The position numbers were made by a program, and so were the translations under genes. From Pseudomonadota bacterium (GTDB lineage: Bacteria; Pseudomonadota; Gammaproteobacteria; Steroidobacterales; Steroidobacteraceae), in assembly GCA_021805865.1 (NCBI GenBank), contig JAJZDX010000023.1, positions 1-64,000 of the forward strand: a stretch of DNA of 64,000 nucleotides, read 5' to 3'. Shown piece after piece: positions 1-64,000 of this stretch (position 1 is its first letter; every line of letters starts with the position of its first letter). Below the pieces are notes generated by a model, which ran no database searches, had not been told where the DNA came from, and saw nothing but the letters and a program-made list of their open reading frames with translations.

Positions 1-170
1 TCGCTCTTGAAGCGCTCGAGGAGCCGCTGGTCACCGGCGAGCACGACGGTCAAGAGCAGATGCGAGTCCAGGCGCGCCGAGGACAGCAGGCGCAGCTCCG
101 CCAGCACCGAGGCGATGACCTCCTGCGTCGCCGCTGGAAAATAAGGAGTTTTTTGAGCCAGATACCCCAT
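1..170 (-). pseudogene. Fragment of ExeA/TniB-type AAA ATPase of a transposon (cut by window edge)
   Basis: Reading leftward from an ATG at 170 the frame is open to the window edge. It contains the stretch SVLAELRLLSSARLDSHLLL followed by TVVLAGD and RLLERF, which I recognise as the segment after Walker B in ExeA/TniB-like ATPases that accompany DDE transposases. The Walker A and Walker B part that should precede it is absent: the residues just upstream (MGYLAQKTPYFPAAT) do not look like this family. So the 5' half appears deleted and the gene is a remnant. The rest lies outside the window, so a rearranged but longer gene cannot be excluded. Confidence 0.55.
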
Positions 171-626
171 GAAGGGTCCTGGCGGTGCAAATGGCGAATT
201 CGACGGTGCATTAGGCCCCGACAGAGCCGCGCTGAAGTGCGTCAGTCCCACCCACCCACGGGTCTGGGCAGCGCTGCCATCGTGCGTGACGCGTGACGCC
301 CGCGCATCGGCTCGAGTCTATGTGCACCCGGTACCGCAGCGCTCTCCGGCCGCAGGAAACCTTCGGTAAGCACCATCAGCTGCGATCCGGCCGGCTCCCG
401 AACCGCGAGTTCATCATCCAGGAGAGCTTGAAGACCATACGCCGGCGGATCGGGCGCGCGGTATGGGCAATTCGCACCGCCGAATTGCCGTCGCCGTCGC
501 GGTGCTCGCGACGGAGAGCGATCGGTAGGCCGCACCCGCTACGATCCCTGCCCGCCCCGCGCTCTGCCAGTTCCCGTTTCGCTCGATGATCGAAGGCTGT
601 GCCGCGGTGGAAGTCTCCCGTGATGG
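171..626. other. No gene recognised (between mobile remnants)
   Basis: Several short open frames exist on both strands, but none gives a protein family I recognise or a convincing ribosome site. It is probably decayed DNA between the ATPase fragment and the IS110-like remnant. Confidence 0.4.
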
Positions 627-1247
627 TCACCGGGTGGCTGCCGCCGGAAATAGCCCCGTCCCGCGTGACCCCGGTTTACGCGTGGAGCGTGATTGGAGCG
701 CAGCTGCTCCAGCTCTGCGGTGTCTTCCCTGTCGCGTGGGGTATTGCGAGGGTGCGGCGGCAGCCCGGTAAGCCGCCTGTCGGCGGCGGCGTGTGGTGCG
801 ACGATCAGGCAGCGGGCCGGTCCCAGGCACGGCCTCGGACTTGCGACTGAGCTCGTTGTTGCGGTGCCAAGCGAAGATCTGCGCTTCTAATTCCTTGGCG
901 TGGCGATCCAGTTCCCGCAGGTGATCCAGTAGCCCCGCCAGCAACGAGTGCAGTGGATCGGGCAGCTCATTGTCCGCATCACCCGCGGCGGCGAGGAGGT
1001 CGTCACCGTTGCGCGAGCGAGCGGTGAACGGAGCACGATCCCGATCTGGATGATCGAGCCAAAGGCTGCTGCGCATCTCCGCGTTCATGAGCTCCCCGCG
1101 CTTCTCACGAGAATCTTTGAACGAACTGCGCCACTTCGTTGCCGTGGCTGCGGCAGCACTGAATGCCGCTGCGATGGTGAGCGACCAGGATAGGGGTGCG
1201 GCATGACCAGGGACAGCCTGGGGGGCGTCGGGCGTGCAACGTGGCAC
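627..1247 (-). pseudogene. IS110-like transposase remnant
   Basis: The middle of this leftward frame reads like the linker of IS110-family transposases: LLAGLLDHLRELDRHAKELE, then AQIFAWHRNNE, then a degenerate version of the typical (I/V)PGxGPLTA motif (VPGTGPLPD). The DEDD catalytic N-terminus is not visible, and after VPGTGPL the sequence turns into Arg/Ala-rich nonsense, as expected for a frameshift. No terminal repeats were found. The family call rests on the linker only. Confidence 0.4.
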
Positions 1248-1422
1248 GGGGCCGCTCGGGCTCAGGGACGGCGGTCCGCTCGGGATTCGAGCGGTTGCTC
1301 ACGGAGGTGCGTGCGAGGGCAAGGTCGGTGCCGTACTCGCGCGGGAAATCTCCCGCCGCGCGCGCCATGGACGCGAATGGCAATCCCATGAACTCGGTGG
1401 CGTCCAGCGAGCCTGATGATGG

Positions 1423-2085
1423 CTAGCGTTGTGACTTTGTCTGTCGCGGTCTAGAGGGAGCTTCGGAGTAACCGTGTCGAGCGAAGAAGCGCTCGAGTTC
1501 GCGCCGAGCCGGGGGAGTGGCAGTGAAGATCTCGACGTAGCTCGGAATGCGCGCCATTCGGGTGGCGAGCGACTCCGACGTTTGCATTGAGATATATCCG
1601 ATTTGCGTGAGATAGATAGTTCTCGAACGGACATCGGCAGCCAGAGGCTTGTGGCCGAACCGGATAAACATGCTCTTCAGAGCTTCGAGACGTGTGTTGT
1701 CAGCAGCGGCAATCTCTGCCGCAACGTCGCCGGATCGCTGCGCCCAGTTGCGCACGGCAAATTCGAATCTCGAATCAAATAACCGCTGGTCCAGCCAACA
1801 GTCAAACACATTGAGGATGGCCTCGGAAATCGACTCAGCGTATGCCTCCGACTGTTGCACGAGGTTGCGTGTGTTCTTGGATTTCCAGCGCTCAAGAAGC
1901 GCCTTCAGGAGCGCGTCGCGATCCCTGAAGAACCAGTAAAAACTCGTTCGGGACAATTTGACGCGTTGCGACAACGGCATGATCCGGACAGAGTCGATGC
2001 CGCTGCAAATGAGACTGTCATATGCCGCGTCGAGCCATACATCGAATGAGCCCCGAACCATTGGCTCGACCGCTTTTGTGTTCAC
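1423..2085 (-). CDS. TetR/AcrR family transcriptional regulator
   Basis: 220 aa. An N-terminal helix-turn-helix is seen around residues 15-60, with the typical recognition-helix segment LSRTSFYWFFRDRDALL. The C-terminal ligand/dimer domain is divergent, as is usual in the family. These proteins usually repress nearby genes until a small ligand binds. It is the leftmost intact gene of the catabolic island and is transcribed away from it. Its own promoter region carries a pair of ATATAC half-sites (2121-2150) resembling those before the DapA-like operon and the GntR gene. The ligand is unknown; family call secure, role inferred. Confidence 0.85.
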   Translation of the reverse strand: MNTKAVEPMVRGSFDVWLDAAYDSLICSGIDSVRIMPLSQRVKLSRTSFYWFFRDRDALLKALLERWKSKNTRNLVQQSEAYAESISEAILNVFDCWLDQRLFDSRFEFAVRNWAQRSGDVAAEIAAADNTRLEALKSMFIRFGHKPLAADVRSRTIYLTQIGYISMQTSESLATRMARIPSYVEIFTATPPARRELERFFARHGYSEAPSRPRQTKSQR

Positions 2086-2120
2086 GGCGTGTTCCCCTGA
2101 ATTGCGTGCATTGCACAGAG

Positions 2121-2150
2121 TATATACGGTGGTGTCGAGAACATATACAC
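2121..2150. promoter_or_regulatory. Putative operator upstream of the TetR gene (paired ATATAC half-sites)
   Basis: ATATAC at 2122-2127 and 2143-2148, centres 21 bp apart, about 40-65 bp before the TetR start. Read on the minus strand, the half nearest the gene is TATACTCTGTGCA, very close to TATACTCTTTGCA in front of the DapA-like operon. Inferred binding site; the binding protein is unknown. Confidence 0.5.
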
Positions 2151-2470
2151 TGGAAGTGTTCGCGAAGGGATGATCTCGAGCGGAAGTGGGCGCCCTATCG
2201 GTGCCAAGCCATCCGAGGCCACTTTTAGGAGATCGGGGTGCGGTTGGCCATGTTGTGCGCCGGACAAACGCTTGCGGAGCATTTTGTGGGATAGGAAGAG
2301 TGACGAGCGCAGGGGGAGTCAGCGGCGGGATTTATCCGTTACCACCCCCCACATCAGGGGCGCTCGGAAAAGGCGGCGATTTCTAGAGATTCGGAAAATT
2401 CGCCGTCGTGCGGGCCGAGGCGAGCGACCGCCTGGCGGTGAATTTCAAGCAGTAGAGTGCTTGCGCCGAC
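2151..2470. other. Intergenic, nothing recognised
   Basis: This stretch lies between the TetR promoter region and the 3' end of the 4Fe-4S protein gene. Short frames on both strands match no family known to me. No clear terminator hairpin with a T-run was found. Confidence 0.4.
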
Positions 2471-3166
2471 TCAACGGCGTGCGGCAATGAACGCTTGGAG
2501 ATGGAAGGTGGCCTGCGCCGCGTCATAGCGATGCGCAGCGGCCACAGGACAGGCGTATCGCGCGAGGCAGCCACATGCGCGACAGGCAGTGCCATGCTCG
2601 GACACCACGTGGGTGTGGCACCGCTCAGGCAGGAATCGCTCGCTGGTCACGGCGCCGGCCGGGCACGCACTGAGGCATGGCCGCTCTCGACACGATTCGC
2701 ACGGACTTGACCACGCCTTCAGCGGTGGCACGTCGATCGTTTCAGGCATTAGAAGTGCACCGCGATAGGCGTGCCACAGTCCGTAGTCTGCGTGCATCAG
2801 CACGCCGAGGGGTGAGACGTAGAGGCGTTCGGCACGCTGTGCCCAGCGCTGGAACGGCCACCATGGCGGACCCGTGAACGGATAAAGCGCCCGTGCACCG
2901 AAGCGCCGCGCAAGTTCATCGACGACGCGCTTCGACCATCGGTCGAGCGGGTGCAGCGCGCCATCGCCGTACTCTGGCGAAGCGGCGAAAGCCGCCCACT
3001 GCTCGCGCCCGGTGAATCCGAGGAGCACGACAGTCCGGGCGCAGCGTTCTTCCAAGACCGGTACGCCATCGCCCTCCTGCGGTTGGAATCCGCCCCGGCA
3101 TGCGAGTCCGACTGCCGTCGCCGCAGCGCAGAGCTGATCGTAAGTCGTTATTTTCAGTTCGCTCAT
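2471..3166 (-). CDS. 4Fe-4S ferredoxin-type protein
   Basis: 231 aa from the ATG at 3166, which overlaps the ALDH-like stop codon (ATGA), so the two genes are translationally coupled. A longer start at 3199 is open but less likely. The C-terminal third carries two cysteine clusters: CESCRERPCLSACPAGA (about residues 160-176) and CRACGCLARYACP about 30 residues later, a pattern able to bind two [4Fe-4S] clusters. The N-terminal domain, including SPLGVLMH and YGLWHAYRGAL, has no function I can name but looks like a family related to the QueG/ferredoxin fold. It is third in the mttB-like 1 block. It may feed electrons to a demethylase or re-reduce a corrinoid; that is inference. Confidence 0.7.
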   Translation of the reverse strand: MSELKITTYDQLCAAATAVGLACRGGFQPQEGDGVPVLEERCARTVVLLGFTGREQWAAFAASPEYGDGALHPLDRWSKRVVDELARRFGARALYPFTGPPWWPFQRWAQRAERLYVSPLGVLMHADYGLWHAYRGALLMPETIDVPPLKAWSSPCESCRERPCLSACPAGAVTSERFLPERCHTHVVSEHGTACRACGCLARYACPVAAAHRYDAAQATFHLQAFIAARR

Positions 3167-4389
3167 CTGCGTGCGGTCCGCCCCTGGTAGGGAAACCAAT
3201 CCTCGCCCGGTGACTGGATCGGATCAATCTGCACCCGCCGCCCGGCCGTGTCCACGGTCGCCAGCGTCGGTGGTACATCGGCGGCGAACAGGTTGACCCT
3301 TACCACGCCCGTGTCCGGCCGATCGGCAAGCGCCTCGGACAGATTGCGCACCGGCGTGAGAATGATCACGGGACCGAGAATCTGATCGTCCGGCGCGCGC
3401 TCCTCGCCCGTGCCTTCGATCATCAGCGTCGGCTGGAAGAAGTAGCCCGTCAGACCCCAGGGCTGGTAGCGTCGGCCGCCCAGCTTGATCAGTGCGCCGC
3501 GCTTGAGGGCGTGCCCCACCCGGGTTTCGACTTCCTGGAGGCGCGCTGCGCTCGCCAGCGGTCCCAGGTCAGTCGCCGGCTTGACGGGATCACCCGCTTC
3601 GAGAAGCGCGAGATACTCGTGCAGACGGTCCGCGAACGTGTAGATGAATGATTGCTCAACGTAGACGCGTACGCTCTGTTCAGCACGTTGCCCGCTGTGA
3701 TAAAGCCGCTTCGCGGCTGTCCCCGCCGCTGCCAGTTTGAGGTCAGCATCGCGGCTGATGTAGACGATGTCGGATGCAGCGGGCGGATCGGCCGGACACA
3801 CGCGCTCGATGCTGAGCTCCTCCGCCACAGCCGGCTCGCCGACGAGCATGCTCAGCACGCCGTGGGGGAGTCCTTCGCACGCTGCCGCCGCGCGCAGCAC
3901 TGTCAGGGGTGCCTGCGGTGGCAATGCGGCCACGCAGGCTACACCGCGTGCCAGTCGACACGCGGCCATGCGGGACCACTCCAGGAGCGCCCCGTCGATC
4001 CGCGGCGATACGATGCAAACGGCAGGCAGTGAAGCCGAACGAGGCATTGTCGCGTCCGGATCGATGTGCCAGCACTCCGCGGCACGCCGCACAAGATCGA
4101 GGGATTCGGCCAACGCCTGTCCGCTCTCGCGAGAGTGCAATAGCGCCAGCTCGCGGTGGTTGGCGAGCAGTCGCTCGCCCACGGTGGCAAGTAGGGCGGT
4201 GCGCTCCTCCGCACTGCGATTCAACCAGGCGGCGGCCGCGGTATTTGCCGCGCGCACGGCCGCTTGCCACTGTGGATAATCGGCCAGGCCAACCGAACCC
4301 ACGGGTTGCAGTGTCGAGGGATTGGTGACGATCCGCGACCAGGGTCTGTCCGGCAGCTCTGCAATCATGATGTCCACGACCTCCGGCAC
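3163..4389 (-). CDS. Aldehyde dehydrogenase homologue, probably non-catalytic
   Basis: 408 aa, against about 480-500 for active ALDHs. The N-terminal part aligns with the ALDH fold (NPSTLQPVGSVGLADYPQWQ, AWLNRSAEERTALL). The usual active-site loop GQxC reads GQRAE at residues 233-237, so the catalytic Cys is Ala at 236. The LELGGK segment that supplies the general-base Glu and NAD contacts is also missing or reshaped. The late IFGP-type motif survives as ILGPVIIL. The frame is intact and the gene sits between mttB-like 1 and the 4Fe-4S gene, so it is probably expressed as a structural or binding protein rather than a dehydrogenase. An alternative start is 4368. Confidence 0.65.
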   Translation of the reverse strand: MPEVVDIMIAELPDRPWSRIVTNPSTLQPVGSVGLADYPQWQAAVRAANTAAAAWLNRSAEERTALLATVGERLLANHRELALLHSRESGQALAESLDLVRRAAECWHIDPDATMPRSASLPAVCIVSPRIDGALLEWSRMAACRLARGVACVAALPPQAPLTVLRAAAACEGLPHGVLSMLVGEPAVAEELSIERVCPADPPAASDIVYISRDADLKLAAAGTAAKRLYHSGQRAEQSVRVYVEQSFIYTFADRLHEYLALLEAGDPVKPATDLGPLASAARLQEVETRVGHALKRGALIKLGGRRYQPWGLTGYFFQPTLMIEGTGEERAPDDQILGPVIILTPVRNLSEALADRPDTGVVRVNLFAADVPPTLATVDTAGRRVQIDPIQSPGEDWFPYQGRTARR

Positions 4390-4441
4390 ACATAGTTTCC
4401 GCAGGCACGCCGCTGGCGATCAGCCCGAGGGCTTTGGTTTC

Positions 4442-4460
4442 GGCGCAGCGTCGCTGCGCC
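4442..4460 (-). other. Intercistronic hairpin
   Basis: Perfect 9-bp inverted repeat GGCGCAGCG-T-CGCTGCGCC (in practice a 7-bp stem with a 5-nt loop) in the 114-bp gap between mttB-like 1 and the ALDH-like gene. It has no T-run on the transcribed strand, so it is more likely an RNA-stabilising or attenuating stem than an intrinsic terminator. Confidence 0.45.
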
Positions 4461-4503
4461 TTCACTGCAAGACACCCATCGGGCCTGGCGAATATCCGCG
4501 GCT

Positions 4504-6054
4504 TCAGTACTCGTCGTTGAGGGCTTCAACAGCCGGGATCTCGCGAGTCCGACGAGCAATATATGCCCTGAGCGCCTCGTCTTTCCCCGGGTCCAGTGCC
4601 GGTTCCTCATACTCGGCCAGCAATTGTCTGGCCCGTTCCAGGGCTCGTTGCGTCACCTCTTTCGAACCTTCAGATTTCCATTGCTCATACGAATTATTGT
4701 CGAAGAGCTTTGGAATAAAGAACGCACGCTCGAAATGCGCAAGGGTGTGGGGATGCCCCAGATAGTGCCCCCCCGGGCCCACGTCGCGCACGGCCGCCAA
4801 GGCCTCGTCAAAGTCGCCCCATTGAACCCCCTGGGCCATCCTGTACCCCATGGCGCAGACTTCGGAATCGACCACGAATTTTGCCACCGAGCAGTGCATG
4901 CCGGCTTCGTTCCAGCCAGCGGAGTGCCAGATGTAATTCGCTCCGGAGAGCAGAACCGCCATCATGGTCATCGCGCTTTCATAGCCCGCCTGCGCATCGA
5001 GCACCTTTGCCCCGCCGAGCAGATTGGACGTCCGCCATGGAACCTTGTAACGCCGCGCCATTTGGCCGATCATGAAATTCATGAGAGATATCTCGGGCGT
5101 GCCGGCCATGGGTGCGCCCGATTGCATTGAAACGGTCGACAGATAGTGGCCGTAGATGGCGGGACAGCCTTTGCGAACCACTTGCGTGTACGCCAAAGCC
5201 GATAGCGCTTCGGCGTTGAGCTGAGCCACAGCGGGTGCTGTCGAGGCGGGCGTATTGGCGCCCGCGAGGACGAAAGGGGAGCAAAGGACCGGCTGATTTC
5301 TTCGGCAGAAAGCCCGCATCGCACCGAGCATGACTCGGTCCCAGACGAGCGGAGAGTTGCCGTTGCAGTTTCCAGTGACCACGGCGTGATCTTCGAGGAA
5401 GTCCGCGCCGAAAAGGATGGCGCACATGTCGAGAACATCCTCGGCATTCTTGGGGGAGGTGGTCATCCCCATGAATGTCTTGTCGGAATACTTCATCGAC
5501 GAATACGTAATATGCAAATGTCGATGCGCGACTATCATGTCCATAGGCTCAACGATGTGATGCGCCGATGAATGTAGAACGGGCATCATATGGGCCAACT
5601 TATGAAACATCCCCAAATCCGCGAGGGTAGGCAGCCGCCGAACGTCATCGAGGTCACGCAGATAGGGCGCGCCAGTCATGGGCACAAAGATGGAGTTCGG
5701 TCCGCCCAGCTCGACATTCTTGGCGGGATTTCGGGCATGCAGAGCAATATGCGGCGGAATGGAGCTGATCAGCTCCATGACGAGTCCGCGGTCAAGGTGG
5801 ACCCGCTCATCTCGAACGTCCGCTCCCGCTTTCTGCCAGTCGGCGAGCGCGGTCGGATCGCGAAATACGACGCCCACCTCCTCCAGGATTGCCAGCGACG
5901 CCTGGTGAATGCGCTCCACCTGCTCCTCGACCATGGGCTCGACGATCGGTAGCCCTCGCTTTAACGTCGGGAGCATGTCGAAGATTGGCGTCAATCGCAT
6001 GGCGCGACGTGCTTCTCGGCCGGCCCTGCGGGATGTGGTAATTTGGCCAGTCAT
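4504..6054 (-). CDS. Trimethylamine methyltransferase (MttB) family protein 1, no pyrrolysine
   Basis: 516 aa from the ATG at 6054, preceded by GGAG; an in-frame GTG at 6084 is possible. It belongs to the MttB superfamily (PF06253). Family hallmarks include GANTPAS and the conserved end pattern HTLAHFERAFFIPKLFDNNS. MttB enzymes move a methyl group from a quaternary or tertiary amine to a partner corrinoid protein. The frame is continuous without an in-frame TAG, so this is a non-pyrrolysine member, a group that includes glycine-betaine methyltransferase MtgB. A strong promoter (6137-6172) precedes it. The only corrinoid protein gene in the window is broken, so the methyl acceptor must be encoded elsewhere or the reaction differs. 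The substrate is unknown. Confidence 0.85.
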   Translation of the reverse strand: MTGQITTSRRAGREARRAMRLTPIFDMLPTLKRGLPIVEPMVEEQVERIHQASLAILEEVGVVFRDPTALADWQKAGADVRDERVHLDRGLVMELISSIPPHIALHARNPAKNVELGGPNSIFVPMTGAPYLRDLDDVRRLPTLADLGMFHKLAHMMPVLHSSAHHIVEPMDMIVAHRHLHITYSSMKYSDKTFMGMTTSPKNAEDVLDMCAILFGADFLEDHAVVTGNCNGNSPLVWDRVMLGAMRAFCRRNQPVLCSPFVLAGANTPASTAPAVAQLNAEALSALAYTQVVRKGCPAIYGHYLSTVSMQSGAPMAGTPEISLMNFMIGQMARRYKVPWRTSNLLGGAKVLDAQAGYESAMTMMAVLLSGANYIWHSAGWNEAGMHCSVAKFVVDSEVCAMGYRMAQGVQWGDFDEALAAVRDVGPGGHYLGHPHTLAHFERAFFIPKLFDNNSYEQWKSEGSKEVTQRALERARQLLAEYEEPALDPGKDEALRAYIARRTREIPAVEALNDEY

Positions 6055-6136
6055 ACCGATGTTCGCTCCGCTAGGAAGTGGCACTTAACCCAAAATCATG
6101 ACCGTGTTGCCTGATCGATCGGCTTCAGCGCGGCGA

Positions 6137-6172
6137 ATTATCGATACCATCATTTCAGAGTGTCAATATGAC
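6137..6172 (-). promoter_or_regulatory. Sigma70-type promoter of mttB-like 1 with palindromic operator (copy 1)
   Basis: On the minus strand: TTGACA (6166-6161), 18-bp spacer, GATAAT (6142-6137). Overlapping the -35 is the palindrome GTCATATTGAC (6172-6162, GTCA-N3-TGAC). Two blocks, TTAGTCATATTGACA and ATCGATAATT, recur identically before the corrinoid pseudogene at 30.4 kb. It lies in the divergent gap with the LysR gene, so the LysR protein is the first candidate binder; its own start is only about 67 bp away. Confidence 0.7.
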
Positions 6173-6238
6173 TAATTCTCACGTGGATGTTGAACGAAAC
6201 GACACTAAATAGCGCGAAAAACCCGATAAGAGAAAAAA

Positions 6239-7171
6239 ATGAGCCGCCAGTATTACAATCTCCCGCCCTTTACCGCGCTCGCAGTCTTCGAATCGGCAGC
6301 TCGGCATCTCTCCTTCAAGCGTGCGGCCGCTGAGCTCGGGGTGACACCCGGTGCCGTCAGCAAGCAAATTCGGGTCATGGAGGATGAACTCGGAACATCG
6401 CTGTTCGTGCGGCTTGGCGCCGGCGTTTCATTGACTACAGCCGGTGAAGATCTTTACGGCGTCCTCTCGAGTACCTTTGCAAAAACCGCAGAGGTGATCG
6501 GAACGATCAAGCTTGGTGATCGCGCGAAAAACGTGACAGTCGCTTGCACGGACGCATTCGCGGCGTTCTGGCTCATTCCACGAATGCCGGATTTCTGGGA
6601 GCGATTCCCGCAAATCACCGTAGACCACCTGATCTCCGATGATCCCCGGGAATTCAGGCGAGCGGAGGTGGAGTTGCGTGTGCGCTATGGACTGGGTGCG
6701 TGGGCCGATGAGACGGCGGAGCTGCTCCTCGAGGAGACGATTTATCCGGTTTGCGGTCCTGGGTTTGCCAGGGCCCATCCCCGTATTGACGCAAAGACGC
6801 TTCCGGATCTCCCGCTGCTGCACGTCAACTGGGTCGATCCCGGATGGGCGAGCTGGGACGAGGTTCTACGTCGAGCCGGGATACCGCACGTGGCCAACAG
6901 AGGCCGACGATTTGGGAAATTCAGCGTCGCATTGCAGGCCGCGCAAGCCGATCAGGGTGTCGCAGTGGGGTGGCATCGGCTGGTGCGGCACCTGATCAAG
7001 GAACAAAAGCTGGTGCGATTGACCGATCTCGAGCTGCCCGCACCGGGTGGCTATTACCTCACGTGGAACGAGTCCAGACCGCTTTCCCCGGCCGCCGAGG
7101 TGGTCCGCGACTGGCTGAGAGAGATGTCTGTACGGGAACGTAAGCCCGGTGGTGGCGACATTTTGGCCTAG
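6239..7171 (+). CDS. LysR family regulator (GcvA-like)
   Basis: 310 aa. The N-terminal winged helix-turn-helix is seen at about residues 8-66 (ALAVFESAARHLSFKRAAAE, LGVTPGAVSKQI), in the style of the GcvA/AmpR subgroup. The periplasmic-binding-protein-like effector domain follows, including VCGPGFARAHP. It is transcribed divergently from mttB-like 1 across a 150-184 bp gap holding the conserved promoter/operator. LysR genes commonly regulate the divergent neighbour, so activation or repression of mttB-like 1 is the natural expectation. The effector is unknown. The RBS is weak (an A-rich GATAAGAG precedes the ATG). Confidence 0.9.
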   Translation: MSRQYYNLPPFTALAVFESAARHLSFKRAAAELGVTPGAVSKQIRVMEDELGTSLFVRLGAGVSLTTAGEDLYGVLSSTFAKTAEVIGTIKLGDRAKNVTVACTDAFAAFWLIPRMPDFWERFPQITVDHLISDDPREFRRAEVELRVRYGLGAWADETAELLLEETIYPVCGPGFARAHPRIDAKTLPDLPLLHVNWVDPGWASWDEVLRRAGIPHVANRGRRFGKFSVALQAAQADQGVAVGWHRLVRHLIKEQKLVRLTDLELPAPGGYYLTWNESRPLSPAAEVVRDWLREMSVRERKPGGGDILA

Positions 7172-7242
7172 CGACGCTCGGCCTGGAGCCCGGGCACAGC
7201 CCTGTCTCCCGGGCGAGATTGCGCTCGGAACACCTGGCATGA

Positions 7243-7872
7243 TCATTGCTTGCGCTGTGCTTCCACCTTGCGCACGGACGGCCGCTTCGCAATCAGTGCC
7301 GCATGATGAGCCAAAGATGGCCATTTCGCGTGAAGCGGCCCGGGGCCGCCCGGCAGCCAGCCGGCCAGCACGTACAGATAGAAATCCACCGCACAGATGT
7401 CTCGACCCAGGGCGAATGGAGTCAACGAGGGAACGAGCAGGCTGAGCACCCGCGCGAAGTCCTCGGTCGCCTGCTGCCGGATACCTTCTGCGGCACCGGA
7501 TCCGGCGCTGCTGTAGCGATCCGGGTAATAGATACGCAATGCGCACTCATAGAGATTCGCCGAAAGATAGACCATCCACTGCAGGAACCGGGCATGCTCC
7601 ACCGTTCCTGATGGCGGTGCCAGCTGCGCCTCGGGGTGTGAGGCGGCGAGGTGAATGCAAATCGCTGCCGATTCGAACATCGTTAGGCCCTGCGGAAGGA
7701 TGAGCGCGGGCACTTTCTCCGTCAGCGCGATTTTCCGGTATGCTGCGATTTCTGCGGGATCGCGACCAACGGGAACCAGCTCATATGGGGAGCCAATCTC
7801 CTCCAGCATCATCTGGACGATATCGGAGCCACTGTTAGGCCGACCATAGAGCTTGTACTTTCCGTCATTCAT
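7243..7872 (-). CDS. Glutathione S-transferase family protein
   Basis: 209 aa. The N-terminal thioredoxin-like domain opens with KLYGRPNSGSD and has VPALILPQG plus FESAAICIHLA, matching the cis-Pro and ESxAI glutathione-binding motif (Ser replaces the more usual Ser/Thr pair). An all-helical C-terminal domain follows. It is the last gene of the leftward DapA-like block, 57 bp after the AraC gene. A role in detoxifying an aldehyde or formaldehyde adduct would fit, but the substrate is not predictable. It converges with the LysR gene (71 bp between stops). Confidence 0.85.
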   Translation of the reverse strand: MNDGKYKLYGRPNSGSDIVQMMLEEIGSPYELVPVGRDPAEIAAYRKIALTEKVPALILPQGLTMFESAAICIHLAASHPEAQLAPPSGTVEHARFLQWMVYLSANLYECALRIYYPDRYSSAGSGAAEGIRQQATEDFARVLSLLVPSLTPFALGRDICAVDFYLYVLAGWLPGGPGPLHAKWPSLAHHAALIAKRPSVRKVEAQRKQ

Positions 7873-7929
7873 GTCGGTTGCCCTCGTTATAAAATCGACA
7901 TTGTATATTCATGGAGGTTTCGGCGGCGC

Positions 7930-8979
7930 CTATTCAAATACACGCGTGACTGTCCTGTCGGTGGCAGAAGATCGATGCGCCCAGCGCCTGCGACGAGGTG
8001 GAAGGAGACCGCAGGTTCCCTTGAACTGCCGACTGAAATGCGCGTCGTCGTTGAATCCCGCCCCAATGGCGATCTCAATGACGGGACGGTTCGTGTTCTC
8101 GATTGGCCAGTGCGCGAGGCGCATGCGCATCTGGCGATAGAGAGCGGCTGGGCCCACGCCGAAATGACGACGGCAGAGCCGCTCGAGCTGCCGAACCGAG
8201 ATGCCGAGTTCTGTGGCGGCGGCTCTGAACGGCAGTCGTTGCGTCAGATTTTTCTCCATTGGAAACAGTGTCCGGCGCACGCGAGACTCGTCAACACATT
8301 TCGCTATCTGCGCATGAGGCTGGGCATCGCAGGCGCCGCGAGGTCGATCAAATAGAAGAAACTGGTCGGCCTTGAGTGCTGCCGCATGTACCAAATGACG
8401 CTCAAGGAGACTGGCTGCGAGCGCGGCAGTGCCCGCGCCACCCGCGCATGTGATACGCAGTCCGTCGGGCAGAAACAATCTATGCGCCACCACCTCGTGG
8501 TCCGGGAACCTTTCGCGAAAGTCCTGGTAGTGATACCAGCTGACACGCGATCGGCGTCGCTGCAGCACCCCGGCGCGGCAGAGGACGAAGCGTCCAGTGC
8601 GAATCCCAATTAGCGAAAAGCTCGTCGCGCCCGTCTGCAGTAGATAGCGCAGGGTAACTTCATCGACTTGAGTCCCAGCGCGCGGGACTCCGCCAACCAT
8701 CATGACATAATCCAGCTCTTCGGGCGACGATAGTGAGCTGGTGGGCTCGACTCGTGCGCCACAGCTGGCCGAAATGGGCTCTTTGCGGGCCCACATGATG
8801 GACCACTTCACGCGCCACTGCCGGCTTTGGTGGCCTTCGTCGGCGGCGACCCGCAGGTGGTCCACTAATGTCGCGAAGGCACACAGCGTGAATCGCTCCG
8901 CTAGGATAATGCCCATTCGCAACAGGGGCCGTCGCGGAAGTACACGTGGGACCGCCTGGGCGTCGAATGAAATGAGCAT
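7930..8979 (-). CDS. GlxA-type AraC regulator (DJ-1/PfpI domain plus AraC HTH)
   Basis: 349 aa from the ATG at 8979; the frame extends further upstream but into the neighbouring SDR gene, so this start is preferred. The N-terminal half is a DJ-1/PfpI-like amidase domain without obvious catalytic Cys context. The C-terminal AraC domain has AAATELGISVRQLERLCRRH and EIAIGAGFNDDAHFSRQFK. This architecture is shared with GbdR and CdhR, which sense glycine betaine and carnitine metabolites. It follows SDR 1 by 8 bp, so it is co-transcribed with the catabolic block. The last residues after FSRQFK are Arg-rich and atypical, so a late frameshift is possible. Confidence 0.85.
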   Translation of the reverse strand: MLISFDAQAVPRVLPRRPLLRMGIILAERFTLCAFATLVDHLRVAADEGHQSRQWRVKWSIMWARKEPISASCGARVEPTSSLSSPEELDYVMMVGGVPRAGTQVDEVTLRYLLQTGATSFSLIGIRTGRFVLCRAGVLQRRRSRVSWYHYQDFRERFPDHEVVAHRLFLPDGLRITCAGGAGTAALAASLLERHLVHAAALKADQFLLFDRPRGACDAQPHAQIAKCVDESRVRRTLFPMEKNLTQRLPFRAAATELGISVRQLERLCRRHFGVGPAALYRQMRMRLAHWPIENTNRPVIEIAIGAGFNDDAHFSRQFKGTCGLLPPRRRRWAHRSSATDRTVTRVFE

Positions 8980-8987
8980 GAGTCGTT

Positions 8988-9752
8988 TCAGGTCACTGGT
9001 AGCGGCAGCTTCTTTGTGCGTCCACCGTCTATGACGTAGACCTGCCCGGTGACGAAGCTGCTTTCCTCGGACGCAAGCCATACCGCGAGGTTTCCGACGT
9101 CCCTGGGCTCGCCCAGGCGTCCGACAGGGTGCATGAGGAGCAATTCGCGGCGAACCCGTGCGCTATCATGCATGCTGTCGATATAGACCTCACTGAGATC
9201 CGAATTGATCCACCCCGGTGCAATCGCATTGCAGCGGACGCCTTCTCGGCCATGATCCACCGCGACCGCAGCGGTGAATCCGTGCAGACCCGCCTTGGAT
9301 GCGGAGTATGCCGGGTGCCCCGGGTTTGAGGCCAGTCCCTCGATCGAGCCGATGTTTATGATGCTTCCGCCGCCGCGCCTGCGAAATTCAGGCATTGCCC
9401 GCTTGGTGAGCAGAAACGGCGCCCTGAGATTGATAGCCATCATCCGGTCCCAGTCCTCTTCGGACATCTCATCGACGGTGCGCTCGAACATAATGCCCGC
9501 GTTGTTGACGAGGATGTCAAGACCATTGAGACGCGCTGCGCTTTCATCGACCGCCTCGGCAATCTCGCTGGACTGCGAGAGGTCAGCTTGCACGAAAATG
9601 ATCTGACTATTGAGCAATTCCTTTGGAGGCGGATTTCTCTGGATCACAGCCACCCTGGCGCCTTCCTCGACAAACCGTCGCGTGATGCCTGAGCCGATTC
9701 CGCGGCCCCCGCCGGTGACAATGGCGGTCTTGCCTGCCAGTCTTTCAGTCAT
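8988..9752 (-). CDS. SDR family oxidoreductase 1
   Basis: 254 aa from the ATG at 9752, chosen because AGGAG lies 8 bp upstream; the open frame continues to 10214 over the next gene. Classical SDR features: TGGGRGIG cofactor loop, NNAGI, catalytic Ser in NIGSIEG, YSASK (Tyr/Lys), and a PGW segment. It probably oxidises or reduces a hydroxy/keto intermediate with NAD(P)H. It sits 11 bp after SDR 2 in the leftward block. The substrate cannot be assigned. Confidence 0.9.
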   Translation of the reverse strand: MTERLAGKTAIVTGGGRGIGSGITRRFVEEGARVAVIQRNPPPKELLNSQIIFVQADLSQSSEIAEAVDESAARLNGLDILVNNAGIMFERTVDEMSEEDWDRMMAINLRAPFLLTKRAMPEFRRRGGGSIINIGSIEGLASNPGHPAYSASKAGLHGFTAAVAVDHGREGVRCNAIAPGWINSDLSEVYIDSMHDSARVRRELLLMHPVGRLGEPRDVGNLAVWLASEESSFVTGQVYVIDGGRTKKLPLPVT

Positions 9753-9763
9753 GGCCATCTCTC

Positions 9764-10531
9764 CTAGTAAACCGGTTTGGCGCCGTTTACTTCTATGGCA
9801 GTGCCGGCAACGTAGCGCGCCGCATCGGAAGTCAGAAAACAAATGACATCGGCGATGTCTTCCGGTTCCGCGATGCGCCCGAGCGGTACGCTTCGGTTGA
9901 GTTCCTCGATCGCCGTGTCGGGATCGAACCCGCGGCGCTCGAACCCGGTGCGAAGCATCGGTGTATTCACCTCGTTCGGACACACGGCATTGACCCGGAC
10001 ACCGTCGGGGGCGTGGTCGCGGCCCAGGCATTTGGACAGACTCGCCACCGCTGCTTTGCTTGATATATATGCGGGGTGATTCGGGCCGGGGTATAGGCCC
10101 CAACATGAAGCGACGTTTACAATGGAGCCACCACCGTGCGCCTTCATGTGGGCAATCGCTCTGCGACATGTGTAGAAGACTGCGGTCAGGTTCACATCCA
10201 GGGTCCTGGCCCAATCCTCGTCGCTCGTCTCCAGGATGTTTCCACGGGTGATTATCCCGGCATTATTGACCAGCACATCGAGCCGACCGGTAGCCTCGAC
10301 CGAATGGTCGATCAGGGCCTCGCAGTAGCTCTTCGATCTCAGGTCGCCGGATTTGTGCCAAACATTTTGCCCAGAGGCGTTCAAGTCGGCGGCGAGCGCT
10401 TGCAGACCGGCAGTGTTCGCATCGCCCAGAATGACGCGGAAACCGCGTTCCACAAAGCGCCTGGCCACCGCCTTGCCGATTCCGCCCGCAGCGCCGGTCA
10501 CGACCGCGGTCTTTCGCTCAGTCTTCGTCAT
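9764..10531 (-). CDS. SDR family oxidoreductase 2
   Basis: 255 aa. TGAAGGIG nucleotide-binding loop, NNAGI, NVASCWG (Ser), YISSK (catalytic Tyr/Lys), and a C-terminal SDAARYVAGTAIEVNGA. Asp follows the second strand (LGDANTAG), which favours NAD over NADP. It starts 72 bp after the FAD oxidase gene and is followed by a second, only distantly similar SDR. Two adjacent SDRs in a block with ALDH and a DapA-like lyase is common in both sugar-acid and hydroxy-amino-acid catabolic operons. Confidence 0.9.
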   Translation of the reverse strand: MTKTERKTAVVTGAAGGIGKAVARRFVERGFRVILGDANTAGLQALAADLNASGQNVWHKSGDLRSKSYCEALIDHSVEATGRLDVLVNNAGIITRGNILETSDEDWARTLDVNLTAVFYTCRRAIAHMKAHGGGSIVNVASCWGLYPGPNHPAYISSKAAVASLSKCLGRDHAPDGVRVNAVCPNEVNTPMLRTGFERRGFDPDTAIEELNRSVPLGRIAEPEDIADVICFLTSDAARYVAGTAIEVNGAKPVY

Positions 10532-10603
10532 CGAGGCACACCTCTCGAAATGGTTTGCGAATCAATAGACTGTATCCGCACATTGCGACATGCCCATCGC
10601 TCT

Positions 10604-11950
10604 TTAACCTTCCAGTCCCGCCCGCATTTCCTGCCAGCGGATTGCCGAATTGATGCCCAGGAAGGCGAGCGGCGCCGGCGGAAGCCGCTTCGGGGGTGGT
10701 AGTGCGAGGTACTCGCTGAGCAGGCTGGATGCCGTGCCGGTCGCGAGCTCGGCGGAAAGTACACCAGCCAAAGTACTCTTGACGGTACCGAGGCCGTTCT
10801 CGCAGCATGCGGAAAAGAGGCCGTCATCGATCTCGCCAAAGGCGGGAACATGGTTGAGGCTGAGGCAAAGGCGTCCCGCCCAGCTGTACTCGAAGGGGCT
10901 GTTCTTCAGGAGGGGGAAGCGGGCGCTGAAGGAGCGGCGCTGTGCGGCCGCAATCTTGGCGACCCGGGCGGGCGACACTTTCAGGCAGGGATCGTAGGTA
11001 TATCGGGTGCGAATGACGACGCGCTCGTCGTTCCCCGTGGTGATTTTGCGCACCGTGGCACCCATTGAGTCGGCCGGTAGCAGACCCCACGCTGTAGTGC
11101 CTGTGGCGCCGTATCCATCGGCTCCGCGTCGCAGTGCTTTGGTCATGGATGCGTAGGTGAAGATATGGATGAGACGACCGCGGAATCCGTTGAAGTCTTC
11201 GATGTGGCCGTTCACACCCAGGATGACTTTTGGGGCCCTTATCGTGCCACGCGGCGTTTGAGCCGCCCAAATGTGGCCCTCTCGCTTAAGACCGATCACC
11301 GGGGCGTTCTCATAGAGGTCTGCCACGGACGTGAGACCGGCCGCGAGCGTGTAGATGTAGGCTGCGGGCTGGATCATGACCGCGCCGGGCGTGCGGATTC
11401 CGCCGACATAGTACGAGGAACCTGTCAGCTCTCGCATCTGTTGTGCGTCGAAATGCTCGAATGGCTCGCCGATGTCGGCCAGCGAGCGTGCAAATGCGGC
11501 ATTGAGCTCATCGCCGCGCTCCGTGGCGGCGGCGTTGATCTTTCCGCAGGGGTTGAATGTATCTCGAGGCATTGCGTATTCGGCGGCCGCCGCTTTCGCG
11601 AAGGTGAGCGCGTGGCGATTGTGCGCAATTTCCCGCCGCGACTGGTCGGTGTCTCCGGGCGAGTAGCCGCCGGCCGCCAGGTTGTGTGGCAGGTCGATCA
11701 TGAAGCCCGAATTGCGTCCTGCCGGTCCTTGCGCCACCTCTTTCGCCTCGAGGATCACAATCGTCTCCCCGGATCGGAGCTGGGCAAGGCGACGCGCCGC
11801 TGAAAGGCCGGCGAAGCCGGCCCCGATGATGAGCCAGTCCGCTGTCCGGTCGCGGTCGAGGACTTGAAGGGGAGAGCGGCGCCGGGTCAGAGCAACCCAG
11901 CCGGACTCCCCGGTGTCGACAGGCAGGCGACGGATCTTGCACTCCTGCAT
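10604..11950 (-). CDS. FAD-dependent amine/amino-acid oxidase (DAO family)
   Basis: 448 aa. The Rossmann FAD motif GAGFAGLSAARRLAQ is at about residues 43-57; GRNSGFMIDLPH is the usual second FAD contact in this oxidase group. The C-terminus keeps the ENGLGTVKSTLAG helix. The family (PF01266) includes D-amino-acid and sarcosine oxidases and gamma-glutamylputrescine oxidase PuuB. The start codon overlaps the ALDH stop by one base (TGATG), so the two are coupled. With the DapA-like and ALDH genes it forms the trio known from D-hydroxyproline breakdown (HypO-HypD-HypS); PuuB-like chemistry is the alternative. Confidence 0.85.
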   Translation of the reverse strand: MQECKIRRLPVDTGESGWVALTRRRSPLQVLDRDRTADWLIIGAGFAGLSAARRLAQLRSGETIVILEAKEVAQGPAGRNSGFMIDLPHNLAAGGYSPGDTDQSRREIAHNRHALTFAKAAAAEYAMPRDTFNPCGKINAAATERGDELNAAFARSLADIGEPFEHFDAQQMRELTGSSYYVGGIRTPGAVMIQPAAYIYTLAAGLTSVADLYENAPVIGLKREGHIWAAQTPRGTIRAPKVILGVNGHIEDFNGFRGRLIHIFTYASMTKALRRGADGYGATGTTAWGLLPADSMGATVRKITTGNDERVVIRTRYTYDPCLKVSPARVAKIAAAQRRSFSARFPLLKNSPFEYSWAGRLCLSLNHVPAFGEIDDGLFSACCENGLGTVKSTLAGVLSAELATGTASSLLSEYLALPPPKRLPPAPLAFLGINSAIRWQEMRAGLEG

Positions 11951-13464
11951 CAGATCTCTCCGTCGATCCGACGGTCCGCAGTGTCAATCCAGATGGTCTT
12001 CAGTTCCGTGTACTGATCGTGGGCGAAGATCGATTTATCGCGTCCCCCAAACCCCGATTGCTTGAAGCCGCCGAAGGGCGTGGTGATGTCACCCTCACCG
12101 AAGCAATTCACTGTCACAGTGCCGGCTCGGATCTCGCGTGCGACCTTCAGAGCCCGTTTGAGGCTGCCGGTGTAGATCGAGGCCGCAAGGCCATACGTCG
12201 AGTCATTCGCGAGCGCAATGGCTTCGGATACGCTCGAGAACGTTGTGACCGAGAGGAGCGGACCAAAGATCTCCTCCCGGAAGAAGCTGCTCTCGCGCGT
12301 CACACCGCACACAATGGTGGGCTCTACGAAAATCCCGAGCTCGGTTTTACCCCCAGCCACCAGATCCATCTTTTCCGTCCCGATGCGGTCGATGAAAGCC
12401 TTGACCTTCTCGAAATGCGTGCGACTGACCAGTGCCCCGACCCTGTTGCGCGGGTCAAGCGGATCGCCCATGCGCCAGTCACGCATGTACGCGAGAATAC
12501 GAGAGAGGAGATCATCCTTGATCGTTTTGTGCACGATGAGGCGTGAGCTTGCGGAACAGTTCTCGCCCATGTTCCAGAATGCGCCGATGACGATCTGTTC
12601 AGCCACGAGGTCGAGATCCTCAGCGTCGTCAAACACGACGGCGGGATTCTTGCCGCCACATTCGAGCACGACTCGCTTCAGGTTCGAGTCGGCGGAGTAG
12701 CGCAGGAAGCGCTTGCCGGTTTCCGTGGAGCCCGTGAAGCTGACCATGTCGATGTCCGGATGAAGACCAATGGGCTCACCAACCGCAGGGCCTGTACCGG
12801 TAACGACGTTGAGGACGCCGGCAGGGATTCCGGCTTCGTACGCGATCTCGGCGAGGCGCAGGGCGGTGAGCGAGGTTTCTTCGGCGGGCTTTACGATGAC
12901 CGAGCAGCCCGAAGCGAGCGCCGGACCGATCTTCCAGGCCATCATGAGCAAAGGGAAGTTCCACGGCAGCACGCAGCCCACCACGCCGATCGGCTCGCGC
13001 ACGACGAGGGCAGTCACACCTGGGTCGACCGGAGCCGTGCTGCCGTAAATCTTGTCAATAAGCTCCGCATGCCAGCGTATGGTGTTCACCGTCTCGGGCA
13101 GGTCGATGGTCTGACACTCGGCGACAGGCTTACCGCTGTCCAGGCTTTCCAGCACCGCGAACTCGTGTCGATTACGCTCGATCCGTTTGGCGAAGGTGAG
13201 CAAAGTCCTCTTGCGCTCCGCCGGGGCAAGGTTCCGCCAGCGACCGTCCGCGAAAGCCTCCCGTGCCTTGAGAACCGCGAGATCCACATCAGCCTTCCCG
13301 CAGGCTGCCACGTGGGCCAGGGTGGCGCCGGTAGCCGGATTTGTGCTCGCGAACGTCTCACCAGAGATGGCGGGTCGGGCGATGCCTCCAATGAAGACGC
13401 CGCCACCGATTTCCATCGATTGTGCGAGAGCTTTGTACTCCTCGGCACTCAAGAGATCGCTCAT
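11950..13464 (-). CDS. Aldehyde dehydrogenase (NAD(P)+), active-site intact
   Basis: 504 aa, normal ALDH length. LPWNFP cofactor segment, FTGSTETGK, general-base Glu in LECGGKNP, catalytic Cys in NMGENCSASSR, and IFGPLLSV near the end. The ENCSA(S/G)SR form and the end pattern TPFGGFKQSGFGGRDKS resemble PuuC-type enzymes for gamma-aminobutyraldehyde-like substrates. It lies 3 bp after the DapA-like gene and overlaps the FAD oxidase gene. In a hydroxyproline-type pathway it would oxidise 2-oxoglutarate semialdehyde to 2-oxoglutarate; a polyamine-type aldehyde is the other candidate. Confidence 0.9.
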   Translation of the reverse strand: MSDLLSAEEYKALAQSMEIGGGVFIGGIARPAISGETFASTNPATGATLAHVAACGKADVDLAVLKAREAFADGRWRNLAPAERKRTLLTFAKRIERNRHEFAVLESLDSGKPVAECQTIDLPETVNTIRWHAELIDKIYGSTAPVDPGVTALVVREPIGVVGCVLPWNFPLLMMAWKIGPALASGCSVIVKPAEETSLTALRLAEIAYEAGIPAGVLNVVTGTGPAVGEPIGLHPDIDMVSFTGSTETGKRFLRYSADSNLKRVVLECGGKNPAVVFDDAEDLDLVAEQIVIGAFWNMGENCSASSRLIVHKTIKDDLLSRILAYMRDWRMGDPLDPRNRVGALVSRTHFEKVKAFIDRIGTEKMDLVAGGKTELGIFVEPTIVCGVTRESSFFREEIFGPLLSVTTFSSVSEAIALANDSTYGLAASIYTGSLKRALKVAREIRAGTVTVNCFGEGDITTPFGGFKQSGFGGRDKSIFAHDQYTELKTIWIDTADRRIDGEI

Positions 13465-13467
13465 GAT

Positions 13468-14373
13468 TCAGTCTCCGGAGGTAATGTGCGCGATGGAGCG
13501 CTTGACGTTTGTAATGACAGTTTGAAGGCGGCGCATTTCTTCGTTGTTCAGCGGCCGCAGCGGTGTCCGTACGTTGCCGACTTGAAGGCCTTCGAGCTCG
13601 CATCCAAATTTGATGCACTGGACGAACTTGCCGCCGCCTTCGAGGACAGACATGAGGGGCAGCAGGGCCTTCATGATGGCCCGTCCTTTGTCGAAGTTTT
13701 TCTCGAGCACGCACGCTTTGTAGAGCGCGAGGTGCTCCAAGGGCAGAAAGTTCGAGCCACCGCATACCCAGCTCTTGGACCCCCAGGCAAAGAATTCGAG
13801 CGCCTGGTCGTCCATGCCGCAGCTCATCTCGATGTGCGGGAATTCGCGTGCCAGCAAGTGCACCCGGTTGATATCACCCGAGCTTTCCTTGATGGCTTGG
13901 AAATTCCGGGAGCGGCCCACGCGTGACAGGAATGCCTCACCCATCATAACGCCGGTCCGCCCGGGATAGTTGTAGAGCATGATCGGCAGGTTCGCCGCCC
14001 GATCGATCCGCAGCGCATGCGTCGAGTTTTCACGCTCCGTGGGGAGCGCATAGGGCGGCGAAGCGACCAAAATCGCATCGGCACCGATTTCGCGTGCGTG
14101 CTTCGCGTAGCCGACGGAATCTTCGGTACGGATCGCAGCCGTGCTGACGATGAGAGCGGCGCGATCCTTGACGACTTGCTTCGCAAAGGCGGCAAGGTCC
14201 CGTCGCTCCTCGGCGGTCTGTGCGTAATACTCCCCGGTGGAGCCGCCTATGACGATACCGTGGACACCCGCCGCGACGAGGTTTTCGAGCAAGTTGGCGA
14301 ATCCGTCCCGGTCGATCGCGCCACCAAAGGCAAATGGTGTGACCGCCGGTGTGTAAATGCCTTCGAATTTCAT
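13468..14373 (-). CDS. DapA/N-acetylneuraminate lyase family enzyme (lyase, dehydratase or deaminase)
   Basis: 301 aa from the ATG at 14373, which has GGAG at a proper distance; an ATG at 14388 is also in frame. TIM-barrel class I aldolase: GGSTGEY substrate-carboxylate loop (about residues 42-48), catalytic Tyr in YNYPGRTGV, and Schiff-base Lys in IKESSGD. The family covers dihydrodipicolinate synthase, 2-keto-3-deoxy sugar-acid dehydratases and 1-pyrroline-4-hydroxy-2-carboxylate deaminase. Being first in an operon with ALDH and a DAO oxidase favours the last. The long 5' region (14374-14796) carries paired GTATAC sites, suggesting regulation by one of the island's repressors. Confidence 0.85.
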   Translation of the reverse strand: MKFEGIYTPAVTPFAFGGAIDRDGFANLLENLVAAGVHGIVIGGSTGEYYAQTAEERRDLAAFAKQVVKDRAALIVSTAAIRTEDSVGYAKHAREIGADAILVASPPYALPTERENSTHALRIDRAANLPIMLYNYPGRTGVMMGEAFLSRVGRSRNFQAIKESSGDINRVHLLAREFPHIEMSCGMDDQALEFFAWGSKSWVCGGSNFLPLEHLALYKACVLEKNFDKGRAIMKALLPLMSVLEGGGKFVQCIKFGCELEGLQVGNVRTPLRPLNNEEMRRLQTVITNVKRSIAHITSGD

Positions 14374-14561
14374 GCCGTCTGGCTCCACATGGGTTCTCGC
14401 GTGATCATGGAATCATTTATGGGAGGTGGTTGCGGACACGAGGTAGGGTAGGAGAAGTGGCGGTGTCATATCCGACATGGCAGCCGGCTAGCAGAGGATT
14501 TCTGAAGCAGGCATATGGATGAGGCGAAGGTGGGAACGCCGTTGAGGGGTCGGGCAAAATG

Positions 14562-14600
14562 TATGCAAAGAGTATACACTATAGGTTCTCAGGTGTATAC
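14562..14600. promoter_or_regulatory. Putative operator before the DapA-like operon (paired GTATAC sites)
   Basis: GTATAC at 14572-14577 and 14595-14600, centres 23 bp apart. The outer bases also mirror each other (AGTATACACT versus AGGTGTATAC), and a GTATGC lies next to them at 14561. GTATAC-centred palindromes are typical for FCD-type GntR regulators, and a GntR gene lies immediately to the right. The site is about 190-230 bp upstream of the first gene. The remaining 14374-14560 and 14601-14796 hold no recognisable gene. Confidence 0.55.
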
Positions 14601-14796
14601 GAGGCGTTGCCGCGAGGATGGCGCAGGCGCGAGAGTCAGCATCGCGACCGCCTCGCCGCCGCCCCATGCTCAGGCCAGGTTGGGAGAGCGACAACAGGTG
14701 ATCGGCCGTCCTAGGCGGGCGGCGCCGCGCCGAAAGGCGATTGCCTGGCGGGCGCGGCCGGGAGTGCGGCGGATGGAGCGTCGGGTACCGACGTCC

Positions 14797-15594
14797 TTAT
14801 CGGAGCTTTTCGAGAGTCTTCGGTGAAGGACGGTGTCTGCGCGCAACCGCGACGGGCGGGACCGTCTTGCGGGACTTGGTGCCCTGCGCGGGTTCGGATG
14901 CCAGTGCCTTGCCCATTTCCTCCCACGCCTCCGATCTCAGTCTCTTGGGGACGATGAACATCTCCATGTTGCCACGCGAGAGTTCCCAATGCTCGAACGT
15001 GAGGCGGACTACGGCGGCCTCATCCCGGGCGGAGATCGCCTGAATGATCTCGTCATGGTGCTCGCAGGACTTCGCCAAATTCGTCTCGCCCGCCGGATCC
15101 GTCGGGCGATAAAAGATATGGCCGATCCGGGCGTGATCGATGAGGAGCCTGTTCAGGCTCGGCTTCAGGTAGCCGCTGCCGGCCATCTCACCAATGATTC
15201 CATGAAACCTGTTGTTCTCAATCACCATCGTTTCAGGATCGCGTCTCAAGACCGCAGAGCGGAACTGTTCCTGACATTCCTTCAGTTGTGCCATCTGAGC
15301 AGGAGTGAAATGCTGAACGGCAAGGCGGCCCACGGCCTCGTAGATCACCGGAGCGACGAGAAAGAAGTCCCGCAGAGTCTCATGATTCATCGGGATGACC
15401 CGAGCTCCCCTGTTCGCGCGAATGTCGAGGTAGCCTTCTCCCGCAAGATGTCTCAAGACTTCTCTGACAGGTGTACGGGAAATGCCGTACTTCTCGCTGA
15501 GACTGACTTCATCCAGATCGCTGTCGGGGGGGAGTTCGAGCGTCAGGATTTGATGCTTAAGCGTCTCGTAGAGAGAGGTCTTGCCGCTCTTCAT
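14797..15594 (-). CDS. GntR family regulator, FCD type
   Basis: 265 aa. N-terminal winged HTH (about residues 8-70: KYGISRTPVREVLRHLAGEG). The C-terminal FCD helical domain shows metal-ligand candidates NNRFHGIIG and CEHHDEIIQAI...RDEAAV. The last about 30 residues are basic and probably disordered. FCD regulators usually repress catabolic operons for sugar acids or amino acids until the substrate binds. Its own promoter region and that of the DapA-like operon carry GTATAC-type half-sites with the same spacing, so autoregulation plus control of the leftward block is likely. Confidence 0.88.
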   Translation of the reverse strand: MKSGKTSLYETLKHQILTLELPPDSDLDEVSLSEKYGISRTPVREVLRHLAGEGYLDIRANRGARVIPMNHETLRDFFLVAPVIYEAVGRLAVQHFTPAQMAQLKECQEQFRSAVLRRDPETMVIENNRFHGIIGEMAGSGYLKPSLNRLLIDHARIGHIFYRPTDPAGETNLAKSCEHHDEIIQAISARDEAAVVRLTFEHWELSRGNMEMFIVPKRLRSEAWEEMGKALASEPAQGTKSRKTVPPVAVARRHRPSPKTLEKLR

Positions 15595-15654
15595 GGAATC
15601 TCCGATCGGGTACAGCGAACAGCTTCATCTTGGGCGCGTAATCATCGCACCTCA

Positions 15655-15713
15655 CTCATATTGACTCACCTTGAGAATACGTGCAATATACACAATGAAT
15701 ACAGTCGGTATAC
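15655..15713. promoter_or_regulatory. Putative operator region of the GntR gene
   Basis: ATATAC at 15686-15691 and GTATAC at 15708-15713 (centres 22 bp apart) repeat the layout seen before the DapA-like and TetR genes. Closer to the gene, CTCATATTGAC (15655-15665) differs by one base from the palindrome in the mttB-like 1 promoter. No single -10/-35 pair stands out. Confidence 0.45.
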
Positions 15714-16332
15714 AAGTAGGCGTCCGGCTACCCGATTAGCGCTTTGAGTATGGCGTTTTGTGTGCCGGGGATGGGAGCCAGGGCAGGCGGGAATGTTCCC
15801 CCGTGACCAAAAGGGCGCCTGAGTGATTGACGAAGATTGATGGCCGGCACTGCTGTACGGCGGTGTGGAAAAAGAGAATTGACTCAATTCCCGCGCCAAG
15901 CCGCGGAATCGCATGCAAGGGGTAATGTGGTGAAGTCATGTATCGCGTATCCGGTAGGCGCGGACCCCGCCATACCGTCGTCGCTCGCACATGCCGTTGT
16001 GGCCAAAACCTTAGCAATTCAGAACGACGGCCAAGCTCCGCTCCTGGTCCTGGCCGCTATGATCCGCCGGGTATCTCGGATAAACGGAGCGCTCTTTAAC
16101 GAGGGGATTTTCGCTGACTGCGGCGGCGAGAGATGCCGGGCAGACCATGAGCAAGTCAAGGGGGGACATCAGGACCTTTTCAGGGAACACGACACAAAGC
16201 TGCCCACAACCATGGCAGAGGTGAGCGAAGCGGCCGCTCACGGGGTTCTACGGCATGCACCGGTGATGGGGCCGTGAGCGCGGCGGGAAGCGCGGATCGA
16301 AAGGTCAGATAACCGATTTCGTACAACATCTG
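15714..16332. other. Intergenic region upstream of the TonB-dependent receptor
   Basis: Over 600 bp with only short frames on both strands, none with a family I recognise. It must contain the promoter for the rightward eight-gene block, but I cannot point to a convincing -35/-10 pair. It may include remnants of a lost gene. Confidence 0.4.
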
Positions 16333-16356
16333 ATGCAAAATCACAAAGGCGTTCGA

Positions 16357-19107
16357 ATGAAACCGAATCACGCACTGTCACGTACCATCGCCGCGATCCT
16401 GAGCGCATCGGCAGCCCATGCAGTGATCGCGGCTACCGCCGCCGGTGCTGCCGCAGTCTCGGCCAGGTCGCCCGGTGGTTCACAGCTACAGGAGGTCATC
16501 GTCACCGCGCAACGCCGAGCCCAGAACATCCAGAATGTACCGATCACCATGCAGGCTCTGACCGGTAAGACACTGGCGCACCTGAACGTGCAGACGTTCG
16601 CCGAATACGTCAAATACCTTCCCAGCGTCACCACGAGCTCCGAAGGGCCAGGAAACACCACGATTGTCATGCGCGGCATATCGAACGGCGCCCTGAACGG
16701 CTCGTCTGTCAACACAATAGGTAGCTTTCCGAACGTTGCGGTCTATCTGGATGACCAATCGGCATCTGAGCCAGGCAGCAACCTCGACATTTACGCCGTA
16801 GACTTGCAACGCATCGAGGTTCTACAGGGACCTCAGGGCACCTTGTTCGGAGCCGGAGCTGAGGCCGGCGTCATACGTTACATTACCAACAAGCCAAATC
16901 TTAATCGGTACGAAGTGAATGTTAACGGTGGTTATGGAATTACCGCGCATGGGGATCCAAATCACAATCTGAACGCGGTATTCAACTGGCCGATTATCCC
17001 CGGAAAATTCGCCGCACGCTTTGTGTGGTTCACTGACCACCGTGGAGGCTACATCAACAACCTGCCGGCAACCTTCAGCCGCAGTCCGAATGACAACGGC
17101 CTCGCGTACGAAAACGGTGGTGTAGTTCCAAAAAATAGCGTCACGATTAACAACTATCAGATTGCCGCCAATGCGATAAATCCTCTTGACTACGGTGGTG
17201 GACGAATAGAGCTGAAATACAAGATAAACAACGACTGGAATGTTCTTCTTACAGACATGTATCAGGACATGAATGCGCAAGGAGTGTTCTATGAGATGCC
17301 CTACGCCAGCTACGGACCAAACGTCGGCTCGGCCCAAGTCTTCCTCGTTCCAGGCAGCATCAGCCCGCAACATCCCGCCGGTATCCCCGTTGGCCCGTTT
17401 AACGGCTCACCCCTGCCACCGTTGTCGGTGAACCTCTTCAATCCGTCATACGATAAGGATCGGTGGAACAGTACCGAGTTGCGGGTCAAGGGCAAGGTGG
17501 GTCCGCTGAGCCTGGTCTATGCCGGCTCATTTCTTGATCGGAACACCAATCAGGTGGTCGATTACACCAATTACGCCCGTGGTCGTTACGCATATTACTA
17601 CCAATGCACCGGCGTCTCGTTCAGCTCGACCACCGGAAATCCAAACGCAACGTGTTATTCACCTTCGTCCACCTGGCACGCTACAAACCACTTGACCCAC
17701 GTGTCTCAGGAGTTGCGGATAAGTACGCCGAGCGACTGGCGGCTGCGCGGAGTGGCGGGGCTGTACTACGAAGACTACAAGCTGCGCACTCTCACTCAGT
17801 GGCTGTATAGAAGTGCTCCGTTGTGCTCGCCCTCGGGGCCGACCACGGCATGTTTCCTGCCGATTGCCTCTTTTCCGGGGATGCCATATCAGTTCGGACC
17901 CGGGCAACCATCCCTCCAGCCGGCATTCTTCAACAATGATACGCGCGGTTTCATCCAAAGGGCGGCATACCTGTCGGTCAGCTTCGATATCATACCGAGA
18001 AAGCTGACGATTACGGGTGGTATACGCTACTTCAGAATGTCGGAAACGGAATCCGGCGGCTCGGTGGGAAGCTTTTTTTGCGAGAAATACACGCCGACGA
18101 ACTATTACGGTCAGTGTCTAACATCAAACGCGACGTCTTTCAGTCCCGTGGGATCGAATTTGGGTGCATTGACCAACGATCCGAATCTTTCCTATTCCGT
18201 CAACTACCTGCAGCAGAACGGTATGCGTGGTCGAGCAAGTCTGGAATGGAGGATAACATCGCGAATAATGACGTACTATACCTATTCGCAGGGGTTCCGA
18301 CCCGGGGGATTCAACCGGGGAACCGGCCTTTTCGAGCCGGATGCGAACGGAAACCCGCAATGGAGTAGACCTGGAGCGTATCTCTCAGACAATCTTACAA
18401 ACAATGAGATTGGCTGGAAGACCCGGTGGCTTGATAACCGGCTGCAAGTGAACGGCTCGGTGTATCAAGAAGACTGGAGCCACGCGCAGACCGGACTGTT
18501 GTGCTCGCAATGCGGCTTTGGCAACCTGACCATGATGGTTAACGGTCCAAATTACCGGGTGCGGGGTATCGATGTGATGGTAGACGCATTGCCAATGCGC
18601 GGATTATCCGTGCACGCAGGAGCGGCATGGAATAGCGGCCAACAGACCAACTCACCGCGATTGATTGACAACGTACCTGGCAGTCCGAATTTTGGCAAGC
18701 CCATCACGGAGTACTATCTGAACGGTCAGGCGATACCGGTGCCAAATGTTTTCGGTACCGTGGGCGGACCGATGGCATATTCGCCGCCATTTGAAGCGGA
18801 CATGAGAGTTCGTTATGACTGGTTGGTTGGATCATACATGCCGTACGTGCAAATTGGAGTTCAGCACCGCGCCCACTCGTATTCGCCAACGGGAGAGATC
18901 GAGATGGATCAACAACCGGCCTGGACGACGTATGATGCGTCGATAGGCGTTTCGAGGGGGCCGTGGACGCTGTCGCTGGTTGGAACGAATCTGACAAACG
19001 AAAACAAAAGCCTATTTACCTCACGCCGTGAGTTCATCCTTACGGAAACTCCTATGCGGCCGAGGGTGGTGGAATTGACCTTCAGCTACCACTATTCTTC
19101 CCGTTGA
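16357..19107 (+). CDS. TonB-dependent outer-membrane receptor
   Basis: 916 aa from the ATG at 16357 (AAAGGCG upstream). A signal peptide with an Ala-rich core covers about residues 1-40. Then comes a TonB box-like QEVIVTAQRR, the plug domain (VPITMQALTG, RGISNG, RIEVLQGPQGTLFGAGAEAG) and the long beta-barrel, ending in aromatic-rich FSYHYSSR. The subgroup is the one abundant in sphingomonads and Steroidobacter-like bacteria that imports organic nutrients rather than siderophores. As first gene of the rightward catabolic block, followed by an MFS transporter, it most likely brings the substrate across the outer membrane. Its GC content appears lower than that of the flanking core genes. Confidence 0.93.
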   Translation: MKPNHALSRTIAAILSASAAHAVIAATAAGAAAVSARSPGGSQLQEVIVTAQRRAQNIQNVPITMQALTGKTLAHLNVQTFAEYVKYLPSVTTSSEGPGNTTIVMRGISNGALNGSSVNTIGSFPNVAVYLDDQSASEPGSNLDIYAVDLQRIEVLQGPQGTLFGAGAEAGVIRYITNKPNLNRYEVNVNGGYGITAHGDPNHNLNAVFNWPIIPGKFAARFVWFTDHRGGYINNLPATFSRSPNDNGLAYENGGVVPKNSVTINNYQIAANAINPLDYGGGRIELKYKINNDWNVLLTDMYQDMNAQGVFYEMPYASYGPNVGSAQVFLVPGSISPQHPAGIPVGPFNGSPLPPLSVNLFNPSYDKDRWNSTELRVKGKVGPLSLVYAGSFLDRNTNQVVDYTNYARGRYAYYYQCTGVSFSSTTGNPNATCYSPSSTWHATNHLTHVSQELRISTPSDWRLRGVAGLYYEDYKLRTLTQWLYRSAPLCSPSGPTTACFLPIASFPGMPYQFGPGQPSLQPAFFNNDTRGFIQRAAYLSVSFDIIPRKLTITGGIRYFRMSETESGGSVGSFFCEKYTPTNYYGQCLTSNATSFSPVGSNLGALTNDPNLSYSVNYLQQNGMRGRASLEWRITSRIMTYYTYSQGFRPGGFNRGTGLFEPDANGNPQWSRPGAYLSDNLTNNEIGWKTRWLDNRLQVNGSVYQEDWSHAQTGLLCSQCGFGNLTMMVNGPNYRVRGIDVMVDALPMRGLSVHAGAAWNSGQQTNSPRLIDNVPGSPNFGKPITEYYLNGQAIPVPNVFGTVGGPMAYSPPFEADMRVRYDWLVGSYMPYVQIGVQHRAHSYSPTGEIEMDQQPAWTTYDASIGVSRGPWTLSLVGTNLTNENKSLFTSRREFILTETPMRPRVVELTFSYHYSSR

Positions 19108-19207
19108 AGCGAAATCGAGCGGTCCCGGTGCGCAGTGCCTTGCGCAATTCGCGGCAGGCACTGCGCACGCTCATGGAGTGCTTGCGTCAGAATAGACCGG
19201 ATGGCAA

Positions 19208-20569
19208 ATGCACGTACTGAAAGCCGAAGGCTCGCGGGACGAATTGGCTGGCATTCCCCATCGAGAGCTCGACCGCGTCCCGTACGATGAAGCTCCTACC
19301 ACCAGGTTTCACGCCCTGGTGGCCGTCGTGTCAGCCGGCGGTCAGTTCAGCGACGGCTATGCGCTCGGAACGATCGGTATAGCACTTAGTCTGGCTCGCG
19401 GTGCGCTACATTTGGATGCGCTGTGGTTGGGCATGCTCGGAAGCGCATCTCTCGCCGGGCTCTTTTTCGGAAGCCTTTTACTCGCCCCATTGGCGGATCG
19501 AGTCGGACGACGCCCGCTCTTCGTGCCTACCATGGCAGTCTTCGCTGTCGTGTCTTTTTTGCAGTTCTTTGTGACCTCCCCGTGGGAGCTGTTGCCCCTG
19601 CGCCTGTTTCTGGGCTTGATGCTCGGTATTGACTACGTGGTCTGTTGTGCGGTCGTTGCGGAATTCTCTCCGCGCCGCGCCAGAGGGCGCCTGCTGGCGC
19701 TGCTGGTGGTCATGTGGACGGTGGGTTACGCGCTAGCTTTCATTATCGGCGCTTTGTTGACGTCAGTTGGCCCGGATGCATGGAGATGGATTCTCGCAAG
19801 CGGTGCCGTGCCGGCCGCTGTCATTTTTTTGCTTCGAATGAAGATCCCGGAGTCTCCGCTTTGGCTCGTGCAACGTGGTAGAAACGCCGCTGCTCAGGAG
19901 ATCGTCGGGCGATACATCGGTAAAAATATACGCCTTCCCGTCGTCTCGGCAGTACACCATTCTGCGCGGGCGGCGTGGAGGGAATTGTTTAGCGCGCGAT
20001 ACCGAAGAAGGACTGCCATCGGGGCGATATATTACACCGCGCTGGTCATTCCCTATTTTTCCATCGGTACCTTCATTCCGATCGTATTCGGTGCGCTTGG
20101 CATTCGCAATGCCTATGCGAGCGGAGCGGTGTTCAATGTCTTTATGCTTCTGGGATCAGTTTTCGGGCTCTGGCTGATCGACAGGCTGACTCGCCGACAG
20201 TACTTGGTCGGAGCATTTTATCTTTCCGCGGCGACCTTGCTCTTTCTAGCCCTCGCGGGCAATGCGTCGCCCGTCATCATAGTGGCGGCCTTCGCGGTCT
20301 TTGCATTCGCGCTATCCGCTGGCACGAATCTGTGCTACGTCTACCTGCCCGAGCTCTTTCCCACCAGGTTGCGGGCGTCGGGGGTGGGAATCGGAACCGC
20401 CGCGAGCCGCCTCGGGTCGGCTTCGGGAACTTTCCTGCTGCCACTATGTCTCGGGGCAATCGGTGTGCGTCCGAGTCTGGGGCTTTGCGTCGCCGTTCTC
20501 CTTTCCGGAGGCATCATTTGCCATCTGTTTGCGCCGGAAACTCAGGGCCGCTCGATAGAAGACACCTGA
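19208..20569 (+). CDS. MFS transporter (metabolite:H+ symporter type)
   Basis: 453 aa with twelve predicted membrane segments. The signature between TM2 and TM3, LADRVGRRP, and its repeat around LIDRLTRRQ identify the major facilitator superfamily. RGRLLALLVVMWTVGYAL is typical of the aromatic-acid/sugar/betaine symporter subgroup. It is second in the block after the TonB-dependent receptor, so it is the likely inner-membrane importer for the same compound. The RBS is poor. Confidence 0.9.
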   Translation: MHVLKAEGSRDELAGIPHRELDRVPYDEAPTTRFHALVAVVSAGGQFSDGYALGTIGIALSLARGALHLDALWLGMLGSASLAGLFFGSLLLAPLADRVGRRPLFVPTMAVFAVVSFLQFFVTSPWELLPLRLFLGLMLGIDYVVCCAVVAEFSPRRARGRLLALLVVMWTVGYALAFIIGALLTSVGPDAWRWILASGAVPAAVIFLLRMKIPESPLWLVQRGRNAAAQEIVGRYIGKNIRLPVVSAVHHSARAAWRELFSARYRRRTAIGAIYYTALVIPYFSIGTFIPIVFGALGIRNAYASGAVFNVFMLLGSVFGLWLIDRLTRRQYLVGAFYLSAATLLFLALAGNASPVIIVAAFAVFAFALSAGTNLCYVYLPELFPTRLRASGVGIGTAASRLGSASGTFLLPLCLGAIGVRPSLGLCVAVLLSGGIICHLFAPETQGRSIEDT

Positions 20570-20616
20570 GCAATGTCCGGTCGCCTGCGATCGCTGACTT
20601 AATGGATGTGTGCCCT

Positions 20617-21714
20617 ATGACCTCTCGCATTCCCCGTGTCATGGAAGCCGTGCTTCTTACCGAACACGGGGGACTCGACCGGCTGGAGTATCGCGATGAC
20701 GTTCCGGTGCCCGCCGCCGATCGAAATGAGGTTCTCATCAGGGTGGCCGCGGCCGGAATCAACAATACGGACATCAATACGCGGATCGGCTGGTATTCCA
20801 AGACTATCCAAAGCGCCACCGCCGAGAGCGCTTCCGAGGGTACTGCCTCGGCGTCAGCGTCCGATGCTAGTTGGTCCGGAACTCCGATGTCCTTTCCCCG
20901 TATCCAGGGCGCCGACTGTTGCGGCTACATTGTCAACGTGGGGGAGGGGGTCGACCGTAAGCGAATTGGGGAGCGGGTAATCGTTCGCAACATGCTCCGC
21001 TCTTATGTGGATTATAGACCTTTTGAGTGTTGGACTTTCGGCTCGGAGTGTGACGGAGCATTCGCGCAGTACACGAAGGCGCCGGCGTCCGAGACATACA
21101 AGGTCGAGTGCAATTGGAGCGACGCGGAGCTGGCGTCGATTCCCTGCGCCTATTCGACAGCCGAAGGCATGCTGCATCGCGCTGAAGTCAAAGCGGGAGA
21201 ACGCGTCCTCGTCACGGGTGCTTCGGGCGGGGTTGGATCAGCAGCGGTCCAGTTGGCTAAACGGCGCGGCGCCAAGGTGACCGCGATCGCAGCCAGGAGC
21301 AAAATCGGCGAGGTTGAGGCCGTGGGAGCCGAGCGGGTCGTTCCACGTGGGGAGAGTCTGGTCGAGCACCTCGGGACAGGAGGCTTCGACGTAGTCATCG
21401 ACGTGGTGGCTGGGCCGCAGTGGCCGCAGCTGTTCGAGGTACTGAGGCGCGGCGGTCGCTACGCCGTGGCCGGTGCAATTGCGGGTCCCATCGTGCAACT
21501 CGACGTGCGTACGCTCTATTTGAAGGACCTCAGCTTCTTTGGCTGCACATTTCAGGATGACGTGGTGTTCGGGAATCTCATCGGGTACCTCGAACGCGGA
21601 GAAATTCGCCCCAATGTGGCCAGGACTTACCCGCTGAGGGATATCGCGAAGGCGCAGGAGGACTTTTTGTCGAAGCGATTTGCCGGAAAGCTTGTTCTTA
21701 TTCCGCCCCCGTGA
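20617..21714 (+). CDS. MDR-family (quinone reductase-like) oxidoreductase
   Basis: 365 aa if it starts at 20617; ATGs at 20602 and 20641 are also in frame and none has a strong RBS. GroES-like N-terminal domain (EVLIRVAAAGINNTDINTR) and Rossmann domain with VTGASGGVGSAAVQLAKRRG. The zinc-ligand pattern GHE/Cys of alcohol dehydrogenases is missing (IQGADCCGYI instead), so a zinc-free NADPH quinone-oxidoreductase-like enzyme is expected. An insertion rich in Ser/Ala/Glu (TAESASEGTASASASDAS) sits between the early strands and is unusual. The substrate is unknown. Confidence 0.85.
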   Translation: MTSRIPRVMEAVLLTEHGGLDRLEYRDDVPVPAADRNEVLIRVAAAGINNTDINTRIGWYSKTIQSATAESASEGTASASASDASWSGTPMSFPRIQGADCCGYIVNVGEGVDRKRIGERVIVRNMLRSYVDYRPFECWTFGSECDGAFAQYTKAPASETYKVECNWSDAELASIPCAYSTAEGMLHRAEVKAGERVLVTGASGGVGSAAVQLAKRRGAKVTAIAARSKIGEVEAVGAERVVPRGESLVEHLGTGGFDVVIDVVAGPQWPQLFEVLRRGGRYAVAGAIAGPIVQLDVRTLYLKDLSFFGCTFQDDVVFGNLIGYLERGEIRPNVARTYPLRDIAKAQEDFLSKRFAGKLVLIPPP

Positions 21715-21738
21715 CTTGGCCGACAGACAGGAGCTCGG

Positions 21739-22845
21739 ATGAAAATTGTACAAATCGATGTATTTAAGGTGGACCTCCCGTATTCAGGGGGAGTTTACCT
21801 GCTGTCCGGGGGACGCGAGTACCGAAGCTTCGACGCGACAATCGTCCGCATATCGACCGATAATGGCATCGAGGGGTGGGGCGAGAGCACGCCATTTGGC
21901 ACGACCTACATTGGCGCGCATGCGCGTGGAGTTCGGGCAGGGATTGAAGAGATTGCGCCGAGTCTTCTCGGGCTCGATCCGCGCCGGAGCGATCGGATCA
22001 ACGACGCAATGGACTCCGCTCTGGTTGCTCACGAGCATGCCAAAACCGCACTCGATGTAGCCTGCTGGGACATCTTCGGGAAATCGGTCGATCTGCCGGT
22101 GTGCGAGCTCCTGGGCGGACGAACAGATGTCAGGATGCCGGTGATCTCATCGATATATACCGGAGATCCTGAAGACATGCGCAGGCGGGTGGCTGAGCAC
22201 CGGGAAGCCGGATATACCAGTCATTCAATCAAGATTGGCGATGATCCGGCGCTCGATGCCGACCGCATCCAGGCCTCACTGGCGGACCGGAAGGCAGGGG
22301 AATATTTCATTGTGGACGCCAACGGTGGGATGACTCCAGAAATGGCCTTACGCATGCTGCGGCTGTTGCCTTCTGGCCTGGATTTCGTTTTGGAGGCACC
22401 TTGCGCGAGCTGGCGAGAGTGTTTATCGCTGCGTCGCCGGAGCAATGTGCCCATGATCTGGGACGAATTGGCGGTCAGCGATTCATCGATCGTCCAGCTC
22501 ATCGGCGATGACGCTGCTGAAGGTATCGGACTCAAGATATCGAAGAACGGCGGCCTCACGCGGTGCAGGCGCCAGCGTGACATCTGTATTGCGGCAGGCC
22601 TCACGATCAGTGTTCAGGAAACGACGGGTTCTGACATCGCGTTTGCTGCGATCGTGCAGATGGGTCAGACCGTACCGAAGCGATTATTGCGCTGTGTCCT
22701 TGAAAGCCGGGATATGGTTTCTTTGAAAACGGCGGACGGGGACTTTCCGGTGGTCAATGGTCATGTGGTCGCTCCAGCCACGCCGGGCCTCGGAATTGCG
22801 CCCCGTCTGCAGGTACTTGGCGAACCGGTCGCCACGTATCGCTGA
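21739..22845 (+). CDS. Mandelate racemase/muconate lactonizing enzyme family protein 1
   Basis: 368 aa, with a good RBS (AGGAG). Enolase-superfamily capping domain, then a TIM barrel with Lys in HSIKIG, metal ligands Asp in VDANGG, Glu in LEAPC and Asp/Glu in WDELA, and the opposite Lys in LKISKNGG. The layout matches the MLE subgroup, which includes hydroxyproline-betaine 2-epimerase (HpbD) and cis-3-hydroxyproline dehydratase. Epimerisation or dehydration alpha to a carboxylate is the expected chemistry. It is followed by a second, about one-third similar enzyme (by eye), suggesting successive steps or two stereoisomers. Confidence 0.88.
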   Translation: MKIVQIDVFKVDLPYSGGVYLLSGGREYRSFDATIVRISTDNGIEGWGESTPFGTTYIGAHARGVRAGIEEIAPSLLGLDPRRSDRINDAMDSALVAHEHAKTALDVACWDIFGKSVDLPVCELLGGRTDVRMPVISSIYTGDPEDMRRRVAEHREAGYTSHSIKIGDDPALDADRIQASLADRKAGEYFIVDANGGMTPEMALRMLRLLPSGLDFVLEAPCASWRECLSLRRRSNVPMIWDELAVSDSSIVQLIGDDAAEGIGLKISKNGGLTRCRRQRDICIAAGLTISVQETTGSDIAFAAIVQMGQTVPKRLLRCVLESRDMVSLKTADGDFPVVNGHVVAPATPGLGIAPRLQVLGEPVATYR

Positions 22846-22917
22846 AAGGTCCCGCCTCTGGCTCCGTAACGAGCGCTACACCAGAAGATTCATCCAGATC
22901 ACATCATCGAGATCGAA

Positions 22918-24024
22918 ATGCGCATCACCGAGATACATGTCTATCAGCGGGACTTGCCGGTGCTCGGCAAACCTTACAAAATGTCTCGTTCGTCGGTGAC
23001 CTCCCTCGATACGACGATCGTGGAGGTGGTAACCGAGAAGGGTATAAAGGGCTACGGGGAAACCTGCCCCGTGGGTCCCGTCTATCAGCCCGCGCATGCG
23101 CTGGGTGCCCGCGCGGCACTGGCGGAGATGGGGCCGCATCTCCTCGGTGAGGATGCGCTGCAGATTGAGAAAGTGCATCGAGCGATGGAGGGTGCGCTCA
23201 ACGGCAGCCGTTATGCCAAGGCGGCCGTCGACATTGCGCTCTGGGACATAGCGGGGAAGGCATATGGCGCAAGGGTCTGCGACCTGCTTGGCGGCGCCAC
23301 CAGAGAGAGGGTGCCTTCCTACTGGAGCGTGACCGTTGCCGGGCCGGACGAGGCGGCCCGAGTCGCGGTCGAGAAGCAACGGGAGGGCTTCACGCGCTTG
23401 CAGGTCAAAGTCGGCGGCAGGCCCGTGGAAGAGGATATTGCGACTATCCGCAAGGTCGCAGAAGTCATCCGACCCGGCGTTCGCCTCGCGGTCGACGGCA
23501 ACCGTGGCTGGACGACGCGAGATGCATTGGCGGTTTCGCGCCTTTGTGCCGAACATATGTTTGTAATGGAGCAGCCGTGCGACAGTTACGAGGAGATCGC
23601 TGCGATCCGTCCGATGTTGCGTCATCCGGTGTATCTCGACGAGAGCACCGAAAATCTAGGCGTCGTGCTGCGGGCGATCGGTGACGGCATCGCGGACGGC
23701 TTCGGCTTGAAGGTGACGCGGCTAGGCGGTCTGTCGACGATGCGCACAGTCCGGGATATCTGCCGGGCTCGCAATCTTCCGCATACCTGCGATGATGCTT
23801 GGGGCGGGGATATTATCGCGGCCGCCTGCCTGCATATCGGCGCAACGGTCGAGCCGAGGCTTTGTGAGGGAGTCTGGGTCGCTGCCCCTTACATCGAGGG
23901 CCACTACGATGCCGAGAATGGCGTCTCCATCCGCGACGGCTGGCTCGATGTGCCTAAGGGGCCCGGCCTAGGCGTGGTCCCGAGTCCGAAGGCTCTCGGC
24001 AAGCCGGTCATGTCGTTCGGGTGA
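22918..24024 (+). CDS. Mandelate racemase/muconate lactonizing enzyme family protein 2 (HpbD-like)
   Basis: 368 aa. Active-site set: Lys in LQVKVGG, Asp in VDGNRGW, Glu in MEQPC, Asp in LDEST, Lys in LKVTRLGG. The N-terminal 20s/50s loop pattern [20 protein letters not shown] is what I associate with the hydroxyproline-betaine epimerase/cis-3-hydroxyproline dehydratase group of the enolase superfamily. This match to HpbD-type enzymes is stronger than for the preceding paralogue. It is the strongest single clue that the island handles a proline-like compound. Family certain, substrate inferred. Confidence 0.88.
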
Positions 24025-24051
24025 GGAAGGGTACTCATCGAGGACAGAGCG

Positions 24052-25011
24052 ATGCGTTATGAGACAGGCGACGCTTTGGAAGTCGTGCGCCGGGCGGCAG
24101 TCAAAGCGGGTGCGAGCCGTGACGTTGCTCAGTCGCTGGCCAAAGCGGTGGTCGCTGCGGAGCGGGCTGGTAACCCTTCGGTTGGATTTGCCCATCTTCC
24201 GGATTATTTGGATGGCTTTGTCCAGGGACGTATCGCGGGACATGCGGAGCCGGAGATCTCCTTTCCAGCACCTGCGCTGATCCGGATCGACGCCAAAGGC
24301 GGAATCGCGCAGCTCGGCTTCGACCGCGCATTCGAGGCCATTGTCGAGCGCGCGAGCGTCGAAGGGGTGGCAGTGCTCGCGCAGACCGACAGCTATACTG
24401 TCGGCGAATTGGGGTACTACACCCGACGCCTGGCCGAGGTCGGGCTGGTGGCACTTGCGACCTGCAATGCTTCAGCACAGATGACGACTGTGGAGTGCGG
24501 TAAAGCGGTGTTCGGCACCAATCCTATCTCGTTCGCGGCGCCTTTGGAGGGCAGAAAGCCGCTCGTCATCGATCAGGCCTCGAGCGCAACGGCTTTTGTC
24601 AACGTGCGGCGAGCTGCGGAACGAGGTGAGTCGATCCCTGAAGGGTGGGCGATCGATGTTGCGGGAAATCCCACTACTAGCGCCCATGATGCCGCAAGGG
24701 GACTGCTCCTTGCATTCGGTGGGATGCGCGGAGCGAACATTGCACTTATTGTGGAAATCCTGGCGGCTGGTCTGACGGGCGCGAATTGGTCGATGGACGC
24801 ACCGTCGTTTGCGAGCGGGAGCGAATGCCCGGGCATCGGGTTGTTCATTGTCGCGACCAAGCCGGATCTGCTTGCCCCGGGATTTGCGGCGCGATTGACC
24901 GTGCAGATTGAACGGCTGGCGGCGCAGGGCGTCCGGATCCCCGGAAGTCACATTCACGTCACCGAGCTGGATATTCCCGCATCGCTCATGGCAAGCATCG
25001 AAGGAAGATAG
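24052..25011 (+). CDS. Ldh/DpkA family NAD(P)H-dependent oxidoreductase
   Basis: 319 aa. Malate/L-lactate dehydrogenase type-2 fold (PF02615): GTNPISFAAP, IDQASSATAF and IPEGWAID...GNPTTSA are the conserved blocks. Members include 1-pyrroline-2-carboxylate/piperideine-2-carboxylate reductase (DpkA, LhpI). The usual SHG with the catalytic His reads SVG (GNPSVGFAH), so that His is absent or replaced by the nearby His. Next to enolase-superfamily genes it fits a dehydratase-plus-imine-reductase pair for a 3-hydroxyproline, giving proline; that is inference. Confidence 0.8.
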   Translation: MRYETGDALEVVRRAAVKAGASRDVAQSLAKAVVAAERAGNPSVGFAHLPDYLDGFVQGRIAGHAEPEISFPAPALIRIDAKGGIAQLGFDRAFEAIVERASVEGVAVLAQTDSYTVGELGYYTRRLAEVGLVALATCNASAQMTTVECGKAVFGTNPISFAAPLEGRKPLVIDQASSATAFVNVRRAAERGESIPEGWAIDVAGNPTTSAHDAARGLLLAFGGMRGANIALIVEILAAGLTGANWSMDAPSFASGSECPGIGLFIVATKPDLLAPGFAARLTVQIERLAAQGVRIPGSHIHVTELDIPASLMASIEGR

Positions 25012-25070
25012 GTATCGCAGAGCCGATTGGTCCGTGTTTTTTGCACTGAGTGCGTCGTTCCCAAGAGATC

Positions 25071-27056
25071 ATGTCCAAAAAATTTCCCCGCTTATTCTCC
25101 CCGCTGAGGCTGAATTCGCACACACTTCGGAACCGCATCGTCTTTGGTGCGCACACCGCAAACATGGCAGTGGAAGGCTTGCCCACGGAGCGCCACGTGG
25201 CGTATTACGCGGAACGCGCGATTGGCGGCGCGGCGATGATAGTCGTCGAGCCTATGCCCGTCCACGCGTCGACAGTCCTGACTCGAGGCAATTTCCGTCA
25301 TGCCGATAATTCTGTGATTCCACATTTCAGGAAAGTGGTTGAGGCCATAAAGGGACACGGGGCGGTGGCAGTCCAACAGCTCTATCATGTTGGAGCGCAT
25401 GGTGACTCGGACAACTCGTTCCACCCTCACTGGTCGCCTTCTGGTCTGCCGAGCTACCACGACAGCGACGGATCGCACCCGATGTCAGAAGACGAAATCC
25501 AGGCGACGATTGCCGGGTTCGTGCAGGCGGCAAGACGGTGCAAAGAGGCGGGTTTCGATGGGGTGGAGGTCTGGGCCGCCTATCTCGGCATGGTGGACCA
25601 GTTCTGGACGCCGTGGACAAACCGGAGAGAAGACCAATGGGGCGGCTCGCTCGAGAACCGGACACGGATATCACGAGAGATACTCAGCCAGATACGTCAG
25701 GTCTGCGGGCCGGATTTCATCGTTGGCCTTGCGGTGAGCGATGACCCGGAGAATTCGGTGACGTTGCAGCGTCAGGAGATGGCGGAAATAATCAAACTGC
25801 ACGATGATCTCGGGCTCGTGGACTACGTCACTTGTGGTTCGGGAGGATATCTGGATTTCTACAGACTGATGCCGACGTTTCTCTTTCCGGAGAAGCTCGG
25901 GGTCGACCTGGCTTCCACGTTGAAGCGTGTCGTGCGAAACGCGGTCGTGATCGCCGAAAGCCATATCAGGACTCCGGAGAATGCGGAGACGGTATTGAGC
26001 GAAGGAGCGGCGGACCTTGTATCGATCGTGCGCGGCCAGATCGCCGACCCTCACCTGGCCAGGAAGGCCGGTGAGGGCCGCCCGGAGGATGTTCGCGGCT
26101 GCATCTCGTGCAATCAGATGTGCTGGGGACGCCGTTCCCGGGACTACTGGATCAGCTGCCTGATCAATCCCTCCGCGGGACGGGAGTTCGAGTGGAACGG
26201 AGATCGCTTCGTGAAGACCGACGCGCCGAAGCGCATTTTGGTGGTCGGTGGTGGCCCGGCAGGGCTGGAGGCTGCGAGAGTCGCTGCCGAGCGCGGGCAC
26301 AAAGTGGTGCTGGCGGAAGCATCTAATCGCCTGGGAGGCAATTTCCTGCTCGCCGGCCTGCAGCCGCGGCGCGGACAGATCCTCGACCTGCTGAGGTGGT
26401 ATGAACGACAGCTCGAGGCACTTGGCGTCGAGATACGGTTCAATACCTATGTCGAGGCTGATGAAGTGCCTGGCTTCGATGCCGACATCGTCATCCTGGC
26501 GACCGGGTCGGAATCTCCCGACATGGGGTTCCAGAAGGCTCTGCCGCACCTTGATAGACTGCCTGGAATTGAGAAGGGTGGGGTTCACTCCGTCGAAGCT
26601 GTCATGGCCAGGCAGGCGAGGCTCGGGGCCCGGGTCCTCCTATTGGACGAGGGGGGTGGATGGCGAGGCTGTGGCACGGCGTGGAAGCTGGCGCAAGACG
26701 GTCACCAGGTCACAATAGTCACCCCTGATCCTTTCGTCGGAAAGGAACTCCAGAGAACCGCGGCGGACGTGCCGTTGCGCGGGACGCTGAGGAAACTCGG
26801 CGTACAATGGATTCTGGAATCCAGTATCGCCGAATGGCACGGGCAGGGCGCGACGGTCCTGGATCACACTACGGGCGAGCGCCGTGTCGTGGAGGCGGAC
26901 GCATTGGTCATGGCGGTCACGAATTCGCCTGCAAACGGGTTGGCGCTGGGCCTCGCGTCTTTCCCCAGACCAGTTCATCAGATCGGAGACTGTGCTGCTC
27001 CGCGTCAGGCGCCCTACGCGTTCTACGAAGGCAGAAAGATCGCACTCGAGCTTTGA
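25071..27056 (+). CDS. Trimethylamine dehydrogenase-like FMN/[4Fe-4S]/FAD flavoprotein 1
   Basis: 661 aa from the ATG at 25071. The N-terminal old-yellow-enzyme TIM barrel binds FMN (about residues 1-340). The four cysteines in CISCNQMCW followed by WISCLINP supply the [4Fe-4S] cluster in the TMADH order. Then comes an FAD/NAD Rossmann domain (VVGGGPAGLEAARVAAERGH). Relatives include trimethylamine dehydrogenase, dimethylglycine and N-methylproline (StcD-like) demethylases, and 2,4-dienoyl-CoA reductase. Here it sits just before mttB-like 2 in the same block. N-demethylation of a tertiary amine, releasing formaldehyde, is the most plausible role. A second homologue lies at 30.7 kb. Confidence 0.85.
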   Translation: MSKKFPRLFSPLRLNSHTLRNRIVFGAHTANMAVEGLPTERHVAYYAERAIGGAAMIVVEPMPVHASTVLTRGNFRHADNSVIPHFRKVVEAIKGHGAVAVQQLYHVGAHGDSDNSFHPHWSPSGLPSYHDSDGSHPMSEDEIQATIAGFVQAARRCKEAGFDGVEVWAAYLGMVDQFWTPWTNRREDQWGGSLENRTRISREILSQIRQVCGPDFIVGLAVSDDPENSVTLQRQEMAEIIKLHDDLGLVDYVTCGSGGYLDFYRLMPTFLFPEKLGVDLASTLKRVVRNAVVIAESHIRTPENAETVLSEGAADLVSIVRGQIADPHLARKAGEGRPEDVRGCISCNQMCWGRRSRDYWISCLINPSAGREFEWNGDRFVKTDAPKRILVVGGGPAGLEAARVAAERGHKVVLAEASNRLGGNFLLAGLQPRRGQILDLLRWYERQLEALGVEIRFNTYVEADEVPGFDADIVILATGSESPDMGFQKALPHLDRLPGIEKGGVHSVEAVMARQARLGARVLLLDEGGGWRGCGTAWKLAQDGHQVTIVTPDPFVGKELQRTAADVPLRGTLRKLGVQWILESSIAEWHGQGATVLDHTTGERRVVEADALVMAVTNSPANGLALGLASFPRPVHQIGDCAAPRQAPYAFYEGRKIALEL

Positions 27057-27196
27057 TGCAATCGAGAGTGATTTCACTGTGGCTGGATTCCTAGCAATAG
27101 CGTGCAGGAGCCAAGCTTCAGACGGTTCTCAGCGGGGTATTATCCCCGCTGTCCACCGAATCGGTGTCAGTTCGACGCATGACGGGAACGAGTGTC

Positions 27197-28747
27197 ATGA
27201 CCAATGAAACCATGCCAGCGCGCCGCGCCCGGCCGAGCGCGCGGGATTCACGCAAAGCGCAGCGCGCGGCCCGTCCTGCAGCCCCGGCGTACATCACGCG
27301 CGCAATTCCACCGTATGAACTGCTTTCACCGGAGGGGCTCGAGGCCGTTGAAAGGGCTGCCGATCAGCTGCTCGAGGAGGTCGGTCTGGAGATCCGCGGA
27401 GACGCCGATGCTATCCAGCTTTGGCGCCAAGCAGGTGCGACGATCACGGATCAATGGCGAGTCCACGTTCCAGCGGGCCTCGCTCGGGAAATTGTTCGCA
27501 GAACCGCTCCGAGCGAGTTCGTCCAGCATGCACGTAACCCGGCGCATAGCGTGCGGATCGGCGGCAAGAATACCGTGCTGGTGCCCGCTTACGGGTCGCC
27601 TTTCGTGTCCGATCTCGATTCCGGCAGGCGCTACGGCACAATAGAGGATTTCCGCAATTTCGTGAAGCTTGCCTATCTTTCGCCGTGGTTGCATCACTCC
27701 GGCGGAACGGTATGCGAGCCTGTCGATGTGCCCGTCAACAAGCGGCACATGGATATGGTCTACGCGCATATGCGCTGGTCCGACAAGGCGTTCATGGGAT
27801 CGGTGACGACGGCGGCGCGGGCGGCGGACTCGATCGATATGTGCCGGATCCTTTTCGGGAAGGAATTCGTCGCAAATAATTGCGTCATTCTCGGCAATGT
27901 CAACGTCAACTCGCCCCTCGTCCTTGATGGGGAGGCGAGCCGCGTCATCCGCACCTACGCCGCCGCCAACCAGGCGCCGGTGTGCGTGCCGTTCATCCTG
28001 GGTGGAGCAATGGGCCCGGTCACCACGGCAGGCGGCCTGGCGCAGTGTTTTGCCGAAGCCATGTTCTGCGTAGCCCTTGGCCAGCTCGAGCGACCCGGAT
28101 CCCCGGCAATTCTGGGTAATTTCCTCTCCTCCATGTCGTTGCGCAGTGGCGCGCCCACCTTCGGTACCCCGGAGCCGGCCCTGGCCTACTTCGCTATCGG
28201 TCAGCTCGCCCGCAGACTCGGTGTTCCATTGCGCTGTGGGGGGAATCTGTGCGCCTCCAAGGTTCCGGACGCCCAAGCGGCCTACGAGAGCGCTAATTCG
28301 ATGTGGCCGGCATTCCTTGCGGGAGCGAATTTCATACTGCATTCGGCTGGCTGGCTCGAAGGGGCGCTCACTATGTCCTATGAAAAGTTTGTCATGGACG
28401 TGGATCAGTGCGGCGCCTTGCATGTCCTTGCCCGGGGAATGAATCTCGATGAGAACGCGTTCGGGCTGTCGGCCTTCCGAGAGGTCGGGCCGGGAAAACA
28501 CTTTCTCGGATCCCAGCACACGCTTGCCAATTACGAGACCGCGTTCTACGACTTCGAGCTCGCCGACAACAACTCCTTCGAGCAGTGGAGCGCCGATGGG
28601 TCCCATGATCAGCTGACCCGTGCGAACAAGCGGTGGAAGGCGATGCTCGAGAGCTACGAGGCACCGCCGTTGGACCCCGCCAAGGACGAGGAACTGCGGG
28701 AATATATCCAGCGCAGGAAGGCAAGCATGCCGGATGATATTGTGTAG
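27197..28747 (+). CDS. Trimethylamine methyltransferase (MttB) family protein 2, no pyrrolysine
   Basis: 516 aa from the ATG at 27197, exactly the length of mttB-like 1; upstream in-frame starts exist at 27164 and 27179. Family blocks shared with copy 1 include HSAGW, GNVNVNSPL (copy 1: GNCNGNSPL), and EVGPGKHFLGSQHTLANYE. No in-frame stop that could be pyrrolysine. The paralogues are clearly diverged, so they are not a recent duplication and probably take different substrates. Last gene of the rightward block; a terminator follows 27 bp later. Its corrinoid partner is not intact in this window. Confidence 0.85.
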   Translation: MTNETMPARRARPSARDSRKAQRAARPAAPAYITRAIPPYELLSPEGLEAVERAADQLLEEVGLEIRGDADAIQLWRQAGATITDQWRVHVPAGLAREIVRRTAPSEFVQHARNPAHSVRIGGKNTVLVPAYGSPFVSDLDSGRRYGTIEDFRNFVKLAYLSPWLHHSGGTVCEPVDVPVNKRHMDMVYAHMRWSDKAFMGSVTTAARAADSIDMCRILFGKEFVANNCVILGNVNVNSPLVLDGEASRVIRTYAAANQAPVCVPFILGGAMGPVTTAGGLAQCFAEAMFCVALGQLERPGSPAILGNFLSSMSLRSGAPTFGTPEPALAYFAIGQLARRLGVPLRCGGNLCASKVPDAQAAYESANSMWPAFLAGANFILHSAGWLEGALTMSYEKFVMDVDQCGALHVLARGMNLDENAFGLSAFREVGPGKHFLGSQHTLANYETAFYDFELADNNSFEQWSADGSHDQLTRANKRWKAMLESYEAPPLDPAKDEELREYIQRRKASMPDDIV

Positions 28748-28773
28748 ATGAGCGATGACGGTCGGAGTGCCAC

Positions 28774-28808
28774 GCTGACGGCTGAAGGCAGCCGCAGGCT
28801 TTTTTTTT
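28774..28808 (+). terminator. Intrinsic terminator after mttB-like 2
   Basis: Stem GCTGACGGCTG / CAGCCGCAGGC (two central mismatches, AAGG loop, core CGGCTG-CAGCCG) followed directly by nine Ts. It closes the eight-gene rightward block. Confidence 0.8.
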
Positions 28809-28868
28809 GCGTCGAGCATCGGATCGGCAATCGCGTGGCGCGGCCGGGCGATAAGCTCCTTTGAATTC

Positions 28869-29894
28869 TCAGGGATTTATGCTACCGGCCTGCGGAAGCG
28901 TCGCTGGCGTATGCGTGAGCATGGTTCGGGGTGGGCGTCGCTCCCGGCTGGGAGCATGTCCGAAAAGAGCGCGGTAAGAGCGGCTGAAGTGGCAGGGGGA
29001 GCGAAAGCCGCAGGCCACTGCAATGTCCATGACTGACATGGTCGTCTGCTGTAAGAGGCTTCGGGCGCGGCCCAGGCGCACCGTGACGTAGTGCTGCTCT
29101 GGCGTGAGACCTAGGTTGCGGCGAAACAGGCGCTGCAGCTGGCGCTGGGACGTTTGACAGAGCTGTGCGAGTTCCTCGATAGACAACGGCTCCTCGATAT
29201 TGGCTTCCATGAGCTGGGCTGCGAGTGCAATCGATGGATAGGTGCTGTTGAGGCGGGCCGCAAGAGGGATGTGCTGGCGATCTTTGCTGTCGCGGATGCG
29301 CTCCACAATGAAAGCCTCGGAGATGCCGGCCGCAAGCGTCCGGCCGATGCGCGGGGTGATCAGGTGCATCATGAAGTCGAGAGGCGCAATACCGCCGGTA
29401 CAGGTATAGCGGTTGCGGTCGGTGACGAACAAGTTTGGCGTGAACACGATCTGCGGAAAGAGCTCGCGCGATCCCCAAAGGTTTTCCCAATGGATTGCGC
29501 ACCGGTAGCCGTCGAGGAGCCCCGCTTTGGCGAGCGCGTATGCGCCGGTACATAGCGCGCCGAGGACAATGCGTCTCTGCGCCAAGCGGCACAATAGGTG
29601 CACCAGCCCGCTATCCACGGCAGTCGGTACATCGGCCCCGCCGCAAACGAACAGTATGTCCGGCAGCGCTGACTCGTCAATCTTGCGAGTTGGGGTAAGC
29701 GTCAGGCCACTGCTGGCGGCGACCGGCTCGCCGTCTGCGGAATACACCGACCAGCGATACAACTCACATCCGGCGAGGCGATTGGCCATGCGCAGCGGCT
29801 CGAGCGCGTTAGTCAACGCGATCATGGAAAAATGTCGCAGCGTGAGAAAGCCGAAGTGGCTGAGGGGGGCGGAATCTGTGCGCGGGAAATGCAT
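28869..29894 (-). CDS. GlxA-type AraC regulator, GbdR-like
   Basis: 341 aa. The N-terminal DJ-1/PfpI domain reads FGFLTLRHFSMIALTNALEP and ends with TCTGGIAPLDFMMHLI. The C-terminal AraC HTH has LAQLCQTSQRQLQRLFRRNL and DIAVACGFRSPCHFSRSYR. The FSMIALTNALEPLRMANRL form is close to what I know from GbdR, the glycine-betaine/dimethylglycine-sensing activator of quaternary-amine catabolism. It starts 21 bp after the stop of the corrinoid pseudogene, so both are probably read from the conserved promoter at 30.43 kb. A betaine-derived ligand is likely but not proven. Confidence 0.87.
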   Translation of the reverse strand: MHFPRTDSAPLSHFGFLTLRHFSMIALTNALEPLRMANRLAGCELYRWSVYSADGEPVAASSGLTLTPTRKIDESALPDILFVCGGADVPTAVDSGLVHLLCRLAQRRIVLGALCTGAYALAKAGLLDGYRCAIHWENLWGSRELFPQIVFTPNLFVTDRNRYTCTGGIAPLDFMMHLITPRIGRTLAAGISEAFIVERIRDSKDRQHIPLAARLNSTYPSIALAAQLMEANIEEPLSIEELAQLCQTSQRQLQRLFRRNLGLTPEQHYVTVRLGRARSLLQQTTMSVMDIAVACGFRSPCHFSRSYRALFGHAPSRERRPPRTMLTHTPATLPQAGSINP

Positions 29895-29915
29895 CTTGTT
29901 GCCCGACGATGTGGA

Positions 29916-30317
29916 TCAGGCCGGCAATGCGGCGTCTTCGAGCATCATCGGCGCGAGGTTCTTGCCGATGTCGTGAATGTCGCCCTCGGCGGTGCCGATC
30001 ACGACATTGCCGATGGGCTCAGCCAGGGTCTCGGCCAAGAGCGGGAGCAGGATCTCCATCCCGGTCTTCACGGCGTTCGCCGCGAGCAGCACCTTGGGAA
30101 AGCACAGGATTCCGCCACGGAATCGATGCCGACGATGCCCATGCCTTCCGCCAGCGCATCGTTCAGCGCTTTCTCGGCGCCCCAACCGCGTTCGAGGAGA
30201 ATATGGGGGCGCTTTCACGACCTCGTTCTTCGGGCCGTTGTAGAGATCGCCGTAAACCTGCTCGGTCGGCTCCTGATCGGTCATGTCGCGCAGATTGGAG
30301 TCGCTCTCGTCTGTCAT
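29916..30317 (-). pseudogene. Corrinoid (MtbC/MttC-like) methyltransferase partner protein, frameshifted and truncated
   Basis: The start is MTDESDSNLRDMTDQEPTEQ at 30317. An extra C in the C-run at 30205-30209 shifts the frame. In the shifted frame the expected helical domain reads LLERGWGAEKALNDALAEGM then GIVGID. A missing T near 30121 restores the frame (RGGILCFPKVLLAANAVKTG). The cobalamin His motif GDIHDIGKN is present, but the protein stops after MMLEDAALPA, before most of the B12-binding Rossmann domain. The two indels could be assembly errors in homopolymers; the C-terminal loss could not. No functional corrinoid carrier is therefore encoded here. Confidence 0.85.
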
Positions 30318-30427
30318 TCTTGCTGCCCGGCGTGCTTTTGATACCCCTGAGGCATGTTCACTGTCCAGGAGATACTCATCCGATGTTGGGCGGGAAGCCT
30401 TTTGACCGGACAAGGATCGCCAATAAA

Positions 30428-30461
30428 ATTATCGATGCTGGTTTCCATCTGTCAATATGAC
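30428..30461 (-). promoter_or_regulatory. Sigma70-type promoter of the corrinoid pseudogene/GbdR-like gene (copy 2)
   Basis: Minus strand: TTGACA (30455-30450), 16-bp spacer, GATAAT (30433-30428), and palindrome GTCATATTGAC (30461-30451) over the -35. It shares 15 bp (TTAGTCATATTGACA) and 10 bp (ATCGATAATT) with the mttB-like 1 promoter, so one regulator should act on both. Confidence 0.7.
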
Positions 30462-30640
30462 TAAATTTCACGCGTGCGTTGAATTGCGTGCCGCGCTATT
30501 GCTGTATTTGTGTAACGGCTCGGATGGTGAGAGCCACCGGTGCCAATGCCTGCAAGACGAGCGACGAGCGGGAAGGCGGCTTGCCTGGACCTAAAGCAGG
30601 ATCACCGTTTACCCGCACGATCGGCGCGACATGGTGCGCG

Positions 30641-30692
30641 ACTGTACTGAGAAGTCGAGATACTTGACACTAAAGTACAGTACGAATAAGAT
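30641..30692 (+). promoter_or_regulatory. Sigma70 promoter of flavoprotein 2 with flanking inverted repeat
   Basis: TTGACA at 30664-30669, 17-bp spacer, TAAGAT at 30687-30692. Arms ACTGTACT (30641-30648) and AGTACAGT (30674-30681) form an 8-bp perfect inverted repeat straddling the -35, a likely operator. The predicted transcript starts near 30699, so translation must start downstream, at the GTG at 30727. Confidence 0.7.
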
Positions 30693-30726
30693 CGAAACAG
30701 TCGATCATCACTCGGTGGGGTCTTCC

Positions 30727-32763
30727 GTGTCCTCGGATCCGCTATTGCAGCCTTTTCGCCTGAAGCATCTGCTCCTGCGTAACCGGATTATGACGACATC
30801 GCATGAGCCGGCGTATTCAGAGGACGGCATGCCCAAGGCCCGCTATCGCGCCTATCACGTCGAGCGGGCGCGTGCGGGACTCGCGTTGACCATGACCGCT
30901 GGCTCCGCGGCGGTGTCCCGGGACAGCCCGCCGGTCTTCAGTAACCTATTGCTGTACAAGGATGAGGTTGTGCCGTGGCTCAAAGAGCTGGCGGAGGCGG
31001 TGCACGAGCACGGTACGGCGGTGATGATCCAGCTGACCCACCTCGGCCGGCGCACGCGATGGGACAAGGCAGATTGGCTGCCAGCGGTTTCTCCCTCCCA
31101 CCGCCGGGAGGCGTCGCATCGTTCTTTTCCAAAGAGGATCGAGGACTGGGACATCGAGCGGATCCGCAAGGATTACGTCGACGCGGCGGAGCGGGTTCAT
31201 GCCGCCGGTTTTGATGGCTTGGAATTGCAGGCCTATGGCCACTTGATGGATCAGTTCTGGTCGCCCCTCACCAACGATCTCGACAGCCTGTACGGTGGAT
31301 CGCTGGACAACCGCTTGCGCTTCACCTTGGAGGTTCTCGCGGATATCCGCAAGCGGGTAGGCCCACACTTCATCTTGGGCGTTCGTTACACCGCGGATGA
31401 GGTCCTTGAAGGAGGACTATCGCGCGAAGAGGGGCTGGAAATCTCCAGAAAGCTCAAAGACAGCGGTCTGGTGGATTTTCTGAACGTCGTGCGCGGGCAC
31501 ATCGACACGGATGCCGGTCTGACGGACGTCATTCCAGTTCAGGGGATGGGGAGCGCGCCCCATCTTGAGTTTGCCGGGGAGATTCGAGCCGCCACCCGGT
31601 TTCCCACCTTTCATGCGGGGAGAATCCAAGATGTTGCGACCGCGCGCCACGCCATCGCATCGGGCAAACTCGATATGGTTGGCCTCACCCGGGCGCACAT
31701 CGCGGATCCCCACATCGTGCGCAAGATCCTTGAGCGCCGGGAAGAGGAGATACGTCCCTGCGTGGGCGCGAATTATTGCCTGGACCGCATTTACCAGGGC
31801 GGCGCCGCCTATTGCATTCACAATGCCGCAAGCGGCCGCGAGCTTCAGATGCCGCATGAAGTTCAGCCCGCCGAGGTGAAGCGCAAGGTCGTTGTGGTCG
31901 GTGCGGGCCCTGGCGGTCTGGAAGCAGCGCGGGTGGCGTCCGAGCGAGGCCATACGGTCGTGGTGTTCGAGGCGAACAGCAAACCGGGTGGCCAGATTCG
32001 GCTCACGGCGCAGAGCCCTCGGCGTCGGGAAATGCTCGGAATCATCGACTGGCGGATGGCTCAATGCGCCGCCCACGGGGTGACCTTCCGGTTCGATACG
32101 TTGGCTGAGGCCGAGGATGTGCTCGCGGAGAGACCGGACGTGGTCATCATCGCCACTGGAGGCCTGCCGCATACGGAGGTCCTTGAGTCGGGGAACGAAC
32201 ACGTTGCATCGACCTGGGATATTCTTTCCGGTGGAATGAAGCCTGGGGCACGCGTGTTGCTCTTCGACGATGCCGGAGACCACTGCGCTTTGCAGGCCGC
32301 CGAATTCATAGCGCAAAGTGATGCGCGCCTGGAAATCATGACGCCTGACCGGAGTTTTGCGCCAGAGGTCATGGCGATGAACCTCGTGCCGTACATGCGC
32401 ACCCTTCAGAGAGAGAATGTCACGTTTACGGTGACGTATCGACTGCAGAAAGTGGAGCGCCTCGGCAATGCGTTACGCGCGATCATCGGCAGCGACTACG
32501 GCGGCCCGAAGCAGGAGCGGGTCGTCGACCAAGTCGTCGTGAACCACGGGACCATTCCACTGGACGAGCTCTATCTCGCCCTCAAGCCATTGTCCAGAAA
32601 TGGGGGAGCAGTCGACTACGGCGCTCTCCTTTCTGGAAGGCCACAGACCGTAACGGTGAACCATCAATCGCATTTCCGGTTGTTTCGAATCGGCGATGCG
32701 GTCGCAGCCCGCAACACCCATGCCGCGATTTACGACGCGTTGCGGTTGGTCAAGGAGTTGTAA
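30727..32763 (+). CDS. Trimethylamine dehydrogenase-like flavoprotein 2 (DgcA/StcD type)
   Basis: 678 aa from the GTG at 30727, which has GGTGGGG upstream and lies 35 bp after the promoter -10; the in-frame ATG at 30631 is upstream of that promoter and is rejected. FMN barrel, then a cysteine region CVGANYC...AAYCIHN with only three cysteines of the usual CxxCxxxC-x11-C, then the FAD Rossmann motif VVGAGPGGLEAARVASERGH. I know this CVGA(N/G)YC form from proteins annotated as dimethylglycine or N-methylproline demethylases, so loss of the second Cys may be a subfamily trait. Probably oxidative N-demethylation of a tertiary amine. An AraC gene follows 42 bp later. Confidence 0.85.
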   Translation: MSSDPLLQPFRLKHLLLRNRIMTTSHEPAYSEDGMPKARYRAYHVERARAGLALTMTAGSAAVSRDSPPVFSNLLLYKDEVVPWLKELAEAVHEHGTAVMIQLTHLGRRTRWDKADWLPAVSPSHRREASHRSFPKRIEDWDIERIRKDYVDAAERVHAAGFDGLELQAYGHLMDQFWSPLTNDLDSLYGGSLDNRLRFTLEVLADIRKRVGPHFILGVRYTADEVLEGGLSREEGLEISRKLKDSGLVDFLNVVRGHIDTDAGLTDVIPVQGMGSAPHLEFAGEIRAATRFPTFHAGRIQDVATARHAIASGKLDMVGLTRAHIADPHIVRKILERREEEIRPCVGANYCLDRIYQGGAAYCIHNAASGRELQMPHEVQPAEVKRKVVVVGAGPGGLEAARVASERGHTVVVFEANSKPGGQIRLTAQSPRRREMLGIIDWRMAQCAAHGVTFRFDTLAEAEDVLAERPDVVIIATGGLPHTEVLESGNEHVASTWDILSGGMKPGARVLLFDDAGDHCALQAAEFIAQSDARLEIMTPDRSFAPEVMAMNLVPYMRTLQRENVTFTVTYRLQKVERLGNALRAIIGSDYGGPKQERVVDQVVVNHGTIPLDELYLALKPLSRNGGAVDYGALLSGRPQTVTVNHQSHFRLFRIGDAVAARNTHAAIYDALRLVKEL

Positions 32764-32805
32764 AGAAAGCGGCCGGCGACTGCCAGAGCCAGCTGGGGGT
32801 CAATC

Positions 32806-33978
32806 ATGTCGCTGAAAATCTCATCGTCCCATCACGATACAGTCGCACTTCCTGAATTCCTGGGGAGCGCATCCCGCGAGCATTGGCCTCGGCATTCGAG
32901 TAGTCAGCTCGAGGAACCCTGCGGGGGTCCGGCCAGCGAGCAAGGGCTGTTCAGGGCAATTCTGGCTGGTCGCGGCCATACCTTGCAGGATGCGTTCGAG
33001 AGCCTGGAACGAACGCCCCATGTGGAGCGCATCTCGGTCAATCCGGTTCGAGGCTTGATGGGCGTCAGGGTTGCTCTCGAGCCGCATGAGGGCAAAGGCT
33101 ACTGGGATTTCATCCGCATTCGCCGGGAAATTTACGTTGTCGTCGCCAATCTGGCATACCATGAATCGCGACTGGAATTGTTGCCCGGGGAGGGGCTGAT
33201 CAGTTTCAGCTTCAAGATCTCCGGTGACATGTCACTCGCAGTGAGCGGTACCAAGCCACTTCGTTGGAACAGACCGTCGCTGCTCGTATGGTCGCAGCCC
33301 GCCGGTGTAGACACCAGCGAATGGACGGCCCCCAGCGCCTACGAGCGCTTCGTGATCCTCAGCATGCATCCGGAGTATCTGGCCGATCACTTCTTCGGCT
33401 CGCGCGTCGCGGTGCCCGAGTCTATCAAGCAGTTCCTGTGGAACAATGGAGAAAAGATAAACTTCGGACGCTATCCGCTCTCGGCGCAGGCTTTTGAGGT
33501 TGCGGAAAGAATGATCAACAGTCGGTATACGGGGGCGCTTGGGCTCGCTCATGTCGAAGCTTTATCGACCGAGCTGCTCTGTCACGCGGTGGCAAGCCTC
33601 ACCTCGTTGTCCGAAGGGGCTCCAAGGGGTTGTACCGATCGAGAGGTCAAGCGTCTGGAGATGGCGCGGGCGATCCTCGTACGACAGCTTGCGCCCGCAC
33701 CCACGATCGCGGAATTGGTGCGCACGGTCGGCATGTCGAAGACGGCGCTGACCCAAGGGTTCAAAGCGCTCTACGGTGAAACCATCTTCGACTTTGGCGT
33801 GCGCTGCCGCATGCAACACGCGCTCATGATGATGCGTGACCGAGGCTGGTCGGTCGAGCAGGCGGCAGAAGCTGTAGGATATGCTCATCCGACCTCATTT
33901 GCGACGGCTTTCCGGAGCCACTTCGGCATGCGACCGATCGATGTACGCAAGAGAAGTCCGGCCAGCGAGGTGGCCTAG
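32806..33978 (+). CDS. AraC family transcriptional regulator
   Basis: 390 aa with a long, non-GlxA N-terminal domain (about residues 1-290), containing FISFSFKISGD-like strands typical of a cupin-like sensor, and a C-terminal AraC HTH: IAELVRTVGMSKTALTQGFK and EQAAEAVGYAHPTSFATAFR, closest in style to PchR. It is 42 bp after flavoprotein 2 and in the same direction, so it probably regulates that gene, perhaps through the inverted repeat at 30641-30681. Its stop codon overlaps the stop of the convergent Rieske remnant. Confidence 0.87.
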   Translation: MSLKISSSHHDTVALPEFLGSASREHWPRHSSSQLEEPCGGPASEQGLFRAILAGRGHTLQDAFESLERTPHVERISVNPVRGLMGVRVALEPHEGKGYWDFIRIRREIYVVVANLAYHESRLELLPGEGLISFSFKISGDMSLAVSGTKPLRWNRPSLLVWSQPAGVDTSEWTAPSAYERFVILSMHPEYLADHFFGSRVAVPESIKQFLWNNGEKINFGRYPLSAQAFEVAERMINSRYTGALGLAHVEALSTELLCHAVASLTSLSEGAPRGCTDREVKRLEMARAILVRQLAPAPTIAELVRTVGMSKTALTQGFKALYGETIFDFGVRCRMQHALMMMRDRGWSVEQAAEAVGYAHPTSFATAFRSHFGMRPIDVRKRSPASEVA

Positions 33979-34268
33979 CGGGCGAATTTCATGAACGTTT
34001 CGGCGGCTGAGCAATACCATTCATCGAATCTCATCGTCATCTGCTCGGTGATCTGCGAATGCGGTCCAGGCTTATAGGCGATCGAGAGCACGCCGCGGTG
34101 ATTGTTCTCGACGAGTGCGCGATGCTGCTCATTGATCGCGGTCCGGACCTCGATCAGTCGATACCTCTCATAGTCAACCTCTTCGACCGCATCTCCGTAC
34201 ACGACCCACGTTCCCGTCGCGGTGGTCTCCTGCGGGCCCGTCGGGAAGGCTCCGGGTGGCGATGCAAA
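33975..34268 (-). pseudogene. C-terminal remnant of a Rieske oxygenase alpha subunit (demethylase type)
   Basis: An open stretch of about 97 codons between an in-frame TAA (34269-34271) and a TAG. It reads FPTGPQETTATGTWVVYGDA, then VEEVDYERYRLIEVRTAINE, then LVENNHRGV and FDEWY. This is the recognisable C-terminal end of Rieske non-heme iron oxygenases of the GbcA/Stc2/HpbB group, where W(V/L)VxxDAVEGxDY and ENNxRG...PGPxS are conserved. The Rieske centre and the 2-His-1-carboxylate iron site are gone. It is probably what remains of an oxygenase that once performed N-demethylation here. Confidence 0.75.
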
Positions 34269-34429
34269 TTAAAGTCTGGGGGTTTTCTTTGGATTTTCCG
34301 TTCGTCCGCACTGAAAATGGAAGCGCTCTCGGGAGCGGGTTTCTGCCCTCCGTGGCCGCGCGGGCAGCCGCAGACCACAAACCGCCCCGGTGCTGCTGCG
34401 TCCAAAAGGCGTGGTGGTGAGCGACCGAG

Positions 34430-34917
34430 GAAAAGGCGCCACAACGGCAGTCAAGTGCGTGTCGAGAAGATGAGCGTAGGCGCCCGCCCCGGTTCATCGC
34501 CTGCAGCTCTAGGCGGCGCCAGTCGGCAAGCTGCTGATCCTACACGGCGGACGGGTAGCCGGAGAGAGTGACCTGGCAGGGCGAGCGCTTCAGCAGCTGA
34601 AGCAGCTCGATGTGATCGCGCTCTTGGTACTCGAACCGACATCGGCGCTCCGAGGTGCGCATCGAGGGCAGGTACGGCGGATCGCAGTAGATGAGATCCC
34701 GTCCCCGATAGTCGAAGTCCCCCCGGAACCGGCGCGTGCACCCCGGCACCCGCAGCACCGGATAGTCGTGCTGGAACTTCTCCAGTGCGCGCCCGTCGCC
34801 GAACCCGTCCTCTCGAAGGCGGGCGAGAGCATTTGGCGGTGAGCAGTTACCTCCCGGCTTCGGAATATCGGCTTCCAGGCTGGTCTGGAGCCAATGCCGG
34901 TGAAAGATAACCTGCAT
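34430..34917 (-). pseudogene. Broken DNA N6-adenine methyltransferase (Dam/D12 class)
   Basis: The frame ending with the amber codon at 34540 contains the catalytic DPPY box (DLIYCDPPYLPSMR) and VTLSGYPSAV. After the TAG the same frame continues with ADWRRLELQAMNRGGR, which is the expected downstream strand of phage-type Dam enzymes. So it carries a premature stop. The N-terminal SAM-binding GGK motif is not found either. It is probably a prophage remnant at the right edge of the island. Confidence 0.7.
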
Positions 34918-35278
34918 GTCAAACTCATATGCATGTCAGGGTCGGGATAAAGGTCCTGCGGGAGCGAGTACGTCCGCCTGCGGTCGGCGAACAGCTCACG
35001 GGGCGTCTGCGAAAAGCGCACCTTCGGCGCTCACGGTGAATGCAAGGCCGTCCGCAATACCGGCTGCGTACTTCGTCAGCTAGGCCCGTGCAGCGGGTTC
35101 ATAGGATTTTGGATGGAATCGGCAGGGGGTAACGGCGGATCATTCGGTAAATCTTCCTGTACTGGGTGCGTGTGAGGGGGGGGCAGCATCGCCGACGCCT
35201 AGGTGTCGCGTGAGGTGTCTCTTGCGCTCACGAGTCCGGCGCGGTAATACATGAGAAAATATGCAGGGTAGGGCAGCC
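34918..35278. other. Intergenic, nothing recognised
   Basis: No convincing gene. One leftward open frame overlaps the methylase remnant but is not conserved-looking. Confidence 0.4.
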
Positions 35279-35665
35279 ATGGGAAAGACTTTGAACACTC
35301 GCGCCTGGACGATCGGAGAGATGGATCGGTCGGGTATCGTGGGGCCCATCGCGGGGTCGGTCCGATATGCGTCGTCGTCGGCGACCTGGCATCCGACCGG
35401 GTTCGATGGATTTTGGATGAAGCTCCTGTTCGAAGATGCCGAAAGTGGAGAGAAGACGCTCTTGATGAAGGTTGATCCGGGAGCCTACGCGCCGATGCAC
35501 GCTCATCCGGGTGAGATGGAGCAGATCTACGTGCTCGAAGGCACTCTGTATGATCAGGACGGGACACTGGGTCCCGGTGATTATTGCTGTCGGGAGCCGG
35601 GAGCAGCGCATGAGGCGGGATCGTTGGAGGGTGCGGTAGTGCTGCTCGTATATTCCAGACGCTGA
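35279..35665 (+). CDS. Small cupin-domain protein (ChrR-like)
   Basis: 128 aa from the ATG at 35279 with GGTAGGG upstream; an ATG 18 bp earlier (35261) is also in frame. A single cupin barrel: metal-binding first motif PGAYAPMHAHPGEMEQIYVLEG (His-His-Glu positions) and second motif PGDYCCREPGAAHEAG with the last His. The fold resembles the C-terminal domain of ChrR anti-sigma factors. It stands alone between the island remnants and purD. Function unknown: an enzyme or a sensor are both possible. Confidence 0.8.
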   Translation: MGKTLNTRAWTIGEMDRSGIVGPIAGSVRYASSSATWHPTGFDGFWMKLLFEDAESGEKTLLMKVDPGAYAPMHAHPGEMEQIYVLEGTLYDQDGTLGPGDYCCREPGAAHEAGSLEGAVVLLVYSRR

Positions 35666-36109
35666 GTGCGGTTGCTTTGCGGATTACGGTGCGGGAACAG
35701 CCAAGATGACGGTTAGTTCGATTGGGGGTCATTGTGGGCCGGGGCGTCATCGGCCGCGCCCTTGTTCAGGCGATCCTGGCTCGCTGAATTCTCAATAGAG
35801 CCAGAATTCCCTTCATGCTAAATGTCTTACGCCGCCGTCACCCCACAACGTTGGGACAGTGGCGGGAAGAATGATAGAGACTGAGCGCTCCCTGAAGTTC
35901 CGCAGGAGGCAGACCAAAAGAGGCATGAGCCGCATGCGGTTCCGGCCCAGGGAAGGGAAGATGCGTGAGAGGGAATTGGAACGGAGGTGTCGATGCACCC
36001 GAGTTCTGCCGCCGCGCGGGAAGAAAAAAGGAGGAAATCACCGAACAGATCGAGTGTCGGCCGAGCCGGTCCTGCAGCCGGCAGATCCTGCGGGCGGTCT
36101 ACGCAGGCG
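35666..36109. other. Intergenic region at island/core boundary
   Basis: Nothing recognisable: no tRNA, no integrase and no clear direct repeat was seen. It separates the cupin gene from the 3' end of purD and is where accessory DNA meets conserved gene order. Confidence 0.4.
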
Positions 36110-37459
36110 CTAGGTCTTCGGCGATCGCGCAGCGAGTGATGTGGGTCCTGCAGCCGGTGTGCGATGACGTTGCTCCCTCGCGATCGCCCGGTAGCCGATA
36201 TCCCGGCGGTAGCGCATGCCCGGCCAATGGATTGCGCCGGCGAGCCGATAGGCTGCCCGCTGCGCATCGGCCACCGAGTCACCGAGTCCCACCGCGCACA
36301 GCACCCGCCCGCCGTGGGTGAGCACATCGGACCCGGAGAGCGTCGTGCCGGCGTGGAACACTTTGCCCGAGCCGTCGCGCGCGAGGTCCGCCGCCCGAGC
36401 GAGTCCCTCGATCCGCTCGCCCCGGCTGCCCGAATCGGGGTAGCCTCCGGCCGCCAGCACCACCCCGAGGGCCGCCCTTGGGTCCCACTCGGCGCTCGCC
36501 GTATCGAGCCGCCCGGCAAGCGCAGCCTCGCACAGCTGCGTCAGGTCCGTTTTGAGCCGGCTCAGCACCGGCTGGGTTTCCGGGTCACCCAACCGGCAGT
36601 TGAATTCCAGCACCTTGGGCGTGCCATCCGCTGCGACCATGAGGCCGGCGTAGAGGAAGCCCGTGTACGGCGTCCCATCGGCGGCGAGGCCGAGAATCGT
36701 CGGCTCGATCACCTCGCGCATGATGCGGTCGTGCAGCTCAGGGGTGACCAGCGGAGCGGGCGAATAGGCTCCCATCCCCCCGGTGTTGGGTCCTCGATCG
36801 CCGTCGTCGCGGCGCTTGTGGTCCTGGGAGGTGGCGAGCGGCAGCACGTGGCGGCCATCGGCCATGACGATGAAGCTGACTTCCTCGCCCTGGAGGAACT
36901 CCTCCACCACGACCTCCTCGCCGGCGGAGCCGAAGCGGCCCTCGAACATGGCGGCGGCCGCATCCCAGGCCTCGGCGTGAGATTCGGCGATGATCACGCC
37001 CTTGCCCGCCGCGAGGCCGCTGGCTTTGATGACCAGGGGCAGGGGTTGCGCGTCGAGCCACGCCGGGTCGTAGCTGGAGCGGGTGAATGTCCGCGAGCGC
37101 GCCGTCGGTATGCCGTGCCGGCGCAGGAAGTCCTTGGTGAATGCCTTGGAGCCTTCGAGGCGTGCGGCGAGCCTCGTGGGCCCGAAGCAGGCGAGGCCCG
37201 CGGCCCTGAATGCATCGACCACTCCCGCGACCAGCGGCGCCTCCGGTCCGACGATCGCCAGCGAGATGCTCTCGCGCTTCGCCAGGCTCACCAGCGCGCT
37301 GATGTCCTCGGCGGCCACTTCCACGTTGCGGCACTTGGGCTCCAGGGCCGTGCCGGCATTCCCGGGCGCGACCAGCACTTCCGTGACGCGCGCGCACGCG
37401 GCGCATTTCCACGCGAGCGCATGCTCACGCCCTCCGGAGCCGATGATCAGGAGCTTCAT
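36110..37459 (-). CDS. purD: Phosphoribosylamine--glycine ligase
   Basis: 449 aa from the ATG at 37459. ATP-grasp enzyme of purine synthesis joining glycine to phosphoribosylamine. N-terminal LIIGSGGREHALAWK, ATP-grasp KASGLAAGKGV, EEFLQGEEVSF and GMGAYSPAP, and FNCRLGDPE near the metal site; the C-terminus RRDIGYRAI is typical and is followed by about 20 extra residues. It lies 10 bp after purH at the end of the leftward series. Confidence 0.96.
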   Translation of the reverse strand: MKLLIIGSGGREHALAWKCAACARVTEVLVAPGNAGTALEPKCRNVEVAAEDISALVSLAKRESISLAIVGPEAPLVAGVVDAFRAAGLACFGPTRLAARLEGSKAFTKDFLRRHGIPTARSRTFTRSSYDPAWLDAQPLPLVIKASGLAAGKGVIIAESHAEAWDAAAAMFEGRFGSAGEEVVVEEFLQGEEVSFIVMADGRHVLPLATSQDHKRRDDGDRGPNTGGMGAYSPAPLVTPELHDRIMREVIEPTILGLAADGTPYTGFLYAGLMVAADGTPKVLEFNCRLGDPETQPVLSRLKTDLTQLCEAALAGRLDTASAEWDPRAALGVVLAAGGYPDSGSRGERIEGLARAADLARDGSGKVFHAGTTLSGSDVLTHGGRVLCAVGLGDSVADAQRAAYRLAGAIHWPGMRYRRDIGYRAIAREQRHRTPAAGPTSLAARSPKT

Positions 37460-37469
37460 CCAAGGCCCC

Positions 37470-39059
37470 TCAATGCCGGAAATGGCGCATGCCCGTGAAC
37501 ACCATCGCCATCCCGTGCTCATCGGCAGCGGCGATCACCTCGGCGTCGTTGCGCGAGCCGCCCGGTTGTATCACCGCCTCGATGCCGTACTGCGCCGCCA
37601 CATCCAGCCCGTCCCGGAACGGGAAGAATGCATCCGAGGCCATCACCGCGCCCTCGACGCCGAGCTTCTCGTCGGCGGCCTTCATGGCGGCGATCCGGCT
37701 CGAGTACACACGGCTCATCTGGCCGGCGCCGATGCCGATCGTGGCGCCGTCGTGGGCGTAGACGATGGCATTGGATTTGACGAACTTCGCGACCCGCCAG
37801 GCGAACAGCAGGTCTGCAAGTTGCTGCGGTGTCGGGTGGCGGCGGGTGACCACCTTCAGATCGCTCGAGGCCACGCGGCCGCTGTCGTGCGTCTGCACCA
37901 GCAATCCGCCGGAGATGCTGCGGTATTCCAGGCTCTCGGAAGGCGGCGGGTCGAGCGTGCCGAGCTCGAGCACGCGGATGCTCGCCTTGCCCGAGAGCAC
38001 CTCCGCCGCGTCCGCCTCGATCGCGGGCGCCGCGATGACTTCCACGAACTGCCGTCCGACAATGGCGCGGGCCGCGGCGGCATCGAGCGGCCGGTTGAGC
38101 GCGATGATGCCGCCGAAGGCCGAAGTGGGGTCGGTCCGGTGGGCACGCTCGTAGGCGTTGAGGAGCGAGTCCGCCACGGCGACGCCGCAGGGGTTGGCGT
38201 GCTTGACGATCACACAGGCGGGCTGCTCGAACTGCCGCACGCACTCGAGCGCGGTGTCCGCATCGGCAAGGTTGTTGAATGAGAGATCCTTGCCCTGCAG
38301 CATCCTCGCCCGGGCGAGCCCATCGCGGGCGCGCCCGTCCCGATACAGCGCGGCCTGCTGGTGCGGGTTCTCCCCGTAGCGCAGCACCTGCGCGCGCTCG
38401 AAGTAAAGCGCGAGCGTCGCAGGAAAGCGCTCGTTCCGCACGGGTTCCTCGCGCAGGGAGTGATGGGCGGCAAGGAAACCGGCGACCATGGCGTCGTAGC
38501 CGGCCGTATGGGCGAAAACCTTGGCTGCGAGCCGGGCGCGCGTAGCGGCCGTGGTTGCGCCCTGATGGGCATCGAGCTCCGTGATCAACGCGCCGTAATC
38601 GCCCGGATCGACCGCCACGGCGACTGACTCGTGGTTCTTGGCGGCCGCGCGCAGCATGGCGGGGCCCCCGATATCGATGTTCTCGATGGCCTCCTGGTAG
38701 CGGCAGTTGGGCCGCGCCACCGTCGCCGCGAACGGATACAGATTGACCACGAGAAGATCGATGGGCGGGATGTCGTGCAGCGCCATGACCGCATCGTCGA
38801 GGCCGCGTCGGCCGAGCAGGCCGCCGTGAATCTTCGGGTGCAGCGTCTTGACGCGCCCATCCATGATTTCCGGGAAGCCCGTGTAGTGCGACACCTCGCG
38901 CACCGTCAGGCCCTTGCTCACGAGCAGCCGGGCGGTGCCGCCGGTGGAGAGAATCTCCACGCCGTGCCGGGCGAGCGCCTGTGCGAGCTCCGTAAGGCCG
39001 GTCTTGTCGGAAACCGAAAGCAGTGCCCGCCGCACGGGCCGGAGCGTGTCAGTCATCAA
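37470..39059 (-). CDS. purH: Bifunctional AICAR transformylase/IMP cyclohydrolase
   Basis: 529 aa. The last two steps of IMP synthesis. The N-terminal MGS-like cyclohydrolase domain ([26 protein letters not shown]) and the AICAR transformylase domain with KHANPCGVA and the ending [23 protein letters not shown] second ATG one codon later is an alternative start. Six bp separate it from fis, which suggests translational coupling; purD follows after 10 bp. Confidence 0.97.
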
Positions 39060-39065
39060 CTTATG

Positions 39066-39359
39066 TCAACCGGCAAGGCCGAATTGTCTGAGCTTCTTGC
39101 GCAGCGTGCCGCGGTTGATGCCGAGGATGACGGCGGCGCGGCTCTGGTTGCCTTCGGCGTAGTCGAGCACGACGCGGAACAGCGGCTCCTCGACTTCGCG
39201 CAGCACCAGGTTGTAGAGGTCCGCCGGATGAGAGCCGTCGAGGTGGGTGAAGTAATCGCTCAATGCCCGCTCGGCGTGGCTGCGCAGCGGCAGCTCATGC
39301 CCGTTGATTCTGACGCTGGCGACGAGCCGTTGCCCGGAGCTTTTTTTTCTTGCTGCCAT
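39066..39359 (-). CDS. fis: DNA-binding protein Fis
   Basis: 97 aa, the normal length. The C-terminal helix-turn-helix GNQSRAAVILGINRGTLRKKL is diagnostic. Fis is a nucleoid protein that bends DNA and tunes rRNA and many other promoters. It follows dusB by 27 bp, the dusB-fis order of gammaproteobacteria, and lies 6 bp before purH. Confidence 0.95.
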   Translation of the reverse strand: MAARKKSSGQRLVASVRINGHELPLRSHAERALSDYFTHLDGSHPADLYNLVLREVEEPLFRVVLDYAEGNQSRAAVILGINRGTLRKKLRQFGLAG

Positions 39360-39386
39360 GTGAGGTTCTCGGAAGGTTTCGATACG

Positions 39387-40433
39387 TCAGGCCGCATGTG
39401 CGGCTCCCCCAGCCCAAGCATCGAAATGCAGGATTGCCCGCGCGAGCTGCTCGCGCGCGTTCGCCGCCGCCATCAGATCCTGACGGGCCGGCGCGGGATC
39501 GGTGAAACATCGCTCGCAATACCAGCCTAAGTGCTTGCGGGCGATGCGCACACCGCTTTCCTCACCGTAGAAGCCGTACAGGGAATCGAGGTGAGCAAGG
39601 ATGATATCACGCACCTCGGAGCGCAAGAGCGGGTGCGGATTTTCGCCGCTTTCGAGGAAAGAATTGACAGATCGAAAAATCCATGGCTCGCCGAAGCTCG
39701 CACGCCCGATCATGGCTGCGTCAGCGTCAGTGAAATCAAGCACCTTGCGCGCATCATGCGCGCCACGGATGTCACCGTTCGCGAACACCGGGATGCGCAC
39801 GCTGGACTTGATCCAGCGGATCGTCTCGTATTCGGCCTCGCCCTGGTAGAAATCCGCGCGCGTGCGCCCGTGCACAGCGAGCGCCTGGATGCCGCACTGT
39901 TCCGCGCGCCGCGCGATCTCGAGGCCGTTGCGATGCTCGCGATCCCATCCAGTGCGGATCTTGAGTGTTACAGGCACGTTCACGGCGCGCACGACCGCAT
40001 CGAGTATGCGGCCGACCAGCGCCTCATCCGTCAGCAGCGCCGAGCCGCAGAGCTTCCCGCAGACTTTCTTGGCCGGGCAGCCCATATTGATGTCGATGAT
40101 CTGCGCCCCGCGGTCCACTGCGAGCCGCGCGGCCTCGGCGAGCCCCACGGGCTCGGCGCCCGCGAGCTGAACCACGCGGGGCTCGGGCTCACCGGCATGA
40201 TCCAGCCGCAGGCGGGATTTGGGCGTTCCCCACAGGCGCGCATCCGAAGTCAACATCTCCGAGGCGGCCAGCGCCGCGCCGAGCCTGCGGCAGAGGATGC
40301 GGAAGGGGCGATCGGTGATGCCGGCCATCGGCGCGAGCACCGCCCATCCGGGCAAGGTGTAAGGCCCGATCCTCGGCAAGGGCTTCCTGCCCGGGTTACG
40401 GTCCATGGGCGCAGACGACCGTATGCCGCTCAC
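39387..40433 (-). CDS. dusB: tRNA-dihydrouridine synthase B
   Basis: 348 aa from 40433, or 339 aa from an ATG at 40406 that overlaps the upstream gene less. FMN TIM barrel with APMAGITDRPFR, the catalytic-Cys loop NMGCPAKKVCGK, VHGRTRADFYQGEAEY and ANGDI. It reduces uridine to dihydrouridine in the tRNA D-loop. The dusB-fis pair is conserved in gammaproteobacteria. Confidence 0.95.
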   Translation of the reverse strand: MSGIRSSAPMDRNPGRKPLPRIGPYTLPGWAVLAPMAGITDRPFRILCRRLGAALAASEMLTSDARLWGTPKSRLRLDHAGEPEPRVVQLAGAEPVGLAEAARLAVDRGAQIIDINMGCPAKKVCGKLCGSALLTDEALVGRILDAVVRAVNVPVTLKIRTGWDREHRNGLEIARRAEQCGIQALAVHGRTRADFYQGEAEYETIRWIKSSVRIPVFANGDIRGAHDARKVLDFTDADAAMIGRASFGEPWIFRSVNSFLESGENPHPLLRSEVRDIILAHLDSLYGFYGEESGVRIARKHLGWYCERCFTDPAPARQDLMAAANAREQLARAILHFDAWAGGAAHAA

Positions 40434-41358
40434 GCAGACAGGCGTCGATGACGAACCCCACCGCGCGCCGGCCCGGACTGACGAAGGTCACCTTTGCGTC
40501 GACTCTGGCGCCCGCCGCGAGCATCGGCGGGGAGGGAACCGACGGCATGTAGTCGCGAGGCGGGACGTCGCGGGCGGCAATGGCGCGGCCGAATCGGTCC
40601 TGCAACGTCACCCTGAGCAGCGGCAGGGGCTGCGGGCGCCGTGCGAGGTTCGCGATGCTGGCCCGCACCGTGATCTTGGGGGGATGGGTGCCGGTGACCG
40701 TGGCGCCGAGCTGGCGAGCCTCGTAGGCATGCACATCCCATGCGGGGGCGAGCTCGATGCCGAGCGCGCGATATGCCCTGCGCAGCGCCCCGCCGATGGA
40801 CGGGAGGGTTGCGAGTGCGCTCCGCTGTTGATTGACGATCTGCAGCGCCAGCACCAGGGCGAGCAGCACCGTTCCCACGGTCCAGAAGGCTGAGGTGCGC
40901 GTCTGCTCAGGCTCGAGCTCGAAAGCGGCTTCCGGCTGCGGCTCCTGCGCCACGGCCGGCTCCGGGCGTAGCGCCTCGGGCAGGAGATCGTCCGGGTCCG
41001 GGCGCAATGCCTCGGGCAAGGGCCTGTCCGGGTCCGGGGGCACCGGCTCCGCCCGCTCCGGTTGCTTCGCTTCAGGCAGCGGCCCGGCCGGCTCCTGAGG
41101 CTCGAACTCCACGGAAATCTCTGCGGCCGAGGGCGTCTCGGAGGAAGGCGCGACGTCAAGGGCAAGTGACGGCGGGGCCGAGGCAGGCTGCTCGGCGCGC
41201 GGCTCCGGAGCCGGCGCGTGTGGATGCTCTTCCGAAAGCGAATCCAACGCATTGAACACGTTCTGACAGCGCCCGCAGCGCACATGCCCCTGCGCCGCAC
41301 GCAAATCCCGCACGGTGATCGTCAGGGTCAGGCCGCACTTGGGGCAGACCGTAAACAC
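40396..41358 (-). CDS. MJ0042-type zinc-ribbon, DUF3426 membrane protein
   Basis: 320 aa. The N-terminal zinc ribbon has CPKCG and CGRCQ about 22 residues apart (about residues 5-32). A long acidic, Pro-rich linker (about 45-165) contains near-repeats (PLPEALRPDPDD, LLPEALRPEP). One membrane segment (about 173-195) is followed by a DUF3426 domain predicted to be periplasmic. The function is not established. It commonly sits between prmA and dusB in gammaproteobacteria, as here. Confidence 0.85.
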   Translation of the reverse strand: MFTVCPKCGLTLTITVRDLRAAQGHVRCGRCQNVFNALDSLSEEHPHAPAPEPRAEQPASAPPSLALDVAPSSETPSAAEISVEFEPQEPAGPLPEAKQPERAEPVPPDPDRPLPEALRPDPDDLLPEALRPEPAVAQEPQPEAAFELEPEQTRTSAFWTVGTVLLALVLALQIVNQQRSALATLPSIGGALRRAYRALGIELAPAWDVHAYEARQLGATVTGTHPPKITVRASIANLARRPQPLPLLRVTLQDRFGRAIAARDVPPRDYMPSVPSPPMLAAGARVDAKVTFVSPGRRAVGFVIDACLRERHTVVCAHGP

Positions 41359-41367
41359 AGGCTTCCT

Positions 41368-42251
41368 CTAGGGCGCCGACCGGTCGTGTCGCCGGCCGCT
41401 CAGCGCCGTCCAGCCCTCGCGCGATCCGAAGGGCGCCATGTCGAACCAGCTCTCATAGGCGCGCGCCACCTCGCTCGCCTGGTGCTCCATCAGGCCCGAG
41501 AGCACCAGAGCCCCGTTCGCCCGGACAAGGGTTGCCAGGCGCGGCGCCAGGGCCACCAGGGGCGCGGACAGGATGTTGGCGAGCAGAAGGTCGGCCCGGG
41601 GCAATGCCTCGGAGGACTCGCACAGACGGATCTGCTCCCCGAGCCCATTGGCCAGTGTGTTCTCCCGGGTGGCGAGCAGGGCTTGGTCATCGATGTCGTA
41701 GCAGTGGACGGCGCGGGCGCCGAGCTTCGCGGCCGCGAGCGCCAGCACCCCGGAGCCGCAGCCGTAGTCGATGACCTCGCCTTCGGGCGGATGCGCGTCG
41801 AGCCACTCCAGGCACAGCGCCGTCGTGGGATGGGTGCCGGTGCCGAAGGCCAGCCCCGGGTCCATGTGGATGATGACGGCATCGGAGGCGTCGACCCGCT
41901 CATGATGCGGGCAGATCCACAGACGCTTGCCGAAGCGCATGGCGTGGAAATCGCGCAGCCATTCCCGCTCCCAGGCGCGATCCTCGAGCACGTGGGCCTG
42001 CAATTGCCCCACCGGGACGCCGAGCGAGCGGCTGAGCGATTCCAGGGTGGCTGCGGGCTCGGTGCCGGGCGCGAACAGCGCCTTGAGCCGTGTCGAGGGC
42101 CACAGGCGCACTTCACCCGGTGCCGGCTCGAGCACCGGCTCATCGCGCGCGTCCGCGAAGGTGATGGCGCTCGCACCGCACTCCAGACAGGCCTGCTCGG
42201 CGCTCTCGGGCGCCAGGGCGCCTAATTCGAAGCTGATTTCCAGGAACTGGG

Positions 42252-42255
<4 letters not shown>
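41368..42255 (-). CDS. prmA: Ribosomal protein L11 methyltransferase
   Basis: 295 aa from a GTG at 42255 whose last bases form the accC stop (GTGA overlap); the open frame runs far upstream inside accC and that part is not used. SAM-binding [13 protein letters not shown], preceded by [15 protein letters not shown], and catalytic-loop [10 protein letters not shown]. It methylates L11 on several amino groups. Coupled with accC. Confidence 0.95.
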
Positions 42256-43595
<1,340 letters not shown>

Positions 43596-43608
43596 GGGGC
43601 GGCCGCGC

Positions 43609-44067
43609 CTATTCGATCACGAACAGCGGCTGGCCGAACTCGACCGGGTCGCCGCTGCGCGCCATGACCGAGGTGATGCGGCCGGCCCGGTCGGCTTCGA
43701 TCTGGTTCATCATCTTCATGGCCTCGATGATGCACAGTACCTGACCGATCTTGATCTCATCGCCGATCTCGACGAACGGCTTCGCGCCCGGCGTGGGAGA
43801 GGCGTAGAACGTGCCGACCATCGGCGCGGTGACCACGTGCTCGTTCTGCCGGGCGTTGGGCGCGGCCTCCGCCGCCGGTGCGCTCGGGGCCGGCTGGGCG
43901 GGGATCGCGGCCGGAATGGCGGAGATCTGCGGCAAGGCATGCAAGACCGCCCCGCCGGTGGGCATCCGGCTGATCCGCACGGCCTCCTCCCCCTCCTTGA
44001 TCTCGATTTCAGCGATGCCGGATTCCTCCAGCAACTCGATCAGTTTCTTGATCTTTCGAATATCCAT
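43609..44067 (-). CDS. accB: Biotin carboxyl carrier protein of acetyl-CoA carboxylase
   Basis: 152 aa from [17 protein letters not shown] at 44067; longer frames upstream are not supported. An Ala/Pro-rich linker (about residues 47-78) joins the helical N-terminus to the biotinyl domain, whose biotinylated Lys is in EAMKMMNQ. It pairs with the adjacent accC; aroQ lies upstream, an aroQ-accB-accC order common in proteobacteria. Confidence 0.97.
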
Positions 44068-44123
44068 GTGGCAATACCCCGCTTTACGGCATGGGAGGGT
44101 CTGAAACGAATGGGCCGGGAACT

Positions 44124-44576
44124 TTAGGCGCGCGCCCCGCGGGCGAGATGCCGGCAAGCCGCTTCGACCGCTAGCTCATAGCCGAGGGCGCCGAGCCCCG
44201 AGACCACGCCCACCGCGATATCGCTGAAATACGAGCGGCGCCGGAACGCCTCGCGCGCGTGGGGATTGGAGAGATGCACCTCGATCATCGGGAGCCGGAC
44301 GGCCAGCACCGCATCGCGCAACGCGATGCTGGTATGGGTGAAAGCCCCCGGATTGAAGATCAGAAACCCGGTACCTTGGGCCGGCGCACGCTGGATGCGC
44401 TCGATGAGCTCATGCTCGGCATTGCTCTGGAAGCATTCCAGCTCGCAGCCCGCTGCCTGCGCACGCTCGGCCGAGCGGCGCTCGATGGACTCCAGGGTGT
44501 CAGCCCCGTAAATTCCCGGCTCGCGGTTGCCGAGCAGGTTCAGGTTCGGGCCGTTCAGCAGCAGCAGGCGGGACAT
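44124..44576 (-). CDS. aroQ: Type II 3-dehydroquinate dehydratase
   Basis: 150 aa from the ATG at 44576. [20 protein letters not shown] with the active-site Tyr (Y of IYG), [15 protein letters not shown], and [14 protein letters not shown] with the catalytic His region. It dehydrates dehydroquinate in the shikimate pathway. A gap of 56 bp leads to accB. Confidence 0.96.
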
Positions 44577-44698
44577 GCGAAGTCTGGAGAGGCTCACACC
44601 AAATGGCGCCCGGGGAATTTACCTCAATCTCACGGAACATGGGCGGAATTTGTCTCGAATAGCCTGGATCAGGCCATGAACATGCTTTCGAATGGAGC

Positions 44699-45385
44699 TT
44701 AACGGCCCGTGGCCCCGACTACCGCCAGCTCCTGAATGCCGGCGGAGATCTGCGCCCGCGCCATGGCGAGGTCGATCCGTCCGCGATCCAGCGCGTCGAT
44801 GCGTTTCAGGATCAGCCGGGCCGCCGCCTTGCGCAGGATGCCGATTTTCACGGTAACGATGTGCCCGCGTGCATCGACAAAGACCGAGAACGGAAAGGCC
44901 GGCTGCATGCCGAGAGCCCGGATGGTCTCAAGGCCCCGATGCTCGCCGATCAACAGAGGATAGCGGATCCCGGCGTGGCGGGCGTAGCGCAGAACGGGCG
45001 CCCGGCCATCGACCGCCACGCCGATCACCTGCAGGTGATCGGCGGGTGCGCGGCTCAGGCGCTCGAGCAGAGGGATTTCCTCGCGGCAGGGTCCGCACCA
45101 AGGCGCCCAGAAATTCACCAGGAGCGGCCGGCCTTTCCAGTCGGAGAACCGGCGCAGTCTGCCGCGGCGATCACGGAAGGCAATGTCGGGCAGGGTATCG
45201 GGGACGGTCCGGCGCACCCGCCGAGCCGGAGCGGCCGCTGTCACGGCCGCCGGGGCATGCCGTGTGACCAACGACGAGCCTCGGGCGAGAATACCCCGCG
45301 CCCAATAGCCGCCGGCGCCCGCCGCCGCCACGGCTGCCACGGCCACCAGGATGCGGGGCCAGCCCTGCCGCGCAGCGGCGCTCAT
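44699..45385 (-). CDS. TlpA/ResA-like periplasmic thiol-disulfide oxidoreductase
   Basis: 228 aa. N-terminal membrane anchor (about residues 10-30), then a thioredoxin domain with LLVNFWAPWCGPCREEIPLL (CGPC active site) and cis-Pro segment PFSVFVDARG. It overlaps the dsbD stop by 4 bp (ATGA), so it probably receives electrons from that DsbD to reduce apocytochrome or other periplasmic thiols. The exact client is unknown. Confidence 0.9.
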   Translation of the reverse strand: MSAAARQGWPRILVAVAAVAAAGAGGYWARGILARGSSLVTRHAPAAVTAAAPARRVRRTVPDTLPDIAFRDRRGRLRRFSDWKGRPLLVNFWAPWCGPCREEIPLLERLSRAPADHLQVIGVAVDGRAPVLRYARHAGIRYPLLIGEHRGLETIRALGMQPAFPFSVFVDARGHIVTVKIGILRKAAARLILKRIDALDRGRIDLAMARAQISAGIQELAVVGATGR

Positions 45386-47307
45386 GATGCCGGCAGCGAC
45401 CCGAATGCCGCATGCAGCTGCCGCAGGAACTCGCCGGCGTCCAGGTACCCCACGACCTGGAAGCGCTGCAGCTCCCGGCCCTCATCGTTGTAGAAGGCGA
45501 CTGTCGGCGGACCGAAAATCCCGAAATGCTTGAGCAGTGCGCGGTCGTCGGCATTGTTTGCCGTGACATCGGCGCGCAGCAGCACCGTGCGGGAAAGCGC
45601 TTGGCGCACCATCGGGTCGGCAAAGGTGGTTGCCTGCATCTCCTTGCAGGAGGTGCACCAGCTCGCGTAGAAATCGACCATCACGGTACGGTGCAGCCGC
45701 TGCGCCCGGGCCACATCCTGATCGAGGTCGGCCACCGAGTGTATGGCCGTGAAATGCAAGACCGGGGAGGGCCGCGCCAGAGCGGGGAAGGGCTCGAGCG
45801 GGTTGGTGCCTCCCAGGGCCGCGCCGGTCATCACGGCCAGCGCATACACACCGGCGAGGGCAGCGCCGAGCCGCAGCGTCCAGCGTCCCGAAGAGGGCGT
45901 CTGCCGGGCATCCGAGAGGAGCGCCCAGGCGGCGGCCAGCGCAGGCACGGCCCATAGCGCCAGAGTGATCCGGGCGGGCAGCAGGCGGGAAAGCATCCAA
46001 ACCGCCACTGCGAGCATCATCGCGCCAAAGAGCCTTTTGACGGTGTCCATCCAGGGACCGGCTTTCGGCAGCAGCCGACCCGCCGAGGCGCCCACGGCGA
46101 GCAGCGGCGTTCCCATGCCGATGCTCAGCGCGAACAGCGCCGTGGCCCCCCGTGTCACCTCGCCCGTGCGGCCGATGACCGCCAGCGCCCCGACCAGCGC
46201 CGGGGCGACACAGCTGGTCACGATGAGCGCCGACAGGGCACCCATGAGGGCCACCCCGCCGAGTGTACCGGCCGACTGGCGGCCGCTGAGGGCCGCCAGT
46301 CGGGTCTGGAGCGTGGCGGGCATCTGCACGTTGAACAGGCCGATCATCGCCAGCCCCATTGCTGCGAGCACCCCCGCGAACGAGACAAGGATCCACGGAC
46401 GCTGGAAGAAGGCTTGCACCTCCGCCCCCGCCGCCGCCGCCACTGCCCCGGCCAGCGTGTAAGTCGCGGCCATGCCGAGCACGTAGGTCAGCGACAGCAC
46501 AAAGGCGCGCCCGGTCGTCACCTGCTTGCCGTGGCCGACGATGATGCCGGAAACGATGGGCAGCATCGGCAGGCAGCACGGAGTGAAGGCGAGCGCCAGT
46601 CCGGCCAGATAGAACCAGCCGAGCAGGGCCAGCCAGCTTCCCGAGCGGGCAAGGCCGGCAAAGCGGCCCTGGGGAGTGCTGAGGCTCCCATAGCCGGAGG
46701 CCGGCCCGCTGACGGGGGCCGATGCCGCCCGGCCCGGGGCGGCATGAGCCGCTCCCGTCCCGCCCCCGCCTGCGGCGGGCGGCAAGCCGACCATGACCGT
46801 CTTCGTGATGGGGGGATAGCACAGGCCGGCATCGGCGCAGCCCTGATAGGTGACCCTCAGCGTCACCTGGCCGGTACCGGCGGACGGGAGGGAGATCACC
46901 GCCACTCGCGCACGCATCCGGTGACGGTAGATCTGCTCCCGGCCGAAGTAGGGATCCACCTTGATCAGCCCGGGGGGCAGCTGAAGGGGGCCGAGCTTCG
47001 TGCCAGCCGGGGCGCTCACATGGATACGGTTGCGGTACAGGTAGTACCCGGTCCGGATGCGCCAATCGAGCCCGATATGGTGGCGACTTTCCGCATGCGC
47101 GCTGAAATGGAAGACCTTGTCCGGCGGGGGAAATTTGTGTCCGCCTACTGCGCCCGCGCCCAATGCCGCGAGAATCCCCGGGGAGAGCGTCGGGGGGGAG
47201 GCGGCCCGGCTCAAGCCAATGGAGCACAGCGCGAGCCATGCCGCCGCGGCGCACTGCCAGCGACCGGGCAAGCCTCGGCGAGGACGATGATGATGTGGAC
47301 CTGTCAT
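45382..47307 (-). CDS. dsbD: Thiol:disulfide interchange protein DsbD
   Basis: 641 aa. Signal peptide; periplasmic alpha domain with GCADAGLCYPP; eight-helix membrane domain carrying its two cysteines in FTPCCLPMLP and VTSCVAPAL; C-terminal thioredoxin-like gamma domain with YASWCTSCKEM. It passes cytoplasmic reducing power to periplasmic proteins. It overlaps both cutA (4 bp upstream) and the tlpA-like gene (4 bp downstream). Confidence 0.95.
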   Translation of the reverse strand: MTGPHHHRPRRGLPGRWQCAAAAWLALCSIGLSRAASPPTLSPGILAALGAGAVGGHKFPPPDKVFHFSAHAESRHHIGLDWRIRTGYYLYRNRIHVSAPAGTKLGPLQLPPGLIKVDPYFGREQIYRHRMRARVAVISLPSAGTGQVTLRVTYQGCADAGLCYPPITKTVMVGLPPAAGGGGTGAAHAAPGRAASAPVSGPASGYGSLSTPQGRFAGLARSGSWLALLGWFYLAGLALAFTPCCLPMLPIVSGIIVGHGKQVTTGRAFVLSLTYVLGMAATYTLAGAVAAAAGAEVQAFFQRPWILVSFAGVLAAMGLAMIGLFNVQMPATLQTRLAALSGRQSAGTLGGVALMGALSALIVTSCVAPALVGALAVIGRTGEVTRGATALFALSIGMGTPLLAVGASAGRLLPKAGPWMDTVKRLFGAMMLAVAVWMLSRLLPARITLALWAVPALAAAWALLSDARQTPSSGRWTLRLGAALAGVYALAVMTGAALGGTNPLEPFPALARPSPVLHFTAIHSVADLDQDVARAQRLHRTVMVDFYASWCTSCKEMQATTFADPMVRQALSRTVLLRADVTANNADDRALLKHFGIFGPPTVAFYNDEGRELQRFQVVGYLDAGEFLRQLHAAFGSLPAS

Positions 47308-47618
47308 GCGGTGACGGCCTGTGTGAGCCAGGAAAGGTAGGCCTCGGAACCGGCCGCCACCGGCAGCGCGATGATCTCCGGCACCTCGTATGGGTGGATG
47401 GATTTCAGGCGCATTTCCAGATCCGGGTAGCGTGCGGTCAGCGTTTTGATGCTCAGCAGCATCTCGGGTTCATCCTGGACGGCCCCCTGCCACCGGAACG
47501 TCGAGCGTACCGTCTGCCGGCTGACGCAGGCGGCCAGGCCCGATTCGACCAGCTCCCGGGCGATCCGGGCGGCATCCGGCTCCGGGCACGTCGTCAGGAC
47601 CAGAAGGTGCTCAGTCAT
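47304..47618 (-). CDS. cutA: Divalent-cation tolerance protein CutA
   Basis: 104 aa from the ATG at 47618. LVLTTCPEPDAARIARELVE, LAACVSR, W after the dimer strand (FRWQGAV) and SIHPYEVPEIIALP are the family blocks. A small trimeric protein linked to copper tolerance in E. coli; the mechanism is unclear. First gene of the leftward series, divergent from groES; its stop overlaps the dsbD start. Confidence 0.93.
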   Translation of the reverse strand: MTEHLLVLTTCPEPDAARIARELVESGLAACVSRQTVRSTFRWQGAVQDEPEMLLSIKTLTARYPDLEMRLKSIHPYEVPEIIALPVAAGSEAYLSWLTQAVTA

Positions 47619-47685
47619 AGAACCACGCAGGTACGCGAAGATCACATTCTATGCTGTAAGGGATTGCCGCATCCGCTTGGTATGA

Positions 47686-47759
47686 GGCGCCGGATCCGGG
47701 CAGCGGGCCGGGGGCCGGGGGTCGGCCCCGGTCCGGCGGCGGGGGGGCTTCCCGGCGCC
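47686..47759. repeat. G-rich tract flanked by GGCGCCGG/CCGGCGCC inverted repeat
   Basis: Between cutA and groES: inverted arms 47686-47693 and 47752-47759 enclose runs of 3, 5, 5 and 7 Gs (47705-47747). It could fold as a hairpin or G-quadruplex; it has no T-run on either strand. Possible insulator or old terminator. Confidence 0.35.
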
Positions 47760-47784
47760 TATGGGGAAAAAAATCGCCTCTGGG

Positions 47785-47813
47785 GTTGAAATCCGTCAGC
47801 GCCTACCTATGAT
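47785..47813 (+). promoter_or_regulatory. Sigma32-like promoter of groESL
   Basis: GTTGAAA at 47785-47791, 14-bp spacer, CCTATGAT at 47806-47813, against the heat-shock consensus CTTGAAA and CCCCATNT. It lies directly before the CIRCE-like element. Confidence 0.55.
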
Positions 47814-47839
47814 TAGCAGCCACGCGGGGAGAGTGCTAA
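47813..47839. promoter_or_regulatory. CIRCE-like HrcA operator
   Basis: TTAGCAGCC, a 9-bp spacer, then GAGTGCTAA. The right arm is the perfect CIRCE half; the left arm matches 7 of 9 bases of TTAGCACTC. It lies 53 bp before groES, next to the sigma32-like -10, so dual heat-shock control is likely. Confidence 0.75.
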
Positions 47840-47892
47840 TACCTCGCCCGCGATCCACATTTAACTTAAAACGTCCTGAAGGAGCGTTCCCC

Positions 47893-49837
<1,945 letters not shown>

Positions 49838-49977
49838 GCCCTCCCCCTAAAGAGGTATCGATTCCGAAGGACTCGGAAGGTATGATGCCAACAACGGTTA
49901 GGGACTGTGCCCGACCCCAAAGCGGGGACAGTCCTGAAAGACGCGGATCAAGACCCCCCTATTCCGCGCAATACTCA

Positions 49978-50005
49978 AGCCCCGGAACTTCCGGGGCTTT
50001 TTTTT
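49978..50005 (+). terminator. Intrinsic terminator of groESL
   Basis: Near-perfect stem AGCCCCGGA-ACT-TCCGGGGCT followed by eight Ts (49998-50005). About 140 bp after groEL and before the likely glnE start. Confidence 0.88.
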
Positions 50006-50110
50006 GCTCTCCTGCGCCAAAGCACGGGTTTTTACGGGGTTCGCTTCGCAAACCCCGTACACGAAGCCGGCGCGGACGCGCCGGATAAAGAGCCGGGTTC
50101 ACTTGACCTG

Positions 50111-52975
50111 GTGCCAGGGTTGAGGCTGTATGCCGCCGTGAAACCTGAGCTGCACGACTGCGTACAACGATACCTCGATGAGCTCGAGGCGGCCTCGCCA
50201 GGCCTGTGCAACACCCTGCCGTCGGAGGTGCGCGACACTCTGCCGCGGGTGTTCGCGGCCAGTGATTTCGTGGCCGAATCCTGCATCCGGAGCGCGGGGC
50301 TGCTGCCGGAGTTGATCGGCGCGGGGCTGCTTCGGCCGTTGGAGCAAGGGGAGCTCGCCCGGCGCGCCCCCGCTGCCGCGGGCGTGGAGGCCGACCTGTT
50401 GGAGGCGCTTCGCCGTTGGCGGCGCAGGGAGATGGTCCGGATCGCCTGGCGCGCGCTCGCCGGCTGGGCGTGCGCCGAAGAGACACTGACGGAGTCGTCG
50501 GATTTCGCCGATGCGGCCATTGCTGTCGCTGTGGCATATGCGCGACAGCAGCTCGTGGCGCGTTTCGGCGAGCCGCGATCGGCGGATGGGACGCCGCAGC
50601 CGCTGGTCGTGGTGGCGATGGGCAAGCTCGGCGGACGCGAGCTCAACTTCTCCTCCGACGTCGACCTGGTGCTGCTTTTTCCCGAGCATGGCGAAACCGA
50701 CGGCGCGCGCGCCATCGCCAATGAGGAGTTTTTCACCCGCCTCGGGCAGGGTTTGATCAAACTGTTGGAAACCCCCACCCGTGACGGGCTGACATTGCGC
50801 GTCGACATGCGCCTGCGTCCTTTTGGCGACAGCGGGCCGCTGGTGACCAGTTTCGCCGCTCTCGAGGACTACCTGTCGTTGCACGGCCGCGACTGGGAGC
50901 GTTATGCGTACGTCAAGGCACGCGCCGTCACCGCCGCGGACCGCTTCGCCGAGATCCGCTCCAGCGCTCTGCGGCCTTTCGTGTACCGCCGCTACCTGGA
51001 TTACGGGGTCTTCGAGAGCCTGCGCGAGATGAAGGCGCTGATCGAGCGCGAAGTGCAGCGGCGGGAGCTGGCCGGGCACATCAAGCTCGGGCCTGGCGGC
51101 ATCCGCGAGGTCGAGTTCATCGTGCAGACCTTCCAGCTCATCCGGGGCGGACGCGACCCGAGGCTCCAGAGCCCTTCCTTGCTCGCGGCGCTCGATCTGC
51201 TCGGGCGGGAGAGGGTCCTGCCGCCGGAGGCGGCCGGGGCGTTGCGCGAGGCCTATCTGTACCTGCGCCGCCTGGAGAACAGCCTGCAGATGCTCGCCGA
51301 CCGGCAGTGCCATCAGCTGCCCTCCGAGGAGCTCTCGCGCGCGCGAATCGCGGCGGCGATGGGTCACTCAGACTGGCCGGCGCTGATCGGCGAGCTGGAC
51401 CGTCACCGCGAGTGCGTCGCCCGCCACTTCCGTAGGCTGGTGGCCGGCGAGAGCGCCCCCACCGGCATACCCATCGATCTTGGCCGGGGCTGGGACGAGG
51501 GTGCGGAGACCACCGCGCTCACGGACTCGCTCGCCGAGGCGGGGTTCGCAGCGCCGGCGGAAGCCGCCCGACTCCTGCTCGAGCTGCGGGCCTCGGCCTT
51601 GGTGCGCAAGCTCGATGAGCCCGGGCGCCGCAGACTGCAGGCGCTGCTGCCGCCGATGCTCGCCGATGTCGGCGCGGGCGCCGGCGGCGCCGAGGAGCAG
51701 CTCACGGCATTGCGTCGGATCCTCGCCATACTCGAGGCGACGGGTAAGCGCTCGGCTTATTTCGCGCTGTTGCGCGAGAGCGCGGCGGCGCGCAAGCGTC
51801 TGGTGCAGGTCTGCCGGCGGGGGGAGTTCCTTGCCCGGCAAATCGCCGCCTATCCGCTGCTGCTCGATGAGCTGGTCGACGAGCGGTCATTGTCCGAGCT
51901 GCCGGACCGCGGTGCGCTGGCCCGGGAGCTCGAGATCGGCTTGCAACGGGTCGAGGACGACGCGGAGCGCCAGGTGGAGGCTCTGTGCCATTTCCAACGT
52001 GCGGCCATGTTCCGGGTCGCCATGGCGGACCTCGCCGCAACGCTGCCGGTGATGCGAGTCAGCGATCACCTGACCGTCATCGCCGAGCTTATCCTCGATC
52101 GGGCGATCGAGCTGGGCTGGCGGCAGATCACGGCGCAGCACGGCGCTCCCTGCTGCGGGGAAGAGCGCCGCCCGGTGCGCGTGTGCGCCGTGGGATACGG
52201 CAAGCTTGGCGGCATCGAGCTCGGCTATGGGTCGGATCTCGATCTGGTTTTCCTGCACGACTCCCAAGGGGAGCGCCAGGAGACCTGTGGCGAGCGTCCG
52301 ATCGACAATCAGGTTTTTTTCGTGCGTCTGGTCCAGCGCGTGGTGCACTTGCTCACCGTGCATTCGCCCGCCGGGCGGCTCTACGAAGTGGATGTGCGGC
52401 TGCGCCCGAGCGGCAAGGGCGGATTGCTGGTGACGCAGATCGATGCGTTCGCGGAATATCAACGCCACGAGGCATGGACGTGGGAGCACCAGGCGCTGCT
52501 GCATGCGCGAGCCGTGGCCGGCTCGCCGGGGTTGTGCGCGCAGTTCGAGCGCATCCGCATGGATGTGTTGCGGCATCACGTGCGCCGCGACACGCTGCGG
52601 GAGGAGGTGCGGGCCATGCGGGAGAGGATGCGCCGGGAGCTGTCCAAGGGCGGCGGGGGCAGAATGGACCTGAAACAGGATCCGGGGGGCATTGCGGACA
52701 TCGAGTTCCTGGCTCAGTACTGGGCGCTCAAATGGGCCAGCGACTTTCCCCCGGTGGCCATGTACTCCGACACCATCCGCCAGCTCGAATCGGTCGCATC
52801 GGCCGCCCTGGTTCCGCAGTCCACGGCCGATACGCTGACCGCCGCCTACCGGACCTACCGAGCCCGCCGGCATCACCTGTCGCTCGCCGGTCAAGCCGGT
52901 CTCGCGCCGGCGGAGGAGTTCGCGGCCGAGCGCGCGGCGGTCACGGCGATCTGGCAGGAGGTCATGGAACGGTAG
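50111..52975 (+). CDS. glnE: Bifunctional glutamine synthetase adenylyltransferase/deadenylase
   Basis: About 954 aa from an in-frame GTG at 50111, close to the 946 aa of E. coli GlnE. The frame is open from 49907, but that part spans the groEL terminator. Two nucleotidyltransferase domains: the removing domain with VAMGKLGGRELNFSSDVDL and the transferring domain with VGYGKLGGIELGYGSDLDL. It controls glutamine synthetase in response to PII. No clear RBS, so the start is uncertain within a few dozen codons. Confidence 0.93.
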   Translation: MPGLRLYAAVKPELHDCVQRYLDELEAASPGLCNTLPSEVRDTLPRVFAASDFVAESCIRSAGLLPELIGAGLLRPLEQGELARRAPAAAGVEADLLEALRRWRRREMVRIAWRALAGWACAEETLTESSDFADAAIAVAVAYARQQLVARFGEPRSADGTPQPLVVVAMGKLGGRELNFSSDVDLVLLFPEHGETDGARAIANEEFFTRLGQGLIKLLETPTRDGLTLRVDMRLRPFGDSGPLVTSFAALEDYLSLHGRDWERYAYVKARAVTAADRFAEIRSSALRPFVYRRYLDYGVFESLREMKALIEREVQRRELAGHIKLGPGGIREVEFIVQTFQLIRGGRDPRLQSPSLLAALDLLGRERVLPPEAAGALREAYLYLRRLENSLQMLADRQCHQLPSEELSRARIAAAMGHSDWPALIGELDRHRECVARHFRRLVAGESAPTGIPIDLGRGWDEGAETTALTDSLAEAGFAAPAEAARLLLELRASALVRKLDEPGRRRLQALLPPMLADVGAGAGGAEEQLTALRRILAILEATGKRSAYFALLRESAAARKRLVQVCRRGEFLARQIAAYPLLLDELVDERSLSELPDRGALARELEIGLQRVEDDAERQVEALCHFQRAAMFRVAMADLAATLPVMRVSDHLTVIAELILDRAIELGWRQITAQHGAPCCGEERRPVRVCAVGYGKLGGIELGYGSDLDLVFLHDSQGERQETCGERPIDNQVFFVRLVQRVVHLLTVHSPAGRLYEVDVRLRPSGKGGLLVTQIDAFAEYQRHEAWTWEHQALLHARAVAGSPGLCAQFERIRMDVLRHHVRRDTLREEVRAMRERMRRELSKGGGGRMDLKQDPGGIADIEFLAQYWALKWASDFPPVAMYSDTIRQLESVASAALVPQSTADTLTAAYRTYRARRHHLSLAGQAGLAPAEEFAAERAAVTAIWQEVMER

Positions 52976-53056
52976 CGGTGACGGCTCGACCTCGGGCCGA
53001 CTATACTGCGCGACTCGCGACGTCGCTTCGTCATTTCACAAGGTCAAGGTATTGAA

Positions 53057-53254
53057 ATGGCCGCCAACGCGCAGCCCCTGATCCAGCCCAACGCGCAAAG
53101 CCGATACGAGGTGGGGCCGGAGGATTTGCCGCTGTCCTGTCCCATGCCCCAGATGCAGCTGTGGAACTCCCACCCCAGGGTGTATCTGCCGATCGAGCAG
53201 ACCGGCTGGGCAAAGTGTCCGTATTGCAGCGCCGAGTACACCCTGAAGCGTTGA
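53057..53254 (+). CDS. Zinc-finger (zf-CHCC) domain protein
   Basis: 65 aa. The zf-CHCC pattern: LSCPMPQMQLWNSHPRVYLP followed by KCPYC, i.e. one Cys, His, then CxxC for zinc. Related to the NDUFS6-type zinc domain of complex I, but as a stand-alone small protein; its function in bacteria is unknown. It is convergent with waaA (10 bp between stops). Confidence 0.85.
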   Translation: MAANAQPLIQPNAQSRYEVGPEDLPLSCPMPQMQLWNSHPRVYLPIEQTGWAKCPYCSAEYTLKR

Positions 53255-53264
53255 GGCCGGTCTC

Positions 53265-54533
53265 TTAGGCCCTGGGGCTCATCATCGGCTCGATGAGCCG
53301 CAGCAGCCTCTCCAGTGCGCCGCGGTTCTCCTCGACGGCGGCGCGGCCGAGCGCCCCGATCCGCTCCCGCTCACCCGCATCGGACAGCCACGTGCTCAGG
53401 CGCGCGGCCAGCTCGGCGGCGCTGTGCACGATCACGGCGCCGCCTCGCTCGGTCAGCAGCCGCGCGATCTCGGCACCGTTGGACTGATGCGGGCCGCTCA
53501 GAATGGGTACGCCGAGCGAAGCGGGCTCCAGCAGGTTGTGTCCGCCCACGGGCACGAGGCTGCCGCCGACGAAGGCCGCATCGGCCGCCGCGTAGAAATC
53601 GAGCAGCTCCCCCAGCGTGTCGAGCAGCAACACCTCGGCCGAGCCGGCCGTGCGCGCCGCAGCCGGTTGGGAGTGTCTGATGAAGGCGATGCCCTGCGCG
53701 CCGAGCAGGGCCGCCACCTCGGCGAAACGGTTGGGATGCCGGGGCGCGAGCACCAGCAACGCCCGCGGGTGGAGCTCGCGAACCCGCCGATGCGCCGTGA
53801 GGACCGCCTGCTCCTCGCCCTCGTGCGTGCTGCCGGCGACCCACAGCGGCCGGTCCGCCCCGTAGCGTGCGCGCAGCCTCTGTCCTCGTGCATCGATATC
53901 CGGTGGCGGGGAGAAATCGAACTTGAGATTGCCGGTGACGTGCATGCGATCGCCGGCCGCACCGATCGAGACGAAGCGCTCGGCGTCCGCCTCGCTTTGC
54001 GCGGCCACCGTGACCATCGCGAGCGCTTCCCGCACCAGCGTGCCGAGGAGGCGATACCGGCGGGCGGAGCGCGCCGACAGGCGTGCGCTCGCGATGACGA
54101 GCGGCACCCCTTTGCGCCGGCATTGCAGGTAGAGAGTGGGCCACAACTCGGTTTCCAGCATGATGGCGAGCCGGGGCTGCACACGATCGAGGAAGCGGCG
54201 TGCCGACCCCGGCAGGTCGTACGGAAGGCAGCGCGTGGTGACCGGCGGGCTCAGCGCCTGTGCACGGCCGATGCCGGTGGGCGTGAAGGCGGTGACCAGC
54301 ACCGGCGTGGCCGGGAAGCGCTCGCGCAGCCCGTTGACCAGCACGGCGGCAACCTGGACCTCGCCGACCGAGGCGGCATGAATCCACACCGGCCGGCCCG
54401 GCACGGCCGCCCCGAGCCCCAAACGCTCACCGAAACGCCGCCATTGACTGCGGTCGTGCCGGCTGCGCCAGGCGAGCAGGGCGGCGTGCAGCGGGGCGGC
54501 CAGATATGCCGCGAGGAGGTAGAGCGCGCGCAC
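53265..54533 (-). CDS. waaA: 3-deoxy-D-manno-octulosonic acid transferase (Kdo transferase)
   Basis: 422 aa from a GTG at 54533 that overlaps the kdkA stop (TAGTG); the longer upstream frame lies inside kdkA and is rejected. N-terminal membrane anchor (about residues 1-20), WIHAASVGEVQVA, ETELWPTLYLQC, and the donor-site GGSLVPVGGHNLLEPA. It adds Kdo to lipid A precursor at the inner membrane. Translationally coupled to kdkA. Confidence 0.94.
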   Translation of the reverse strand: MRALYLLAAYLAAPLHAALLAWRSRHDRSQWRRFGERLGLGAAVPGRPVWIHAASVGEVQVAAVLVNGLRERFPATPVLVTAFTPTGIGRAQALSPPVTTRCLPYDLPGSARRFLDRVQPRLAIMLETELWPTLYLQCRRKGVPLVIASARLSARSARRYRLLGTLVREALAMVTVAAQSEADAERFVSIGAAGDRMHVTGNLKFDFSPPPDIDARGQRLRARYGADRPLWVAGSTHEGEEQAVLTAHRRVRELHPRALLVLAPRHPNRFAEVAALLGAQGIAFIRHSQPAAARTAGSAEVLLLDTLGELLDFYAAADAAFVGGSLVPVGGHNLLEPASLGVPILSGPHQSNGAEIARLLTERGGAVIVHSAAELAARLSTWLSDAGERERIGALGRAAVEENRGALERLLRLIEPMMSPRA

Positions 54534-55303
54534 TAGGGGCGCTGCGCAGCCGCGTCCGCCGGCTGCACGGAAGGTTGCCGGTAGCCGCCGAGGAGTGCGT
54601 GCCAATCCGCATCGGTGAAGCGCTCGGCGGGCAGGCCGTAGGCGATCTTCTCCAGCGAGCGGCGCAGGCGCACCAGATTGCCGTCGCGCCACAGGCCATC
54701 GGCGCGCAGCCGGCAGCGGTCGAAGTCCACGAGGTGGACAGTCTCCTCGCCGAGCAGCACGTTGTGGGCGTTGAGGTCGGCGTGGCAGACGCCCAGGTCG
54801 TGGAAGCGGCGGATGCAGCGGCCGATCGACACCCAGGTGAGCAGCGACAGCGCATCGATGCGCAACGCCTCGACGAGGGACCACGTCGGGGCAAGGCGCT
54901 CGGTGATGATGTCGCCCCGATAGACTCGTCCGTGGCGCACGTAGCGGGCGGCAACCGGCACCGGCACGGGCAGTCCCGCGCGGAGCAGCCGCTGGGTGAG
55001 CGCCCACTCGGCAAAGGGGCGTGTCCGCTCCTCGCCGCGCCACAGGTATCTGTCCTCGAGCAGGCGCGCGGTGAGCCCGCCGCGCTGATAATGGCGCAGG
55101 ACCCAGTCGTGCCCGGCGCTGCGCACGAAGTGGGTCGTCCCACGGCCACGCGCCGTGCCGGCGAGCTCGCCGCGCTGTGCCCAGAACCCCGGCTCGAACC
55201 ACAGGGGGTTGAAATTGCGGGTCAGCGCCGCGTTGTATAGCATGGCGCCCCCCGCAATGGTCAGGCGCTTGACCGAGGGTGCGAGCGGCGGGTGTTCGCT
55301 CAC
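54533..55303 (-). CDS. kdkA: 3-deoxy-D-manno-octulosonic acid kinase
   Basis: 256 aa from a GTG at 55303. Kinase-like fold with HADLNAHNVLL (catalytic loop), DFDRC (metal site) and RNFNPLWFEPGFW near the start, as in KdkA/InaA proteins. It phosphorylates Kdo in LPS that carries a single Kdo. It is 147 bp from the divergent heptosyltransferase gene, so the shared promoter region lies at 55304-55450. Confidence 0.88.
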   Translation of the reverse strand: MSEHPPLAPSVKRLTIAGGAMLYNAALTRNFNPLWFEPGFWAQRGELAGTARGRGTTHFVRSAGHDWVLRHYQRGGLTARLLEDRYLWRGEERTRPFAEWALTQRLLRAGLPVPVPVAARYVRHGRVYRGDIITERLAPTWSLVEALRIDALSLLTWVSIGRCIRRFHDLGVCHADLNAHNVLLGEETVHLVDFDRCRLRADGLWRDGNLVRLRRSLEKIAYGLPAERFTDADWHALLGGYRQPSVQPADAAAQRP

Positions 55304-55450
55304 CGCTTGGTGCTCCCCTTTACGAGATGGAGTCCTTCCGTCGTGCAGCGCCGCTCGCACGGCGCAGCGGGCAAGGAGCCGCTCCCGAGCGCGCGGCAGC
55401 CGTGTAGGGTATCGCGGAAATCGTCTCGACGATTTCCGCCGTTGAACGAG

Positions 55451-56503
55451 ATGTCCCGGATGTTGCCGAAAGACACACCGCCGCGCAGCGTTTGCATCCT
55501 CAGGCTCTCCGCGCTCGGCGACGCCTGCCACGTCGTTCCGGTCGTGCGCACTCTGCAGCAGGTATGGCCGCAAACGCGGCTGACATGGATCATCGGCAAG
55601 GCGGAGGCGCGCTTGATGGGGCTCATCGAGGGGGTGGAGTTTATCACCGTGGACAAGCGGGCCGGGCTGGCGGTGGGCCGGGAGCTGCGCTCCCGCCTCG
55701 CCGGCCGGCGGTTCGACGTCCTGCTGCACATGCAGCTGTCGCTGCGGGCGAGTCTGATCTCCCGCCTGGTGCCGGCGCGGATCCGCCTCGGGTTCGATCG
55801 GCCGAGGGCGCGCGAGCTGCAATGGCTATTCACCAATGCCAGGATCGCGCCCCGAACGCGCGAGCACGTGCTCGACAGCTTTTTCGGCTTCCTCGAGGCG
55901 TTGGGCATCGGCACGCGCGTGCTGCGCTGGGACGTGCCTCTGCCGCAGGAGGCCCTGGCCTACGCGAGGCAGCTGGTTCCCGAGGGGACGCGCACGCTGC
56001 TCATCAGCCCCTGCTCGAGCCACACGCTGCGCAACTGGAGCGCGCAGGGCTACGCGCAGGTGGCCGAGCATGCCGTGCGCCGGCACGGGATGCGGGTCAT
56101 CCTGGCCGGCGGCCCGACCCAGGCCGAGCGTCAAACGGGCGCAGAGATCGAGCGCCTTGCAGGCGTGGCGATGGTCAACCAGATCGGCCGTGACACGCTG
56201 CCGCAGATGCTCGCGCTGCTGAAGCGCGCCACGGTGCTCGTGACCCCGGACTCGGGACCGGCTCACATGGCGACGATGGTCGCGACGCCGGTTATCGGAT
56301 TGTACGCGGCCACCAATCCCGAGCGCAGCGGACCGTATCTCTCGCGCAAGTGGTGCGTGAATGCCTATCCGGAGGCGGCCCGGCGCTTTCGCGGTCGCGA
56401 GCCGCAGCAGCTGCCGTGGGCCGAGAAGATCGAGGAGCCGGGCGTGATGGATCTCATCCGTCCCGGGGCGGTCACCGCCAGGCTCGACGAATTGTTAGCA
56501 TAG
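55451..56503 (+). CDS. Glycosyltransferase family 9 (LPS heptosyltransferase)
   Basis: 350 aa from the ATG at 55451 (another ATG three codons later). GT-B fold with ILRLSALGDACHVVPVVRT at the N-terminus, SPCSSHTLRNWS in the middle, and VTPDSGPAHMAT at the nucleotide-sugar site, all typical of ADP-heptose transferases WaaC/WaaF. It acts on inner-core LPS. Divergent from kdkA-waaA and 9 bp before the DUF6165 gene. Confidence 0.88.
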   Translation: MSRMLPKDTPPRSVCILRLSALGDACHVVPVVRTLQQVWPQTRLTWIIGKAEARLMGLIEGVEFITVDKRAGLAVGRELRSRLAGRRFDVLLHMQLSLRASLISRLVPARIRLGFDRPRARELQWLFTNARIAPRTREHVLDSFFGFLEALGIGTRVLRWDVPLPQEALAYARQLVPEGTRTLLISPCSSHTLRNWSAQGYAQVAEHAVRRHGMRVILAGGPTQAERQTGAEIERLAGVAMVNQIGRDTLPQMLALLKRATVLVTPDSGPAHMATMVATPVIGLYAATNPERSGPYLSRKWCVNAYPEAARRFRGREPQQLPWAEKIEEPGVMDLIRPGAVTARLDELLA

Positions 56504-56512
56504 GGGCGCCTC

Positions 56513-56899
56513 ATGAAAGACATCCTGGTGCCGATCTCCCCCGGGGAGCTGCTCGACAAGATCACCATCCTCAGGATCAAGTCGGCCCGCATCGCCGATG
56601 CTGCCAAGCTCGCCAATGTGCGCCTCGAGCTCGATCTGCTCGAGAGAACGTGGCGCGCGGCGTGCGGGGAGGCCGATGTCGCGGGCGATGAGGGGGCGCT
56701 TCAGGCGGTCAACGAGCGCCTGTGGGACATCGAGGACCGGATCCGGGCGAAGGAGGCCGGACGCAGCTTCGATCAGGAGTTCATCGAGCTCGCGCGCGCG
56801 GTCTACATCGAGAACGACCGGCGCGCGGCGCTCAAGAAGCGCATCAACCTCGCGCTCGGCTCGCGGCTGCTCGAGGAGAAATCCTACAAGGCCTATTAG
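56513..56899 (+). CDS. DUF6165 family protein
   Basis: 128 aa, mostly helical, with coiled-coil-like segments (LANVRLELDLLERTW, VNERLWDIEDRIRAKE). The opening IKDILVPISPGELLDKITIL-type segment (here MKDILVPISPGELLDK) is characteristic of this family, which often lies beside LPS glycosyltransferases. It follows the heptosyltransferase by 9 bp. Function unknown. It converges with tolC (5 bp between ends). Confidence 0.85.
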   Translation: MKDILVPISPGELLDKITILRIKSARIADAAKLANVRLELDLLERTWRAACGEADVAGDEGALQAVNERLWDIEDRIRAKEAGRSFDQEFIELARAVYIENDRRAALKKRINLALGSRLLEEKSYKAY

Positions 56900-56904
56900 G
56901 CGCC

Positions 56905-58365
56905 TCAGCCCTTCGGGGCCGGCGGCGGGGTCATCGCCGAGGGAGTGATCTCCCCGGGCGAGACCGGCACCCGCTTCGTCAACCAGCGATCGATGACCTG
57001 CACCTCGCCGGGACTCAAAATGCCGGCCGCATACTGCAGCTGAATGACGCTGTTGATGTAGCTGTAGCGGCTGGCGGCATAGTTCGTTCTGGCCTGGACC
57101 AGCACGCTCAGGGCGTTCAGGACATCGACTTCGGTCTGGGTGCCGACCTTGTAGCCCGCCGAGGTGGCCTCGTAGGCCGTCTCGCTCGACTTGAGCGCCT
57201 GACGCAGCGCCCGGACGTTGGCGATGCCGGTGATGACCCCCAGGTACGCATCACGGGTCTGCTGCACGGTCGTGCGGGAGGACTCATCGACCGCATCGTT
57301 GGCCGCGATCGACTGGTATTGGGCCTGATGGATGAGCGCCAGGTCGCCGCCGCCGCTGAAGATCGGCATCGAGAGCTCCACGCCGACCTGCCGGTCGTTG
57401 ATGTCGCTGCCGAGGCCGTGGAAAACCTGGCCGAAGACGGTCTCGTTGTTATTGTCGTTGCTGTAGGAGCGGCTGGCCACCAGGCTGATGGTCGGCAGAC
57501 TGTTGCCGAAGGCGGCGCGAACGTTGTACTGGGCCACGTTCGCCCCGAGACGGCTGGCGATCAGGGTCAGGTTCTGCTTGAGCGCGGTGCTGACCCACTG
57601 GCCCTGGCTGGCCGGGGTCGGCATCACGAGCGGCATGTCGCTCCCGGGCTCATCGAGGATCGTGTACTGGCGGCCGGTGATCACTTCGAGCTGGTCCTGG
57701 GCGTTGGCGAGGGTCTGCTTGGCGATGATCACGTTCGCGGCCGCCGTGTCGCGCGCGGCGCGCGCCTGCTCGACGTCGGTGATGGCGATCAGTCCGACCT
57801 TGAAGCGCTCCCGGGCCTGCTGCAGCTGCAGGGTGTACGCCTTGAGGGAGGATTCCTGCGCCTGCAGGGTGTCCACCGCCGAAAGCACGTTGAAGTACGC
57901 GGTCGCGGTGCGCAGGATGAGGGTCTGCGCGGCCTGCTGATAGATCGCCTGCGCCTGGGCCACCTGGCTGTCGGCGGCCTTGAGGTTCATCCAGTCCGTC
58001 CAGGAAAACAGCGGTGCACTGAGGTTGAGGCTCCACTGCTCCCCGTTGGAGTTTTCCGAATATGGCAGATGGAAGACGTATGGAGCTCCTGCCGACGTCG
58101 AGCTGATCGAGCCCTGGGAGCCGGCGGTGTGGTCCCAGGTCTTGCCGGCGGTGCCGGTGAGCTGCGGCAGCAGGGCCGCAAAGGCCTCCGGGCGCGCTTC
58201 GCGGGCGGCCATGTAGATGGCGTGCGCCTGACGGAAGATCGGATCGTGCGCCAGGGCGTCCCGGTACACGCCGACGAGGTTCGTGGCCGAGGCAGTGGCC
58301 GCAAAGCCGAATGCGAGGCCGCCGCAGAGCAGCGCCCGGATGGATTGACGTAGGATGGAACGCAT
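56905..58365 (-). CDS. tolC: TolC-type outer-membrane channel protein
   Basis: 486 aa from the ATG at 58365 with a signal peptide ending ATASA. Two OEP repeats (PF02321) with the long helical pairs QAQAIYQQAAQTLILRTATA and VDVLNALSVLVQARTNYAAS; the tail is Pro-rich. It forms the trimeric exit duct for multidrug efflux and type I secretion. No pump genes are adjacent. The pcm-like gene lies 103 bp upstream in the same direction. Confidence 0.92.
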   Translation of the reverse strand: MRSILRQSIRALLCGGLAFGFAATASATNLVGVYRDALAHDPIFRQAHAIYMAAREARPEAFAALLPQLTGTAGKTWDHTAGSQGSISSTSAGAPYVFHLPYSENSNGEQWSLNLSAPLFSWTDWMNLKAADSQVAQAQAIYQQAAQTLILRTATAYFNVLSAVDTLQAQESSLKAYTLQLQQARERFKVGLIAITDVEQARAARDTAAANVIIAKQTLANAQDQLEVITGRQYTILDEPGSDMPLVMPTPASQGQWVSTALKQNLTLIASRLGANVAQYNVRAAFGNSLPTISLVASRSYSNDNNNETVFGQVFHGLGSDINDRQVGVELSMPIFSGGGDLALIHQAQYQSIAANDAVDESSRTTVQQTRDAYLGVITGIANVRALRQALKSSETAYEATSAGYKVGTQTEVDVLNALSVLVQARTNYAASRYSYINSVIQLQYAAGILSPGEVQVIDRWLTKRVPVSPGEITPSAMTPPPAPKG

Positions 58366-58468
58366 GGTTGTCCGCAAGAACACGCGGGGGCGCGAAAAGT
58401 TGCGTACCGGGTGGCGGTGTGCGCGCGTCATCGGGTTCCCTAGCGCTCCGGCAGGGAGCGTCTGAATC

Positions 58469-59116
58469 TCAGAACGTGAATTCCACAGGCCGTGTCGCAT
58501 CGACGAGCGGATCGATCACGGTCTCGAACAGGCTCTCGGTCGTCCAGGCATCCTCCGACACCCGGCGGATGAGGCGCGCTTCCATGACGGGCGCCTCGCC
58601 GACCACCACGAACAGCCGGCCGCCGACGGCGAGCTGGCTCTGGAAGCGCGGGTCGTAGACCGGCAGGGAGGCCGTGACGGCGATCGCCTCGAAGCGTCCC
58701 TGTGGCTCGTACCGCACGGCATCGCCGGTGAGGACCTCGATGTCCCGCAGGCCGAGCGTGGCGAGGTTCCGGCGGGCCATGCCGGCGAGCTCCGGGAGGA
58801 TCTCGATCGAAAGGACGGCGGCGCTCGCGGCGCGCAGGCAAGCGGTCACGAACCCCGAGCCGGTGCCGATCTCGAACACCCGCTCCGTGCCGCCGAGCTG
58901 CAGAGCCTGCAGCAGCCGGCCGACTACGCTCGGTCGCAGCATGTGCTGGCCGCCGGGCAGGAGCACTTCCATGTCGGCATACGCCAGAAAGCGATACTGG
59001 GGCGGCACGAACGGCTCACGCGGCACCTTGCGCAGCGTGTCGAGGACCCGCTCGTTGAGCACGTCCCAGGCGCGCACCTGATGCTCGATCATCTGTTCGC
59101 GGGCGTTGGCCTGCAT
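58469..59116 (-). CDS. Protein-L-isoaspartate O-methyltransferase family protein (Pcm-like)
   Basis: 215 aa. MIEHQVRAWDVLNERVL start, a shortened active-site region (VPPQYRFLAYADMEVLLPGGQ), SAM motif FEIGTGSGFVTACLR, and the VTASLPVYDPRFQSQLAVGG strand. In true Pcm the loop before the SAM motif reads GQTIS; here it is GQHML, so the substrate may differ. The gene order with tolC is common in proteobacteria. Confidence 0.85.
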   Translation of the reverse strand: MQANAREQMIEHQVRAWDVLNERVLDTLRKVPREPFVPPQYRFLAYADMEVLLPGGQHMLRPSVVGRLLQALQLGGTERVFEIGTGSGFVTACLRAASAAVLSIEILPELAGMARRNLATLGLRDIEVLTGDAVRYEPQGRFEAIAVTASLPVYDPRFQSQLAVGGRLFVVVGEAPVMEARLIRRVSEDAWTTESLFETVIDPLVDATRPVEFTF

Positions 59117-59340
59117 CGGATGGGGCTCCCAATTGGATCGATTGCGTCCCCGAGAATGGGGGAACGGTCAAATTACGGGTTTTCGGGGTTCCTGCCAAGA
59201 CGATTTGCGATGAGATATGGTGAAATCGCGATGGAAGGCGAGGGTCCTTGGGCTATGCTCGAAGCGTCCGGGTTCCGAGGTACGGATATAGATCAATAGG
59301 CCGCGGCGCACTCCGGATGCGCCCGCTCGAGGGAAGCTGA

Positions 59341-61626
59341 ATGTCGATCGGGCCATTAAGCCTCCTGCTGGCGCTTGTTGCGGCGGCGATCTTGTTGCTT
59401 TGGCTCTACCGGTTGCGGCGCCGGGACCTGCGCTCAATCGAGCTCATTTCACGCCACATCGATCACCTCGCCCGCGACGAGCACGGGGGCCGGCTCGAGG
59501 GCGGGGGGGGAGCCGAGGTCACCGCGCTGGTGAGCGCCGTCAATCGGCTGCTCACCCACCCGGCCGATGCCCCTCGCACCACGCCTGATCCCTTCGCTTT
59601 GCTCGGCGAGCGGATCCCACAGGTGGTGCTCGTGCACCGCGAGGCCATCCTGTATGCGAATCGTCAGTTCGGCGCCCTGGTCGGGGAGGATCCCGCGGAC
59701 CTGGTGGGCCGGCCCCTCGCCGAGCTGGTGATGCCGGAGTACGCCGACCTCGTGAAAGAGGCCATCCGCCGCCATCTCATCGGCGAGCCGGCGGCCGATC
59801 GCTACGAGGTCGACGTGTCGGCGGAGGAGGGCGTGATCCGGCTGGAGATCTCCTCCGGACTCATCGACTACATGGGTGGCAGGGCCCTGCTGATGACGGG
59901 CTCGGAAATCATCCCGCCGCAGAGTGCGCAATCGCAGAGCGAGCACAGAGGCGGGACGCGGCCCGCGCATCTCTCGGTGCTCGATCTGCTCGCGGAAGCG
60001 GTCATCGTGACCGATGCCGCCGGCGCCATCACCTACCTCAACGCCTCGGCCGAGCGGCTCTCGGCGACCGCCGCCACACAGGCGCTCGGCAGGGGGATCG
60101 AGGAGATCGTGAGCCTCGTCGATGAGACCGATCGGCGGCTGCTCGTCGAGCCGGTACGCCAGGCGCTCGCGAGCGGCGCGTCCGTGAGCCTCGGCCGGCG
60201 CGCGCTCCTGGTCTCTCGCGCCGACGGCGGGGAGCGCTCGATCGAGCTGTCGGTTTCCCCGGTGCGGGATGCCGCCGGCCAGATCGCCGGGGCGCTCGTG
60301 CTGCTGCACGATGTGTCGGAGTTGCGGGGCATCGCCCGCCAGATGTCCTACCAGGCGACCCACGATGCCCTCACCGGCCTCGTCAACCGTCACGAGTTCG
60401 AGCGGCGGTTGCAGGAGGCCGCCGAGACGGGCCATCGCGGTGACGGCCAGCATGTGTTGTGTTGTCTCGATCTCGATCGCTTCAAGGTGGTCAACGACAC
60501 CAGCGGGCACTTGGCCGGAGACAGCGTGCTGCGCGAGGTGGCCAAGGTGCTGCGCGATGCGGTGCGCGACAGCGACACCGTGGCCCGCGTGGGCGGGGAT
60601 GAGTTCGGAATGCTGCTCATCGGCTGCCCGCTGGAGAAGGCGCGGCAGATCGCCGACGACGTGTGTCACGCGGTCGGGGATCATCGCTTCGTCTGGCGGG
60701 ACAAGATGTTCAATCTCGGGGTGTCCGTCGGGCTGGTGGAAATCTCGCGCGAGAGCGGCACGATCGAGGAGCTGCTCGCCGCAGCGGATTCGGCCTGCTA
60801 CGTCGCGAAGAAGCAGGGCTCGGGCCGCGTGGCCGTGTATTCGGCGCGCGATGAGGCCCTTGCCCGCCACAGCGGCGAGATCCAGTGGCTGCAGAGATTG
60901 CAGAGCTCCCTCAGAGAGAACCGCTTCCAGCTCTACCAGCAGCCGATCGTTCCGGCCTACGGCGATGACGGCGGACCGGCCATGGAGGTGTTCGTGCGCC
61001 TGATTGACGGGGAGGGCGAGGGGATCTCGCCTGCGGAGTTCGTTCGCGCCGCCGAGCGCTATCGGCTGATGGGCCTGGTCGACCGCTGGGTCGTGCAGAC
61101 GACGCTGGCGGCGCTCGGCCGCGGGGTGCTGCACGTGTCTGCCGAGCGTTGCGTGGCCATCAACATCTCGAGTCAGACGCTGAGTGATGAGAGCTTCATG
61201 GAATTCGTGGTCGAGTGTCTCGACAGCACCGGAGTGCAGCCCGGGCAGGTGTGTTTCGAGCTCAGCGAATCGTCCGTGATGGACAACCTCGAGCACGCGC
61301 GGCGCTTCGTCGGCGTGCTGCACGGCATGGGCTGCCGGTTCGCGCTCGATGACTTCGGCTCCGGCGTCGGGTCCTTCTCGAGCCTGCGCAGCCTGCCGAT
61401 GGACTACCTGAAGATCGACGGCTCCTTCATCCGCAACCTCTCGCGCGACTCGGTGAACCAGGCGATGGTCACCGCGATGATCAAGCTGGCCCGCACCCTG
61501 AATTTCAAGGTGATCGCCGAGCAGGTCGAGGACAGCGCCGCGCTCGAGGTGGCGCGGCGCATGGGCGTCGACTACATGCAGGGCTATGCCATCGCCCGGC
61601 CCAAGCCGCTGCCGCTCGCGGCCTGA
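59341..61626 (+). CDS. Membrane-anchored PAS-PAS-GGDEF-EAL protein (c-di-GMP metabolism)
   Basis: 761 aa; RBS GAGGGAAG. One membrane helix (about residues 5-22), PAS domains at about 80-190 and 210-330, intact GGDEF at 418-422, EAL domain from about 520. The EAL triad reads EVF (549-551) instead of EAL/EVL; the downstream metal and catalytic residues look conserved (NIS, ELSES, DDFGSG, LKIDGSF, IAEQVE). It could be bifunctional, or a cyclase with a weak phosphodiesterase. It ends one base before the convergent msrB. Confidence 0.92.
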   Translation: MSIGPLSLLLALVAAAILLLWLYRLRRRDLRSIELISRHIDHLARDEHGGRLEGGGGAEVTALVSAVNRLLTHPADAPRTTPDPFALLGERIPQVVLVHREAILYANRQFGALVGEDPADLVGRPLAELVMPEYADLVKEAIRRHLIGEPAADRYEVDVSAEEGVIRLEISSGLIDYMGGRALLMTGSEIIPPQSAQSQSEHRGGTRPAHLSVLDLLAEAVIVTDAAGAITYLNASAERLSATAATQALGRGIEEIVSLVDETDRRLLVEPVRQALASGASVSLGRRALLVSRADGGERSIELSVSPVRDAAGQIAGALVLLHDVSELRGIARQMSYQATHDALTGLVNRHEFERRLQEAAETGHRGDGQHVLCCLDLDRFKVVNDTSGHLAGDSVLREVAKVLRDAVRDSDTVARVGGDEFGMLLIGCPLEKARQIADDVCHAVGDHRFVWRDKMFNLGVSVGLVEISRESGTIEELLAAADSACYVAKKQGSGRVAVYSARDEALARHSGEIQWLQRLQSSLRENRFQLYQQPIVPAYGDDGGPAMEVFVRLIDGEGEGISPAEFVRAAERYRLMGLVDRWVVQTTLAALGRGVLHVSAERCVAINISSQTLSDESFMEFVVECLDSTGVQPGQVCFELSESSVMDNLEHARRFVGVLHGMGCRFALDDFGSGVGSFSSLRSLPMDYLKIDGSFIRNLSRDSVNQAMVTAMIKLARTLNFKVIAEQVEDSAALEVARRMGVDYMQGYAIARPKPLPLAA

Positions 61627-62058
61627 TCATGCCGGCTCGAATCGCAACGCCACGCCGTTGATGCAGTAGCGCATTCCGGTCGGCTCCGGACCGTCCGCAA
61701 ACACGTGGCCCAGATGTCCGCCGCAGTGCGCGCAATGCACTTCCGTGCGCTTCATGAACAGGCTCCGGTCCTCCCTCGTCCCCAGCGCCTGCGGACGGGG
61801 CTGAAAGAAACTCGGCCAGCCGGTGCCGCTGTCGAACTTGTCCTGCGAGTCGAACAGCGCGGCGCCGCAGCCCGCGCAATGAAACATGCCTTGGCGGTGC
61901 TCGGCGTTGAGTCCGCTGCTGCCGGCCCGCTCGGTGCCGTGTCGGCGAAGTACCCGGTATTGCTCGGCGCTGAGCGCTTGCCGCCATTCGCCGTCGGTCT
62001 TGTGTACTGGAAACTGCTGTGAAGATTCCACGGCGTACCCCGTTGCGCGAGAACCCAC
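61627..62058 (-). CDS. msrB: Peptide-methionine (R)-S-oxide reductase
   Basis: 143 aa from a GTG at 62058; a later GTG may be the true start. Zinc-ligand pairs CAGC and CAHC, FDSGTGWPSF, and the catalytic Cys in RYCINGVAL. It repairs oxidised methionine (R-form) with thioredoxin. Its stop abuts the convergent GGDEF/EAL gene. Confidence 0.95.
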   Translation of the reverse strand: MGSRATGYAVESSQQFPVHKTDGEWRQALSAEQYRVLRRHGTERAGSSGLNAEHRQGMFHCAGCGAALFDSQDKFDSGTGWPSFFQPRPQALGTREDRSLFMKRTEVHCAHCGGHLGHVFADGPEPTGMRYCINGVALRFEPA

Positions 62059-62343
62059 GAATTCAACAGTAACAGTCTGTTACCGGTTCGTCGAGCGGCC
62101 GGGCCATGGGGCGGATTGCCGGACGTCGCCGAGGCGGAAAAGCAACGGCCTGTGCGGGGAAGCAGGCGCTTGCGCATCAAGCGCTTATGAACCTAGACAG
62201 AGTCTCGTGTGGCGAGGTGTCTACGCAGACCAACTCATAACCGGCCGAGGACCAGCAAAATCCCCGGTGCAAGTTGCTCATGGACATGGTATGAAGGACC
62301 TCCATTTCGTTACGAGAGCGAGCGGCAGGGAAGCCAAGAGCCT

Positions 62344-62643
62344 ATGCAGCTTGCCCGTTTATGGTGTGAACACCTCGCCGCGGGCTGTCCCAGCGAACTC
62401 GCCGGAGTCGAGATCGCGGGCAGCGACGCGCGCGCGCTGGATGCCGAGATCACCGCGTGCGCCAGCGCGGTGCTCTGCAGGTCGATGGCGGTCGACGAGC
62501 GCATCGAGCGACGTCTCGCCGAGATCCGGACCGCGTTGATCGGCAAGCAGGCCGAGGCGGATGCGCCGGTGGCCGCGTACTGCGAGCGTCTGAACCGCCT
62601 GGTCAGCGCCATGCTCACCGAGTCGCGCGTCGGCCGGGCGTAA
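62344..62643 (+). CDS. Small hypothetical protein
   Basis: 99 aa if it starts at the ATG at 62344. Mostly helical (ELAGVEIAGSDARALDAEIT, ACASAV, RRLAEIRTALIG), acidic, ending VSAMLTESRVGRA. GC-rich third positions and the helix pattern suggest a real gene, but I do not recognise the family. The frame is open upstream to 62209 with poorer codon use. Confidence 0.5.
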   Translation: MQLARLWCEHLAAGCPSELAGVEIAGSDARALDAEITACASAVLCRSMAVDERIERRLAEIRTALIGKQAEADAPVAAYCERLNRLVSAMLTESRVGRA

Positions 62644-62802
62644 TTTCCTCATCCCCCCGGCCGCTCCCGGCGCCGCGGGCGACGGACCCATCGGCTCTTT
62701 CAACGTGTCAGCCACGCAGGATGCGCGTGCCGGCCGCCGCCGGCTGCTCACCAGGCCCCCTTGCCGCGGTCCGGGCTCTCGGGTGAATGCCGAGCGCACG
62801 TG

Positions 62803-62838
62803 GCAGCCGGCACGTGCATCCACGCAAGTGCCGGCTGC
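62803..62838. repeat. Perfect inverted repeat downstream of hppA
   Basis: GCAGCCGGCAC (62803-62813) and GTGCCGGCTGC (62828-62838), loop 14 nt, 57 bp beyond the hppA stop. No T-run, so it is not a canonical intrinsic terminator; it may protect the 3' end of the mRNA or act as a bidirectional stop between convergent genes. Confidence 0.6.
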
Positions 62839-62894
62839 CCGCGCGAGTCAGTGGGCTCGCCCCGGCCGCAGCGCCGCAGGCGGCCTTGGGCCGG

Positions 62895-64000
<1,106 letters not shown>

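Follow-up and report, generated by a model that had tools for sequence, protein, structure and literature searches.

The region from 1.4 to 34 kb of the window (the whole stretch of 64,000 nucleotides that was analysed) is probably a laterally assembled island for the breakdown of proline-type betaines, in which corrinoid methyltransferases of the MttB family, and not a Rieske oxygenase, carry out the first demethylation of the quaternary nitrogen. It appears to consist of two modules. The first (MttB-a, HpbD, a pair of SDRs and an oxidase-DapA-ALDH trio) would take hydroxyproline betaine to 2-oxoglutarate, and the second (MttB-b and TMADH-2) would take proline betaine to proline. Every component named in the first-pass annotation was found: two MttB proteins, two TMADH-type flavoproteins, two enolases, a DpkA-like reductase, the trio, a TonB receptor, an MFS carrier and a Rieske remnant. 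The island also holds two tandem SDRs, a zinc alcohol dehydrogenase, a GbdR-like regulator and a decayed corrinoid-protein gene, which that list did not include. Among the enzyme genes of the island, internal stops occur only in the Rieske remnant. In 2-kb windows the G+C content is 0.56-0.65 as far as 36 kb and 0.64-0.71 past 36 kb. The features are as follows (percentages are identities).

4504..6084, minus strand: MttB-a, non-pyrrolysine MttB-family protein matching PF06253 over its full length; predicted hydroxyproline-betaine:corrinoid methyltransferase
6239..7171, plus strand: LysR regulator (Pfam); 66-71% to LysR genes adjoining MttB-a orthologues in rhizobia
7930..9081, minus strand: AraC/GlxA-type regulator (DJ-1/PfpI + HTH), by profile match
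8988..9758, minus strand: SDR2 (Pfam; the start was chosen); 79% to S. fredii SDR2
9764..10531, minus strand: SDR1 (Pfam); 77-78% to S. fredii/R. rhizogenes SDR1
10604..11950, minus strand: FAD-dependent oxidase (DAO), HypO-like (PF01266); 61-62% to the FAD oxidoreductase of GntR-DapA-ALDH-FAD gene groups
11950..13464, minus strand: aldehyde dehydrogenase, HypS-like (PF00171); 70-72% to the same groups
13468..14388, minus strand: DapA-family (DHDPS) protein, HypD-like (PF00701), predicted imino acid deaminase; 72% to the same groups
14797..15594, minus strand: GntR/FCD regulator (Pfam); 63-65% to regulators of the same groups
16333..19107, plus strand: TonB-dependent receptor (Pfam); 74% to a receptor on host contig C46
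19208..20569, plus strand: MFS carrier (Pfam)
20641..21714, plus strand: zinc-type alcohol dehydrogenase, partner of ENO1; 74-75% to the S. fredii gene adjoining the ENO1 orthologue
21739..22845, plus strand: ENO1, MR_MLE enzyme of a hydroxyproline-dehydratase-like subgroup (NF043002 at 342 bits, under the cut-off of 500); 79% to S. fredii
22918..24024, plus strand: ENO2, predicted HpbD-type betaine 2-epimerase/racemase (MR_MLE, solved relatives)
24052..25011, plus strand: Ldh_2 (MLD2) imine reductase, DpkA-like (PF02615); best solved relative 1wtj
25050..27056, plus strand: TMADH-1, TMADH-type flavoprotein (Oxidored_FMN + Pyr_redox), predicted N-methyl(hydroxy)proline demethylase; 77-82% to rhizobial proteins
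27164..28747, plus strand: MttB-b, non-pyrrolysine MttB-family protein matching PF06253 over its full length; predicted proline-betaine:corrinoid methyltransferase
28869..29894, minus strand: GbdR-like regulator (NF052371 at 378 bits, under the cut-off of 480)
29925..30317, minus strand: decayed gene for an MtgC-type corrinoid protein, with one internal TGA; 59% to the corrinoid protein of a genus relative over its residues 1-134
30631..32763, plus strand: TMADH-2 (Oxidored_FMN + Pyr_redox), HpbA orthologue, predicted N-methylproline demethylase
32806..33978, plus strand: AraC-family regulator (Pfam); 64% to the regulator adjoining the C46 paralogue of MttB-b
33978..34962, minus strand: decayed Rieske oxygenase gene, in two fragments

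The two MttB proteins score 715 and 735 bits against PF06253 (MTTB) and have no in-frame stops, which places them in the pyrrolysine-free MttB superfamily. Against TIGR02369 (trimethylamine methyltransferase MttB) they reach 287 and 234 bits, under the cut-off of 525. MttB-a is 85% identical to a Mesorhizobium plasmid protein and 79% identical to a protein of Cereibacter sphaeroides 2.4.1 plasmid pB, and MttB-b is 88% identical to the C46 and G343 copies in its own genome. MttB-b appears to be tied to HpbA. Six cases place orthologues of the two at most 10 kb apart, spanning all five genomes that have both, and the co-occurrence of the two at genome level has p = 1.7e-4 with the host genome included and 1.1e-3 with it excluded. 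At the cut-offs used, HpbA is absent from 5 of 10 MttB-b genomes and MttB-b from 3 of 8 HpbA genomes.

ENO2 groups with the epimerase of hydroxyproline betaine. Its solved relatives are 4e8g/4izg (498 bits) and 2pmq/4h2h (445 bits), with 4mgg next at 260 bits; the search names the first two pairs only as mandelate racemase/muconate lactonizing enzyme, and we take them to be the HpbD entries. ENO2 is also 61% identical to a P. pantotrophus protein annotated as hpbD. The residues K164, K265, D193, E218, D241, Y56, D292 and W320, presumably the catalytic lysines of HpbD and the residues of its metal and betaine sites, are invariant across seven HpbD-type sequences. The earlier call of one enolase as HpbD thus stands, since ENO2 lies nearest to the solved HpbD entries, with other enolases further away, and keeps the betaine-site residues; its epimerase activity is predicted from sequence. 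ENO1, whose best solved relative is 2ps2 (592 bits), lacks D292 and W320, and its binding residues, as read from the alignment, are not HpbD-like. A sugar-acid dehydratase role for both enolases was ruled out by the profile matches and solved relatives.

TMADH-2 is 74% identical over 675 aa to a P. pantotrophus protein annotated as hpbA, which points to HpbA orthology. The idea that the TMADH-like enzymes are the replacements for the oxygenase is not supported because this HpbA comes from a Rieske-containing cluster. The reductase next to TMADH-1 has as its best solved relative an entry named ureidoglycolate dehydrogenase/delta1-piperideine-2-carboxylate reductase, and a 44% identical Ldh_2 relative adjoins TMADH-1 in R. 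ruizarguesonis.

The Rieske gene itself is a fossil, as first described. Its C-terminal fragment (33978-34244, minus strand) is 44% identical to the C-terminus of a Rieske oxygenase (E 1.4e-17), an N-terminal scrap lies at 34852-34962 (minus strand), and no frame of 33900-35100 contains a CxH...CxxH motif. An intact Rieske-type quaternary amine demethylase, the mark of the classical Hpb/Stc loci, is thus lacking from the locus, which holds decayed fragments only. One rhizobial relative (L082) still has the arrangement Rieske, ADH, HpbD, Ldh and TMADH-1. In the original pathway proposal, the replaced oxygenase step is supported by this fossil and its intact counterpart, and the proline-type betaine substrate class is also supported; the other two parts, TMADH-like replacements and genes normally seen apart, are not supported.

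The oxidase, DapA-type protein and aldehyde dehydrogenase (10604-14388) match the DAAO + DHDPS + ALDH superfamily set published for hydroxyproline (PMC4113996, as excerpted), in agreement with their reading as HypO-HypD-HypS. The GntR-DapA-ALDH-FAD gene groups also hold a betaine ABC transporter and a 4-hydroxyproline epimerase; in both annotated records examined (n = 2) the trio orthologues sit with a betaine-type ABC transporter and an annotated 4-hydroxyproline epimerase. No orthology with the S. meliloti hyp genes emerged; 40 kb of pSymB around the hydroxyproline epimerase contain no close relative of the trio, only weak pieces. All three proteins score under every NCBIfam equivalog cut-off listed.

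A similar gene team is present in many other bacteria. The neighbourhood survey covered 79 HpbD loci from named genomes, the best-scoring of 380 relatives. As such a selection, and mostly from Alphaproteobacteria (56 of 79), these loci are not independent. At 45 of these best 79 of 380, MttB is no more than 10 kb from HpbD; among the 56 loci with 5 kb or more on each side the count is 37, and in 28 of the 45 the gap is at most 400 bp. The same 45 loci, within the best 79 of 380, carry the oxidase, ALDH and DapA in 36 cases and the SDR pair in 39. These counts do not bear out the claim that such parts are normally seen apart. In a tblastn control MttB was found at none of ten loci around more distant enolases. 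Two MttB lineages outside the MttB-a clade also adjoin HpbD, in Desulfobacteria (L063, L065) and Trueperaceae (L064). Among HpbD genes of at least 55% from further genome samples, MttB was nearby in only two of six.

The survey bears on whether the island encodes a classical Hpb/Stc pathway whose oxygenase gene lies elsewhere in the genome, with the MttBs simply co-located and acting on betaines of another kind, glycine betaine for example. Rieske-containing clusters share HpbA, HpbD, Ldh and the trio with the island, and a Rieske gene is near HpbD at 16 of the best 79 of 380 loci, 7 of them also with MttB; the matching used three Rieske reference sequences and may miss further genes. By the same three references, however, MttB stands without a matched Rieske gene at 38 of these 79 loci. 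With the island's own Rieske gene decayed and MttB-b tracking HpbA in the host genus, this reading is quite improbable.

MttB-a sits in a clade that counts 48 MttB rows, each drawn from an HpbD locus. In a sample not selected by HpbD, the trio was found at 5 of 10 MttB-a-clade loci and the oxidase at 7 of 10, HpbD was near none of the ten, and it occurred anywhere in the genome in one of ten. A strict dependence of MttB-a on HpbD is ruled out by this sample, and the substrate of MttB-a could therefore differ. The compound degraded might then be a different methylated amino acid, cyclic or acyclic (another N-methylated imino acid or a hydroxylated betaine), for which MttB-a would be specific, followed by the oxidase, DapA-type enzyme and ALDH, with HpbD as an accessory racemase. 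The equivalog scores of the trio also fit such a substrate. This is considered rather unlikely, given the company of the trio orthologues (4-hydroxyproline epimerase and betaine-type ABC transporter) and the recurrence of HpbD adjacency outside the MttB-a clade.

A variant of the MttB-first pathway concerns the second methyl group. MttB would take one methyl, the FAD oxidase would oxidise the ring of N-methyl-hydroxyproline, and the DapA-type enzyme would open the N-methyl iminium, releasing methylamine instead of ammonia. No matched TMADH-type or Rieske demethylase was found at 37 of the 45 MttB-HpbD loci (within the best 79 of 380), nor a Sox-type match at 35 of them, and a minimal module of MttB-a, DAO, ALDH and DapA occurs at L169 and L170. 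The window itself, however, holds two TMADH-type demethylases; enzymes for the second step may lie elsewhere or be of other kinds, and some loci are short. The shortcut is unlikely for this island. A tentative extension, doubtful as a whole, is that the MttB-a clade represents an undescribed hydroxyproline-betaine demethylase, widespread, aerobic and dependent on cobalamin, which has repeatedly taken over from Rieske oxygenases next to HpbD; its minimal form (MttB-a, oxidase, DapA and ALDH) would make a single demethylation, with methylamine leaving at DapA-type ring opening.

Machinery that could accept the methyl groups is encoded in the host genome. Host contig C66 carries DUF1638, MTHFR, Pterin_bind and RACo genes, a set that PMC12478193 (as excerpted) describes for the aerobic demethylation of glycine betaine, and may serve as the hub for the island MttBs. 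Host MtgC is visible only in part, its N- and C-terminal portions lying at four contig ends with overlaps of 127 bp, and a second, whole corrinoid protein is encoded on contig C45 with URO-D, RACo and Pterin_bind. The view that the MttBs are orphans first arose because the only host PF02607 genes are one MetH-like and one URO-D-linked; the contig-end MtgC pieces and the C66 hub speak against it. The decayed corrinoid-protein gene of the island matches Pfam B12-binding at E 0.13-0.18 only. An Fe-S-type protein at 2471-3166 found no support as a corrinoid activator: its best match among solved structures has E 0.36, and the compared loci hold no relative of it at E 1e-20.

In the proposed pathway of the first module, HpbD would epimerise hydroxyproline betaine at C2 and MttB-a would transfer one N-methyl to the corrinoid protein. 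A flavoprotein would handle the second N-methyl: TMADH-1, perhaps together with the FAD oxidase. Hydroxyproline would then be converted to 2-oxoglutarate by this oxidase, the DapA-type deaminase and ALDH, and the SDR pair would perhaps interconvert hydroxyl stereoisomers. In the second module, proline betaine would be converted to N-methylproline by MttB-b and then to proline by TMADH-2/HpbA. Through proteins encoded elsewhere in the genome, the methyl groups would pass from the corrinoid protein via a pterin methyltransferase to methyl-tetrahydrofolate and on to a MetF-type enzyme, and a RACo protein, also encoded outside the island, would keep the corrinoid reduced. Gene identities, neighbourhoods, the C66 hub genes and the fossils are observed; the substrates and reactions, and a role of the hub for these MttBs, are inferred. 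If this is true, part of the turnover of plant- and algae-derived (hydroxy)proline betaines needs vitamin B12, and their methyl groups feed folate with no formaldehyde released at that demethylation step.

The Hpb pathway for trans-4-hydroxyproline betaine, known from Paracoccus and Pelagibaca, uses HpbD, HpbA and Rieske enzymes. The island resembles it in the HpbD-type epimerase, the HpbA-type N-methylproline demethylase and the oxidase-deaminase-ALDH finish, but has a decayed Rieske gene, MttBs, and TonB and MFS genes with no betaine ABC transporter. Its second likeness is to the MtgBCD glycine betaine demethylation of Ruegeria pomeroyi, an aerobic corrinoid-dependent route reported in 2025, with PF06253 proteins, a corrinoid protein (host MtgC being seen in pieces), a pterin methyltransferase, RamA/RACo, DUF1638 and a MetF-type enzyme; the predicted substrates of the island, in contrast, are (hydroxy)proline betaines (PMC12478193, as excerpted). 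That paper counts as many as seven PF06253 ORFs in a genome and assigns no substrate to the others; the host genome has ten. It also cites MtpB from Eubacterium limosum, an anaerobe: a proline betaine methyltransferase of the MttB superfamily, likened here by description. A literature search found no paper joining MttB with HpbD or hydroxyproline betaine among the matches listed, and an earlier mention is possible. Through the conserved neighbourhoods of the locus and its relatives, two MttB clades can be tied to proline-type betaines, with predictions testable in, for example, cultured Cereibacter sphaeroides 2.4.1. The pB locus of that strain (L057) has the order MttB-HpbD-SDR-SDR / FAD-ALDH-DapA-GntR / ProVWX. 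It shares MttB-a, HpbD, the SDRs, the trio and GntR with the island, but has an ABC transporter and, among the genes listed, no TMADH-type gene or second MttB; its annotation names no pathway.

The island (about 1.4-34 kb) is a variant joining two known kinds, and it also occurs outside the window's genome. All of the enzymes named in it by the first-pass annotation were confirmed by Pfam scans. The window covers the opening 64 kb of contig C33, which is 74.8 kb long and belongs to a 4.68 Mb genome; the window's G+C content is 0.56-0.65 up to 36 kb and 0.64-0.71 beyond 36 kb, where the genes, from their first residues, are presumably PurH-, AccC- and GroEL-like core genes. The best solved relatives of the enolase-superfamily protein ENO2 (22918..24024, +) are 4e8g/4izg (498 bits) and 2pmq/4h2h (445 bits), which we take to be the Paracoccus and Pelagibaca HpbD structures; the next group scores 260 bits. 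ENO2 shares 61% identity with a protein annotated as HpbD in P. pantotrophus. K164, K265, D193, E218, D241, Y56, D292 and W320, taken to be functional residues of HpbD-type proteins, are invariant across 7 HpbD-type sequences. ENO1 (21739..22845, +) belongs to a different subgroup, its nearest solved structures being 2ps2 (592 bits, very close) and 2pce, and it lacks D292 and W320.

An HpbD alignment was scanned against named genomes, giving 380 relatives, of which the best 79 distinct loci were kept with flanks of at most 10 kb to either side of HpbD, some of them shorter. MttB was found in 45 of these 79 loci, 38 without a matched Rieske gene and 7 with one; with three Rieske references, Rieske without MttB was found in 9 and neither in 25. 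Where at least 5 kb was present on both sides (n=56), the counts were MttB 37, Rieske only 8 and neither 11. The binomial p for 37/56 is 4e-38 at a 4% background that is estimated, not measured, the loci being related and chosen by score. The MttB match was at least 65% identical in 41 of the 45 loci, and in 28 no more than 400 bp separated MttB from HpbD. The oxidase, ALDH and DapA genes accompanied HpbD in 36/45 loci with MttB versus 4/34 without, and the SDR pair in 39/45 versus 7/34. At the same tblastn threshold, MttB was found in none of 10 control loci around more distant enolases (at most 41% identity). Among six further loci with HpbD at 55% or more, outside the named-genome scan, MttB was near in two (L041, L042) and was not found near by tblastn in L043, L044, L045 and L177. 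The neighborhood evidence for proline-type betaine catabolism through corrinoid methyl transfer is good; its substrates and steps we infer. A locus on S. meliloti pSymA (L181, 8001-14894) has the gene row DapA-FAD-SDR-ALDH-proline racemase-SDR-SDR; here too, an SDR pair accompanies a gene of the proline racemase family, which fits a stereochemical role. With a threshold of 55% identity, the window's zinc-type alcohol dehydrogenase (ADH) was found in 15, ENO1 in 6 and both in 5 of the best 79 loci. ADH and ENO1 (window 20641-22845) recur jointly near HpbD in L061, L059, L093, L102, L111, L130 and L134.

The MttB tree was built by a quick method and has rows for 43 of the 45 MttB loci (L110 and L124 are absent), with several long branches flagged, including L063, L065 and L064. 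MttB-a of the window (4504..6084, -) belongs to a 48-row group with full support, every row coming from an HpbD locus: 46 HpbD-locus rows, L041 and the window. The HpbD-adjacent MttBs of Desulfobacteria (L063, L065) and Trueperaceae (L064) fall outside this group, which makes the MttB-HpbD pairing seem to have arisen more than once. In a reverse test, MttB-a was searched independently of HpbD in 385 genomes of one class, that of genome G071, and 10 MttB-a genes (72-81% identity) were recovered. HpbD was present in 2 of the 385 at E 1e-110; one of the two, G682, is also among the 10 MttB-a carriers, with HpbD on a different contig. HpbD was near MttB-a in 0/10 of these loci versus 5/10 for the full trio (FAD oxidase, ALDH and DapA-family protein; window 10604..14388, -) and 7/10 for the oxidase. 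Thus the trio is the stable partner of MttB-a and HpbD is optional.

PMC4113996 describes DAAO, DHDPS and ALDH as making up the hydroxyproline route and assigns pyrroline-2-carboxylate reductase activity to MLD2 (Ldh_2). Trio orthologues (61-72%) are carried on one Rhizobium ruizarguesonis and one Agrobacterium plasmid in the order GntR-DapA-ALDH-FAD-betaine ABC-4-hydroxyproline epimerase. A 40-kb stretch of S. meliloti pSymB surrounding its epimerase showed no close trio relative, and none of the three trio proteins passed an NCBIfam equivalog cut-off.

The second MttB, MttB-b (27164..28747, +), is linked to TMADH-2 (30631..32763, +), which shares 74% identity with a protein annotated as HpbA in P. 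pantotrophus. Orthologues (MttB-b, at least 76% identity, the next group being at most 63%; HpbA, E 1e-180 or better) were surveyed in 99 genomes, the window's own and 98 relatives. MttB-b was found in 10, HpbA in 8 and both in 5 (co-occurrence p 1.7e-4 with the own genome, 1.1e-3 without it). MttB-b without HpbA occurred in 5 genomes and HpbA without MttB-b in 3, several of these assemblies being incomplete. In the five genomes that hold both, the two genes lie within 10 kb in 6/6 cases (window, own contig C46, G303, G310, G311, G343). This linkage suggests a route from proline betaine through N-methylproline to proline.

Among the sequences fetched, MttB-a, LysR, SDR1, SDR2, ENO1, TMADH-1 and the trio are nearest to Hyphomicrobiales proteins (61-85%), and ADH is about equally near S. 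fredii (75%) and a Desulfobacterales protein (72%). The window's HpbD is 57-68% identical to many groups, the closest in the named-genome scan being MAGs of other phyla; at E 1e-60, none of 57 further members of the genus had it. Contig C46 carries paralogues of MttB-b (88%), TMADH-2 (75%), the TonB receptor (74%) and the last AraC regulator (64%). By these likenesses the island looks like a combination of imported rhizobial-type modules with a native module. The island has a TonB receptor and an MFS carrier, whereas a betaine ABC transporter is present in many relatives (ProV or ProX, at least 50%, in 31 of the 79 HpbD loci kept). Downstream of MttB-a, at 2471-4389, a small protein with 4Fe-4S-type cysteine clusters overlaps a divergent ALDH-like gene; the former had no Pfam match and no relative in the compared loci, the latter weak relatives only.

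According to PMC12478193, R. pomeroyi demethylates glycine betaine with MtgC (corrinoid) and MtgD (pterin), RamA, DUF1638 and MetF2 are induced on this substrate, and genomes hold up to seven PF06253 genes. The window's genome has ten. Corrinoid-hub (methyl-accepting) genes lie near an MttB gene in all five relatives examined (3 of the genus, 2 of the order). Own contig C66 carries DUF1638, a MetF C-terminal domain, MTHFR, Pterin_bind and RACo. MtgC is present in the own genome in pieces only, N-terminal at C46-left and C43-right and C-terminal at C19-right and C66-left; exactly 127 bp are common to each pair of contig ends, which would fit a two-copy repeat having broken the assembly at MtgC. 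A separate corrinoid protein is on C45 with URO-D, RACo and Pterin_bind. This gene group (L017, C45, 3735-13069: URO-D-family methyltransferase, corrinoid protein, RACo, Pterin_bind, XylR-type sigma-54 activator) possibly serves methoxyaromatic O-demethylation. Other MttB genes on C75, C46 and C19 (L011, L013, L016) lie near sarcosine-oxidase-subunit-like genes. At L011, SoxA has a folate-binding GCV_T domain by Pfam, the only one so confirmed; those at L013 and L016 we take, by eye, to be of the same kind. Their proximity suggests further betaine routes pairing MttB with folate-linked demethylases. The island itself holds two decayed genes:

29925-30317, decayed MtgC
33978-34962, decayed Rieske gene

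Between both Rieske fragments, at 34540-34917, is a D12-class DNA adenine methyltransferase-like scrap (E 0.0065, below cut-off), which is perhaps what broke the Rieske gene.
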